Shown piece by piece: positions 1 through 64,000 of a stretch of DNA of 64,000 bases (position 1 is the stretch's first letter; each line of letters opens with the position of its first letter). The stretch lies in contig CM055611.1 of assembly GCA_029379385.1 (NCBI GenBank), forward strand, positions 4,960,001 through 5,024,000, in the 5' to 3' direction. Source of the DNA: Quillaja saponaria. Taxonomy: Eukaryota > Streptophyta > Magnoliopsida > Fabales > Quillajaceae. The notes below the pieces were generated by a model. It had not been told where the DNA came from and searched no databases. It saw only the letters and a list, made by a program, of their open reading frames with translations. The position numbers and the translations under genes are program-made.

Positions 1-52
1 GTTATGTTATCTAATTTATCTTTGAACAAAATTTGGGTTTTACTTTGTCCAG

Positions 53-133
53 GCCTTTTGTAGGAAGTCTGAAGAAAAATTAAGCTCAGGTAAGGGAGAT
101 CGCGGAGAGGTGGAGATCGCGGTTGAGAATTAA
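53..133 (+). CDS. Possible last exon of a gene entering from the left
   Basis: A pyrimidine-rich stretch ending in an AG at 51-52 is followed by an open frame of 26 codons and a TAA at 131-133. The frame is read from 53 and gives a hydrophilic, charged tail (AFCRKSEEKLSSGKGDRG, then EVEIAVEN). The peptide looks like an ordinary charged C-terminus, and the sequence after the stop is less A/T-rich than the later intergenic DNA, as a 3' UTR might be. I recognise no family. A GTAAGG at 90-95 could instead be a donor site, making 53-89 a small internal exon. The start of the gene lies outside the window, so this is tentative. Confidence 0.3.
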   Translation, partial: AFCRKSEEKLSSGKGDRGEVEIAVEN

Positions 134-1277
134 GGCAGCATGTGGGAACATATTCATTCACCTCTGTTGACGGCCTTCTAGAATTTGGACCAAGAATGGT
201 TTGAATGGTAAATCTGGCTATATGAAATTTGTGATGATTGGTAACATAAATTGCACTGGGTTCTCACGAATGGCGCCAGTGTTAAGTCCCAATTTGTCTA
301 GACTTACATGTAGAAATGATCTATTGAAGTCCAACTGCAAACCAAGAGAAGAGGAGGCCGGGCATTGCCCGTGATCTCTCTCTGAAGCTCAAGTCAATCT
401 TTTTAGAGTGTGAGTGTGTAACATAGAAAAAATGTGGATCCCTTTACCTTATGGGCTTAACCATTTGTATAGTGATAAGTGGCCAATGAGGTGATACCAT
501 GTATCCAAGGGTGGTTTTTCCTTAAACAAGTTGTTTATATGCCATGTGTCGTGTGTGTATTTGTAATACCATACTAACAGTTTTCATAAAAGAGAATTAT
601 AGTTCTAACAACAAATAATAGGAAAAAAAAAATCTCCTTTTATCTAATATGAAAAACCTTCAAAATCATTTCAAACTCAAGATTGGTACAATCGAGAAAC
701 CTTTGCATCGTGAAACTCTCAAGTCATCAACTATTGTGAGGAATTGAGAAGAAAACATGAGTTATTAAGGTTATCTTTTTTCATTTAGGCTAGAAATTAT
801 TAGGTAGGTTGCGCTTTTTAAATGGCCTAAAGCTAGAAATTAGGCTAGGTTGTCTTATTTTTGTTGAATACACACTAATTTTGGTTGGGTCGGTTAATCG
901 AACATTGTTTTTTTTTTATTAAGGTCCAAAAAATTGACCTACCCAATATGTATATAAAATTTTCACCCAAATTTAAAAGTAGGGCTTTTTAGGTTGTGTC
1001 AATTGTGGGGTGAATTGATCTATTATGGGTTGATTTTTTTGTTTTTTGGGTACTATGCTCACCCTTACTCAAAAGGTAGCTATTGAGAGAAGGATGTTCT
1101 GATCCTTATAAAAGCACAATAAATTGTTTGCACAATCAATGTAGAACTTTTGGCTCATAACACATAAACAACCCTAAATTTGCAAGCCATAACTTTCATG
1201 AAAATAAGAAACGAACAATAACTGGCACGTGTTACTTTCTATACATTGTTGGTTAACAAGATTATAATATTTCAATA
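134..1277. other. No gene seen
   Basis: The first 300 bases could be the 3' UTR of the putative exon to the left. A GGCGCC-containing stretch near 270 resembles the primer-site-flanking words of Gypsy elements, but no element can be built around it. The rest is A/T-rich sequence without an open frame. Confidence 0.4.
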
Positions 1278-1580
1278 TGCTAGATTAAAATAATGGGTGG
1301 TAGTCGATATTAATGAACATGTGTTAATTTTTATTTACTAACAATATAAAAATTAGAAACACTAATAATGTATCACATATTAATTCTAACTAAAAGTAAG
1401 CAAATAATAATTGATCCTAAGCAAATAATAATCTGCTAGATTAAAATCATGGGTGGTAGTCGATATTAATGAACATGTATTATTTTTTATTCACTAACAA
1501 TATAAAAATTAGATACACTAATAATGTATCACATATTAATTCTCTCACTAAAAAGTAAGCCAATAATAATTGATCCTAAA
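1278..1580. repeat. Two tandem copies of a ~156-bp unit
   Basis: The block beginning TGCTAGATTAAAAT at 1278 recurs at 1434, and the copies run in parallel to about 1422 and 1580. Differences are scattered substitutions and short indels. The unit has no coding potential and looks like a simple local duplication. Confidence 0.8.
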
Positions 1581-1636
1581 CTAACTGCTGTAATGAATAA
1601 GACAGACTTTTTGAAAATGAAGAGTTAGCATGAATG

Positions 1637-1790
1637 TTAATGAAAGATGGAAGAGATTTTTGAGAAAAAAATAATACTGATTACAATATTATCATAACCT
1701 GATGGCAATCCTTCAAGAATTTGGAGAACAAGACCAGATTCATCAATTAGATGACCCATGGACTTTTTGAAGGTAAGTATCAAGGGACTT
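1637..1790 (-). pseudogene. Copia gag (UBN2-type) fragment
   Basis: On the minus strand the frame reads MGHLIDESGLVLQILEGLPS followed by GYDNIVISI. This is the helix in Copia Gag proteins that usually reads like 'D-L-V-x-x-I-L-x-G-L-P-x-x-Y-x-x-I-V-x-x-I'. Only about 50 residues are recognisable. The upstream part of the open frame is low-complexity and unrelated, and no LTRs, protease or integrase lie nearby. It is a decayed scrap of a Copia element. Confidence 0.6.
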
Positions 1791-2522
1791 GTCATTCGTT
1801 TTGATGCTTTTGAGTTAGAGTAACGAGAATGAGTTTGGTCACGTAATAATTTTTTTAAGGTAATTGTCAATATGATCGTAAATATTAAAGAAAAAAAAAA
1901 AGACAGAGAGAGCACCGAATGAGCTACAATAACAGTAACAATAAGAGAGAGATTTTGGGTGAGGTATGCCTTGTGGCTATAAGGAAAAAAGAAGAAGAAA
2001 AAAGGGTTAACAACAAAGGAATGAAAAAGAAAATACAAGGATTTTGACAATTAGAGAAGAAGAGCTCTAAGAATAATACTTAAAATAATGATATTCATTA
2101 GATCAATTTGTAAAAACAAAGATATATTTATTAAGATGAATAGCTAGAGTAGTTGGTTAAATAAACACTTCGAAAAGAAAGAATCAGAGCCAATATTTGA
2201 ACAGAAAATATATCTCAGTCAAAATATCCATTAGATGGTAAAACAGTCACAAAGTGTCAATATATCACCCAAGTAAACAACGCCTTCCCCATTCAGTGGT
2301 TAGAAAGAGCTCCTACGACTAAAAATATTGTACAATCAGAAATAAAAGAAAAAAAGAATAAAAGAAAAGAAAAGAGTCTCCCCCATGATTTGCTAGGAAG
2401 AGCTTCTGTGAAAGAAAAAAAAAAAAAATAGCACTTTGCCAAAACACACTCTCCATCCTCATCCAACATGCATGTAACCAGATATTTCTGCAACTCTCAT
2501 TTGAGAGTGAAATGAACAGAAC

Positions 2523-4438
2523 TCATCCAAAAGCGGAAGGAATTACAGTAATGTGTCTTAGCGGATGTGAAACGTCTGTGCCACCGGCATGTTGCACGAA
2601 CTCGGCTGGAGAAAATGTGGTTCCATGGCAAACACATACAATGCTGACCTCTGAATTTGTATATCTGTACAAGAATCCAGTAACTGTTTTCCCATTTGGT
2701 CCATTTCCTGTTGTTGAAACATACGGCATTTGAGGAAGGGAAGCAGTTGGGGACTGATCAGGTTTTGAAGGCTTTCCCAAGTCTGTTTTGGTCTCCATTA
2801 CTGGGACATGGCTTGAATTTTCCTTACATGACACAGGCTTCTCGATTTTAACTGCTTTGCTTTCTAACATGTCTTCTTCTTTAAGTCTTGTTGGGATCGG
2901 TTCTGTAACATTCGATTGGAACTGCTTCGAGATATGGTTTATCCTGTCAGCATTGCCATGATCAGATTCCTTAGAGGGAGAAGACACATTGTGTTGAGGA
3001 TGGCTATTGATGTTATTGTTCGTAGTATTATTCAATTGGGGTGGTTCAACTGGTAGGGGGGGAGAAGAATGGCTTCGACTGTCACTACTGCCACCACCTA
3101 AAAATACAATGAGTTTGAAGAAATGTTATGAAGAGTAGGTTTTCAAAGAGTCATTATACATACAGATTGCAGAAAAAGTAAATATCATCTCTTAAAATTA
3201 TGTACATTATGAGGGAAGTGGTTGCTCATTCAAGAACCTCTTTCAATGCCAAAATCCAATACCTCTTTATTTCTTTTCTGTCAATCTAGCAATTATGTAT
3301 ATTAGATACAAAGTGGCAAATGTTACTGAATGTAAGTACCAACTGGGTCTTACTCTTAACCCACATATCGATTTAGTAGAATCATGATGAATATGTTCAG
3401 TTTTGGTGTGTCACACTAATGGCATCATTAACTAAATTTAAATAAGATAATGCGATGTTTCGTGCATGTACTGAGAAAAATCTTTCACCATCCCATTTAT
3501 ACATTCTACCTAAAACAATTATAGGAAATTCTATGGGAACAAAAATAAAAGACATTGAAGCAGATTGCCTAAGATTGATTATTATAATAAAAAGGGTTAC
3601 AAGGAAATAATAAATAAGACAGAAGCATTGAAATTTAGATCATACCTTGATCATGAGAAGATCCTCCATGATCCGAAACCACAGAACTGCACATTGATGA
3701 GCCATTAGACCCATCTTTCATATCTCCACCACCAGTGGGGTCGGATTCGCACTTATTCGCTGAATTAACTCCCAAACTCTGCACCCCCTGAAACGGCCGA
3801 AAACCACCGCTAGCTACCATTTGCTGAACCCCATTTTTCTTTTTTTCACTAGGCGTCCAACATGGCATCACACAAGAAAACCCAAACCCGTTATTAAACG
3901 GCACGTACTGAACTGGTCCGTACGGGTATTGCACCGGCTGAGCCGTATACGATGGTGCCGTTGAAGTTACAGAACAAGTATAACCCATTGGATTATTAGA
4001 CCCGACATTGTGTGAAACACCTTCTCCATTGCCCGAATTCAGATTCACATTGCATTTCGATCCAACATTAGGATCCGTTTTCTCCTTCTTGTAAATCCAT
4101 TGTTCTTCATTCTCTGACTCTTTCACACACTCTCCGTTTCTGGCTCTCTTCTGCTCCCGTTTCTTCTTTGCTTCTAGTCTCCGCAACGCGTGAATCTCAC
4201 GCTTCGCCTGAATATCAATAGTCTGATCCCCAACTGTGTTTAACGCCCGATTCAAACTGTTTTCTTTCAGATCCGAATCAAACCCATTTGATTTCGGGAC
4301 GGATTCTTTCTGATTCTCCAAGCTGGGGTTCAATTTCTCTGATTTTCTGAAACTCCCTCCAATCGACAACCCCAAATCTAGTTCAAGCTCAAGCTCTTCC
4401 TCCTTTACTCCAATCTCTGAAATTTCCACCATTTTCAA
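2523..4438 (-). CDS. AFP: Ninja-family protein, AFP (ABI5-binding protein) type
   Basis: Two exons, 3646-4438 and 2523-3097, join in frame (CAAG|GTATGA donor, TTTTTAG acceptor) to give 455 residues. Residues 16-24 are LELELDLGL, an EAR motif of the kind that recruits TOPLESS co-repressors. Residues 86-100 form a basic, nuclear-localisation-like stretch ([15 protein letters not shown]). The middle is Ser/Asn/Gly-rich linker. The last 68 residues are the conserved Ninja-family C-terminal domain, with the [18 protein letters not shown] core, a VCVCHG cysteine/histidine element and a [13 protein letters not shown] end. Proteins of this family are nuclear adaptors. AFPs bind the bZIP factor ABI5 and dampen abscisic-acid responses, while NINJA itself bridges JAZ proteins to TOPLESS. 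The intact [11 protein letters not shown] tail and the N-terminal EAR favour an AFP over NINJA. The start is the first ATG, directly ahead of the EAR region. Nothing is broken. The upstream region holds an ABRE/G-box cluster. Confidence 0.88.
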
Positions 4439-4595
4439 TTAAAATCAGACACCTCAAAAGCTTCAAGCTTAAGTTACAGCTTCTTCAAACACAACAACGA
4501 AAACCAACTTTCCTTCCTTTCCATAAAATACTCAATGTTATAAGGTTTCGGCTCCTCAGATTTTTTATGGGGAAGCGAAAGAGGATACATATGGA

Positions 4596-5011
4596 CACGT
4601 GGCGAAATTAGAGAAGGTAGTAATGACGGTTGGGACACGTATTATGAGACTAGGATATTATTAGATGAGCGTTAATCCTATTTAGTAGCTAATTAAATCC
4701 TTAATAATCACAAAAAGCGGATTCTGTTGACGACACGTGGCTCAAGCGCATGACGAGCTTGGGAAAAGACACGTGGTGACTTTAGCTAGCACTTCAAACA
4801 ACTGTGTTTTTTCTGGAGTTTGGCAGGAATATCGACACGTGGAGATTGCTTATGATTTTCCCAGAACCACCACCGTCTTTTTCAGTTTACGAATTCCAAG
4901 GTAAAAAAGCTACGTAGCTTAAAAATTGGAAGACACGTCACACGTACGAGGCGTTGTTGTTTAAGGTGGGGTCGGGTTTTGAGGAGAAGTTGGTGGAGGT
5001 TATGACACGTG
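4596..5011 (-). promoter_or_regulatory. Cluster of G-box/ABRE elements upstream of the AFP gene
   Basis: Perfect CACGTG palindromes start at 4596, 4734, 4770, 4836 and 5006. Further ACGT cores lie at 4636 (CACGTA), 4934 (CACGTC), 4941 (CACGTA) and 5088 (GACGTG). Most sit in the longer word GACACGTGG, which matches the abscisic-acid-response element read by ABF/ABI5 bZIP factors and also the G-box read by MYC/PIF bHLH factors. The nearest is 158 bp and the farthest about 570 bp upstream of the AFP start codon. No other gene start is visible on the far side, so the cluster most likely belongs to the AFP gene. Confidence 0.75.
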
Positions 5012-5604
5012 TTGGATATTTGTTTGATATGACAGCTCAGGAGGTCAAGTGGCTATAAATGTTTTAGCTGGTGATGTTGACGAGTCGACGTGGGAGTACG
5101 TTGATGGTCGTACTTTGTCATTTGAGGTTATTTTGTGAGAAGCTAAAAAAGGACAAGTGTGATTGTAGTTGAGGGCCCACAAGGACTGTGGTTTGAAACG
5201 TCTGAGACTGGTTTTACAATGTTGCATGGTGGCCACGTTGTGGTGTTTGGTCTGGAAAAGTTGTTATTTGACAGCGATATGTCACGGACCAGATGATGGA
5301 AGCTGTTTGGTACATAAAGAAAGTGAATTTTTCTTTTTAAATATTTGGTCATTGTCGTTTCCTTAAAATTATAAAGTAATAATTTTTTATTTTAAATTTT
5401 TATACATAAATTATTTATAATAAGAAACATTTTCAACTTTTTTTTTTTATATAATATTTTTACAAATATTTATAACAAAGTTATACATATATTGATGTTC
5501 CAAAGCTTTAAAGTCCTAGTTGCTCAATAAAGAGTGTTAATAGAATGACAACTATTATAAGGTGTTGTTTGGTTCGAGAAATAAAGAAATTTATTTAAGA
5601 AAAC
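5012..5604. other. No gene seen upstream of the ABRE cluster
   Basis: Short overlapping open frames on both strands at 5045-5366 show no domain. The sequence turns very A/T-rich after 5366 and runs into the left LTR at about 5605. Confidence 0.5.
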
Positions 5605-5935
5605 TGATGAGAATGATATGTTACTTATATAGGTGTTTGTTTTTATATGTTCTTATTTATTTTATGATGTAAAATTGGGATTTAAGGTTTTATTTATTTG
5701 TATTTACTATTATGTTTGTATGTTATTTCATTTCTAGCCCAGGATTTATGTAATGCCTATATAATGGCTTAATATGCATTTGTTTAGGATCTTTGAAAAA
5801 TTGGATATCGAGTATTGATTATAAGTCTCCCAAACCCTTAGTTTCTTTGAATCCTTTCTCAATCTCTTGTTTCCCTATCTATTTCTCCTCCTTTCTCATA
5901 ATTTCCCTCAAATCATCTACTATCCTACTTTAAAT
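5605..5935 (+). repeat. Left LTR of the 5.6-8.1 kb element
   Basis: Starts TGATGAGAATGATATG and aligns along its length with 7763-8117. It is followed within a few bases by the primer-binding site at 5938. Confidence 0.7.
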
Positions 5936-7762
5936 CTTGGTATCAAAGCCCAAACTTCAATCCTTGTGCCATTACAACTCATCTGATTACAAATTAAGAA
6001 ATTTTCCAAAGAATTCAAAACATCCCGTTTACCTCAAAAGTCATGTCCATAACAAAAAAGTTTTCAAAATCAAAATCTAAGACTACCATTGTCTTTAGAA
6101 CAGAAAATCGAGGCCAACCATGCAAGAACCACTATGATCGGCAGTCCCACGCACCCTCACGCACGGCGCCTCTATCTCCAGGCACTACTCGCACTGTCAA
6201 GCTCCCCCAAGTGCAAAATTTCACCAGGCCATGTCAGCATCAAAGCGTCATAGCTACATTAGCCCAGAAATCACGTGGCGGCAGATCACAGGCCATGTGT
6301 CCACGTCACTCAATGCCATGTGTCATTTTCCACGTCACTTCTACCACGTGACATCACCATGTCATCACTTGCCACATGTCAGAGGACACATAAGCACCTC
6401 TGCCACGCTAGCAGAGTTGACCAAACTGTTAGTTAATTTTGACTGGTCTAGTTTGATTCTTTTTGGACCAGTTTTTAAGAAAGTTCGACTACTTTCCAAA
6501 CTTATTTGGGTCTCCAGGTTCTGATTTTGAGGTTTATTTTCATAAATTCTACACCAAAATGCTAAAATTGGCACTACTCTCTTACTTTCACTAGTTATAT
6601 TTTTATTTTATTATACTTTTTGAATTTTATTATGTTTTTATGTTGTTGTTTAAATTTTAGTTGAAAAAAAGAGAAAAAAAGAAGAAGAAAAAGTCTAGTT
6701 TCTAGATGCACAATGTCTTGGCATCATATGTTAAATTTACGTTTTTGTTTATTATTTGTAGATATACCATTAAAGAACATATTGATCATATTTTATCTAG
6801 ATTCTTCACTTTGAGACTTGAGTTTCTTAGGGTTGTGAAAATAAGGATGGGGTTGTGATTAGACAAATTGAGATTCATAGAGATATCCCTATTACATTTC
6901 CTGATTACACATTTAGGATTTCGATTGTCATTGAGTTACCTGAGTCTTATCTCTAGTGTTGCCCTATATTTTTGTGGATCCTACGTATTTTTCTTTTCGA
7001 GACCCTTAAGTGTTAGCGTTAGATTTTGTGTCTATTCCATACTTACGAAATTAGGGACACAGTTATTGTTTGGTTAAACTTGTATTTGAATTGATCTATT
7101 ATCTTAGTTATGACTAGCCGAACTATACACCCCGATACACCCAGTCTCGTCAAACCTTAGTGTTATCCTAATCTCCCACACCTGATTCAATAGAAACTTA
7201 TATGGACAACACTAACAAAATACTTAATGAGCTTAGTGCTACATTTGGTGAGGTGTTGCAATGCTAGATATAAACCCTGATGAACCTGAGATAGTTATGG
7301 TTGAGATAGACAATCAAATACATGAAGCTGATGATGATGTGAGCTAGGATCATAAAGCTGATGATGTTCTTGATTCACTTGTGATAGATGATGTGGTTTC
7401 AATTGTAAATATGATTGAGCACGTTGATATTTCAAAGCAAGATGATGAGATTACAGTGTCGTACATGATTGGGCTAGCCGATATTTCTGAGCTTGTCGAC
7501 AGAGTTCCAAAGCATGTAGATTACGTTCTAGAGTAGATTGTCCAGCTGACTTATTTTCCGGAGATCGAACATATTGATTTTGTTATCCCATTGCAGTTTC
7601 AGATGATTGTGACCCGTACCAAAGTTCTCTGAGTCAAGAAACTTTTGCTGCTGCCCCCAACCTTACTGCTGTGCCTGACCTTGCTGCAAGATTTTATTCT
7701 TCAAGTCCTCATCTCCCCTCATTACAAAACTCAAGGTCGAGTTTTTTTCAACAAAGGGAGAG

Positions 7763-8117
7763 TGATGGGAAATGATATGCTACTCGAATGAGAGTTTGTT
7801 TTTATATGCTTTTATTTGTTTTATGATGTAAAATTAGAATCTAGGGTTTTTATTTCTTAGTATTTACTATTATGTTTTTAGTTTTTATGTTATTGACGTT
7901 TCTAGCCTAGGGTTTTATGTAATGCCTATATCAAGACTTAGTATGCATATGTTTAGGATCTTTGAAAAAATGGATATTGAGTATTGATTGCAAGCCTCCT
8001 AAACCCTTAGTTTCATCTAATTCTCTCTCAATTTCTTGCTTTCCTACCTATTCCTCCTCCCTTCTCCCTTAATTTCTCCATAATTTCTCCATTTCCCCCT
8101 ATTGTCCTACATTAAAA
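7763..8117 (+). repeat. Right LTR of the 5.6-8.1 kb element
   Basis: Starts TGATGGGAAATGATATG directly after the polypurine tract at 7752-7762. It is slightly longer than the left copy because of small insertions. Confidence 0.7.
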
Positions 8118-9220
8118 AAGCAGTTTGACATATTGGTTATTCATGTTTAATAGAAAATAAGAAATTTTATTGGGAATATTTCTTTTGATCTCAGCATTTT
8201 TCAGTCATTTTTTCCGTTAGACATAAGAAACTTATTATTCCCCAAATATGTGTCTAACTAAATTACACATGGTGGAGGGGAAAAAAAGATAGGCAAAATC
8301 CTTAATGCCATGGTAACCATCAATCCCTCTATCATACCTGATACCTTCTTCACTTTTTCACTTCGTCACTCACACCTGCTTAACTGTAACATTCCCACAA
8401 TTGTCACCCTTAGCGTGCATATGCATATTAACATATAGGGCTCCATACACTTGAACATATAAATGCATGCTTTATAATGACTTGAGATGTTCTATTTGAC
8501 GTAATAAGTTGCATATAGGTATCTACATAGACAACTTGTTTGCTTGACTACATGCATGCATAGCTTGATCTAATATGAGATTATTGAATTGATGTGAACA
8601 CTATGACACACATATGACACTTGACAAATATTTAGACACATATAGGGATGCAATGGAGGTTACTTGAGTAGTAACCAAGCTCTAGGGAAAGGTATGCAGG
8701 AAGGTAGAGGGATAAGTAGACAGATTCGGTAAAAGTGAGCAAACAAGTGTATAACCCGTCTAAAAATGTAGAGAAGTTAATAGAAATAAATTTGTTAGAA
8801 AGACTTAGATGACTAAACTAACCGGATACTAAAATGAAAATGACCTTAAACATGGAGTTAGTGGACAAATGAAGTGTTTGGATTATTGTTGGCTAGATGG
8901 GATTAAGTGTCCATTATTTGCAAACATGAATTTGAGATGAAAACTTTGTGCTTAAGTGATATTGTGTGTAACTATGTTAAGTGTAATGTAGGATAGAATA
9001 TTATTAACTAGTAAGATGTTTGACTGAGTTGTTATTGTTGTATCAATAGGATGACATAAAAGAAAACTAAGTCAAAGATCTTGGAAGGCATCTTCACTGC
9101 CTTAGAAGCAGCATCTTAACTACTCCTTTGTGGTTTTGCTGTTGTTTTACTGATTTGGGTTGCAGAAGGTGATGAATATTGAATGACAGTGGTGGTTGTA
9201 CATATAAAGTTGATTGATTT
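8118..9220. other. No gene seen
   Basis: A/T-rich sequence with no open frame worth calling and no recognisable repeat apart from short runs. Confidence 0.4.
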
Positions 9221-9560
9221 GCTCTTGATACTACTTGAAGGAGGACGTGTATGAAAGTTGAGGGTTTAAGGGATCAAAAGGGGTTTAGGGATCCTCTATT
9301 CTAAAATTATTCCTTGAAATATACTAGAAGTCTTAGTATTTATTCATCAAAAGGTGATTCAAAACAAATGAAAGAGTCTTATATATATATATATATATAG
9401 CCAGCATCAAACCCTAACAAAAATAGTTAAATATAAATAAAGTGCAACATAATAAAATAGAGAAATAAAAAAAAATAAATAAAAAGACTAATAATAAAAA
9501 AAGTTTGAGAATGACTTCTTAGTCCTAGGACTAATTTCATGGGCTAGTGGTTCCCATCAA
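9221..9560 (-). repeat. Possible LTR fragment of a Copia-like element
   Basis: Read on the minus strand, AGTATCAAGAGC (9221-9232) resembles a tRNA-Met-type primer-binding site. The sequence ahead of it holds a long (TA)n run at 9380-9399 followed by transcript-like sequence, as in an LTR promoter and R region. No partner LTR or coding region was found, so this is weakly supported. Confidence 0.22.
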
Positions 9561-9796
9561 TCAGCTAACATGAGATAAATATTTTTTTTACCTTTACCCA
9601 TGATACACAAAATTTACGAATTTTGTGATTGGCTGATAATTTTTTTGTTTATAAAAAAAAATAAAAATTCTTTCATAAATGCTCTCTAATAAGTATTTTA
9701 GAAAATTTGTAGAATAGTCAATCAAAGGCCGAGAAATAAAGAAAAAAAAAGTTATGTAGGAAAGTATAAAAAAAAATAGCTATGTTTGAAAAATTG

Positions 9797-10644
9797 GAGA
9801 AAAACTTATTTGAAGTGACTGCAATCTTACAATGAGCCAATAAAATAAAGTAACATGACATGGAAAAAAACACCTTAGAAATCTAGTCTTCTACTTAACT
9901 CAATCCAATAACCAACCTAACTCAACCCCCAAGTCTACGTTAGTTAGATCAGATTTTGCTCATATTTTGTCCCTCTCCATCATCTCTCTCCACCCCAACA
10001 CTCTCTTCATTATTGATTCCATTCGGCATCCACCCTCTTTCTTCACCATAGAAGAGAACAATCCCTCTTCTTCTTCTTCTTTACTGAAAAGCTACAAGCT
10101 TTCTATGAATGAATAAGAAACGGTAAATCTGAAGGACACAAAAACTCCAATTTTTCGATTTATGGATCAAGTTTCAGTCGAGCCTGAATTGCAGGACAAT
10201 GACCCCTTCACACTTGCATGAGCTCCATTGGATTTGCCTCTAATTCATTTATCATTTAGTATTACAATTATAATTACAACCTAGATTTTGTTGGGGTTCG
10301 CATAAAGACCCAATTTTTATTGGGAAACAAACACACTATATAGTCTTTGGGAAATTTGGGATTGATATTAACTGCAAAAGTCTTGCTGTATTGCCTTGTT
10401 GATTGCAGGTTTTCTGGATAAACGACAGGATGGAGAGAGAAAGAGACATTGGAGAGATCTAGAGATAGGAGTGGATGGCAAGTATAATCGGAGAAGGTGG
10501 AGTATGGTGATGGATTTGGGGAAAGAGAAGATGAGGAGTTAAATTTTTCTGGGTTGGGTTAATTAGGTGACTAGATTTCTGAGGTGTTTTTCTCATATCA
10601 TGTGGGATTATATTATTGGCTCAGTATCCATATAAGTTTTTCTC
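9797..10644. mobile_element. Mutator-like element (non-autonomous MULE) with long terminal inverted repeats
   Basis: The left end (GAGAAAAACTTATTTGAAG..., from 9797) is the reverse complement of the right end (...ATATAAGTTTTTCTC, to 10644). The inverted match continues for over 100 bp with a few mismatches and small gaps, including GACTAGATTTCT and TTATTGGCTCA. The flanks are GAAAAATTG (9788-9796) and AAAAAATTG (10645-10653), a 9-bp target duplication with one mismatch, which is the Mutator signature. The interior has no transposase. It does contain better-composed sequence with CTCTTCTTCTTC runs, an ATG at about 10162 (MDQVSVEPELQDNDPF then stop) and a splice-acceptor-like TTGATTGCAG near 10409. 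That makes captured host sequence (a Pack-MULE) possible. Confidence 0.8.
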
Positions 10645-10653
10645 AAAAAATTG

Positions 10654-11341
10654 ATCATGTTATCATTTTCATAGTCACCAGTATTTTGATAGTGTCTTAA
10701 AGGATTAAAAAAAAAAAAAAGTGAATTATATCCTTAAACAATAATTAACTCATTGAAAACATGTTTGACCATATAGGACCGCACCTTTTCAATGCTAAAC
10801 AAAAGGTGATTCTAATTTGTGAATGATCAACGAAATGCTTTTACTGTTTAAAAAAAAAATGTTTACTTTATTACATAACTTATTTAGTGGCCATTGGAGG
10901 ATCTCCTTTATCTCTCTCATTATCTGTTATCTGCGTCGAGGGTTTCTCTCCATCTTATTAAATCTTAAGAAAAGATCTGGATTGTTCTATGGAATTTGAA
11001 AAACACTCATATCATATCAATGAAATTCGAACAAAATCACCACAAAATGATATGATAAATTACTTGCATTGATTCATTATTCATGGAGCACATCTAACAT
11101 AATAGAAGTACTAAAACTACACTCTCCTAGACTCATTCCAAATGATACTACATCAAAAAGAAGAAGACTAACATGGTAGAAAGCACAATTTCGATTTTAG
11201 TTGTAAACTCAAGTATTGGCATGCACCTAACAGATAAGCAAGGATGAAAAACTTGACACCTGCTGAATCGCAAAATTTGGACATTTGCTCCTAATTTCAC
11301 AAATTGTACATCGTTGTGCACCTAATCCCAGATCAGGATTC
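10654..11341. other. No gene seen
   Basis: Intergenic sequence between the MULE and the 3' end of the ERD2-related gene. The last 150-300 bases are probably that gene's 3' UTR, since they lie downstream of its stop codon at 11342-11344. Confidence 0.4.
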
Positions 11342-14300
11342 TTAAACAGGCATCCTCATCAGAAGCTGGCCTTGCATGAAACTGCAAATTAGAGTATAGG
11401 TGAAAGGTTGATGTTATATCAAATATAAAGATGTGAATGAAGAAAATAAGTTATGTAAAACAACGTAACATATAAAGATTAGCATGGGGCTTACCTCTTC
11501 ATGTAATAGTAACAAAAGTCAGCCAAGATAAATGATTGAATTATTTCTGAGAGAAAAGCTGCCAGGAACCAAAAGTACCCGCTACCAACCAAGAATAAAT
11601 ACGCCCCACGAGTCTCGTAAATCTGCAACAATGTTAAAGATATATTTAAATTTCTTCAACTTCCCCTCATTTAAGAGATCATTACATCAGCTAAGAGTCA
11701 TCATACAATACAATCTCGGCAACTACAGTATAATACAGCATGGAACAAGAAAGCAAGAGCAATATGTTTTGGAACTGCTGAGAGCAAGAAAAGCAACAGC
11801 AATATATTTCAATAAGTAGCCTTCTGGACACATAAAATACTGATGAACCTGTCCTCAATGATAAAAAAGAAACAAACAGATCTCATTAAGACAGTAACAT
11901 TAAAGCCATTATATGGATATATGTTCTAGTATAATGTTATACCAATATATGATTATTTATTGGCGGCTTGGCGATTTCTATATACACTTGCAGCCGTCCT
12001 GCCCCCAAGTCTAAGAAGGTGAAATAATCTGGACAAGTGAACTCACCTGAATAATCCAGTGAGCTAATGCCAAGAATCTTGAAACACCCAAAGCAAACAC
12101 GTAATGCGAAGTAACAGGCTCAATCATCTGAAAACATATGTCCGCCATTACAATTGTCACTTATTAGTGAATTACAAAGTTACAATAGAGTAGAAACCGA
12201 ACCTTAGCATTCTGCATCAGACGAAGCTGAGGCAGTACTGAAACAGCTTCCAGATACACACAGAATGCCCAAAGGACACGAGTGAACAGGATATTGTTAG
12301 CTGTTCGAGGGTGGATAAACATTGCAAGTATTACAGAAGGCACCACCTGATATTCAAATAGTAAAAGATGCGAGGAAACCAGTACAGCATTAGAAGTCAC
12401 TATATCCCCATAATCTTGGTGCATCCAATATAAATTGTAAAGCAAAAATGACACAAGAACACAGTAAGGGATGATAAACATCATCCTCTATGAGTTCAAA
12501 GAAAGTATGAAAAGTAAACTAGATATGACCAAGCACTAATGCTATTTGCAGTCACACTTATCAAAAGGAAGCAAGCTGAAAGAGTTTGTTATACTTGCTT
12601 GTTAATTAAGTGTATTGAGGATGTAAGTATTGACACGGCTATTCATGTGTAATTGACTTAAATGAAAATGAACAGACAAAGCTCATCACTTGTAAAAAGT
12701 AGAACAAAGGACCAAATAGAATAAAAGAGAACATGAAAAAGAGCCATGAATGATCAGAAGTCTGCACTTGGGGCATGCCTAAAAAATTTAAGATTGTCAG
12801 AAATGATGTTGGTGGCTTGGTGAACCGACCAGGATATTCAGTACAATTTTAACAAATTCACAAGAAAACCAAAAGCATCTTAATTACAATTATAAAGTAA
12901 GATAATCGATTTAGACTTGAACTGTCAAGAAAAAGGTAAGGAACATGTGCAAATCAATCATACTTGACTTAATAAAATGCAAATGTGTGAATATTCTAAA
13001 GATGCTCATGAGTTGTGAACTCTTTTTACCACATAGTATGAGTGCATGTTATCAAGCTCCTTGATGTAGGATGACTTCAACCTGAACCGTATCATGTATA
13101 TAACCAAAGACGTTGAAAGGAGGGTTGTAAGATCTAATAGTGTGTGGATGTCACCCTCCATCAGTGTGCTGCATATCACTCTTGCAGTGAGGAACATAGC
13201 TGTGAGCTCTTGGGTCTTGAGCGAGAGACCTGAAGGTGACTCCAATTATTTGGATGTTATACTATATCAGAAATCTTGTGCATATGGACCAAGACCTTTA
13301 GATTACAGTTTCTAGCATGTGCCTGTCCTTCCTCATAAATCAATACCAACTTTATGCAAGCAACACATAAATATAAGTAATATTTTCCTGTTTTTTTGTT
13401 TGTTAAATAACAAAAACGATGGTGATAACAAGCAACTTTAAATTGTGAGGAATTGTCGCCATATATCTCTATTCTGGATTGCTACAAACTAAAATTACAT
13501 GAAAGTAGAAGTATAATGATTAATCCTTAATCTATTGTCACATTTTGATAGAAAAATTAAATTTTATTAAAAAAGAAGAGAAATACAACAGGAGGACAAG
13601 TCAACCTATATTCCCTTCACCTATATTGCATTTCAAAGAATGAACTTGAAGGATCTTTTGGTCAATTTGCAACTTCTCTCATTTAATTTATAACCACAAG
13701 TGACTGGAGAATACGTTTCATTCTCATTGAATTTACATGAAAAGCAGAGAGATAAATGTATACCATGTGAAACTAATTTATAATACTGAATATAGGCATC
13801 TTAATTAACTATTATACAAACTGACGATACGATATACATAGGTCTGCACAATTCACTTCCATAAAGTCGCCAACTTGTAGTCAATCACAACAGACATACT
13901 TAAATATATCTTCGGTCAAAATTTAATTTCAAGTTTATATAAGTGACATATTGAATATATCTTTGGAGTAAAATTACTTTGCAAATTTGAACTGAAGTAT
14001 TATATAATCAGTAACCTTATCGGTAGTTTGATAACCAACCACTGGCTGAAACAGAGCAAGTTATATTTTTTTTCTCTGTACCTCAGCCTTTTTTTTTTTT
14101 TTTTCCCTTTTTTTTTTTTTTTTTTTTTTTTTGGGTTTAAAATCAGAAAGGAAAAAAAAATGTCCCAAAGTTGGAAAATGCCCTTTTGTGTAGAAGAATT
14201 TGTCTTGACAAACTTAGAGGGAAAAGTATTGGGAGGATTGGGGATTTGCAGATTCTAGTTTTCAGTCTCAGATATTACATGTAATAACAATACTAACAAT

Positions 14301-14756
14301 AATATCCACCCAACTAGACAGCAAATAACACAGAAATGTTATCAATTAATCAAAGAAGCCCACATATAATCTTTTAGTTAAGAATCAAATCAGATACACG
14401 CAGGCAATCACTGAAGCAAATAGAAATACCTTATTCGCAATCCCAGTAAATAATAGCAGAATTATAACTGATAAAAATTATAACTTTGAAACAAATACGT
14501 TACAAAAAAAATGAATTTCTAATATACCAGAGCAGGTCTTCCGAGTGGTGAGCTTGAAAATCAAGACCAAAATCCCAGCAAGATGGATGGCTTCGGAGGC
14601 TACAAAGAAGTGGTTATGATTTTTCACAGTAGACCTCAACACAATCAAAGCTAAGAGGGCAAGTATTACACCAAGAAAGATCTTCACCTTCATGGATTGC
14701 CTCCTCATCCACCCAAATAACGCATTCACTGGCGAACTCCCCCTTCTAACCCCCAT
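11342..14756 (-). CDS. ERD2-related protein (ER lumen protein-retaining receptor family)
   Basis: Six exons: 14528-14756, 13030-13229, 12203-12346, 12047-12127, 11495-11622 and 11342-11381. All use GT..AG and join in frame to 273 residues. The start was set at MGVRRGSSPVNALFGWMRRQ because family members begin this way; an in-frame ATG 15 nt upstream would add five residues. Recognisable blocks are SMKVKIFLGV (first membrane helix), HFFVASEAIHLAGI, KLTTRKTCSGLSLKTQEL, DIHTLLDLTTLLST, LWAFCVYLEAVSVLPQLRLM, HYVFALGVSRFLALAHW and the end FILADFCYYYMKS...GQLLMRM. The family is a seven-helix early-secretory-pathway membrane protein. Classical ERD2 (about 215 residues) retrieves HDEL/KDEL cargo from the Golgi. 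This longer subtype with an N-terminal extension corresponds to plant ERD2-related proteins, for which receptor function is not established. Intron 1 (1.3 kb) holds a long poly-T tract near 14090-14132. Confidence 0.92.
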
Positions 14757-15240
14757 TGTTAAAACAGACAAAGCTCCAATTTTTTATCACGAGAAAATAT
14801 ATGTCTTTGTAGAGAGAAAGAAGAGAAGGGGAGACGTTTTGGTTGATGGGTTTGCTGAGTAAGGCCAAATGAGTAAGGGAAGCAGCCGTTTTGGAAAGAC
14901 ACCTCGAGAGCATGCAGTAGGTAATAGGATATTTGTGTCAAAAAATATTTGGTATGGGGGGACGAATTGTGCTTAAACACGTTGGGAATAGAAATTAAAC
15001 ACAGGATCCCCTAATTGGTGTACAAGGGAAACAATCTGTTTTCAATGTATGGAATTTGAGTATGGATTTTTCAAATGGATGTTTTATAGTAATTCTTAAG
15101 ATGTAATTAATGACTTATTCTATAATTTTTTTTAATAATAATAAACACTTAGCAATTATTATTTTAATTATATAATTAATGAATTATTTTATGAAATATT
15201 TTAAATTTTAATAATACATTTATTACAATTTATCCTGTAT
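14757..15240. other. 5' flank of the ERD2-related gene and A/T-rich spacer
   Basis: The first 150 bases upstream of the start codon are of mixed composition and probably carry the promoter and 5' UTR. No clear TATA box was found. Beyond 15060 the sequence is A/T-rich with no gene. Confidence 0.4.
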
Positions 15241-15244
15241 TAAT

Positions 15245-15865
15245 TTTTTTTTGACTATGGTCTATGGAGTATGGGTAAACTTCCATGGTAGGCTGGTTTG
15301 GCGTGGATAAGAAATTAGAAATTGGTCAAATTATGTCTCATTCTATCTTTGTCTTCATAAGTTTTTGGCTGTCGTAACGATAAAGACGCATGCTAAAATT
15401 GACAATATTCACAACAAATATGGCATTTAATAAACTTTTTTTTTTCCTTATACAATGGAATATTTTTTTTCTTCTTTTTGTGTTTGTTTATAAGAGGCTT
15501 GTTATACTTGAGGCTATTGCATATTTGCATAGTCCCTTTCTCTAATCTCAACTTCTTTTTTCTTAATGAAACAAATTTTTTTTATCTTATTGAGGTTGCT
15601 GATTTAGATATTTTTTGGGATTTGTTTTATAAATGTGTACAAAAAGTATTAATTTATTAAGAAATAGTTATTGTTCTAAATATATTCTCGTTTGTTAGCT
15701 TTAAATGCTTTCACATTACCTATTTCTTTACATGAGACAGAATCTGGTTTGGATATCGAATCCATGGGATATGGTTACTTGTAGACTTCCATTTTAGGCT
15801 GGGTTGGAAGAGGGTGAGAAATTAAAAATTGGTTAAATTGTATCTCATATTCTGCTTCATTGCAA
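15245..15865. repeat. Direct repeats of ~110 bp flanking A/T-rich DNA
   Basis: The segment at about 15252-15350 (words CTTCCATGGTAGGCTGG, AGAAATTAGAAATTGGTCAAATT) returns in diverged form at about 15745-15860 (CTTCCATTTTAGGCTGG, AGAAATTAAAAATTGGTTAAATT). This could be two ends of a small decayed element or a local duplication. No coding sequence lies between them. Confidence 0.5.
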
Positions 15866-15975
15866 TTTATTTATTTTCCTTCTTTACATTACTTGCAGTA
15901 GGGGCGGACCAAGGATTTTTGACTTGTCCGGACTGAACATTGTGCAATTTTTTTTTTAATAATAATAATTTGACA

Positions 15976-15976
<1 letters not shown>

Positions 15977-16007
<31 letters not shown>
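15977..16007. repeat. Poly-A tract
   Basis: About 30 consecutive A residues preceded by TTGACAC. It may mark the 3' end of a retroposed sequence, but no body can be identified. Confidence 0.5.
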
Positions 16008-16339
16008 GAATGGTATACATTTTTAATTTAGTTTTTTTTTTTTTTTTACATAACTAAGTCTATTATTATAACTTCAGCTATAATTCCATTTAAGTCAAGA
16101 ATGAAGAGAAATAGGTTATTTCTTAAAATGCTAATGAAAATAATTTTTTGTTAGATAATTGTTAAGAAATTGAATTGTATTTTAAGATTTCTTTAATAAA
16201 TTGATGTAGTTAAAATTTTGTAAAACTATATTTGTAAGCTTTTGAGCTACGATAATTTGATAAATATTTAGGTATAATTTGTTTTTTTGAAATCCATTAG
16301 CCCAAAAAATAATCCAAATCTAAAGGAGGCAAAATCTAA

Positions 16340-17130
16340 CCTGAACTAGATTTATTTCGTATTTTTTTTCTTTGCTTTTACTTGTCTTTTTGTATCCATC
16401 GATCTGCGACTTGATCGGAATTTGATATGACCATAACAAATCATGATTTGATATGAAAAAAAAAAAAAAAAAAAAAAACCTTTGAATGGGCAAGACATAT
16501 AAAAAAAAAACTGACCTAATTCAAGAATCAAATTGTCATTCCTACCGAGCATTTGTTTACTTGATTTAAAAGAAAAATGAGGCTCTTTGGAGGTGAGAGT
16601 TAGACTTTTGAATTCATGCATGGAAAATGAGGGAACCGACACAGAAGTTGGGAAGCCTTAAATAGGTTTTGTACAAAAGTAATGGGTCCAAATGAAAAGT
16701 CAAAAGTGTCCTAAATTACTTTGTTCCTTCGTTCTGCCAATATTTATTTTCCTACTCATACAATTTTCTCAAATCACAAAGACTCCCCATGTAAAAGTGG
16801 GCTGTCGTCATTTCCCCACCAAGCCATTTAGTTCTCTCTCCACATCTTGTATAGAAGTCGCAGGTATAAGTCTTTCCTTTGAATTCATCAAATTTTATAC
16901 AAAATCCTGAATCATGGAATTTGGAATTTGCACTTAACTTTTGTTTAGGAACAAATTAATTATGATAGACAAAATTTGGGGAAAAACAAAGTTGAGAGGA
17001 AGATAATAAAATGAGAGATTTCAACTTTCTCTCAACTTGTTAAAATCCTGGAAATAAAATTCAACTCATTGATATCCCTGAATAGACCCACCTCCATTAG
17101 AGCTATTTAAATCACCACAAAGAAAGCCTC
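16340..17130. repeat. Duplicated block A1, paralogous to 23110-23790
   Basis: The two blocks share runs such as TTTCTTTGCTT, GAAAAATGAGGCTCTTT, AGTAATGGGTCCAAA and AATTAATTATGATAG. Parts (AGTAATGGGTCCAAATGAAAAG) also occur upstream of the peptide locus at 38 kb. They appear to be pieces of the unit that was duplicated along with the secreted-peptide genes. No gene copy survives beside this block. Open frames inside it are not conserved as proteins. Confidence 0.6.
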
Positions 17131-17952
17131 ATCTCCCATGTCAAAGCAACAATTCAAAGCATTTTATCATCTCACTCTAATTCAAACTCAACCAGAGTTG
17201 TGGTTTTGTCAATCCTGTTCCTCAAAGTGTGCTGTTTTACAGACGGCTTTGTTTAGTAATGATAGTGGCTACACTAGTTATATGAAGCTTGCTAAGAGGT
17301 GCAGAGACACCAAGGTGATTATTGTGAATAGTTTTTCTGAGTTAGAGTCATATGCTATTGATTCAGTTCTTAGTGTTTGACCCAAGTTTGGCACTAACAA
17401 TTCAAGTTTGGATCAAAATCCTTATTCATGTAAAAGATGCAATTTGCACTTTAACTTTTATTCATGATCTTTCAAACACTAGCAATTCAATAATTTCTCC
17501 ATTTTCTGCATTAAGTAGAGGCACTGTTCCTGAGAAAGTGGAGCTACACTCTTTGTATATATTTAGCTTCTTACTTGTACAGCTTTAGATGAACCCAAAA
17601 AAGAAAAAAGGAGTTTTTTTTGCACATTTTCATAAAACACCTTAGTACTCTAACAAATAGGCTACATGCTGGTTTTTAAATTTATATCTGACATTACAAA
17701 AACATAATGTACGTTATGATAAAATTACGGTGGAAATCCGTCATAAATCATGTTTATTCAGCCACATATTTGGTAATACATACCGATATCTTCAATTAGA
17801 AGCCATCGATCAACTTAGCTAATTTTTGTTTTTCTTTCTCAGATACAATATAGGGATGAGAAATTTGATAGCGATTTCATACATTGGAGACTGTTCTTGT
17901 AGCACTGGGATTATTGCTCAATAATGATTACTAATGCATCATAATTTGATCA

Positions 17953-18238
17953 TTAGTGACGATCTCCCCCTGGTTTTTCTTCTGGAGGATCCACGTCTAT
18001 ATTTAACATTCTCCTTCTTCCTAGACAAAGTTAAGTTAAACAAACTAAATTAGAGATAGAGAAGACAGAGACAGAGATAGAGAGACAGAGAGAGAGACTT
18101 ACCAGTTTGTTGAACTTTGATTAAATCATTTGCAAAGGGTGTTGAAGTTGCAGTTATTGCAAAATTTGATGAGAACAATAGAAGCATAAACAGTGGAAGT
18201 AAGACAATTACAGAAAAAACAGACTTCTTGTTGTCCAT
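17953..18238 (-). CDS. Secreted peptide precursor, array member A
   Basis: Exon 1 (18103-18238) and exon 2 (17953-18020) join in phase 1 (ACTG|GTAAGT, TTGTCTAG acceptor) to a 67-residue precursor. Residues 1-30 are a signal peptide: MDNKK, a strongly hydrophobic stretch (VIVLLPLFMLLLF), then AITATST. A short linker (PFANDLIKVQQTG) ends exon 1. Exon 2 gives RRRML followed by NIDVDPPEEKPGGDRH and a stop. The basic RRML resembles the RxxL site cleaved by the subtilase SBT6.1 in some plant prohormones. The C-terminal I-D-V-x-P-P...G-G-D-R-H is shared with the other array members. The layout (signal peptide, variable middle, conserved C-terminal peptide) is that of plant peptide hormones, and I recognise no named family. 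No cysteines are present, so it is not a defensin-like peptide. Function is inferred only from this architecture. Confidence 0.75.
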
Positions 18239-18269
18239 TTATGTCTCTATGCATGACAGAAATGATCTA

Positions 18270-18302
18270 TCTAATTTGACATACATATTTATATATATAG
18301 TT
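18270..18302 (-). promoter_or_regulatory. TATA-like element of member A
   Basis: On the gene strand ACTATATATATAAATATG lies about 45-65 bp ahead of the start codon. The words GCAACTATATATA or ACTATATATA occur at the same place in the other members, consistent with a core promoter and a short 5' leader. Confidence 0.5.
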
Positions 18303-18394
18303 TCAGTAGTTTTGGTTTCTTTGAGATTGTTTCTGTAATGACCAAGTAATTTAGCAAATATTGTTCAACTTCAAGAAACTTTGATTTACATGAA

Positions 18395-18419
18395 GTCAAA
18401 TACGCGTAGTCCTACTTTG
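18395..18419 (-). promoter_or_regulatory. Conserved upstream module of member A (CGCG box plus W-box core)
   Basis: About 160-180 bp upstream of the start codon. On the gene strand it reads AAGTAGGACTACGCGTATTTGACTT, with ACGCGT and a TTGACT W-box. The same block recurs at the corresponding place in members B, C, D, G and H. Confidence 0.5.
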
Positions 18420-19452
18420 AAAATTCAGCACCTTTTAAAAGTATTTAGTTGAAGAGAAAAATTTTTTCTGGGACATTTGATCTGTGTATTTTTTTTTTTT
18501 TTTTAATTTTTTCCAAGTGTTTGAGGCTCTGGTTAAGTATCATTTTCAGGTTGGTTCAAACGAATCACATGATGGTAACAACATTAGTATAATATATATA
18601 GTAACAATTAGTATTAATTGTTTTAATAGTATTTCATGATCACTATATTATCAATATAATAATAAAATTACTATAGTGTATAAGGAAAAAAAGAAAAGAA
18701 AAAGATTGTCTTTTTCAATATATTTTTATTTTTATTTAGACTTGCCCAATTTTTGCATAATATGATTAATCCACTTTTATAGTTCGGTCTAAAATAGAAC
18801 TAACAAACTTATGAGAATTTAACTTTTGGAGGATTCAAACAAATGAAGGGAGTAAATCTTTCTGACTTTATGTCTTATTTGATTAACAACTTTTATGAAT
18901 ATGTAGAATGAAACAAAAAGAAATAAACGATCTAGTCATTATAGAATATTGTAATAAATTGGACTTGATAATATCTTTCTTTCACTTGTTTAGATTGGTG
19001 AATAAAGGAAAGTACTCTTTTTCATTGCATTGCAATAAATAACGTTATTAACAACTTATTTGCAATAACATTTTAGATGATAATCATTATTTGCGACCAG
19101 AAAATTGCTCTTGTTGATAATCTAACACTGACATATCCTATTGTTGATGATATTATCTAGATGTTGATAATGATAAAGATTTTGAGCAATTTTTCACGAA
19201 CTTTATTGCGTCTGCAACTGCCGTCAAAGATAGTGTTGATAATTTTATTTTTTTTAAATTATTTCGGGCCAATGTAAGCTCACCTTTTTTATTATATGCA
19301 TCTGCTTTTGCAGTCTCATATAGTATTAATAATTTTATTATAAGCTTCCACTTTTTTGCAGTTGCATATATTATAAACAACGACCGGATGCGCTGTCATG
19401 GACAATTTTTTTTCGAATTTGAGACCTATAGCTGGGCCATCATCATCCCCTC
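18420..19452. other. No gene seen; upstream region of member A
   Basis: Non-coding, A/T-rich sequence with diverged copies at about 24640-25315 and 26880-27720 (shared words TTTTCAGGTTGG, ACTAGTATTTCATGATCAC-like runs, ATTAACAACTTTTATGAATATG). It is part of the unit duplicated with the peptide genes. Confidence 0.5.
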
Positions 19453-22400
19453 TGTTAAGAAATTGATTATGATTGATTAAATATTACAATGACATCATCA
19501 ATTACTTTCAATTAAGATAATTATATTTATTATTATTATTATAATTAATAGAATTAAGTCTAATTATGAGTACAATCGATCATAGATAAAATTTGCCACG
19601 ACACAACCAAGGCCATGACTCGCAAAGGGAAACTTGACAAGCACTAAGACCTGTCTAAATCCCAACTAGCCTCTAAACAAAATATCTAACTACATTCAAA
19701 GGCAAATAAGATACAACTTTCAATTTAATTCATGTTACAACAAGTCCAAATGCACTACTGAACTAATTAGTTGTTTATACAAGTCATAAAAATTTCAAAA
19801 TACAAAATAAAGTGGACACGGTTAGATCAAGCCGTGCCTACCAAATCCAAAATATTGTAGCTTCCTCCAAGCTATAGGAATTGGTCTCGAGCTAATCAAC
19901 AATCTAAAAAAAATAATTAACCACAATAATGAGTCATAGACCCAGTGAGCAAACAACATGCACTACAACGAAAGTGGGACAAGCATAAAGAACGAACTTT
20001 TATGAGGGGTAAAACAATTTAAAGAAATGAATATGAAATACTAACATGATGCTAATATAATTTTGAAGAAAATATTCATAAAATGTTTTAAGATAAAAGA
20101 AATTAGTTTTGTTTCATCAAAAGTCTAGCCATATGAGTATATGAATAACATAATAATTTGGAATGAATAGTCATCTTCCAATTTAGAGAAAAATTATAGC
20201 ATAGAGAAAAATGGAGGATTCCAAGGTAGATTGTTATATCGAATCAATAGGTCTAAACCCAAAGGTCAGCATCAGCCTTGCTGACTAGGCTTTCAAATTC
20301 GAGCAATTCTATATGGCCTAAACATCCAATCCATGTGTTTGGCCTAACACGGGGCTAGCGACGCCCTTGCTAGCTGGGTTGAACCAAGGTGCATCAAGGC
20401 TAACTCACTGCTATTAGCTATGGTATTCCAACAAGGTTTCCTCTAAATATATATATATATATAACATAACTAATAAAAAAGTTTCAACATCCTTAACATT
20501 TACCAACAATACCAATTCTCTACATTTATATAAAATCAAACATTTCCGCATACAATTTCTCAATAAACATGTTATGACTCATATGGTCTCAACAAAACAA
20601 ATTTCCTTCATTTACCATAAATCACAAAACCAACTCATATTTTCATAACATTCTTTAAACAAAAATTAAGTAAATCAAAAGACTTGTCCCACGAGTACCT
20701 AAGCTCTACATCATAGGAGATAAGATAAGTTAGTATACATATATATTTATATATACATAGTTAAAGATAAAATCTCAATACTTAATTAATCAAGATTTGA
20801 TAAGAACTTATAAAAAAAGAAGTATAACTTTTCTATGAAATATAAGAGTGCATGGGGGATATTAGTAAAATTTAAAAGTGCTATAGTGAGCATTATCTAC
20901 TTACAAATCATGGTAAACCAAATAATTCCAAACCAACGATCGCATGGTTCCAAGAGGAGTCTCCAAAGAACCTAAAATGATAACATCACCACAATATTCA
21001 AATAATGATAAAGATTTGAAATAGAGTTAACAAACTTGTGTATAAAGGCACTTCTAACCAATGCTTAGTTCTAGAATTCCTACCTTAGGTGAGTACCAAC
21101 TAGTTAACCAACCAATCTTTCATTCCAAGAGACTTAAGAATTTCTACTACTATTCTAGTGAGCCCAAATGAAAGACACTAATTTATCTAAGTTGAAACCA
21201 ACGTGTAAAAAGTACTCAAGTTTCCCAAAATTATAAAAATAAGAGGTCTTGTTCTTACATTACAACTCAAATTCTAAAATATAATCAATAAAGCTAAACT
21301 AGCAAAACTATTAATCATAATATTTAGAAATAGTAGGATCTACTCATCTTAATGAAATAGTTTTAGAGTCAAAAGTAGATTCAAATAAACTTTTAAAGTG
21401 TTATAAAAACTAAATCTCTAAATTAATTTTCAAGATAAACTTAGAAACTAACATGAAAACTTTTAAAAAATGAATATAATCATTAGAATGTAGGAAAAAG
21501 AAATATACAACAAAATAGGAGAATACCCACTTACCTAAGTGAGATTTAGAGTAGAAAAAAGACCCAAAATCACCAAATCTAAGAGGTTGAAATTACTAAT
21601 TTCATGGGCCGAAATTTGAAAATAAATTTTTGCTTCCTTTGGGTAGATAAACAAAAGAAATGTGGTAGGAAGGAGTAGCAAAATGAAGGAGGTTGCTAGT
21701 TTGGAAGTGGAGGAGCAAGGAATTATGGAAAGGACAAGAATGGAGATTTGGTTCTCCTATCTCCTAGAGGCTGCGGAAACAAGGAAGAAGAGCCTTAGGC
21801 TCACGTGATGGGGTTGGGGAAAAATATAAGGGAGGGTAAAATGACCAAAGTGCCCTCCCTTGAGTTTTTTTTAAAATTTTTAATCCATGTATGTAAGGGT
21901 CGTTACAAAATTATAGAAAAGCTTATGTCTTAATTTTATCATTAGTCAACTATAATTTTCTTTGTAGTGTCTATAAATTATATACTCTACTATTGTAAAA
22001 GATGAATGAGTCAGCTTTATATATAGAGGAATAATTCAATTTTACTCTTCTCCTGCAGAGTAGGCTGAGGTCTGAATCACGTATATCTTATGCCTCTCTC
22101 ATTTACTTTCATTTGACTCGTTTGCCTCAAAATTTTTTCATGGTATCAAAGCCTTAAAAGCTCCAACGAGCAAATTGATCTTGATAGCTGCAATAAGATG
22201 ACTTTTACTATCAAAAACTCTCATGCCGCGATACTACCTTTGGAGTATTTCAACCGATATTCTCATGCACCTTGTAGTGTGGTAAGAATCACGTGAAAAA
22301 AATGTTCAAGTTTTTCATAATGCTAGACACAAAAAGAGTGCAGTAAGATGTTGAAACATTTACGTCAATGAAAGCTTTTTATCACGACATGACAACTTAT

Positions 22401-22558
22401 GATTCATTTAAAGAGAAGACAAAAGATCAAGACGAGAAACATTCGTCATTATTGATCTAAAATGAATATTCTTAAAAGAACATTCATCTTGCGGGGAGTG
22501 TTAAGAAATTGATTATGATTGATTGCAATTAATTGTAATATTACAATCACATTATTAG
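19453..22558 (+). mobile_element. Decayed Copia-type LTR element with a nested insertion in its left LTR
   Basis: TGTTAAGAAATTGATTATGA occurs at 19453 and again at 22499. The second is immediately preceded by a purine run GCGGGGAG (22491-22498), typical of the end of a Copia interior. TGGTATCAAAGCC at 22141 is a primer-binding site, so a left LTR should end just before it. The interior (22141-22498) is only about 360 bp and has no coding domain. The 2.7 kb between the first TGTTAAG and the primer site is far too long for the LTR otherwise implied and contains a different repeat (19560-21905). I interpret this as a left LTR split by a nested insertion. The right LTR is recognisable for only about 60 bp. 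Confidence 0.45.
19560..21905 (-). repeat. LTR-like sequence of a Gypsy-type family, nested
   Basis: Read on the minus strand the block begins TGTAACGACCCTTACA, a start common for long plant Gypsy LTRs. It also contains the palindromic word GTCAGCATCAGCCTTGCTGAC near 20262-20284, found in related form at 28860 and 31553. There is no coding sequence. It lies inside a smaller Copia LTR, so it arrived later. Ends are approximate. Confidence 0.4.
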
Positions 22559-23109
22559 TTTGATATTTTATATATGTTTACAAGTAGAATTGATTATGTT
22601 TAAAAATTGATATTGGGTTAAAACTAGAGGAAAGATCTATTTTGATATAATTGAGGGGAGATTAGAATACTTTATTCTTAATGAAAAGTATGGTGGTTTT
22701 ATTTGATTGAAATTTTATTAATTGTGAGTGAATGATATTTTTGTTGAGATTTTGCAACAGTTTGAATGAAATTATATGAATTCGACTTTAAAAACAAGTT
22801 GAGTATGTTTGAAATAATTGGTAGATGTAAATATTCTAATGGTTTAAAGTTATAAATTATAACATTTAAATCAATTACACATAGTAAAATATTTTATAAG
22901 ATGGAAAGAGTATTACACAAAATCGTGTTCGGCTCTACCATTAGAGATTGATTTTCACTTTCTTGGGTATGTATTTGGAGCAAAGAATGTCAATGTGGGT
23001 TAATCATTCATGCTAGATTGTCCTATTATTTGTGCACACAAGACCGAGGACATGCTTCATAAGAGATAAAAGATAATGCAAACAAGTCTCTCTAGGAGGC
23101 AAAATCTGA

Positions 23110-23790
23110 CTTAAACTAAATTTATTTTGCCATTTTTTCTTTGCTTCTACGTACCTTTTTGTGTCCATCTGCGATCTGATCCGAACTTATAGACTATAAA
23201 GATCACGATTTGATTCGAACAAAAAAATGATATTTGAATCGACTAGACATATAAAAAATCTGACTCAATTCGATAATCAAATTGCCATCCCTACCGGGCA
23301 TCTGTTTACTTGGTATGAAAGAAAAATGAGGCTCTTTCAAAGTTGAAAGTTAGACTTCTGAATTCATGCATGAAAAATGAGGAAACTGATCCGGAAGTAA
23401 TGGGTCCAAAAGGAAAAGGAAAAGTCAAAGTGTCATCTAAAATTTCTTTATTCGTTCGTTCTGCCAACATTTCTTTTCTTACTCATACACAATTTTGTCA
23501 AATCACAAAGATTCCCCATGTAAAAGTGAGCTGTTGTCCTTTCACCACCAAGTCAAATTTAGTTCTCTCTTCACATTCTTTTATAGAAGTCGCAAGTTAG
23601 CAAGTACAAGTCTTTCCTTTGAATTCATCAAATTTTAGAGATACAAAATCCTGAATCATGGAAAATGCAATTTGCACTTAACTTTTGTTTAGGAACAAAT
23701 TAATTATGATAGCAAAAAATTTGGGGAGAAACAAAAATGAGAGGAAGATAATAAGATGAGATTTTAACTTTCTCTCAATTTGTTTTGAAA
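23110..23790. repeat. Duplicated block B1, paralogous to 16340-17130
   Basis: See the paired block. Order and spacing relative to the downstream peptide gene match (block, about 0.4-0.8 kb, then exon 2 of members B and A). This shows that members A and B came from duplication of a unit of 2 kb or more. Confidence 0.6.
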
Positions 23791-24164
23791 ACGGGAAAAA
23801 TGTGAAATGAGTTTAAATCAAAGAAAACAAAGTGTATAATGAACTATATTTAAGAGTGATTTATTCATTACACTTATTAGTACTCCCCTAACAATTCATT
23901 CATTTCTCCACTTTCTGCATTAAGGAGAGGCAGAGCTCCTGAGAAAATGGAGCTACACTCTTGTATATATAGCTTCTTGTGGAGCTTCGGATGAACCCAA
24001 AAAAGAAAACAAAATAGATACCAATATCTTCAATAGCAAGCCATCAATTCCTCTAGCAATTTTTTTTTTGGATACAATATAAGGATGGGAAATTTGAATT
24101 AGCCATCGATCCACTGGGATTATTGCTCAATAATATTTATTAATGAATTATAATTTGATCATGG

Positions 24165-24450
24165 TTAACGATCTCCACCCGGTTTGTTCTTTGGAGGACG
24201 CACATCTACACTCAACATTCTCCTCTTTCCTAGACAAAGTTAAACAAACTAAATTAGAGATAGAGAAGACACATAGGGAGAGTTAGATAGAAAGAGAGAG
24301 AGAGTTACCAGTTTGTTGAACTTTGCTTAATTCATTTGCAAAGGGTGTTGGTGTTGCAGTTGCAGATATTGAAAAATTGGATGAGAACAATAAAAACAGA
24401 AACAATGGAAGTAAGACAACTACAGGAAAAACAGACTTCTTGTTGTCCAT
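24165..24450 (-). CDS. Secreted peptide precursor, array member B
   Basis: Exon 1 (24309-24450) and exon 2 (24165-24229) give 68 residues. The signal peptide is MDNKKSVFPV, then VVLLPLFLFLLF, then SISATAT. The linker (PTPFANELSKVQQT) is one residue pair longer than in member A. Exon 2 encodes GKRRML followed by SVDVRPPKNKPGGDR and TAA. Compared with its relatives the final His is missing, because the stop comes directly after the DR codons (CGT TAA instead of CGT CAC TAA). The RRML segment again fits an RxxL-type processing site. The intron is 79 bp, phase 1, with a GTAACT donor. Everything else is intact, and the coding parts agree with member A better than the surrounding spacer does. Confidence 0.75.
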
Positions 24451-25319
24451 TTATCTCTCTAGTCTCTATGCATAAGAGAAATGATCTATCTAATTTGATG
24501 GTATACACACACATATATATAGTTGCAGTAGTTGTGGTTTCTTAGAAAATATTGCTTCTGTAATGACCAAGTAATTAAGCAAATAGTGTTCAACTGCTCA
24601 AGAAACTTTGATGGACATGAAGTCAATACGCGTAGTCCTACTTCGAAAATTCAGCACCTTTAAAAATATTTAGTTGATGAGAAAATTTGTTCTGGTCCAT
24701 TTGATCAATGTTCTTTTTCCAAGTTTTTGAGGTTGTGGTTATGTATCATTTTCAGGTTGGCACAAACTATCACATGATTTTAACAACATTATTATAATAT
24801 AGAAACAATTAGTATATATAAATAATTGTTTTGCTAGCTATAGTATTTCATGATCACTATGTTATCAATATATAATAATAAAGTTACTTGTGTACTGTAA
24901 GAAAAGTGTATAAAAAAGAAAGAAAGATTGTAAGTAATTAATTTCAATTTGTATTAATATTTGTTGACATAACTATGGTGCATAAAAAGAAATTGGATTG
25001 TCTTTTTCAATTTTCTTAATTAGGCTTGGCCACCGCTTCTATAATTCGGTCAAAAATAAGATTAACAATTAAAACTTACTAGAATTTTGCTTCTCACTGA
25101 ATCCTTGGAGGTTTCAAACAAAGCAAGTTAGGGAGTAAATTTTTGAAACTACCAAGTCAATCTCTTGAGTCCGTTTTTCTAACTTTATTTCACTTTATTT
25201 CTTATTCGATTAACAACTTTTGTGTAATGAAACAAAAATAAATAAACCATCTAGTCATTATAGAATATTGGAATAATGGGACTAAATAATATCTTTCTTT
25301 TGCTTGTTTAGATTATTGT
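24451..25319. other. Promoter and spacer of member B; no other gene
   Basis: A TATA-like run is at about 24508-24520 and the conserved module at 24622. The rest is non-coding and similar to the spacers beyond members A and C. Confidence 0.45.
24622..24643 (-). promoter_or_regulatory. Conserved upstream module of member B
   Basis: GTCAATACGCGTAGTCCTAC on the plus strand. On the gene strand it holds ACGCGT followed by TTGAC, about 172 bp upstream of the start codon. Confidence 0.5.
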
Positions 25320-26050
25320 TGTCACACCCCACATGGAGGCATGACTGGCTGGGAGAATGGATAACCAAACTTTCGTAACATTGACTTTACCACAACTGAA
25401 CACACATGACTCTCGAACATTTATATTTAAAAGCAAGAAAAACTTTACTGAATTAAATAAAAAACATAGACTCGTTATTAAACACATAACATTTATTGAA
25501 AATTTCGGTAGAGATTCGCCTCAATGTGGAACATGCCCAAAAATACAAACACATAATTCTGTTTACATACAATTAGACCACAATGACTACAGTATATGCA
25601 AGGGAGCTCTGCTCCATTTTAAATCATAACAATCAATAAACTGGACTACAACACAATACAACATCAGACACACAAACCCTAATGTAATTGTAAACTCTCA
25701 CTTTAACTCTTCAAATGTGAGATTTTGTTGAAGTACCTTGTTGCTCGCTACCAACAAGTCATGAATTAGTTGATGATATAAATCAAAATTTTGTTACTAA
25801 AAAAAAAAATAAACAAAAGAGAGGGGTGAGTCCTACGAACTCAGTGAGTGAAAAAAAATACCCAAAGGGTACTAGCACTCAACACACATATATAATATAT
25901 AGTCAATTAATATCAACATGTCATAAGTTTCAAAACTACTAAGGTTACACTTAAACAACTATGGAAACATAAAACTTAACAAGCACAGTTCAAGTAGTAC
26001 TCTATATAATTCAATCAAAAAAATCAAAGCACACTAATCATTCAAAGAGC
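25320..26050 (+). repeat. LTR-like repeat starting TGTCACACCCC
   Basis: The start TGTCACACCCCACATGG and the words AGAGGGGTGAGTCCTACGAA and CTCAGTGAGTG are characteristic of long LTRs of plant Gypsy (Tat-like) elements. No internal region is attached, so it is a solo or truncated LTR inserted between peptide genes B and C. The right end is approximate. Confidence 0.45.
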
Positions 26051-26422
26051 TAATTGAGTAACTCAACCTTGCACAACAGTAATTTTTGTAGAAACAATAT
26101 TAGTTCATAGGGGTTGGATGGACCACTAGAATAAACACTGTCAGTGTCAGATGAGTTGAGGAAGAGATTTAAGATTTTCATTCTTTTTTCCTTTGCTAAT
26201 ACAAGATTTGTGTTTTTTTTAAATAGAAACGAAGTGGAAGTAAGATAATTAAATGAAAAAGAGACTTTTCTTAATTTCAATGGCAAGAGATCGATCACTC
26301 AAATTGTTTTTCAGATACAACATAGGCATAAGAAATTTTAATTATCAACTTCTCTTATTGGAGATTGTTCTTGTACCATTGTGTTTATTGGTCTGCAATA
26401 ATTCTAATAACTTATTTGATCA

Positions 26423-26711
26423 TTAGTGACGATCTCCGCCGCGTTTGTCTTTTGGAGGATGTACGTCTATACTCCTTCCTAGCCTTCTCTTCTTTTCTAG
26501 ACAAAATTAAACAACTTAGAATCAATAAACAGAGAGATAAAGAAGAAGAAGAGAGAGAGAGAGAGTGAGACTTACCATTTTGTGGGACTTTGTTTACTTC
26601 ATTGGCAATGGGTGTAGCAGTTGCTGATATTTCAAAATTAGTTGAGAACAAGAAACACAGAAACAATGGAAGTAAGATAATAATAGGAAAAAGAGACTTC
26701 TTGTTGTCCAT
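26423..26711 (-). CDS. Secreted peptide precursor, array member C
   Basis: Exon 1 (26576-26711) and exon 2 (26423-26496) encode 69 residues. The signal peptide is MDNKKSLFPI, then IILLPLFLCFLF, then STNFEISATAT. The linker is PIANEVNKVPQN. The intron is 79 bp, phase 1 (AATG|GTAAGT donor, TTGTCTAG acceptor). Exon 2 reads EKKRRLGR followed by SIDVHPPKDKRGGDRH and TAA. This is the fullest form of the conserved C-terminus and is nearly identical to member D apart from D's 11-bp insertion. A longer open frame reads through the intron and gives a different Arg/Ser-rich tail. I reject it because the splice sites are conserved across the array and only the spliced frame gives the shared ending. Function is unknown; a processed extracellular signalling peptide is inferred. 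Confidence 0.8.
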
Positions 26712-26849
26712 TTATGTGTATCTCTCTTTGTATATATGAAAGAAATGATCTATTTAATTTTATGGTATATATATAGTTGCAGTAGTTTTGGTTTGTTAGA
26801 GACTCTTTCTGTAATGTCCAACTGCTTAAGAAACTTTGATGGACATGAA

Positions 26850-26871
26850 GTCAATACGCGTAGTCCTACTT
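26850..26871 (-). promoter_or_regulatory. Conserved upstream module of member C
   Basis: GTCAATACGCGTAGTCCTAC on the plus strand, 139 bp upstream of the start. The gene strand carries ACGCGT plus TTGACT. Confidence 0.5.
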
Positions 26872-27209
26872 TGAAAATTCAGCACCTTTTAAAAGTATTT
26901 AGTTGATGAGAAAATTTGTTCTGGAATATTAATTTGATCAATGTTTTTTTCCAAGTTTTTGAGGTTGTGGTTAAGTATCATTTTCAGGTTGGTTCAAACT
27001 TATCACATGATGGTAACAATACTATTATAATATATATAGTAAGAATTTGTACATAAACAATTGTTTTAATAGCTAGTAGTTCATGATCACTTTGTTATCA
27101 ATATAATAATAAAGTCACTTGAGTTTAAGAAAAGTGTACAAAAAAAGAGAAAGATTGCGCAAGTAATTAATTTCAATTTGTATTAATATTGGTTGACATA
27201 ACTATGGGG

Positions 27210-27234
27210 CAAAAAAAAAAAAAAAAAAAAAAAA
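27210..27234. repeat. Poly-A tract
   Basis: About 25 A residues within the duplicated spacer. The matching spacer beyond member B has only a short A-run, so this is local expansion. Confidence 0.5.
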
Positions 27235-27719
27235 TTGAAAAATTGGATAGTCTTTTTCAAATTTTCTTATTCAGGCTTGGCCAATTTTTGCCTGCTGTGA
27301 TTAATCCACTTTGATAGTTCGGTCAAAAATAGAACTAACAAACTCATGAGAATTTTACTTCTGGAGAATTCAGACAAATAAAGTTAAGGGACTAAATCTT
27401 TTTAATTACTAGGTCAATCTAAGATTATTTGGACTTTCTGACTTTATTTCTTATTCGATTAACAACTTTTATGAATATGTTGAGCGAAACAAAAAGAAAT
27501 ATACCTTCTAGTCATTATAGAATATTAGAATAATTGGACTTGATAATATCGTTCTTTCAATTATTTAGATTGTTGAATAAAGGAAAGTAATCTTTTTCAT
27601 TGCATTGCAAGAAATTACATTAGTAACAACTTCTTTGCAACAACATTTTAGGTGATAAACAATATTTGCATTTGTGAAATGATTATTTGAGACCACAAAA
27701 TTGCTCTCTTCGATAATTT

Positions 27720-29830
27720 AACACCAAAGATAGGAGGCTGTGACTAGCATGAGAACTAAATTAGGGCCTACTATAGCTCTCACGAACTCACAATATGACA
27801 TTTGTCTAATAAGTGATCTTAAATACTCGAATTATCAATAAACTCGTTGTATTTTAAAGAGATTTATTTGTTATACCTACATTTGATTAAAAGACTACTA
27901 TTTAACCTAGTTCATTATATTCCATTTCAGTATCAACTTAGCATACTAAATTCATTCATAACGTGATTACAATGGCTTGTCCAGTTTGTAACGGCATCAA
28001 TCCATTTATACATTCTATAGGTTCACAAAATAACTCAACTTCTAACCATAAAGCCTTTAATCATAACTTTACTAAACATATTTAACAATAAATGTAATTC
28101 GTACAAGGAACATAAGGAAAAGATCAACCTATACACCACAAAGAGTCCTTACCAAAACCAACACCAAAGCATTTATGAAAATGATTCCAAAGCAAGTCCT
28201 TCTCTAAAACAAAATTCATCAAAGAATTCATGCCTAGCAGATTGTTTAATCATGAAACATCACATTTTCTCATAAAAGGAAAAACCAAACCAAAAGTAGT
28301 TTCCATGTATAACCACAATAGCTGCCAAGATAAGAATCGAAAGGTATTTAAGCACCTCACCAGTTTTATTTATTTTTAATTTTTATAAATTAAATTTATA
28401 GTTTTTCAACAAAAATCACTTTTGTCATTATTCTCAAAATTCATAATATTTCTTTAACTACAAATAAAACTATCAATGGATATTCCAACATTCCACCTCA
28501 AAAAATTGGATTACTCAAGCAAAATATATGTTCAAACCAAATGCATTTGACACTTCTTATAATGAGAAAATAATATATCATAAATTGAACAATCTAAGTT
28601 AAAAACTTTTAAATACAAAAACAATAAAAATTTAACATAATGATAAAACAAAGTTTCAAGTATGAAAATAATTTTCTAACGATTATGAAGGAAACATGGA
28701 ACTAAAGCCATATTTAACACATTACTTGAATGAATCTTTTATTCAACATGATATTAATAGTATTTTCTAAAACATATTTGAAAAGTAAAATACATTGTTA
28801 GAGTTTGAGGACTCTAAGGTAGAATGACATATAACGAATCAATGAGTACAATAACCAAAGGTCAACATTAGTCCTGCTGACTAGGCATGCAAATTTGCAT
28901 CAATTCAAATGTATTCAACGAATCCAATCCACGTGTTTGGCCTAACATGGAGCTAACATCACCCCTGCTAGATAGGGTTGAATCAAGGTGCACCAAGGCT
29001 AACAATACTGCTGTTAGCTACGGTATTTTAACAAGGTTTCATCCGATATCAAATTCTACCAAAACAAAATTATATCTTCCCATTATTTTACAAAAACCAA
29101 AACTCATTCATTCTCAAACCATTATTTTCCCTCAACTCTGGTGTCAAATTCTTTTGTCAATGATTTTTGAATTATTCAAAGTGAACAATTTTGAAAAGCG
29201 AATACACAATTAGTTATAGCTAGTAGTATGTTTTATTTTTGTTTATTTTTCTGAAATATCATTGATATTTCTCTATATTTCTACAGACTCAGACATGGTG
29301 AAAATATTACAAATTGTCTATATCTTGTACTTATAATAGATGATGAGAAAATATTCGCCAAGTTTGACAAAAAGATTAAGCTATATAGAATGGGAGTGTG
29401 GCTTTTCTAGTGAATGTGTTAAACAACATACTTAGTGCTTTCATTTGGGTTTCTTTGTTTTATAATAAATGTTCCAATGGAGTTGAAATAATTTATCATT
29501 TTGCAGAAACAATATTATTTCACAGTTGTTGGATGGACCACCAGGTTAAACAATGTTAGTGTCAGATGAATTTAGGAAGAGATTTAAGATTTTTTTTTTT
29601 TTTTTTTCTCCTTCCTAATGCAAAATTTGTGTTTTTTTTTAAAAAAAAAAAAATAGAGACGTAGTGGAAGTAAGATAATTACAAGAATAAGAGACTTTGT
29701 TGAATTTTAACAGAAAGAGATAGATCACTCAAATTGTTTTTCAGATACAACATAGGCTTAAGAAATTTTAATTATCAACTTCTCTTATTTCCATAATGTT
29801 CTTGTACCATTGTGTTTATTTTATTTAAAT
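27720..29830. repeat. LTR-like repeat plus 3' flank of a lost peptide gene; paralogous to 30660-32470
   Basis: From about 27990 (TAACGGCATCAATCC) to 29830 this block aligns with 30670-32470, including the LTR-like words near 28860-29040 (GCTGACTAGGC, GTGTTTGGCCTAACA, GCTGTTAGCTACGG). The last part (29505-29830) equals the 3' flank of members C and D. It stops just before the point where exon 2 would begin. A peptide gene next to it has therefore been lost, and the sequence then runs into a CACTA fragment. Confidence 0.6.
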
Positions 29831-29944
29831 TGTAATGTTATTATTGATTACTATAATTGTGACAGAATACTAACCAACATTATACTAGTATTTATAGTTC
29901 CAAAATTACAAACTAAATAAAAGCAAAATAATAAAAACTAAATA

Positions 29945-30316
29945 TTTATACCATTTGCGTCCGCGTATGGGATTTTCTGCATTGCCCTCTATAGACGCAG
30001 AAATAATTTAAAAATTAAAGTGTTTGTATTTTTTGCGTTTGTAGTGTAGACGTAGTCATATTGCATCTACTTTTTAGCGTTTGTGATCAAGAGGCGGATA
30101 GGTAGAAAATAATTATAAGAGTCTAAATTTTGTGTCTATACTCCAGACGCAAATATACTGACACTAAAACGCAGAAGCATAAAATAGTATCTAAGGCTAA
30201 GGTTACTGCAATTGTGTTCCTACGTCTAGAGGCAAATCCAATTGATTATCTGTGTCTGTATTCGTACCATATGCGTCTGCATATGGCAGACATAGATAAT
30301 ATCATTTCTTGTAATG
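29945..30316. mobile_element. CACTA-type transposon end fragment
   Basis: The segment ends ATTTCTTGTAATG at 30304-30316, the reverse complement of a CACTACAAGAAAT-like terminus with one change. It is preceded by repeated GCGTCTGC, AGACGCA and TGCGTTT words spread over about 350 bp, as in the subterminal repeats of plant CACTA elements. The opposite end and any transposase are absent. A related end lies at 55518. Confidence 0.45.
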
Positions 30317-30509
30317 AACCTAATTTATTGTTACGAACAAGCAACTTGTAGGAAGAAAACTCCATGAAAACTCAAATCTAAATAATCTATTTAGCTTATA
30401 ACACCAAGAATAAGACATTTCTCAAACAATCTGATCTAAGTTTACCCTTAAGACCAACCCACCTAAAAGGACAGTAACGGAAGATATCGATGAACCCTAA
30501 CAAATTATA

Positions 30510-30575
30510 ATCCTTAAAATTTAACCTAACCCCCAACACCAACACCAACGCCAACCCCAGCTCCAACTCTAATCC
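30510..30575. repeat. Short CCAACNCCAAC-type simple repeat
   Basis: CCCCAACACCAACACCAACG and similar words. The 60-codon minus-strand frame across it (ELELGLALVLVLG) is a by-product of the repeat and not a gene. Confidence 0.6.
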
Positions 30576-30659
30576 CAACTTAAATATCTTGAATTTGCAT
30601 CTTATATAGGGCTAAACTTTCTCCCTCACCTACTAGCATTACCCAAGTAATCAATAACT

Positions 30660-32470
30660 CTCTAAAATTGTAACGACATCAATCCATTTGTACATTCTAG
30701 AGGTTTACAAAATAACTCAACTTCTTACCATATGCCTTTATCATAACTACTACCAAACATATTCAATAATAAATGTAATTTCGACAAGAAACGACATAAG
30801 GAAAAAAGATCAACCTATAAACCACTATGAGTCCTTACCAAACAAACTCAAAAGCCTTCATGAAAATTATTCCAAAGCATGTCCTTCTCTAAAACAAAAT
30901 CCATCAAAGAATTCATGACTAACATATTGTTTAATCATGAAACATATCCTCATAAAAGGAAAAACCAAACCAAAAGTAGTTTCCATGTACAACTACCACC
31001 ACAATAGCTACAAAGCTAAGCATTGGAAGATACTCAAGCACCTCACCAGTTTCTTTTTATAATTAAATTACAATTTTTCAATGAAAGTAATTTTTTCATT
31101 ATTCTCAAAATTCATAATATTTCTTTAACTACAAATAAAACCATCAATGGATATTCCAACCGAACAATACTTGCTTATAATATCCACCTCCAAAAATTGG
31201 ATTACTCTTGAACAAAATATATGTTCGAACCAGATACATTTGACAATTCTTATAATGAGAAAATAATATATCATAAATTGAACAAGCTAAGTTAAAATCT
31301 TTCAAATACAAAAATGATAAAAATCTAACATAATGATATAACAAAGTTTCGAGTACGAAAATAATTTTATAACGATTATGAAGGAAACATGGAACTAAAG
31401 CCATATTTAAAACATCTTACTTGAATGAATCTTTTATTCAACTTGATATTAAGAGTATTTTCTAAAACATATTTGAGAACTAATATACTTTGTTAGAGTT
31501 TGAGGACTCCAAGGCAGAATCACATAATGAATCAATGAGTACAATACCTAAAAGTTAGCATCAGTCCTGTTGACTATGCATCTAAATATGCATCAATTCA
31601 AATGCATTCAACGAATCCAATCCACATGCTTGGCCTAGCACAGGGCTAACATCACCGTTGATAAATAGGGTTGAATTAAGGTGCACCACGGCTAACAACA
31701 CCGCTGTTAGCTATGGACTAATGGTATTCTAGCAAAGTTTCATCCGATAGCAAATTCTATCAAAACAAAATTATATCTTCCCATCATTTTACAAAAACCA
31801 AAACTCAATCATTCTCAAACCACTATTTTCCCTCTACTCCAGTGTCAAATTCTTTTGACAATGATTTTTGAATTATTCAAAGTGAACAATCTAGAAAAGT
31901 GGATGCACAATTCGGTATAGCTTATAGTATGTTTAATTTTTTTATTATTTGGTTGAAATATCAGTGATATTTCCCTATACTTCTACGGGCTCAAACATGG
32001 GGAAAATATTATACATTGTCTATGTCTTGTACTTAATAGATCATAAGAAAATGTTGTCGAAATTTAGCAAAGCTTGAAGAAAAGATTAAGCTACATGGAA
32101 TGCGTGTGTCACTTTTCTGGTAGGTTTCTTTGTTTTTTAATAAATGTATCCAGTGGAGTTAAAATAATTTATAATTTTTGTAGAAACAATATTAGTTCAT
32201 AGGAGTTGGATGAACCACCGGGATGAACACTGTCAGTTTCAGATGAATTCAGGAAGAGATTTAAGATTTTCATTCTTTTTTCCTTTGCTAATACAAGGTT
32301 TGTGTTTTTTTAAATAGAGACGAATTGGAAGTAAGATAATTACATGAAAAAGAGACTTTGCTTAATTTCAATAGCAAGAGATCGATCGCTTAAATTGTTT
32401 TTCAGATACAACATAGGCATAAGAAATTTTAATTATCAACTTCTCTTATTGGAGAATGTTCTTGTACCAT
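30660..32470. repeat. LTR-like repeat plus 3' flank of member D; paralogous to 27990-29830
   Basis: See the paired block. Divergence is modest and spread evenly. Together they show duplication of a unit of at least 1.8 kb that already contained an LTR-like insertion. Confidence 0.6.
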
Positions 32471-32494
32471 TGTGTTTATTGCTCTGTAATAATT

Positions 32495-32808
32495 CTAAAA
32501 ACTTATTTGATCATTAGTGACGATCTCCGCCGTCACTCCGCCGCGTTTGTCTTTTGGAGGATGTACGTCTATACTCCTTCCTAGCTTTCTCTTCTTTTCT
32601 AGACAAAATTAAACAACTTAGAATCAATAAACAGAGAGATAAAGAAGAAGAGAGAGAGAGAGTGAGACTTACCATTTTGTGGGACTTTGTTTACTTCATT
32701 GGCAATGGGTGTAGCAGTTGCTGATATTTCAAAATTAGTTGAGAACAAGAAACACAGGAACAATGGAAGTAAGATAATAATAGGAAAAAGAGACTTCTTG
32801 TTGTCCAT
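32495..32808 (-). CDS. Secreted peptide precursor, array member D, with altered C-terminus
   Basis: Exon 1 (32673-32808) is identical in translation to member C. Exon 2 (32495-32598) is also the same up to SIDVHPPKDKRGG. There an 11-bp duplication (plus strand GTCACTCCGCC, near 32531-32541) shifts the frame, so the conserved final DRH is replaced by VTAEIVTNDQISF before a TAG. The predicted product has 79 residues. The signal peptide, KKRKL basic site and IDVHPP core are kept. If the mature peptide needs its last residues, as in most plant peptide hormones, this copy is inactive; otherwise it has a new, longer tail. Promoter and splice sites look intact. Confidence 0.65.
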
Positions 32809-32946
32809 TTATGTGTATCTCTCTTTGTATATATGAAAGAAATGATCTATTTAATTTTATGGTATATATATAGTTGCACTAGTTTTGGTTTGTTAGAGAC
32901 TCTTTCTGTAATGTCCAACTGCTTAAGAAACTTTGATGGACATGAA

Positions 32947-32969
32947 GTCGATACGCGTAGTCCTACTTT
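32947..32969 (-). promoter_or_regulatory. Conserved upstream module of member D, W-box core changed
   Basis: GTCGATACGCGTAGTCCTAC on the plus strand, 139 bp upstream of the start. ACGCGT is kept, but TTGAC has become TCGAC. Confidence 0.45.
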
Positions 32970-33014
32970 GAAAATTTAGCACCTTTTAAAAATGTTTAGT
33001 TGATGAGAAAATTA

Positions 33015-34190
33015 GATGCCCAACAGAATCCGGCAAAGAGAGATAAAGAGAAAAATTAAAAAATTACTAAAGAAATAGTACGCATCTTTTAATTTAATTT
33101 TAAAAACTACTCAAAACCTACATAAATAGTAATTATATTATTATATATATATAACCAACAACTCCTAATATGACTAAAACTCATGCTACTAAACTCTCTC
33201 CTAATAAAACAAATGAATGTCAAAGTAAACTCTAATATTATAATTAGTTCAGATTGATAAAATTTATCTCATGATGGTAACAACATTAATTATTATAATA
33301 TATGTAACAATCAGTGGATAAATAATTGTTTAACTAGCTAGTATTTCATGACTTTGTTATCAACATTAATGATAAATTTTTTATTTTATTTTTTCTAAAA
33401 GTAAACATGATATTATTATTGATGAATTAGCCTAATTGTACTTCTAAGAGCAATAAAATATTGATAACCGTAATAAATCTAGAGTTACAATAGGAACATT
33501 TAGTTCATTTCTTTCAACTAATAGCACATTTTAGCTCCTCAACATGACATGAAAATTGTCATAAATTGATGGCCAAACATTTTTACTGAAAAAATTCTCT
33601 ACCACATGTATTGTAGCAATGTTGAAGTTGTCGTTCATGTGAAGCTTCAGAATAGAAACTCCCATTAATATCTAGGGTAAATCAAATCACTCCATCAACT
33701 CTCAAAAAGAGTCTCAAGATCGTATTGGTCGTGGTGCATAAAAACAAATGGGACTTTTCATTTTGCATTTTTTTTTTAACAGTGGGTGGTTTTTAGGCCA
33801 TCTTATGATTTATGTCACTCTTCACATAATTTTAAAGGTTTGGACCCGTAAAATCAAGACAGTAGTAATTAAATATCCTTAATCATAAGGCAAACTCCCT
33901 GGGGCCAATCACTCATTTTTATGATTAACTACTTCTTTGGATAGGTGGAACAAAACAAAAAAGTTTAATTTTAGAATAATAAAATAAATGAGAGAATTGA
34001 CACATAATATATTTGGCTCACCATAAGAATTAGTACACGGGTGGAGAGATTATAGCAATATTTAATGAATTACAAATGGCTCAACTTACTCAACTCACTT
34101 GATACAATAGTAGCCTCTTATTTATAAGCATTATTTGATAATCATGAATAATAAGATAAATATAATTATTAAATATTAATGATAATCTAC
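33015..34190. other. No gene seen
   Basis: Similarity to the other peptide-gene units stops near 33014. What follows is A/T-rich with no coding frame. Between 33240 and 33360 a stretch again resembles the spacer beyond member C (CTCATGATGGTAACAACATT). Confidence 0.45.
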
Positions 34191-34309
34191 CAACAAAGAT
34201 TGGGTGCAATGGTAAGCGAGGCATGTTCAATCCAAATATGATGGATCTAGGGTTTAAGATGGAAGTTGGGATCTGTTGCAATTATTCTGATTTGTCTAAC
34301 TGTATGAGG

Positions 34310-34405
34310 ATGGCAAGGTGGCGAGATGGTGGAGGTGTGATGAGATGTGTGAGGTATGGTGAGATGGTGATGGTGAGATGGTGAGATGGTGAGATGGGTG
34401 AGATG
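34310..34405. repeat. GAGATGGTGAGATGG simple repeat
   Basis: Irregular GGTGAGAT units run for about 90 bp inside the LTR-like segment. Confidence 0.7.
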
Positions 34406-34984
34406 GTCTGAGCTGGACTGCCCTAGTGATTCTTGTAAAGACAAGATAGTGTTAAAGGATGGGGATTTTCCCTGTAAATCCTCCGATACTAAAGTCAGAG
34501 CTCTTTTAGCAATTTGTATAAAATGTATCAGTAAAGTTGTTCATCTTTACCTCAAATCTTTGAGTTGCTATATATAGTCCGACTATGCTAATAGGGTGTT
34601 GTTTTGTGGCACACAATAACTCTGATCGATTACTCTTCAGCTAGTTAATTTCCAATGGTCCCATATTTATCCTTCTTTACTCCTAGTGGTTACATATTCT
34701 GTCCATTGAGATTTTTGGTTTGTCCTTGCCACGTGTCACTCTTGTATTGGCTTCTACTATATTGTATATTAACAATACTCCCCTAAAAAGGAGTGTGTGT
34801 GTTGACACGGAATAAATAATTTTTTTTTTTGGGATTTGGGCCGTAGATCATGAGGGGTCAAGGTTATGGTATGTCTGAGTTCACCGTGGCATTAGGCCAA
34901 GATGTACCCGAGCTCGAGGTGTGCACGGTACCAAGGTATACTTGAGCTTGTGATGGCCTCAAGGCCATGGCATGCCAGACCTCA

Positions 34985-35545
34985 TGGTGGCCCGAGGTCA
35001 CTTTATGCGAGCTCTTAGCTCTATGAGCACTTAGCTCTATGAGCACTTAGCTTAACTTTTGGGAGCTCTTGGCTCCGTGAGCTCTTAGCTCAATTTTAAG
35101 GCGAGCTCTTAGCACAACCTTTTGGAGCTTTTGACTCTTTGAGCACTTGGCTCGATAAGCTCTTAGCTTAACCTTTTGGGTGAGCTCTTGGCTCTATGAT
35201 CACTTAGCTCAACTTTTGGGAGTTCTTGGTTCCATAAGCTCTTAGCATAATTCTAGGCGAGCTCTTGGCTATGTGATCTGTTAGCTTAATTTTTAGGCGA
35301 GCTGTTGGCTCTGTGAGCTTTTAGCTCAACTTTTTGGAGATCTTGGCTCTTTTGAGCTCTTAGCTCAATTCTAGGTGAGCTTTTGGCTCTTAATCCTAGC
35401 TTTGAGCTCTTGATTGGAGCTCTTGGCTCTTTGGTTGAGCCATTGGCTCTAGGATAAGCTATTGGTTTCGAGCTGAGCACTTGGCTCCGGGATGAGCTCT
35501 TAGCTCTAAGATGAGTTTTTTGTTCCAGGATGAGCTCCTAACTCT
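34985..35545. repeat. GAGCTCTTGGCTC minisatellite
   Basis: More than two dozen degenerate copies of (T)GAGCTCTTRGCTC are arranged in pairs with spacers such as TATGAGCACTTAGC and AACTTTTGGG, giving a loose higher-order period of about 60 bp. On the minus strand one frame encodes repeated ELRAKSSP-like units for short stretches before stops. It sits where pol would be in a complete Gypsy element. Confidence 0.8.
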
Positions 35546-35701
35546 GAGATAAGCTATTGGCTTTAGGATGAGAAATATTTGGAAGGGAACTGAAGTTTTA
35601 TTTGATAATATAAAGAAAAAGGTTCAAGCTATTGCTAATATCGTTTGAGGTACTGTGCATTTTATGTGTGTGGTAGTATTTTTCCTTCCTTGTTCATCAG
35701 T

Positions 35702-36373
35702 TTATAAGTCCCAAGATAACCTTGGATAGTCACTTTTCCCTTCATGTCGACGTGTAAAGTAAGGTGAAGTAGCCCATTGTTTGTTTAAGTTATGTGTTGT
35801 CATTAATGCTAGTTTTGCCTTTTCTGAATTGATAAACTCCTCAACACACTTCATAAGCTCTTCTAGATCAATAGGTGTGTGTTTATTAAGACCATATCGG
35901 AAAGGGGATTTTCTCAAACTTGCTCTTAGTATCATAATTATAGTCTGTGGACTTGCATCTTCTACCTCAAGGACCCCATTGTTGAATCATGACATAAATT
36001 CTTTTAAAGATTCGTTTTCCCCTTACTTTATTCCCAATAGATTAGTGGCATCCTTCTTTTGTTTCATATTTGTCATAAAATGCTTTTGGAATGCCGTTAC
36101 AAGCTGATCAAAATTTTTGACAAAATTATAGGGAAGGTGAGCAAACCACAATCTGGCCTTGTCCTTGAGAGCCGTTGCAAATGGCTTGCATATGATTTGA
36201 TCTGGGACTCCATGAAGCAACATGAGTGATTCAAAATCGGTGATAAAGTCATCCAGATCTGTTGATCCATTATATTATTTGGATGTTGGGATTTTTAATC
36301 CAGTCAATACCCGAAAAGAAATCACGTCCTTTATAAAAGGATGGCTTGCTGTACCATTGGAGGTGAAAGGAAG
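35702..36373 (-). pseudogene. Gypsy gag (retrotransposon Gag domain), interrupted
   Basis: The minus strand reads FATALKDKARLWFAHLPYNF, then VKNFDQLVTAFQKHFM, NMKQKKDATNLLGIK, stop, GENESLKEFM, stop, FNNGVLEVEDASPQT, then ILRASLRKSPFRYGL and ending EELMKCVEEFINSEKA. This is the Gag core domain of plant Gypsy elements (A..W...L....I..W..L...F...F). Two in-frame stops (near 36021 and 35990) and the absence of a zinc knuckle show that it is dead. Confidence 0.8.
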
Positions 36374-36827
36374 GTGTTCTTCTGGCCGAGGTTGTGGATG
36401 ATCATCTTTGCCTAGCTCAATACGCCTATGACCATCATGGGAGGCACTTCGGGCTCAAGCTATTCTACACCTATCTTGGCCCTCGTTTTATGTTATGTTG
36501 GCATCTGTCCTTCCTATATCCCCTTTGTCATGGTTGTCTTGTGGATGATGTTGTGGAGCTACATTTATCTTGGCAGATAAGGCTTGGATGGTTGACATCA
36601 ATGTTTGGAATTGTTGCTAGGTGACTGGTATGTCAGGTGTTTAGAGCAAGAATGGTGCGTCTTGAGTGTTTTGATGTTCTTCCATACTTGATCTTGGCTT
36701 TGTGTAAAAATGTTTGAGATGAGGTTGATATTGAGATCAACAGCTAGTGGTCGGTCGTTTTCCCACAGACGAGGCCAACGTTAGGTCCTATTTGAATAAA
36801 TAGGATTTAATTATTTTCACTCAGGAT

Positions 36828-37191
36828 CAAGGTTTTGAAAGCCGAACCGGCTTGGCCAGTTAGACTATCGCCTAGGTGTTATCCCAGGCCAAAATAGGAC
36901 TAAAATTTGAAATAACAATTGACCTAGATTATCTCGGCCTACCCGATCGTAATTTAAAAAACACAACCAGGTTTTCAAAAAAAAGAAGATAAGTTTGTAA
37001 TAGAATATTTTATTGTCAATTTAATTTTAATTTATTATTTTTTTTGTTTGACGTTAAACTATTACATATACATAAATTATTTATGAACTTATATTAAATA
37101 TATATAAAATAATAATATTTTTAATTATTGCATGACCTGATGCCCGAAGAGCTTTTTCAAGTTAGCTTCCAGATCAGATTTTAAAACATTG
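36828..37191. mobile_element. hAT-type MITE, 364 bp
   Basis: The ends are imperfect inverted repeats: CAAGGTTTTGAAA at 36828 and TTTTAAAACATTG to 37191. The flanks CTCAGGAT (36820-36827) and CTCATGAT (37192-37199) match in 7 of 8 bases, the 8-bp target duplication expected for hAT elements. The interior is non-coding. Confidence 0.65.
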
Positions 37192-37674
37192 CTCATGATC
37201 TCTTGGACATATAACTACACACAATTAGCAATATAATTTAAGAACTAATATGATAATTTTTCAGATTAATATTATGGTTAATATTTATTTTCTCAAAATA
37301 TACCCTTACTGTCAATTTCCTCTTGTGATCTTTTGATGAACTCAAAAGGATAAAATGAAGGTAAGAAAAGGACATATTGTATTTTAAAGATTTTTTTTTT
37401 TCCGAATTTTGTGCGGAAAACACTTCTTTTGATATTTTTTGTTATATTAGAAATGCTTAAACTTAGCACTGAGGTGAAATGATAGGTACTAACTGCTTGA
37501 ACTAAACTCTCGACGGTGTATAATAACTTAAACAAATTGGCTACATGATTTTATTATTATTATTATTATTTAAATTTTTTTCTTCTTAGGGGAGGGAGAA
37601 ATTGTTCTTGTATCACCAGACGATCCCCTCCGTATTTCTCTGGGGTAGGACGTACACCTATTTTCACTTGAAAC

Positions 37675-38228
37675 TTATCCCATTTCAGTCTGCCCCTTCT
37701 TTTCTGCACAAAATCAAACAGCATATAAATGATCATTCATAAATAATAGAATTCCATTATTAGTTTCTTAAGTCATTAATTTGTTGTCTAAGCTATACTT
37801 AGGTGTGTTCTTTGGATTAGCAGAGGTGGTTGGGGTTGCTTGGTTTTTGATATATAATATGGCAGTACTTCTAGTCTTAAGCCAGTGGGATCAATTGACC
37901 CTAACCTTGAAACTTAATTATTCTGTGAATATATATATTAATTTTCGAGACTTGAGTTCTTCTTAATTCGTCGCTGCTTATTTATTGCTATTAATATTCA
38001 GAAGGAAAACTTTGGTAACTGAACATCTTAATTAAACAAATGACAGAGAGACACAATAAAGATAAAGACGATCAAATAATTAGAGGGTGACTTACTAGTT
38101 TGTGGGACTTTGTTGAATTCATGAGCAAAGGGTGTTGCAGTTGCAGATATTGGAGATGATGATGAGAACAATAAAAACATAAATAGTGGAAGTAAGATAA
38201 TTAAATGAAAAAGAGACTTGTTGTCCAT
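37675..38228 (-). pseudogene. Secreted peptide precursor, array member E, frameshifted
   Basis: Exon 1 (38096-38228) is intact: MDNKSLFHLI, LLPLFMFLLF, SPISATATPFAHEFNKVPQT. The donor is GTAAGT and the intron is long (392 bp). With the acceptor TTGTGCAG, exon 2 begins at 37703, but compared with member F it carries one extra G at a GGG run near 37680. It reaches a stop (37675-37677) after only KKGQTEMG, giving 53 residues. In the alternate frame the conserved tail is still legible (KIGVRPTPEKYGGDR, then LVIQEQF), so the damage is recent or the tail is read from another splice form. Two alternative AG sites tested within the exon also lead to stops. I treat it as a pseudogene. Confidence 0.65.
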
Positions 38229-38395
38229 TTATCTCTCTATGTATGAAACTATCTATCTAATTGATAAAAATAATATATACCTTTCTTTTTCTATTTTGAT
38301 ACTACATATATAGTTGCAGTAGTTTTGCCTTTAAGCAAATATGGAAAATTATCTGAAATAAAGGGAAACATGGTGAAGTTGGACTTTGGTACTTC

Positions 38396-38700
38396 ATGGA
38401 GAAAAGTCTATTTCAGCTGAGACTTAGAGCTGAGGAAACCAATATGAAAATTGAGAAGCCCAAAGTAATGGGTCCAAATGAAAAGTTCAAAGTGTCACCC
38501 ATAACTTTATTCTTCTACCATTATTTTTCTTTCTCATACGTGTACAGAATTTGTCAAATTACAAAACCTCCCATGGCAAAGTATTCTCTTGTTCTTCTTC
38601 CATCCAAGTCATTTTTCTCTCTTTCTGTGTTTAGAAGTCCCAAGTCAAAGTCTTCTCTTTGAAATAATCAAAGTTTAGATACGTAAAATATTGAATTATG
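38396..38700. repeat. Upstream block of member E, related to 16640-16920, 23380-23660 and 44640-44830
   Basis: Shared words include AGTAATGGGTCCAAATGAAA, TTTGTCAAATTACAAA and AAGTCAAAGTCTTCTCTTTG. The blocks occur at fixed places relative to peptide loci and carry no conserved protein. Confidence 0.55.
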
Positions 38701-38783
38701 GAAGAAGCGGAAGCAGTGTATAATAAAAAAAAAAACAACTAATGACACAACAATTGTAATGATGAAAAATAATTAAACATAAT

Positions 38784-39600
38784 TGTCACCACCCAAATTC
38801 CGTTTCATGACGGGCACGAGAATTAAGCAAGTTGGGGCTGTCTCGGTTCAAGTTAGCCTTAAATTGACATTAATAATACAAATAATACAAGGGAATCAGT
38901 AATTGACATAAAACAAAGATAAACAGCAATACATATATATATATATACACACTAATGTTACTGTAGAGTAATATATCTTAAAGAATTTAAACAACGGTAC
39001 CAAGCTCCAACGAAAGGCAAGACTGCTAGCAGTTTCGAGATATCTCCAACAACACACAATCGAACCAAGTACTTGCAAAGCTAGAAAAGAATAGTGGAAT
39101 GAGCTTCAACAAGCTCAATGAGTTGGAAAGTACAATGCATAACATAAGAACGAGAGCAAACAAATGCATGATTGAGTTTTGTGCTTTAAAACATGACATG
39201 CATTATTTAACATTATTTTTTCTTCCATAAAACTTTCTCAATTCATAAAAATTATTTTCCAAATGCACGGTTATTTAATCTTTAAAACATGCCAATTTAA
39301 CAAGGTTTACTTTCAATATCATTGTTCACAAAAGTTCCAAGAACATTTTAGAAAGAAAACCCCATTGTGGTGTCACGAGTATTGTTAGTCTGATTTGTCC
39401 TTCATGGCTACCTGTTGAACACCAGCGAGATCAGGCGAGCTAGCATCCTGTTGACCTTCTCCTAAGCACCTGCAAGATGAGGACGGGAGTCGAGTCTAGT
39501 GGGGAACTCCTAGTACCCTCCGATGATTTAAGTCAGTAGTTGTGGTTTTGTAAAGAAAAGGAGAGCTCTTGTGTGTAATAAAGGAAAAAAAATTCAACCT
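38784..39600 (+). repeat. LTR-like repeat starting TGTCACCACCCAAATT
   Basis: TGTCACCACCCAAATTCCG followed by GACGGGCACGAGAATTAAGC is a typical start of long Gypsy (Tat-like) LTRs. AGCACCTGCAAGATGAGGA near 39468 and TCCGATGATTTAAGTCAGTA near 39515 are LTR-type words. No coding region follows. The right limit merges into the next repeat. Confidence 0.5.
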
Positions 39601-40770
39601 CTCATTAATGAGCAATGTCCCTATTATGGAGCCTAATAACTTGGAAAAGGCTACATGAACTGTTCAAAGCCTTAGGTAATTGTTGTAGTCCAGCTCATTT
39701 CTGGAGTAATGTCAACTTTTGGTGTGTTTTGTTGACAATAAACCAGTCATCATGTTTGAATTATGAAGCTGCAAATTGCAGAGAGAAGTTGGGCTGCTGT
39801 AAATCGCAGCAAATGGGTGTAGGATGATGTACAGCTGTAGTGGCAGCAGAGAAGCAAAGTTAGCCAAGCAACTTCTATACACCAAGTTTGAAGAATTTAA
39901 TCTTCAAATTTGGAAACTCCTTTTGGCTGCCACAGCCACCTTCCTGGATTTTGGTAGTCATTGTTGGTGTATGGCAGCTAGGCCATTCAGACCTTTCTCA
40001 CATAAGAAAAGTGGCAGGATTCTACACCTATAAATAGAGGTGCAAGATGCAGAGAAGGATGTAGCAGAGTGAAAGGCGAAGAGAGCCAAGGCTAGGAGAA
40101 ACAAGGCCAGCAAGGCCAAAGCTGCAGAGAGCTAAGAAGAAGAGAGAAAAATGTGAGGGTTTTTTTTTCTTGGGACTCCCCGAGCAGAGAAAGAAAAATA
40201 TTGTTCTCTTGATGCTCTGGGTAGGTGCATGAGCACCGGAAGGCAAGCAAAGAGCTGCCTAATAACAGTGCCATGTGTGCACTGTGGGATTCCAAAGTGA
40301 GAGCGAGTATGTGTGAGAGATACAAAAATAGTGAGGAAATACTCATTCTAGGTCGAGGAAGAGTGTTAATTGTGGGTCACTATTCTTGGTGAAGTCTCTA
40401 TATTGGGTTATTCACTTTGAATGATATTTGTGTCTTTAGTAGTAATTAGGGATGATTTGTGTACTACTAGTAGTAACTAGGGATGATGTGTACCTCTAGT
40501 AGTAATTAGAGAGGATTTGTGTACCTGTTATTATTATTATAGTGGAAGACTTGTCAGAGTTTGTCCCGTGATTTTTTCCTTGACTTTAGAGGGTTTTCCA
40601 CGTAAATCTAGTATTGTTATTCTTCTTGCTTATTACATTTATTCTTATGGCTTGATGGTCAATTGATTTATTCCATTGTGTAATCCCAACAAGATGTGTC
40701 AGAGAACAGTGGTGACTCCTAACAAGTGGAATCAGAGTTCTGCCAATTTCTTAACAAGTGGTATCAGAGC
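39600..40770 (+). mobile_element. Copia-type LTR with primer-binding site, truncated
   Basis: AACAAGTGGTATCAGAGC (40753-40770) is the classic Copia LTR/primer-site junction. A near copy (AACAAGTGGAATCAGAG) lies 31 bp upstream. A TATA box (CCTATAAATAGAGG, about 40028) and GAG-rich leader sequence precede it, as in a long LTR. The interior after 40770 is lost within about 100 bp. The left edge is a guess. Confidence 0.45.
40437..40530. repeat. Three ~35-bp tandem units in the LTR
   Basis: TAGTAGTAATTAGGGATGAT, TAGTAGTAACTAGGGATGAT and TAGTAGTAATTAGAGAGGAT follow one another with TTGTGTAC-type spacers. Confidence 0.75.
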
Positions 40771-42700
40771 TGTGCTGACTTCCTAATAGTAATCTCCTTG
40801 CCATGTGTCATGTCACCATTGGTCGGCATAATTAGGGTATTAACAAGTATCAAACATCAACTCCTAAAGAAGTCCTTGAATGTCAAATTGATCAAACCCA
40901 ATACTTTAGAAACTAATGAAATCTCCAGAGTATAAAAAAAGACCATGAAATATATATGCAAACTAAAGAAAAATGAGTTAGACTAAGACTCAATGAATGA
41001 GTAATTGTCTATCAATGGGAAACAATTAACGGTACTTACATAAATCGGAAAGTATGAAAATTTGAAGTAAAATATATCTTAAATTCATTTGAAATGAATT
41101 TTCGAGAAAAGTTAATTAAAATTGCAGGTAATATGATAGCTAGCATCTTGTTAATCTCCTGTAAAAAGGAACAAATGATGCTCATAATTTCACCTTAATA
41201 TATAATATATGTACATTCCCTCAATGACTACTCATATAAAAAGAGACCTTTAATCACTTCAAGTAGATGAAAGGAGAAAGATACCAATAGAAAGCTCCTA
41301 GTATTATAGTTTTAGATATACATAATGGCTGAATGGGGGGGACTCTAATGGGTAGCAGTACTGCATCATTTCACCTAGGTTTCAAGTGCAAACTATATAA
41401 AATACACTGACTACTTTGTACTAATAGTAAATAAAAAACAAAATAAAACTCATATTGTAACAGTTTCTCTTCAAATTAAATCACTTTATACTTGGGAGGG
41501 CAAGTGTTTTAAGTTACTCAATATGACATAAAACACCCGCCTAAGGAAACAATTTAATTTGTGCATGGTAGATGTTGATATAATCTATCAAAAGGCTCAT
41601 AGGACAGTGAGGATAGAGTATCCATGTAGGTTTAATATATATATCTGTGTGTGTGTTTGTTTGTCAATATCTATTGAAAGTCCCCGCAGCAATATGATCA
41701 ACAAAAATTACTGCAAAAGCATCCTAATTGATAATAATAAAATGGAGCAAACTAAAACTTCACTTTTATGAGGACCTGCCAATTCATTTTAAGTTGTACA
41801 CACCCTTGAAAAGGAAAAAGAAAAAGAAAACAAGAGTGTGAAATGTAGAGGCGGTGATGAACAGAAAGACAAGCTTTTCTATTGCAGCTTGATTAGGGAA
41901 ATACGTGGGCTTCACTTTGTTGTCTGGGATCATGTCCTCACAGTCCCATTCACTCCTCTCTAAATTCTATATTTACAGTACTGATCACTCTTTTTCTCAT
42001 ATATACGCCCATCTGATCATCATCATCAATTCCATGCATATTCAATTTACACATTCAAACCCCAAAATTGATCCTTTTGAGCCTTGACATTTTGATTTTG
42101 AAAATTAAAAAACGAGGAAGGAGAAACGGTGAATAGTTACCTCAAGAGCAAAAAACTTCACCTCAGTCATGTCTCATCATCCTCTTCCTCGAGAATTAAA
42201 AGTTAAATTTTCTTGACAACCAAATACTTTAGAAATTGAGAGATGAGAGGAAGCAGAAAAAGAAAGAGAAAGAATTGGTTCGGGTAAGGAAATAAAAACC
42301 AAATTAAAGACCCAAATTTGATGGCTAGGTTTCTCATAACCTAATTTAATTTTTTATATTTTGTTACCGAAAAATTGGTTCCTAAGATTTAAAATATGTC
42401 AGTAAGTTTTACTCTAATTTTTTTAATGGCATTTGATCTTTAATTGTATGCTTTAAGCCATTGATATAGTGTGATGTTGGTTATTCCTCCATTTCCATTA
42501 AGTTGCATCATGCAGAAAGGCGGAGAAACTCTTTGATATAATTGTTGACTGATCGGCTTCCTTGGACACAATTCTAATATTGTTGGAATATGCATTGCTC
42601 ATCATAGTCTAAAGGAAGGAATCTTCCTTTGAGCAACTACTTCATTGTCCTCTAATACCTCACTTTTGTCTTCCTTAGTCGTAGCTGATAATTTTGTAAG
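40771..42700. other. No gene seen
   Basis: A/T-rich intergenic sequence. The small open frames at 41559-41771 and 41905-42087 lack any recognised domain, good start context or relatives in the window. Confidence 0.45.
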
Positions 42701-42705
42701 GTATC

Positions 42706-43167
42706 CTACAATGCAGTTGCACCACCTTTCAGCTTATATGCCACTAGCTTCACTCGTTTGTCCTTAGTTACGTCCATCATGTTGAAAAAATTCTCTACTT
42801 CATAAACCCAATCAACGAATGCTTCAAATTTGAGATTGCCACTGAAGGTAGGAAGATCAACTTTGATTTTATAGTCTTTAACTCCTCTATTTTGTCCAGG
42901 CAGATGTGCAATAATCACCATATCCTCCATCTTCATCTTCATAATCTTCCTCATAAGCTGGTGGTCATTGTGGATGCTTGCTTCGAGGTTGAACTCAATC
43001 TCCAATATGCACTCGATTGAATTTATGGTTGTCCACAATCTCTTCATCTCCATTTTCCCCGTAAGTTGGTTGTCTCCATGGTTGATTACATTGAGGTTGA
43101 ACTCTATCTCCAACCTGTACTGGATTGAATCTACTATTGTCGACAAACTCCTCATCTTCATCTTCAA
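42706..43167 (-). pseudogene. Gypsy gag N-terminal fragment
   Basis: The minus frame ends KVDLPTFSGNLKFEAFVDWV, then YEVENFFNMMDVTKDKRVKL, then VAYKLKGGATAL. This is the start of the Gag domain of chromovirus-like Gypsy elements (D.P.F.G.....F.DW...VE..F......). The frame stops where GGAAAWW would be expected. The N-terminal part contains two imperfect copies of a ~30-residue segment (SIQYRLEIEFNLNVINHGD and SIECILEIEFNLEASIHND), so the leader has been internally duplicated. No pol follows. Confidence 0.7.
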
Positions 43168-44050
43168 ATCATCATAAGGTTGTAGCCTATGATGTTATGC
43201 AAGACCCAATCAGTTAATTGATGGGTTGGCCACGAGCATAATCTCTGGCACGGTTATTCCCACCATCTTCATGAACTTTAAAATCATCATAAGGTTGTAG
43301 GCTATGATGATTTCCAGGTTCGCACTAGGTTGATGGGTTGATTGTGAGCATCATCAGCATAGTTATTCCCATCATCTTCATGAACCCTGTTGGCATTGAC
43401 TTCCAAGTTAGCTAGCATGTCGTGGATCCCCTAGAGTTTGTGGGTCATTCTTACCCTTGCTCATCCAATGCCAGCCTTTTTGCACCTTTATTGCTGCTCC
43501 TTGCGTCTACATTACCCCCAAAGAGCATGCATCCCATGATCAATGTCAATAATATGGTTGTTGTTGTTGCTGCCGTTGTCGTCGACGTCCTCTATCTCGA
43601 ATTGCTAACGACAATATGAAGGACGGAAGCGAAAACACTATATTCGTTATAAAAACACTATATTCGTTATAAAAAATGCCCTTGCACACTAGAATTAAAT
43701 AATAAAATAGATAAAAGTTTGAAATTTATATATATAATAAGATGAGTTTACAACCAAAAGGAGAGCCTATATTTATATGGGTTCCAAGGCTCCTACTCTT
43801 TCTATCTAAGCAATGTAAAACTTATTATTTATACTAATCCTAAAACATAACTTTTCTTTTTATTTTCTATGTGTGACTAAAGGAAAACAAGAAATAGAAA
43901 AAACATAACTAAACCACTTTCTCTTGGATTTTGCATGAACAATCTTCTCTATAAATTTTTGGGCAATATGCTCCGCATTAATTCTTGAACTCCTACCGGG
44001 AAATAGTTTTTGTATCACATAGTTCATTGCTCAAATGATAGTTAATAATG
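43168..44050. other. Gypsy-derived and spacer sequence; no gene
   Basis: 43170-43400 repeats the words ATCATCATAAGGTTGTAG and GTTATTCCCATCATCTTCATG twice, matching a tandemly duplicated leader of the gag fragment. 43630-43680 has two copies of AAACACTATATTCGTTAT. The rest is A/T-rich. Confidence 0.45.
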
Positions 44051-44063
44051 ACTTCTTCCATCA

Positions 44064-44410
44064 TTAGGGCACAGGATGATCACGTCCCGATTTCATTCTT
44101 GGAGGACGTACATCTATTTTCACTTGAAACTTATTCAATTCCGGCTTACCCTTTTTTCCTAAAAAAAATTAGAAAAATCAAACAGCATAGAAATCATGAT
44201 TCATATATAACTAGTAATTGAATATCTTAAACAAATTTAGTGATAGAGAGACACAAATAGAAAGGGAGACATACCAATTTTTGGGACCTTGTTTAAGTCA
44301 TGAGCAAAGGGCGTCGCCGTTGCAGATATTGCAGATGATGATGAGAATAATAAAAACAGAATCAATGGAAGTAAGATAATTCCAGGAAAAAGAGACTTGT
44401 GTTTGTCCAT
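44064..44410 (-). CDS. Secreted peptide precursor, array member F, divergent tail
   Basis: Exon 1 (44275-44410) encodes MDKHKSLFPG, IILLPLILFLLF, SSAISATAT and PFAHDLNKVPKI. Exon 2 (44064-44158) encodes GKKGKPELNKFQVK followed by IDVRPPRMKSGRDHPVP and TAA, for 76 residues. The start was chosen by homology at MDK; an in-frame ATG nine bases upstream (MRR) is possible. The linker before the conserved block is about seven residues longer than in A-D and has the K-F-Q-V-K segment shared with member E. The ending GRDHPVP replaces GGDRH. The intron is 116 bp, phase 1 (ATTG|GTATGT). Members E and F form a subgroup. An intact frame in such a short, diverged gene suggests that the protein has been kept. 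Confidence 0.65.
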
Positions 44411-44834
44411 TCTCCTCATTATGTCGTTTTTTTTTCTATTTGATTGTACATATTATATATAGTTGCACTAGTTTTGATTTCTCAAAGACTCATTCTGTAA
44501 TGACCAAGCAATTAAGCAAATAGCTTCCAACTGCATCCTTAAGCAACTGTGATTATCGTGAAAAAAAGGGAAACGTGGTGAGTTTTTTTGTATTCACGGA
44601 GAAAAGTCAATTTCAGCAGCAACTTGAGAACAGAAAACTGACATATATGGAAATTGGGAAGCCCTATTAATTAAAAAACCTCTCATGTCAATTGAACTCT
44701 TGTTTTTTCTCCATCCAAGTCATTTAGATCTCTATCTCTCTCTGCTTAGAGTCGCAAGTCAAAGTCTTTTCTTTGAAATAATCAAATTTTAGAGATATAA
44801 AATGTTGAATTATGGAAGAAGATGCTACTTGCAC

Positions 44835-45335
44835 TAAAAGTGATATCTTGTTCTCTTTCCTCCGAGTTATTTAGTTCTCTCTTTCTCTATCTCTCTCTTT
44901 CCTCCGAGTTATTTAGTTCTCTCTTTCACGTACGAGAACATATAATAATATTACTTTCACTTCCAAGCCTGTCAATATTCAAGCTAAATAATAACCAATT
45001 TATATATGAAGTAACATGGTAATCAGCAAATTGTGATTCTTACAAGTGTTTTTTGCGATGGATTGGTATCTCAGCTAATCAAAAGATATTCAATGGAAAG
45101 AAGTAATTCCAGTCAAAAAGTGATCTTACAATATTCTCCTTCCATAGTCAATGAGACCATTTCCTTCCATCTTTAATGAGACCATTTTTAAAGAGATGTA
45201 TCACAAATAATAAAAGACATCCACACAATATAAAAGTAAAAGAGAAGAAAAAGAAATATCAATACATAATAGTTAATGTGGTGTAAAAGAGAAGAAAAAG
45301 ATATATCAATACATTATAGTTAATGTGGTTTGGCA
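44835..45335. repeat. Short tandem duplications upstream of member F
   Basis: TTTCCTCCGAGTTATTTAGT occurs twice near 44860 and 44900. AAAAGAGAAGAAAAAGA followed by TATCAATACAT occurs twice near 45238 and 45285. The sequence is non-coding. Confidence 0.65.
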
Positions 45336-46190
45336 TCCCTTGACTATATTTACGAAAATGAGAAGAGAATTTATATTATTTGAAGAAAGAGTAACGCCAT
45401 GTATATATGAAAAAGTAACACCCTACACATAGTATTCTTAACACTCTCCCTATATCTCTACTAATATTTCATAGATCTCACACTTCTAGAGTCTCACAAA
45501 TATTAGCACTCTCATTTTCATATCTTGCAACTCTTACAAGCTTATATATATTTATACTACATAAAACTTGACTATCAATTAACTTTTTCTCTTTTTTATA
45601 AAATTCTTATTACAATAACAATCACAATATAATTAGATTTACTTGCTCCCATATAAATCTTATTAGAAAATCACATACAATAAACTAAATATATATGAAA
45701 ACTAAGTATTTGGATCAAAATGGCCTTCCACCTACCTAAATTAAAATCACTTTTGAGTGAAAATAACCCCAAAATTTCCTAATTTATAGTGTTGAATTTT
45801 TCTATTCCAAAATTATCTTTTATGTCAATATTTTAAATATTAAAATAAGAAGACCTAATTAGTGAAAAAGAAAATTTAACGATTTTCACTTATTACTTCT
45901 TCCACGTGAACTGGGTTTAATGTGGCATGGTGTTGAGAAAATAGAGAGCGACGTTCCCTCTTGTATAGTTTCTTCTGGAGCTTTTTATGATCCCAAAATA
46001 AAAATTACATCGTTCTGTTTGTCCACATTTTGTGCATAACACAGTTCCTAATATTGAAACAAATTGGCTATACGTGGTGTGTTTTTTTTATAACCATGAC
46101 AAATGAAGGTTTATATATTGATGTTTGTCATTAACAAACAATAATCCAATGGTAAAATAACATTGGAAATCCCCATAAATCATATTTCAG
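45336..46190. other. No gene seen; 3' flank of member G
   Basis: A/T-rich. From about 45940 (TCCCTCTTGTATAGTTTCTTC) the sequence resembles the 3' flanks of members A and B near 17550 and 23960. Confidence 0.45.
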
Positions 46191-46341
46191 GGCTACATTT
46201 GAATCAAATATACAAAATAACATTTATGAAGATCGATCCACTTTGTTATTCTATTCTGTATACGGTCACTAGCTGTGGTATTCAACTTAGAATCTGTATT
46301 TAATAAGAAATACAGATTTTTATTGATGACTTCTTTTATCA

Positions 46342-46636
46342 TTAGCGACGATCGCCCCCGGATGGTACTGGTGGAGGATTTACGTCTATAATCGTATCTA
46401 ACCTTCTCTTCTTTTCTGGAAAAATTCAAACTGTGAAAGTTATTCATTTTATATAAAGAGAAACACAGAAATAGACATAGGACAGAGAAAGAGAGAGCCT
46501 AACCGGTTTGTAGAACACTATTTAATTCATGGGATAGGGGTCTTGCAGTTGCCGATATTGCAAATAATGATGAGAACAATAAAAACAGAAGCAATGGAAG
46601 TAAGATAATATGAAGAAGAAACTTGCTCTTGTCCAT
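46342..46636 (-). CDS. Secreted peptide precursor, array member G
   Basis: Exon 1 (46504-46636) and exon 2 (46342-46415) encode 68 residues. The signal peptide is MDKSKFLLHI, ILLPLLLFLLF, LFAISATA. The linker is RPLSHELNSVLQT. The intron is 88 bp, phase 1, with donor GTTAGG and acceptor TTTTCCAG. Exon 2 reads EKKRRLDT followed by IIDVNPPPVPSGGDRR and TAA. G and H share the -SGGDRR end (Arg for His) and Pro-rich centre, and form a subgroup. All family landmarks are present: signal peptide, KKRR basic site, IDV-x-PP and GGDR. Confidence 0.75.
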
Positions 46637-46639
46637 TTC

Positions 46640-47300
46640 TCTCTCTAATTGATCAAAATATATCTATTTTAATTTTCTATTTGATAGTACATATATATAG
46701 CACTTGCAGTGACTTTGATTTCTGGCGACCCTTTCTGTATGACCAAGAACTTAACCAACTACTGTTCAACTGCTCAAGCAACTAGTCAATACACGTAATC
46801 CAACTTGGAAAAATTCTTCGCACCATTCAAAAATGTTTAGGTTATGTTCAGATTGGTACTGTAGTTTTCTTGATGAGAAAATTAATATACAACAAAAAAT
46901 GGTTTTACTAGTATTTGATGACTACGTTATCAACATTTAATAAGATTTATTGAAATTGTAAACTCAAATCCTTGTAGTAGAGTGGAGCAGTTGTCAAGTG
47001 AGTCACTCGAATGGATGTAGGGAAACTTTGCCTGCTTGTGGTGTAGGACAAGAATGAGGTTAAAACAATATATATATATATATATATATTTGGATAATTT
47101 TGATGTAAGTAGTAGTTTGATTTTATTTTATCATATTCCCTTACGTTCCAAACAGGAAAAGTAATGTTTAACTATATTATTACAATAGCTTTTATATAAA
47201 TAAATAGACGATTTAGTGTCTATACAACTGATTGTTAACGGTCTGTTTTCAAAATCTAGCCCTCGATTTTCTAACTGATTGTAAAGATTTAGTGTCACTG
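46640..47300. repeat. Upstream block of member G, paralogous to 53600-54250
   Basis: The two blocks align from the promoters to the word TGTAAAG(A/G)TTTAGTGTC (47281-47297 and 54235-54251), including the AAATCCTTGTAGT...GTCAAGTGA stretch and TTACGTTC..A.AGGAAAAGTA. They define the right border of the G/H duplication unit. A (TA)n run at 47070-47090 is unique to this copy. Confidence 0.75.
46785..46806 (-). promoter_or_regulatory. Conserved upstream module of member G
   Basis: GTCAATACACGTAATCCAAC on the plus strand, 149 bp upstream of the start. TTGACT is kept; ACGCGT is changed to ACGTGT. Confidence 0.45.
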
Positions 47301-47430
47301 ATAATCTAACCTTCTCTTCTTTTTTGAACAAATTCAAACTGCAAAAGTTATTAATTATATATGGTTAGCATAAATCAAGGGATAACAATTGACCCATGAT
47401 TTATGCTCTCAATCATCTCCATTATATCAA

Positions 47431-47633
47431 TAAATTAGGCCTGTAATTATACCTAATTGTCTATTACATATTTGGGTGATACTTAATCTAAGTTTACTAT
47501 GTTAGGTAGACATTGTATTTGAATGCTACTTAGTCTAGGTTCACTATTTTAGGTAGACATCTCTAGCTTATAAATAGAGACTCTCTCTGTACATTTGATA
47601 TTAACTCAATATACAATTCTCATTCAATTTAAC
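47431..47633 (+). repeat. Left LTR of the Copia element
   Basis: Ends just before the primer-binding site at 47635. It contains TATAAATAGAGACTCTCTCT, a probable promoter TATA box. Confidence 0.7.
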
Positions 47634-48125
47634 TTGGTATCAGAGCTAGGCCCACGACTGATAAGTCTTTCTTTTACACCCACACTCAATGGTTGATCGG
47701 CCGAAGACTGATGGGTTCTACCTCACTATTTCGAATCTCCAAGTTCCACGTGAGAGGGTGTCAATATGTGAACTTTCACATTGCTAAGGCTAGAGGGCTT
47801 CATAATTCTTATAAGTAAATATGCCTCTCCTCTTGTCACTAATTGATTTGTTTTTAAGAGTGAGACTCCAACTTGATATGAGAGCCTTTTTAAGGCTTTT
47901 TATTTTATATATATATATATATATATATATTAATTTTGCAAGTGGAAGGTTGGCTTATCTTATTTTTTAGCCTTCAGACCTCCATTTGTCTCGTCTTCTT
48001 CACAAATGGGTCATTTAAAATCTCTAGATAAAAATGGCATTGCCCATTTCAGCCTTCAATCATCGATAAGTTATCACATTTTCTAGCATCCAACTACTCT
48101 TACTACAGACAACACTACATCTGCT

Positions 48126-48671
48126 ATGTCTTCTTTTTTCACCACTATGCAACTTACTCTAGAAGAACTAGCAATTATTTCTCATTATAGACAATCTCAG
48201 TATGGTAACAATAGTGATAATATTGATTCTTCATTTCCTAGCTTTTGTGCATATTCTGTAACTTCAGATACAACACCATGGTTACTTGATTCTGCATGCT
48301 GCAATCATATGACTTCTAATTCTAGCTTATTTTCTCACACTGCACCAAGTAATTCTATTCCTCCTATACACACTGCTGATGGTACTCCATTATACACCAC
48401 ACATATAGGAGATATTTTCACATCTACACTTTCTATTTCTAACACTTTTCTCATTCCATCATTATCTCACAATCTTATATCCCTTGGTCAAATTGTTAAT
48501 CATGACTGTAAAATTCATCTTAACTCTTCTAGTTGCACTATTCAGGACGAAAGGGTGGGAAAAGTGATTAGGATAGGTCGTAAGATAGATAGTCTTTTTG
48601 TTATAAATCGTCTTCATCTTCCATCCACTACAATTACTACTTCATCTGTCTCCTTAAATAAAGCTCTTTAA
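48126..48671 (+). pseudogene. Copia protease / GAG-pre-integrase segment
   Basis: This is the longest open piece of the element, 181 codons. WLLDSACCNHMTSNSSLF corresponds to the aspartic-protease motif W.lDSGAs.Hmt (the catalytic D is present; the GA after DS is altered). It is followed by the IHTADGTPL and IGDIFTSTLSISNTFLIPSL strands and HNLISLGQIV. The zinc-binding pre-integrase region after it is broken. Confidence 0.75.
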
Positions 48672-49889
48672 CTTTGGCACTCACTCCTTAGTCATCCATC
48701 ATTGTCTAAGCTTCATCCTCTCTTTTCAATTGATCAGTTAAGGTTAATGTCTATTTCTGATTTTCATTATCTACCATTCAAATAAGTAAATAGTCCAAAT
48801 TACCTTTTAATTTCAGTGAGTCAAGGTCTAAAGACATTTTTGATTTAGTACATTTTAATATATAAGGACTTTTTCTAATTCTTATTCAGGGAGGTCTCGT
48901 TATTTTGTCATTTTGTGGACGATTTTTCTCATTTTACATAGATTTAACTTTTGAAAAACATATCAGAACTTTTAATTGTTTATGCAATTTTTTGTTAAAA
49001 TGGTTCATACACAGTATTCTCACACTATTAAAATTTTTCAATCTGATAATGCAAAAGAATACACATCCACACAATTTTTACAATTGCTAGCACACGAGGG
49101 AACCATTGCTTAAACTTCTTATGCTAGTACCTTTGAGCAAAATGGTAAGGGCTGAACGTAAACATAGACACATTGTTAAAACCACTAATGCCTTACTACA
49201 CTTTTTTTTTTCCTGAGTCATTATAGGGTGAAGCTGCTCTCACTGCAGTCTACACTATAAATTGTACTCCTTCAATTGTTTTACAAAATAAGTCTCCTTA
49301 TGAGGTTTTACATGGTAATAGACGTCCAAATTATAGTCTCTTACGTGTGTTTGGTTTTGTCTGTTTCGTTCAACTCTAATCACATGAACGATATAAACTT
49401 AAACCTCGCTCTTGCATGTGTTACTTCCTAGAGTATGGAATAACTTTAAAAGGGTATCGATGTTATGATCCTATTTAAAAATGCTTACGAGTCTCTCGTC
49501 ATGTTGTGTTTTAGGAAGATACTTTATTCACTCAGATATCCTCATTTGACAATCCAAAATCAAAACCTCCTCTAGAATTGCCAATTCATTCTCCAGTCGA
49601 TCTATTTCTTGATACTCCAGTTTTTGTTCCAAATTAAGTCGCAGCCCCAGATCTAGATTCAGTTTCAGCTTTAGCTTCATTCCAACCCAACCAACTCTTC
49701 TTGCCCTTGCTCAAAGTTTGCTTTCCTTGTCTAAACATCCTCTACCATCTGCTCCACAATCTATTTATAAGGTACGCCCTTCTTCTGGTAGGATTTGTAA
49801 ACCCAATACTCTTTTACAAGATTATCATTGTTATTTAACGCTTGCAACTCTACATGAAGCTACCACTTTTAAAGAAGCTTCCCATGACC

Positions 49890-50999
49890 GTTTTTAGCAA
49901 AAAGCTATGAAGGAAGAATTTGATGCTATCACTAAAACTAACACTTGGAATTTAGTTGATCTACCTCTAAGAAAATTTATTGTAGGTTGTAAGTAGCTGT
50001 ACAAGATCAAAAGTCTTGCAGATGGCAGTATTAAACGATACAAGGAACGACTGGTTGCAAAAGGATACACACAGGAGTATAGCATTGATTATTAGGATAC
50101 ATCAGCTCATATTGCTCTTCTCACTTCATTTTGAGCTTTTATTGCCATTGCTTTTACTTTTAGATGGTCACTCTTACAAATGAATATTAAAAATGCATTT
50201 CTTAAAATGGAGAGCTCACTGAGGAGGTGTACATAAACTTCCACATGGATTTTCACATTCTCCAAGGTAGGTTTGTCACCTCTAGAAGGCACTATATGGT
50301 CTCAAACAGGCTCCTAAGGCTTGGTTTTCTAAATTCAGCTATATATTGGCACATCTTGGATTCTTCTCTAGTAACTATGATTCAGCCTTATTTCGCCGGC
50401 AAACTAATTCTAGTTTAATCCTGGTTTTACTGTATGTTGATGACATGATTATCACAGATAATGACAGTCTAAGCATTCTTGATCTTAAATTAGCTCTTTG
50501 TCAGCATTTTGAAATTAAGGATCTTAGCACACTCACTTATTTTTTTGGTCTTGAGGTTACTTCTAATTAGTTCGGTTATTATCTTACTCAAGCCAAATAT
50601 GTTTCTTACCTGATTTCCAAATCAAGCATATCTGATAATGACACTATAGAATCATACGTGGAGGAGAATTGAAAAAATAGGATGCTAACTAGGGAATCTC
50701 TTCCTAATCCTGCTCTTTATCTTCAGCTGCTTGGTAGCTTAATCTATCTTACAGTTACTAGACCAGACATTACTTATGCAGATTATCATGTCTGTCAGTT
50801 TATGTCTTCTCCTTCATCTGCACACTATGCAGCAGTAATTTGGATTTTAAGATATATGAAAGGAACTCTTTTTCAGGGCCTACATTATCTTTTTACATCT
50901 TCCCTCCAGCTCACTGCCTACTCTCATGTAGATTGGGCACGGGATCCTTCTGACAGACAGTCTATTACAAGTTTTTGCTTCTTTCTTGGTGATTCTTAG
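49890..50999 (+). pseudogene. Copia reverse transcriptase and RNase H relic
   Basis: Legible blocks: KAMKEEFDAITKTNTWNLVD, YKERLVAKGYTQEYSIDY, LLYVDDMIITDND (the YVDD catalytic motif), LGSLIYLTVTRPDITYADYH, SAVIWILRYMKGT-like text, and YSHVDWARDPSDRQSITSFC (RNase H start). Stops occur near 49996, 50093 and 50132, with more between 50570 and 50680. This is a dead pol gene. Confidence 0.8.
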
Positions 51000-51407
51000 A
51001 TCTTATGGCATAGTAAGAAATAACTAATTGTCACTTGTTCTACTACTAAATCTGAGTATCGAGCTTTTCCAAATACTACTACTAAGTTCATTTGACAACG
51101 ATGATTATTAGGGGACGATGTTATTTTTTCTGATCATACTTTGTTCTTCGCTACACTTATTTACTGTAATAGTCAAAGTGCTATTCAAGTTTCTCACAAT
51201 GATATTTTTCATGAATGAACAAACACATTGAAATTGATTATCATGTCATGTGCACTCATCTCACTCGTGACACTCTCCGTCTCATTCATGTTCCTTCCTC
51301 AGACCAGATTGCAGATATCTTCATGAAGTCATTCTCTATAAAAGACTTTCAGCATTTAGTTTTCTAACTCAATTTGGTCTCTTTTCAACTACCTTGACTT
51401 TAAGGGA

Positions 51408-51614
51408 TAAATTAGGCCTGTAATTATATGTAATTGTCTATTACATACATATTTGGATGATATTTAGTCTAGGTTCACTATGTTAGGTAGATATTGTATT
51501 TGGATGATATTTAGTCTAGGTTTATTATGTTAAGTAGACATCTCTAGCCTATAAATAGAGACTCTCTTTTGTATATTTGATATCAACTCAATAATAATTC
51601 TTATTTCGTTTAAC
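51408..51614 (+). repeat. Right LTR of the Copia element
   Basis: Matches the left LTR with scattered substitutions and a few small indels, so the insertion is not recent. Confidence 0.7.
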
Positions 51615-51665
51615 TTATATAAAGAGAAAGATAGAAATAGACATAGAAGATTCTTGTCCATTTCT

Positions 51666-53100
51666 CTCTCTAATTTATCAAAATATATCCATTTTTATTT
51701 TCTATTTGATAGTTCAGATATATAGTACTTGCAATGATTTTGCTTTCTTATAGACTCTTTTTGAATGTAAACTTAAGCAACGAGTCAATACATGTAAAAT
51801 ATTAACTATTAAAATTACTAAAAAGACCAGTTTAACAGATATTATAGTTCTATTTGTCTAAATAAAATAATGATTAAAATTTATTTAAGCTTCTATTATT
51901 TTTTATTTGAAAAAGCTTATTTTTGTAACTCAAGCTTCTAGGATTCTAAAAGTCCAAAAATATTTTTTCGTTAAGCTTAAAAAACAAAACCTCTACTACC
52001 AAACAACTTTGTAGAAAAGCTTAAACACAAAATCTATTTTAAAAGCTAAACTAAATAAGAGCATTATCTCTAATAAAAATAATGTTTAACAAAATAAATT
52101 AAATTTATTTGTGATATTTTAAAAATAAACAAAATCATAACATTATGAGACAAATAAGTTAACTTTACGAGGCAAATAAGTTAAAATTTTAGTATTTTCT
52201 CTTCAATGATTAGGCTTTAAATTAGAACAAATTTTTACCACTTTAACCCGTTAAAGAATAAATATTTAAAAAACTTAAATAAATTTATGATATATTAATT
52301 AATAAAAGAATAAAGACTTGTAGTAATAATAAAATGCTGCCATTCTTTCTTTTCATATTTTTCAACCAAAAAATGAAAAAAAAAATTATTTTCTTTAAAG
52401 AGTTTGAATTTATCTTTTAAATTCAGATATATTTAAAAAATGTTAAAGTTCATATCATGGAAAAATCTAACATTATTTTATTTAAAATAGTAACTTATAT
52501 ATATATAATTCTCCTTTTATTTTATTAATAAGAAAAAATTGAAGTTGCTATTAAGAAAATAATTTAAAAAATAAAGAATGATATAAACTGTAAATATTAG
52601 GACTCCTTTGAAAAGAAAAAATTAAAAGTAAGACATCTTGGTACTTTGGATATATAGATATGACTTTTTATTATTTTACTCAAATTATTTCTTTATACCA
52701 TTAGCTTTTCCAGCCATCATAAAGGAGTGTCAATTTTCCTAAATTTTAGATCTTAATGTTATTTCACCACATCTCAAGGGAGGGGAGTGTAATTTGCTCT
52801 ACATATTCATTTAGATAGTTGATGTAAATCTTATCATTTTTTTTTCTTAATCTAAAAATATATATCAACAAATCAAAATACTAATACTAATTCTATAAAA
52901 ACATATTACAACTCATACTCGAATGGTAATATTGATTTTTATTGTTAAGCTTAAAATATGTTAAATAAAAAAATAAAAAAAATTTAACTTAATTCCTTTA
53001 ACAAAATCTTATCACTAGCTGTGGTATTCAACTTAATTACAATCTGTATATTTAATAAATAAGAAGATACAAGGGTAAGGATATTCAACTAGCGATCTAT
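51666..53100. other. No gene seen
   Basis: Up to about 51800 the sequence is the upstream region of the split peptide gene (GAGTCAATACATGTAAAAT near 51783 recalls the conserved module). The rest is very A/T-rich with no coding frame. Confidence 0.5.
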
Positions 53101-53162
53101 TATTATTCTTGTATCACAAATTTCATTATTCAAGTGATTTTTACTGATGACTTCTTTGATCA

Positions 53163-53596
53163 TTAGCGACGATCGCCCCCGGATGGTTCTGGTTGAGGAT
53201 GTACGTCTATACTCGCCTTTAACATTCTCTTCTTTTCTGGACAAATTCAAACGATTTAAGAGTTATTCATTTTCATTATATATAGAGAGAGAAACATAGA
53301 AATAGACATAGAAGGGCACAGAAAGAGAGAGATCGACTAACCGGTACGTAGAACACTATTTAATTCATGGGAAAGGGGTCTTGCAGTTTCATTTTCATTA
53401 TATATATAGAGAGAAACATAGAAATAGACATAGAAGGGCACAGAAAGACAGAGATCGACTAACCAGTATGTAGAACACTATTTAATTCATGGGATAGGGA
53501 TCTTGCAGTTGCCGATATTGCAAATAATGATGAAAACAATAAAAACAGAAGCAATGGAAGTAAGATAATAGGAAGAAGAAACTTGTTCTTGTCCAT
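53163..53596 (-). CDS. Secreted peptide precursor, array member H
   Basis: Exon 1 (53464-53596) and exon 2 (53163-53236) encode 68 residues. The signal peptide is MDKNKFLLPI, ILLPLLLFLLF, LFAISATA; the linker is RSLSHELNSVLHT. Exon 2 reads EKKRMLKA followed by SIDVHPQPEPSGGDRR and TAA. The second proline of the PP pair is replaced (P-Q-P). The intron (227 bp) is longer than usual because it contains a 121-bp tandem duplication that copies the last ~45 bases of exon 1 with its donor site. That creates a second possible exon boundary; the outer copy was used here because it is continuous with the signal peptide. Other splice sites match member G. Confidence 0.72.
53266..53508. repeat. 121-bp tandem duplication spanning exon 1 end and intron of member H
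   Basis: Copy 1 (53266-53386) and copy 2 (53387-53508) each run from TTCATTTTCATTATATA through the donor (AACC(G/A)GTA) to GGG(A/T)..CTTGCAG. They differ at only a few bases, so the event is young. Confidence 0.85.
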
Positions 53597-53747
53597 TTCT
53601 CTCTCTAATTGATCAAAATATATCCATTTTTATTTTCTCTTTGATAGTTCATAAATATATAGCACTTGCAGTGATTTTGCTTTCTCAGAGACTCTTTCTG
53701 TATGACCAAGAACATAAACAAATACTGTTGAACTGCTCAAGCAACGA

Positions 53748-53769
53748 GTCCATACGCGTAATCCAACTT
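53748..53769 (-). promoter_or_regulatory. Conserved upstream module of member H
   Basis: GTCCATACGCGTAATCCAAC on the plus strand, 152 bp upstream of the start. ACGCGT is kept; the W-box core is changed to TGGAC. Confidence 0.45.
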
Positions 53770-54251
53770 GGAATAATTCTCATCACCTTTTAAAAATATT
53801 TAGGTTATTTTCAAGATTGGTAATATAGTTTTCTTGATGGAAAAATTAATATATAACAAATAGTTGTTTTACTAGTATTTGGTGACTACGTTATCAACAT
53901 TTATTAAAATTCATTGACTACGTAAGCTCAAATCCTTGTAGTGGAGGAGCAATTGTCAAGTGAATCAATGGAAATGTTTATCCAGGGAAACTTTGTCTAC
54001 TTGTGATGCAGGACAAGTATGAGGTTAGCAAATATTAATTCATTTGTATTTGGGAATCTTGATGTAATTAGTAGTTTGATTTTATTTTATTATGTCCCTT
54101 ACGTTCGACATAGGAAAAGTAATGTTTAACTATACATTTACAGTAGCTTATATATAAATAGAGGGTTTAGTGTGTATACAAGTGATTATTAACAATCTGA
54201 TTTCAAAATCTAGCCCTCAATTTTCTAATTGATTGTAAAGGTTTAGTGTCT

Positions 54252-55517
54252 TTTTCTTTCCTCTTCTGTTATTTCTAAAAATGTCATACCTCTGAATTCC
54301 TCTCTCCCTCCATACCTCTGTCACATCTTCTACGTACCCTCCGTCGTCGACCACTGCATGGCATCCATTGACGAAGCCCATGTCGTCCATTGCTCCATTT
54401 TTTGTTCGTGCCTTTGTTTCTCAGATGCCAACAAGCACCATCTGGTATGTGTTAGATTTTTTTTTTTTCATTTTTGAAAATAGATTTTTATGATTTTCTT
54501 TCAGTTTTGAATCCATCAAATTGGGGTTTTCAGGTTTAGGAAGTTAGTTTGAGGTGGATTGAAAACTAGCAATTTTTTATGTTAAGGGCTAATTGGGATA
54601 GAGATGATATTTTGAGTTCTTGCTGCTGCCTGTAAACTAGCGTTGATGAAAATGGATGATAATATGTAGATTTGATGTGATAAACGGATTGAGATATTGG
54701 GTTAAGGGCGTTTTTAGTTTTTTTTTTTTTACTTTATTTCTAATGTTATAACTTGGGTAGGTGCAAATGGATTTCAATGATATTTGGTTGTTAGTTATTT
54801 TATTTTTAATATTTGGTTGTTTGTTTTCTATAGTTGCAAGGTAAAAAATTAAAAATTAAAAATTAAAAAAAGGAATGAAAGGGTCCAATAATTTTGCAAA
54901 CTTTTTGTTTGTTTTTATACTCTTCAATTAAACTAGTGAAATAAGGATAAGTGATATATAGGGTTTAGGTAGACATATGTGCTTTGTGAACTCACTAGTT
55001 TGATTATATATTGAAAATGCCAATATGGAATCAAACTTTAATTAATGAGATATATATATGACTATTTAGATGGAGTAGAACTTACAAAATCTCTAAGTTT
55101 TCATTTAAATTGAATAGATTAGTTACCCTTTCATTCGTATAAAATCTAAATGATGTTTGTTTCGTAGGAAAATTTACAGAATTTTTTTTTTTGTTTAAAT
55201 CATACAATTAGTATTCATGATGTATGTGGTTTTCAGCTTGAGAGAATTGAAAACCTTCACTGAACTTTTTTTTATTTTTTTTATTTTGAAATTACTTAAG
55301 CTTTTAGTAATTTTGTTATTGATTCTAAGATTGACAATGTTAACTTATTTCTATCATCGTTGAGTCCTAGCTTGCTTGCCATGGGTCTGCTATCACTCCA
55401 CGCTGTCGAGGTTTCGTTGGTCTTCATTTATTTTTGGCTAGCTTTGCTGGTTCTGCCAGCCAGGTTCTACAATTTTATTTATTTTTTTCAATTTTGGAGT
55501 TTTCCTAATTTTGCTTT
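54252..55517. other. No gene identified; possible captured exon
   Basis: 54260-54450 is less A/T-rich than its surroundings (CCTCCGTCGTCGACCACTGC, GCCCATGTCGTCCATTGCTC) and ends in ACCATCTG|GTATGTG, a donor-like junction. It could be an exon fragment or a leader, but I find no convincing protein. The following kilobase is intron-like, A/T-rich sequence. Confidence 0.35.
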
Positions 55518-55695
55518 CACTATAAGAAAATTTAGTATTTGCATATGCTGCACAATGCAGACACAAGCAGTCGTATGCATCTACATCCAAACCCAAATAA
55601 ATAGGCGCAGATACCCTAAACTTAAATAATATTATATGCGTCTGCGCAGGTGTAGATACTATTGGTGTCTGCATATTTGCATTTGCATCCTAAAT
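55518..55695. mobile_element. CACTA-type transposon end
   Basis: CACTATAAGAAAATTTAG at 55518 matches the CACTACAAGAAAAT-type terminus of plant CACTA elements. It is followed by repeated ATGCAGAC, GCGTCTGCGC and TGTCTGCATATTTGC words typical of subterminal repeats. Its partner end was not found. Related words occur at 29945-30316. Confidence 0.5.
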
Positions 55696-55914
55696 GCAAT
55701 AACAGTTTACTTGATAATACTTTTTTTTCCATTGTTCTTTATCCCTATTTATTTTCTCTTGAATATTTCTATAAATTGTTTTATTGTTCAACAATTTAAT
55801 TTCTAAATCAATCCATGACCTCATATTAGTAATATGCTCATACTTATCTCATGAGTCTTAAGCTTTGCACTTAGGTTTCTCCAATCATTAGTACCGATAT
55901 TAGATAGTGTAGTT

Positions 55915-56180
55915 GTACTAGAATAATTTGCAGCAGAAACAAAATACACTATCCAAGTCTTTTGAATAAACTAGCCATCTTCTTTCATGCTTTTTTCCAT
56001 TTGCCAACTTTTGAACATAATGTGTAGTACAAAAATGTCGTGAGAATTTATGTTTAGGAAAATCTATCTCAGGTACTCTTATTGGACCCATTTCTACTAG
56101 CAAATCTCTCGATTTTGTATCAATATTTGCTCATTGGCTTGGATCATATATATTCTTAGGAATGTCTTCCTCAAATTCGT
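55915..56180 (-). pseudogene. hAT-type transposase N-terminal fragment (TTF-type zinc finger)
   Basis: The minus strand reads EFEEDIPKNIYDPSQ, stop, ANIDTKSRDLLVEMGPIRV, then PEIDFPKHKFSRHFCTTHYV, then GKKHERRWLVYSKDLDSVFC and FCCKLF. This is the conserved start of plant TTF-type zinc-finger/hAT transposase-like proteins (I.DP..W..I....RD.LVE.GP......FP......HF...Y.....NGEK..R.WL.YS...D...CFCCKLF). A stop replaces the expected tryptophan and nothing follows CCKLF. It is a fragment. Confidence 0.75.
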
Positions 56181-56870
56181 TAATAGGTTGCTCATCTTCA
56201 TCTTGAGTTTTCGAGTATCAATATTAGTCTTCTCATGGACTTCTTTTCCTTCTGGATTTGCTGCAAATTCTCTATTAAGAGTTACTCAAGCTTGGTTTGC
56301 AAATCCTCCACCAGCTCAACATGATTCGTTGTATGAAATTATATCAGAGGCTCTTTAAAGATTGTTTTCAGTGTTGTCCTTTGTCCTGCCGTTTAGGAGA
56401 TTCAAGATGTGGTTTTTTTAGTGGTGTTAGTGCTCTTTGGCTCTTTGGCTCTCTTCAAGCTACTTTTTAAAAATTACAGCAATAGTGTTTGATAAAATAA
56501 TATAAAAACTGCTATAAATAAGTAGAAACTACAAAATTAGTGTTTGACAAATTAATTATAAATTTGTTCTGAAAATTTAAATTGATTATAATAGATATTG
56601 ATAATTCAAAGAGACATAATGCAGTGAAAAAAAAAAAAAAATTTGGCTAATAACTGTAGCAAACAAGTAAACACATTTTCCACCCACTTTCTTCGAATTA
56701 ACAAAGATTAACAGCTCAACTCTTGACTTTGCTCATATATTCTATATTTTGTTTTTCTGATATAAATTATGGGCCATAATTTACTTATAAGATATATAAA
56801 AGTTCCTAATTGGGGAAGTTGATTATCTTCAAGGTAAAATGTCAGTAATTGAAAGTAAGTTGCTGCTTTA
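56181..56870. other. No gene seen
   Basis: Unassigned sequence between the hAT fragment and the epimerase pseudogene. The last ~150 bases may be an intron of the latter, since GCTGCTTTAG at 56861-56870 looks like its acceptor. Confidence 0.35.
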
Positions 56871-57499
56871 GATCTTGAGAAAAAGCGTACATTTATCATT
56901 AGGAAGGAAGGACTTCCAGATGTTGTGAAGGTTCTTTTGCCTCAATGATATTTTGACACCATTGATGGGTAAACACAAATTAAAGTGATTTGGAGAACAA
57001 TGTGATGAATATCTGTCTCTGGCAACCCAAACTAATCTTTAAATAGTTTTTAGAAAATAGAGATTTTCAAATATAATGAATGGAACATATGTTGCATATT
57101 ACCACTTCTTTTCATGAAATTTTTATATCATTGGAAGTGAAGAAGCTTAGGAGATTACAAAGGATGTTGAGTTGAAACCTAAAAGTACATGCTTATTTTA
57201 GAAATTGGATACTTCGAACTATACATGTCATCCCAATACTGGAATGTTACTGAAACTAACCATTAGAGATGTGATATTTTGTAGTGGTTTAGAACCCATG
57301 GGAGATGAAATCCAAGTCCATTGTGGATTTCGGGTATGAAGAGTACAAGCAGATGCTTTGCATTGATGGTGCAGCAATTGAAAAAGCAATCATCTTGAAC
57401 AAAGGTGAAGAGTGGACGGGCCACTTGGAGCTCTGTGTCATCCCTCAACTTAATTATGTATACAAATTGAAAGCAAATAAACCACATTTGTTTTTGTGA
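56871..57499 (+). pseudogene. Glucose-6-phosphate 1-epimerase-like pseudogene fragment
   Basis: Two exon-like pieces match the C-terminal part of plant glucose-6-phosphate 1-epimerases. The first, at 56871-56925, is DLEKKRTFIIRKEGLPDVV. The second, at about 57283-57450, is VV-stop-NPWEMKSKSIVDFG, YEEYKQMLCIDGAAIEKAI, then KGEEWTGHLELCVIP. In the family this region reads E..RTF.L.KEGLPD.VVWNPW......DFGDEEY..M.C...AAIE.PI.L.PGEEW.G...L..V. Damage: the Trp codon is TAG (57289-57291), the donor after the first piece is no longer canonical, and the catalytic N-terminal two-thirds is absent. The tail after CVIP is unrelated. The enzyme normally interconverts alpha and beta anomers of glucose 6-phosphate. 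This is a non-functional host-gene scrap among transposons, possibly carried by one. Confidence 0.75.
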
Positions 57500-57660
57500 A
57501 AGTGGTGAAATCTGATATTAACTTTATAATTTATATTGTAACTTGTAACATGAAAAGCACATACTTTTACTGGGTCCAGAACAAGAAATAAAAACAGAAA
57601 CTAAGTTTATGGAACTTTTGTTTGGATACAAACACTCGAAGAATGGGAAACTGCATAAGT
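57500..57660. other. No gene seen
   Basis: Short A/T-rich spacer between two pseudogenes. The 3' terminus of the PIF/Harbinger element may lie here, but no inverted repeat was found. Confidence 0.3.
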
Positions 57661-57661
57661 T

Positions 57662-59020
57662 TCACCAACCCATCAAGCTAAATGCTATATTGTTTCGAAC
57701 AGTGTCCATATCTCTAGTATGACTAATAGGAAACTCATAATCATCTTTGTCATCACTATCTTCTTCATCTTCAAGTTCAACATCTAATTCAGAATACTTC
57801 TTGAACTTACAATCATTTGTAGCATACTGCCTAATATAATTATGCAAAGTCATTGTTACAACAATTATCCGAACTTGTTTCATATAGCTGAAGTATGGCA
57901 TGCCTCTTAAGTTTCCCATCTCTTTTTCTAAACTCCAAATGTACATTTGATAACACTTCTAAGTGAAGAATGAGCATGATTGTATATTTCTTGGTATCCA
58001 GATGGTCTATTAGCACGACGAAACTCAGGCAAATGGTATCTTTGCCCTTTGTATGGCCCAAGATAATCTACAAGTTGTGGATAACCTGCATCTACCAAAT
58101 AATATTTACCCGCATATTATCAATTCCAAAATGAATACTAAGAAGAAATAAAGAGGCAACATTATAATTTACATCATAGGGGTATGAAAATTATGGAGTA
58201 CAACCTACTGGTGGTTTTGGGAAGTTCAATTTGGTGTCCTAGTGGCATATATGAATACCTTTGTGTCATGAGCTGTATCTTCCCAACCCGCCAAAGCAAA
58301 AATAAATTTCATATCAAAATTGCAGGCAGCCATAACATTCTGGGTTGGCTACCAATAAATCGAACTTAGTCTTAAGGTGATATGGTCACTGGGACATGAG
58401 TTCTATCAATAGCACCAACTGCATCATGGAATTGGAAACATCATAATATCAATAATTATAAACAAGTACAATCGACAGGTAAATACCATTTTAAGAACAA
58501 TTATATATTACCTTCAAATGAAGATAATATCTATCATCTTTTTGTAATTCTTTTGGCATCTCCTTGAAATCAGGGTCATCTGGTTTCAAAATATCTATGG
58601 CCATTTTGCACACAGCTTGTAATACTACTTGAAAATATCGACTTACAATTTCACCAAAATGCTGGAAACGCTCCTTAAGTAGCTTTGTTTGAGTTCTCAC
58701 ATCCTAGTGTAAATAGAAACATATCTAACAATTTTGCAATACTTATTCTCCTTAAAGCACATAAACCATATTTAGTTTGCAATTCATAACAGTCTTTCGA
58801 ACACCCCTTTTCCCATCCTAAACATACCACGACATCGATTATCATTACCATCTAATATCTCCTTAAGCCATGTGTTCCCTGTTTGTATGGAAGTCATGCA
58901 TAATGTTTTATAGATATACCTATCGTAGTATTCCAAGATCACATATACAGTAGATGCTACAATCCTATAAAACTCCTCCTCTTCATTGTTATAATCAATT
59001 TCCATTTCTGGCAATGACAC
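57662..59020 (-). pseudogene. PIF/Harbinger nuclease (HARBI1-like transposase), inactive
   Basis: Blocks in order on the minus strand: CRGMFRMGKGVFERLL (N-terminal helix; 59020-58784); ERFQHFGEIVSRYFQVVLQA and DPDFKEMPKELQKDDRYYLH (58700-58511) with a donor after it; DAVGAIDRTHVPV (about 58430-58390), which carries the first catalytic Asp; QNVMAACNFDMKFIFALAGW and EDTAHDTKVF (58340-58230), with the second; and YPQLVDYLGPYKGQRYH, SLRSVIKCTFGV and ILQL-type text (58090-57900), then MPYFSYMKQVRIIVVTMTLH (57905-57840). In active nucleases the last region reads VIERTFG; here the catalytic Glu codon is AAA (Lys) and the following Trp is a stop. Several frameshifts and stops confirm a dead element. 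The paired Myb-like gene lies upstream. Confidence 0.85.
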
Positions 59021-59639
59021 TTGAATTTATGTAAACCTATTGAAGACAATATTTTCCATCATAATGATATAGAATAAACTATTACTCTAGTATATAGCAA
59101 TGAAAAAGAGAACAAAGTGTCTAGATGGTGGAAAAGTAAGGGAAGACAAAACATATCTGAATTTGTATTGCATAAGAGTTATTACTAAGCCATAAATTTA
59201 AACAGCCAAGCAAATATGAAACCGTTAAGACATTGAAAGGAAATTATTTTTCATGTCATCCTAAGCCTTGAAAACACCATAAAACAAAAGGATTTTGTCA
59301 TGTCATGGCCTGAATACAACTATTACACCTAATAAGGTCCTAAAAGATATTTGACATCAAATTGTTCTCTTTAACTTGCTCATTCTTTTCACTTATTAAC
59401 CAAGCAAGTTTCACCTCTCTTTTATTTTGATTTAGAAACAGATGAATTGCAAACATGTAAAGCTCACTCATTAGATCTAACTCTGGCAATGTATACTAAT
59501 ATTGTATTGCTATGGTGATACTAGGGCCCTATGTAGATGTCTTTGTTGAGCTCCTAATCTCCACAGCCTCACAAAGATGATCAATTCGGTGTGACAATTT
59601 TTGCGCACCGCCCACTTTCTTCATTCTCTTGTCTTTGCT

Positions 59640-60210
59640 ATATCTATCAGTGTTTGCCCCTTTTTTTTTTTTCTATCAGTGACCTTAGTGGGCAAAGGAG
59701 CATTAACAATAAGATCTTCATCCGAATCCTCACTATCTTCTGATTGTATACCATTCTCCCTCGAAGAAGGAACAAGACCGAAGATGATGTCCAAGCATCC
59801 TCTCTTGTTGCAATTGTTTGTCGAAACATCCTATTTAATGCAGCCTCAAAATCTGGATCAATTCCATCTTTCCGAAACTTAGCTTTTGGAACAACCTACA
59901 TAAATTAAATATTTTATTATTATGTACATATAAGATTATATATTTTGTATAAATAGAACAACCCAAGTATATCAACCGACAATCTTCTAGCCCACCACTC
60001 CTCACTTGCATAAATTGTTTTCTTTAAAGGATCCCATCCAAGGCCAATGTCACTTCTCTTCAATTGCTTCTAATTCTTCCAATGTTGTTTCAAATGATCC
60101 CATTTATTTTTCAAATTTTTTTTTGTAGTACTTTCTAGTAGCCATTGTAAATTCAGTGATCAATGCTTTCCAGCCCTTAGTATCAAAGTGTGTGCTAGGT
60201 TTGTAATTGG
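59640..60210 (-). pseudogene. PIF/Harbinger Myb/SANT-like accessory gene, decayed
   Basis: The minus strand at about 60120-59970 reads KWDHLKQHWKN, stop, KQLKRSDIGLGWDPLKKTIY followed by ASEEWWARRL. This matches the Myb/SANT-like DNA-binding domain (LKN.....K..W..L..L....GFGWD...K.I.A.D..WE..I) found in the first gene of plant PIF/Harbinger elements. An acidic/Ser-rich part follows to about 59650. The normal role is to bind the element ends with the nuclease. The same orientation and the 0.6-kb spacing to the nuclease relic support one element. Confidence 0.75.
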
Positions 60211-61430
60211 CTTTAATGTTTTTGATACACAAACTACAAAAAATATCAATGGTATTTTTATCCCAGTGTGCTACTTCTTTGCATCATTTTTCTCAATTAT
60301 TGTGATGGCATTCATTATAATTGCCATCTATGCATGCAAAAAAAATTAAAGAGAAATATTTTCTAGCATAAAGCAAAAGAAATAAAAAGTTACAATAGAG
60401 TTTAAGTCTAATATAATACTCATATAAAAGGAGATGTGCAACAAAATTAACTTGGGTATAAACATTGTACAGATGACCTTCTACTGATCATAGATAAGAG
60501 TACGTGATAATTAAGCTGGAAAAGACAACAACACAATAGAAACCCAAATGATATTTGAAACTACAAGAAAAATCAAGTACAAATCAATCAGCTCTATGAT
60601 GACTATCAATAATTAAAACAAAGCACAACTCTCAAGTAATCTAAAAGCATATGTATTGATTGAAATATCTGAAAATATTGAACTATAAATCAATCGTAAT
60701 CGGAAGAACTAACCCAGAAAAAGAATTTGCACTTAACAAACTTATCTCCAGCACCTAAATATGCGTAACAAAAAACCACCATATCAACTGGAAATGTAAA
60801 AATTCACTTGTATGAATGCGTATCACATTGATTCAATTTCAAGCAACCAAGGGGCATATGACAATGAATGCCGAATCAAGTATTGTAAAATGGGTTTTGG
60901 ATGTTTTTGCCAAGCACCTAAAATAATGCTGAATCATACAATTCACAATTTATAACCTAGGCATTAGGTTCCATGCTACACAAGCCTAACACTTGAATCT
61001 CTAACTAAGAGCATTATTCATAATAAAGCAAACTAATTAACTGGGATGGCCTTTGTATCTTGCTTGCTAGGATACATGCCCCATAATAATCAACTAACAG
61101 TGACACCAAGTGGTAGAATGGAAGGATGTTTTTTTATCACTAGATATGGTGTTCCGCTCAATAACTCTGAAAGACTACTACAGATCCTTTGAGATCTGTT
61201 TCTTGTTGAGGGCATTGATTTTTATTGTGATTGACAATGGCTATCAACTATATTTAACAATGTAGGACGCCTAAAAGAAAGGCCGATTTTTTTGGAACAA
61301 TAGGAAATGCACTACCTTTTATTGAACACTTTAATTGGAACAAGGAAAGCCATTATCATTTTCATTCCCAGTTAATTAGTTTGTTTCATCATGTTATGTT
61401 CCATCCTTATCAAGAAAGCAATAAGTGGAA
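60211..61430. other. No gene seen
   Basis: A/T-rich sequence beyond the Myb-like relic. The other end of the PIF/Harbinger element should be here or at the repeat to the right, but no 3-bp target duplication or inverted end was recognised. Confidence 0.35.
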
Positions 61431-62134
61431 CCAATTGTGCCATAACCAAGAAAATCTAAATTCAGAAAACTTCGCGAATGTTCATCCTAGTTGTGTAGGG
61501 GGTGGTTGTCATTATTCTACCTCAAAATAAACATTCAAAAGATTAGAATTTCCACACAAAGAAAGAAAAGATGTAGAGAAGCTGTATATGACGAATTATT
61601 CCCAATAAGAAGGGTAAGTTCTAAAATCAAATGGGTCATACAAGCAACAAAGAGAGCTTCAACCACATTCATACCAATTTATCCTCAATCATAGATTATA
61701 AATAAGAATATATGACAAAAACAACACTTTAGCCGACAATCAAGTTGGACAAGACAACAACCCAAGTGAAATTCGAACCTTAAAATGAAAACCCATCACA
61801 AAGCAATCAAATTTCTCAACAGTGAAAATAGAATCTCAAGGAATCTAATAGCATATGAATCTTAACCTAAGTAATAAAAATCTAAAAAACTTGAAATTAT
61901 AAATCATCTATGAATTGAAATAGGTAATCCAAAAAATAAAAATAAACAAAAAGTTTCGAAGTAAGAATCTAGATTTTGAGATAAAAACCATACAACAGTG
62001 GATAGGAAACACATTAAAATTCAACCAAAATAAATCTCTAAAAAAAAAAAGGAATCTTAAAGAGACAAGTAAATGAAAAAGTGCTTACCAGATGAGAAAA
62101 AGGGACGAGAGGAACTGACACAGTATAGTCGAAA
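61431..62134. repeat. 0.7-kb direct repeat, copy 1
   Basis: Aligns with 63027-63740 at a constant offset of about 1596 bp, from TTGTGCCAT(A/T)ACCAAGAAAA to AACTGACACAGTATAGTCGA. Only scattered base changes and an A-run length difference separate the copies. It has no coding content. A repeat of this kind flanking 0.9 kb could be a local tandem duplication or LTR-like ends, but it lacks TG..CA borders. Confidence 0.85.
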
Positions 62135-63026
62135 AGACTATGACCTGCGACTTCTAAACAGAGAGAGATAGTTGGATATTGGAGAAAGGACAGAAGGTCA
62201 CTTTTCCATGGACAGGTTTTGTGATTTTAGAAATTGTCTGTATGAGAAAGAAAGAAAAAACCGTAGAAAAGAACAAAGTTTTAGGTGACAGTTTTCCCAT
62301 TACATTGCCTGAAACTAAGAGGGCTTCTCAATTTCCATATCAGTTTCTGTTGAAATAGCCTTTTGTTTTCCATGAATACAAAACTCTTTCACCATCCAAA
62401 GAGCCTTTTTATTTTAATTTTTTTCTTTCCTATCATCAACATTAACAGTGGCAACGGAAACTTGTTTGTGTTTATAAACAAATAACTTAGAAACTAATGG
62501 CGGAATTAGGTTATAAACTAAGGGAACACGTTTGTTTGTCAATGCTAGGAAGTTGCATAGTGTTGAGAAAGAGATGTTTATAAACTGACGGAGACGCTGC
62601 TTCTGAATGTTTATAAACTGACGGAGATGCTGCTTTTGACCGAGAAAGAGATGAGAGGTGGAGATGTCCTACCGGGCATGCCAAATTTGTAATCATGGAT
62701 TTCAAGCCTATAAAATAAATAATAAGAAACGTGCACAAAATAATATTTGTATTAATATGTAGCAGTGAATAGGGTATAATATCTATTTTTATTATTCTTA
62801 CAATAAAAACATAAATATCCTAAAATTCGATCTCCAAGTTTGTTGACGATTCAAGTACTTCAAAAGCTTGATCTTAGAATTGTGGATTTGCTTGGTTTAA
62901 AGTTGTGGGTTCTTCAATGGTGTAGATCTTGATCACAAAGGTTAAATTCTTGAACGAGGGCTTGTGGAACTTGATCTCAATCGATGTGTAGTTGATGCTG
63001 AATTTGGTTTCAAAAGGGCAAAGATA
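62135..63026. other. Unique sequence between the 0.7-kb repeats
   Basis: Contains GTTTATAAACTGACGGAGA(C/T)G followed by CTGCTT twice (about 62577-62635), a 34-bp tandem duplication that creates a small repetitive minus-strand frame (AASPSVYKHSEAASPSVYKH). No gene is supported. Confidence 0.5.
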
Positions 63027-63740
63027 CCATTTGTGCCATTACCAAGAAAATCTAAATTCAGAAAACCTCACGAATGCTCATCCTAGTTGTGAAAGGGGTG
63101 GTTGTCATTATTCTACCTCAGAAAATAAACATTCAAAAGTTTAGATTTTCCACACAAAGAAAGTAAAGATGTAGAGAAGCTGTATATGACGAATTACTCC
63201 AAAAAAGAAGAGTAAGTTCTAAAATCAAATTGATTATACAAGCAACAAAGAGAACTTCAACCACAATCATACCAATTTATCCTCAATCATAGATTATAAA
63301 TAAGAATATATGACAACAACAACACTTTAGCCGACAATCAAGTTGGACAAGACAACAACTCAAATGAAATTCGAACCTTAAAATGAAAACCCATCACAAA
63401 GCAATCAAATTTCTCAACAGTGAAAATAGAATCTCAAGGAATCTAATAGCATATGAATCTTAACCTAAGTAATAAAAATCTAAAAAACTTGAAATTATAA
63501 ATCATCTATGAATTGAAATAGGTAATCCAAAAAATAAAAATAAACAAAAAGTTTCAAAGTAAGAATCTAGATTTGGAGATTAAAACCATACAACAATGGA
63601 TAGGAAACACATTAAAATTCAACCAAAATAAATCCTAAAAAAAAAAAGAAGAAGAAGGAATCTCAAAGAGACAAGTAAATGAAAAAGTGCTTACCAGATG
63701 ATAAAAAGGGACAAGAGGAACTGACACAGTATAGTCGAAA
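63027..63740. repeat. 0.7-kb direct repeat, copy 2
   Basis: See copy 1. After it the sequence runs A/T-rich to the window edge without a gene. Confidence 0.85.
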
Positions 63741-64000
63741 GGATGTAGAAATCGAAGAAGACGAAGACTTTGAGGTGGTTGATTCAAGCAAATCTACACA
63801 CAATTTTCTTGTAATTTGAAAATTGTTACAAGAAAATTGTAAAATATAAAACATATCTTTAGATATATATAAAAGAATAATGAAAAAATACATGGGAATA
63901 ATAGGGAGATTAAGAGGGAATTGGAAATTAATTAATGATCAGAGGCTAAATATCGATTTCTATTAAAAATTAAGGTTATATTAGTATTTTAAATTTTTGA

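Follow-up and report, generated by a model that had tools for sequence, protein, structure and literature searches.

The window analysed here, 64,000 nt of Quillaja saponaria chromosome C7, carries an array of eight related minus-strand loci for small precursor proteins, with the first ATG at 53596 and the last stop at 17953 (Table 1); span and strand are as given by the initial annotation, which had placed eight minus-strand loci at 17953..53596. As read from the DNA, exon 1 measures 133-142 nt in all eight and encodes an N-terminus that resembles a signal peptide; a phase-1 intron of 74-392 nt with GT..AG borders separates it from a short exon 2. A ninth gene of the family, which is intact and lies on chromosome C11, has the same two-exon, phase-1 structure (9/9 loci). 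Splice sites were set by hand and signal peptides were judged by eye from sequence features; the resulting models of g24, g26, g46, g53 and the C11 gene are identical, letter for letter, to NCBI proteins. The complete C-terminal motif [IV]DVxP[PQ]...GGDR precedes the stop in five of the eight array genes, and it is in this sense that about five of the eight are intact; the C11 protein has a variant C-terminal ending, RRGGN. The one shared design proposed earlier thus holds at all eight loci for the two-exon structure but at only five for the complete motif, and the proposed length of 67-79 residues holds for seven of the eight models but not for g38.

Table 1. Genes, promoter blocks and exon-1-like remnants in the window
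Feature	Position	Strand	Description	Core or block	NCBI protein
g18	17953..18238	-	intact, two exons, 67 aa (18238-18103, 18020-17953)	NIDVDPPEEKPGGDRH	
g24	24165..24450	-	intact, 68 aa (24450-24309, 24229-24165)	SVDVRPPKNKPGGDR	O6P43_016915
g26	26423..26711	-	intact, 69 aa (26711-26576, 26496-26423)	SIDVHPPKDKRGGDRH	O6P43_016916
g32	32495..32808	-	recent copy of g26; 79 aa in plain splice model		O6P43_016917
g38	37675..38228	-	exon 1 intact (38228-38096); early stop, 53 aa, under conserved acceptor		
g44	44064..44410	-	open, 76 aa (44410-44275, 44158-44064); diverged core	KIDVRPPRMKSGRDHPVP	
g46	46342..46636	-	intact, 68 aa (46636-46504, 46415-46342)	IIDVNPPPVPSGGDRR	O6P43_016918
g53	53163..53596	-	intact, 68 aa (53596-53464, 53236-53163)	SIDVHPQPEPSGGDRR	O6P43_016919
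g18 promoter block	about 18393-18410		one extra T; read directly from sequence		
g24 promoter block	24620..24634	-	CGCG box adjoining W-box	TACGCGTATTGACTT	
g26 promoter block	26848-26862		copy		
g32 promoter block	32945-32959		degenerate		
g46 promoter block	46783-46797		copy		
g53 promoter block	53746-53760		copy		
Remnant	26220..26270	-	exon-1-like, downstream of g26; weak tblastn		
Remnant	29644..29706	-	exon-1-like, of lost copy, inside 1.9-kb duplicate; weak tblastn		
Remnant	32311-32358		exon-1-like sister remnant downstream of g32; weak tblastn		

In g32 an 11-nt insertion in exon 2 shifts the frame, so that the plain model ends without GGDRH; its NCBI entry has exon 2 in the other frame, ends in GGDRH and, comparing protein with DNA, appears to be read as if the acceptor lay 5 nt downstream. 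The g38 locus is likewise frameshifted, IGVRPTPEKYGGDR being readable only in another frame (by eye, exon 2 has one base more than in the C11 gene), and g44 ends in SGRDHPVP without GGDR. In the intron of g53, the end of exon 1 is partly repeated (about 53390-53340). Where a single transposon-split remnant had been described, we see three weak exon-1-like remnants (tblastn E 0.01-0.1; DNA likeness judged by eye), the one originally meant being unspecified. The 1.9-kb duplicate pairs 27986-29820 with 30668-32480 (82%), and at two places the upstream flank of g38 type recurs with no gene attached. Local duplication, accompanied by transposon insertions and the loss of copies, plausibly built the array.

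None of the nine models has Cys or Tyr after residue 32, and five of the eight array genes fall into the general class of secreted cysteine-poor precursors by size, lack of Cys and motif. An RxLx/RxxL site lies just ahead of the core in all five full-motif precursors and also in g32; g44, g38 and C11 have none. The presence of this site is a weak criterion, since shuffling the corresponding stretch of the five full-motif genes yields it in 16-47% of cases. Purifying selection acts over the coding sequence of the family: in three sister pairs, synonymous changes amount to 32.5 over 140.8 sites and nonsynonymous changes to 57.5 over 471.2 (ratio 0.53, Fisher p 0.003). Exon 2 is under weak to mild constraint, with a pooled pN/pS of 0.63 and a p of 0.052 in the three sister pairs. 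The outcome named beforehand as speaking against the family, a dN/dS close to 1 for exon 2 in every comparison, was not observed; the pairwise ratios are 0.19-0.97 in 20 of 21 pairs (four of them at 0.77-0.97) and undefined in one, the closest pair g46-g53, which has eight nonsynonymous and no synonymous changes in exon 2.

Upstream of the genes, roughly 140 to 185 bp before the ATG, lies a block combining a W-box and a CGCG box, for which five matches with <=2 mismatches were found against a mean of 0.03 in shuffles. Within 300 bp upstream, a W-box is present in six of nine genes and in 27% of 5000 random window segments, and a CGCG box in six of nine genes and in 4% of 5000 such segments; the two lie within 8 bp of each other in three of the eight array genes plus C11. 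Neither element is found at g38, g44 is without the CGCG box, and the 264 kb of C7 examined hold two more composite sites at other places. The block is kept between chromosomes C7 and C11, and since the copies in the array share descent, C11 is the only distant test of its conservation.

Five of the eight loci are present in NCBI as hypothetical proteins (O6P43_016915-016919), so that the family described earlier as unrecognised is partly annotated, but it bears no family name; the family profile searches returned no annotated protein for g18, g38 or g44. The C11 protein, which lay outside the profile, was matched with an E of 1.1e-20 against 5.8 billion sequences, the other five profile matches being array genes, that is, self-matches. 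This match and the synonymous excess in the three sister pairs bear out the claim that the family is real and beyond chance. No relatives outside Quillaja were found with profile A1 (5855 candidates scored) or with profile A3, which includes the C11 gene (scored on the 7972 candidates with the most words in common). A search with a consensus of the post-signal part alone gave no match, even known members failing to pass. Because these protein searches require shared exact 5-residue words, the lack of relatives outside Quillaja is weakly shown; within that scope, the results fit a restriction of the family to the Quillaja lineage. Only weak, unrelated matches were obtained in Pfam (best E 0.006, to an unrelated family), NCBIfam (best E 0.085) and PDB sequences (best E 1.5).

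On the sequence features compared, no named peptide family fits. PROSCOOPs are of 72-117 aa with two or three exons and form a tandem cluster of 37 kb in which transposon remains are found (PMC6382344); the Quillaja cluster spans 36 kb, also with transposon remains, and its precursors are of similar size (~70 residues), Cys-free after the signal peptide, with RxLx/RxxL ahead of a C-terminal Gly-rich peptide. PROSCOOP12 is described as cleaved at RRLM (PMC13157962), and a study of 350 plant genomes identified PROSCOOPs only in Brassicales (PMC11331138). Unlike in SCOOP, SxS occurs in no Quillaja core, the sole S.S match among the nine models lying in the g53 linker, and by eye SxT is in no core either. 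Regular expressions for the motifs of other families were run on the part of each of the nine models beyond residue 32. The CLE motif VPxG.[ND]P, the RGF motif PPxHN and the PEP motif [SG]SGxx[GP]xx[NH] are found in none of them, and the lack of Tyr sets them apart from the sulfated-tyrosine peptides PSK, PSY and RGF. CEP, PIP, IDA, CLE and RGF share with the Quillaja family a signal peptide, a linker and a short C-terminal peptide rich in Pro and Gly, which in several cases has His at or close to its end, but GxGH / SPG[IV]GH (CEP/PIP) and the S[GAV]PS core (IDA/PIP), motifs as given in PMC4526919, match 0/9 models, and IDA and PIP genes are intronless according to the same paper, whereas all nine models have an intron. 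CTNIP/SCREW, which are stress-induced, similarly have short precursors with a signal peptide and a C-terminal active region; CTNIPs, however, require two cysteines (PMC9191895). The C-terminal Pro and Gly-Gly of GmPep914 and GmPep890 (DHPRGGNY) from soybean, also of Fabales, recall the RRGGN of C11. Kinship with GmPep914, suspected from that ending, was dropped on a comparison by described features only, because the 52-aa soybean precursors have no obvious signal peptide (PMC4621407, PMC6547358) and the motif differs, PRGGNY being found in 0/9 models.

A signal-peptide-like start, a linker, a basic/RxLx site and a Pro/Gly C-terminal peptide fit a secreted peptide ligand, and we consider it reasonably probable that these genes encode secreted peptide ligands of phytocytokine type and form a lineage-specific family with a PROSCOOP-like build. 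A lineage-specific hormone or phytocytokine had been proposed before; the ligand-like architecture and the Quillaja-only matches favour it, but the mild exon 2 constraint and the frameshifts in two of the eight copies do not. We infer that, in a precursor of ~68 residues, exon 1 would supply the signal peptide, with cleavage likely behind ATA/ATS at around residue 32, followed by a variable linker, and exon 2 a basic RxLx/RxxL site that may be cut by a subtilase (SBT6.1/S1P type or SBT3 type). The C-terminal peptide of about 14-17 residues, [IV]DVxP[PQ]...GGDR[H/R], ending <=1 residue from the stop codon, would be released to the apoplast and perceived by an LRR receptor kinase. Its role is probably in stress or immunity, as proposed from the W-box/CGCG block upstream of the ATG. 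Three of the eight copies are frameshifted or diverged, which sits poorly with a ligand.

The tandem copies and the fast change of exon 2 in g46-g53 would also suit secreted peptides that act directly, as antimicrobials or by binding the wall, rather than as receptor ligands, and the post-signal parts are net basic (+1 to +7) in six of seven intact members, g18 being neutral. Yet there is no Cys after residue 32 and by eye no amphipathic segment, and across seven sequences the net charge of the core varies from -3 to +3 while the short C-terminal Pro/Gly motif stays, as would be expected of a ligand more than of a cationic antimicrobial; we regard direct action as unlikely. Equally improbable, in our view, is a fading family of mostly non-functional local duplicates with one or two genes still working: the frameshifts of g32 and g38, the missing GGDR end of g44, the three remnants and the two gene-less flank repeats point that way, but five array copies and C11 are intact, the coding sequence is constrained in the sister pairs and the promoter block is kept between chromosomes. 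That the products are small membrane-anchored proteins retaining their hydrophobic stretch (roughly 17-20 residues by eye) is suggested by the name 'Transmembrane protein' on five of the six database entries matched; the basic n-region, proline-broken core and A-x-A/S at the putative signal peptidase site are, however, typical of a cleaved signal peptide and make anchoring very improbable.

For the ligand reading, the neighbourhood of the C11 gene offers a possible partner. About 5.5 kb away lies an LRR receptor kinase that, among relatives of solved structure, is closest to MIK2, the receptor of SCOOP, a further likeness to the PROSCOOP/MIK2 system; 'MIK2-related' here denotes only that MIK2 is the closest solved relative. 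Unlike MIK2, the kinase lacks the SCOOP-pocket residues, keeping one or none of five depending on alignment register. No receptor gene was found by tblastn with the C11 kinase within 100 kb on either side of the C7 array. In a uniform model of the 352 Mb genome with an assumed 50 to 200 MIK2-related genes and about 400 LRR kinases, a MIK2-related gene would fall within 6 kb on either side at ~0.2-0.7% per locus and any LRR kinase at about 1.4%, rough figures that gene clustering raises, for a link noticed post hoc with two loci inspected. We know of no ligand for a MIK2-related receptor outside Brassicales. In PMC11331138, no MIK2 homologues or paralogues in the strict sense are reported outside that order. 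A SCOOP-like module in Quillaja, in which independent peptides are perceived by MIK2-related (LRR subfamily XIIb) receptors and one ligand gene sits beside its receptor on C11, seems to us quite unlikely. C7 and C11 clearly share one neighbour, a P450 matched at four places with 64-69% over 195-206 aa; the matches of four further C11 loci are short and weaker (36-57% over 28-93 aa). There may have been a segmental duplication.

Short, intron-split and fast-evolving precursors make plant peptide ligands difficult to detect. The Quillaja genes provide a compact natural series: five intact array copies, one distant paralogue, and further copies that have diverged or are broken. They come from the order to which the legumes belong, and word-limited searches found no relatives elsewhere. 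If active, the family would allow ideas on the origin of new ligand families to be tested; the MIK2-related kinase near the C11 gene is one specific candidate receptor. Were the SCOOP-like module true, lineage-specific phytocytokines unrelated to one another would repeatedly have used MIK2-related receptors as a docking platform.

The Quillaja saponaria (Quillajaceae, Fabales) genome spans 351.8 Mb, and within C7:4960001-5024000 eight small secreted-peptide-like genes run from 53596 down to 17953, all on the minus strand, each built from an exon 1 of 133-142 nt and a short exon 2, with a GT..AG phase-1 intron between them. Splice sites of the family gene models were placed by hand; four window models and that of a further member on chromosome C11 equal NCBI proteins, and the annotation lists the proteins matching array genes as O6P43_016915 to 016919. 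Five of the eight array genes (g18, g24, g26, g46 and g53) end in the full C-terminal motif, [IV]DVxP[PQ]...GGDR, while g44 has an open frame ending in KIDVRPPRMKSGRDHPVP instead. The g32 locus is a recent copy of g26 (exon 1 identical at 135/136 bases) whose exon 2 carries an 11-nt insertion, and NCBI's model of it still reaches GGDRH via a different exon-2 frame. With the conserved acceptor, the frameshifted g38 meets a stop after 53 residues. A longer KFQxKI exon-2 type is common to the C11 gene, g44 and g38, in the last only in another frame.

Features of the peptide-gene array and of the C11 locus
Feature	Position	Remark
Duplicate pair	26.1-26.9 kb vs 32.2-33.0 kb	94.7%, self-comparison
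Duplicate pair	28.0-29.8 kb vs 30.7-32.5 kb	82%, self-comparison
Duplicate pair	46.5-47.3 kb vs 53.4-54.3 kb	85%, self-comparison
Retrotransposon Pol fragment	48087-48668	Pfam Pol_BBD
g18 core, full motif		NIDVDPPEEKPGGDRH
g24 core, full motif		SVDVRPPKNKPGGDR
g26 core, full motif		SIDVHPPKDKRGGDRH
g46 core, full motif		IIDVNPPPVPSGGDRR
g53 core, full motif		SIDVHPQPEPSGGDRR
C11 gene, ninth and intact	C11:4856609-4856914	ending KIGVRPPQERRGGN
C11 kinase, main open frame	C11:4848239-4851082	948 codons
C11 kinase, end exon	C11:4847857-4848177	in-frame splice join by eye

Self-comparison of the window shows local duplication. Three remnants resembling exon 1 (26.2, 29.7 and 32.3 kb) have weak protein-level scores and a DNA likeness judged by eye, and the g38-type upstream flank is repeated near 16.7 kb and 23.4 kb (70-72%), where no family exon was detected. 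Direct repeats of 211 bp (85.8%), 4 kb apart within 47430-51616, bracket the Pol fragment; the probable origin of this segment is an old LTR retrotransposon that landed between g46 and g53. Another direct repeat of 0.7 kb (61430-62137 and 63026-63743) is 94% identical.

Nei-Gojobori counts over the seven open genes (21 pairs; g32 and g38 excluded) give a pooled pN/pS of 0.66, or 0.63 for exon 2 taken alone. For the sister pairs g18-g24, g46-g53 and g44-C11, of which the remaining pairs are not independent, the ratio is 0.53 over the whole coding sequence (p 0.003), 0.42 in exon 1 (p 0.006) and 0.61 in exon 2 (p 0.052); thus, the coding sequence is under constraint, which is no more than mild in exon 2. 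Between g46 and g53, the closest pair, there are 12 nonsynonymous versus 2 synonymous changes; 8 and 0 of them, respectively, lie in exon 2, and exon 1 agrees at 127/133 bases. This exon-2 pattern could reflect diversifying selection on the peptide, or relaxation.

A promoter block, TACGCGTATTGACTT, joins a CAMTA-type CGCG box to a WRKY-type W-box. It has five window matches at <=2 mismatches (shuffles average 0.03), each of them located upstream of a family gene, and is present upstream of g18 with one extra base. Common descent makes the array copies non-independent, and conservation is better judged from the C11 gene: it keeps both boxes (CGCG at -160, W-box at -153), its coding sequence stands at a dS of about 0.49-0.70 from the array genes, and its aligned 450 bp upstream align largely poorly to theirs. 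An additional upstream stretch, GCTTAATTGCTTGGTCATTA in C11, is also retained in several genes. Neither box occurs upstream of g38, g44 has a W-box at a different place without the CGCG box, and degenerate elements are seen in g32 and g53 (W-box) and g46 (CGCG box). Composite sites number five in 264 kb of C7, three of them at family genes, and one in 40 kb of C11, belonging to the family gene.

Immediately N-terminal to the core, RxLx or RxxL is present in all five full-motif genes and in g32, and is absent from that position in g44, g38 and C11. This is consistent with subtilase cutting; according to a review, most PROSCOOPs, the Brassicales phytocytokine precursors, carry such a motif and PROSCOOP12 is cut at RRLM by SBT3.5 (PMC13157962). 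Same-residue shuffles in the five full-motif genes yield the motif in 16-47% of trials, so its presence is no proof of such cutting.

The C11 gene has an LRR receptor-kinase gene on the same strand, at a distance of about 5.5 kb. The best solved relatives of its ectodomain are entries of the SCOOP receptor MIK2 (up to 730.6 bits), followed by FLS2 (590.6), which shows kinship to MIK2 and does not imply orthology, because few LRR kinases are in the PDB. No MIK2 homologue outside Brassicales is reported in PMC11331138. The MIK2 residues binding the SCOOP SxS motif are D246, N268, S292, H294 and H316. As the C11 kinase has about one repeat fewer, two alignment registers arise (offset 42, set manually and confirmed for each of the five residues), giving H, Y, H, H, Y (1/5 kept) or, by extrapolation, N, H, Y, R, S (0/5); a role of this kinase as a SCOOP receptor is therefore unlikely. 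Poplar and willow offer a precedent for receptor-ligand clustering, according to the same review (PMC13157962). The 100 kb on either side of the C7 array contain no such kinase, and the C11 linkage may be due to chance.

Among ten neighbouring frames scanned, the ordinary gene nearest the array is NINJA-like (2526-4438, minus strand), with a Tify-binding domain above and an EAR motif below the Pfam cut-off. P450 genes or fragments, one identified via Pfam and the rest via tblastn likeness, occur at about 5034-5121 kb of C7, several adjoining the array, and at C11:4869158-4869778, adjoining the C11 gene; a shared ancestral segment is possible.

Pfam, NCBIfam and the PDB hold no convincing relative of the family, and regular expressions for known-family motifs, applied to the post-signal parts of nine models, gave a single match, S.S, which falls in the linker of g53 and not in its core. 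None of the open-licence PMC matches listed was recognised, from the text returned, as concerning this family. PROSCOOPs are described as confined to Brassicales among 350 plant genomes (PMC11331138), and by their defining motif the Quillaja family is not a member, although its architecture is very like that of the PROSCOOP cluster (PMC6382344). We judge the Quillaja peptide genes to be a family new in print, of an established kind, which from its design could work as PROSCOOPs do.
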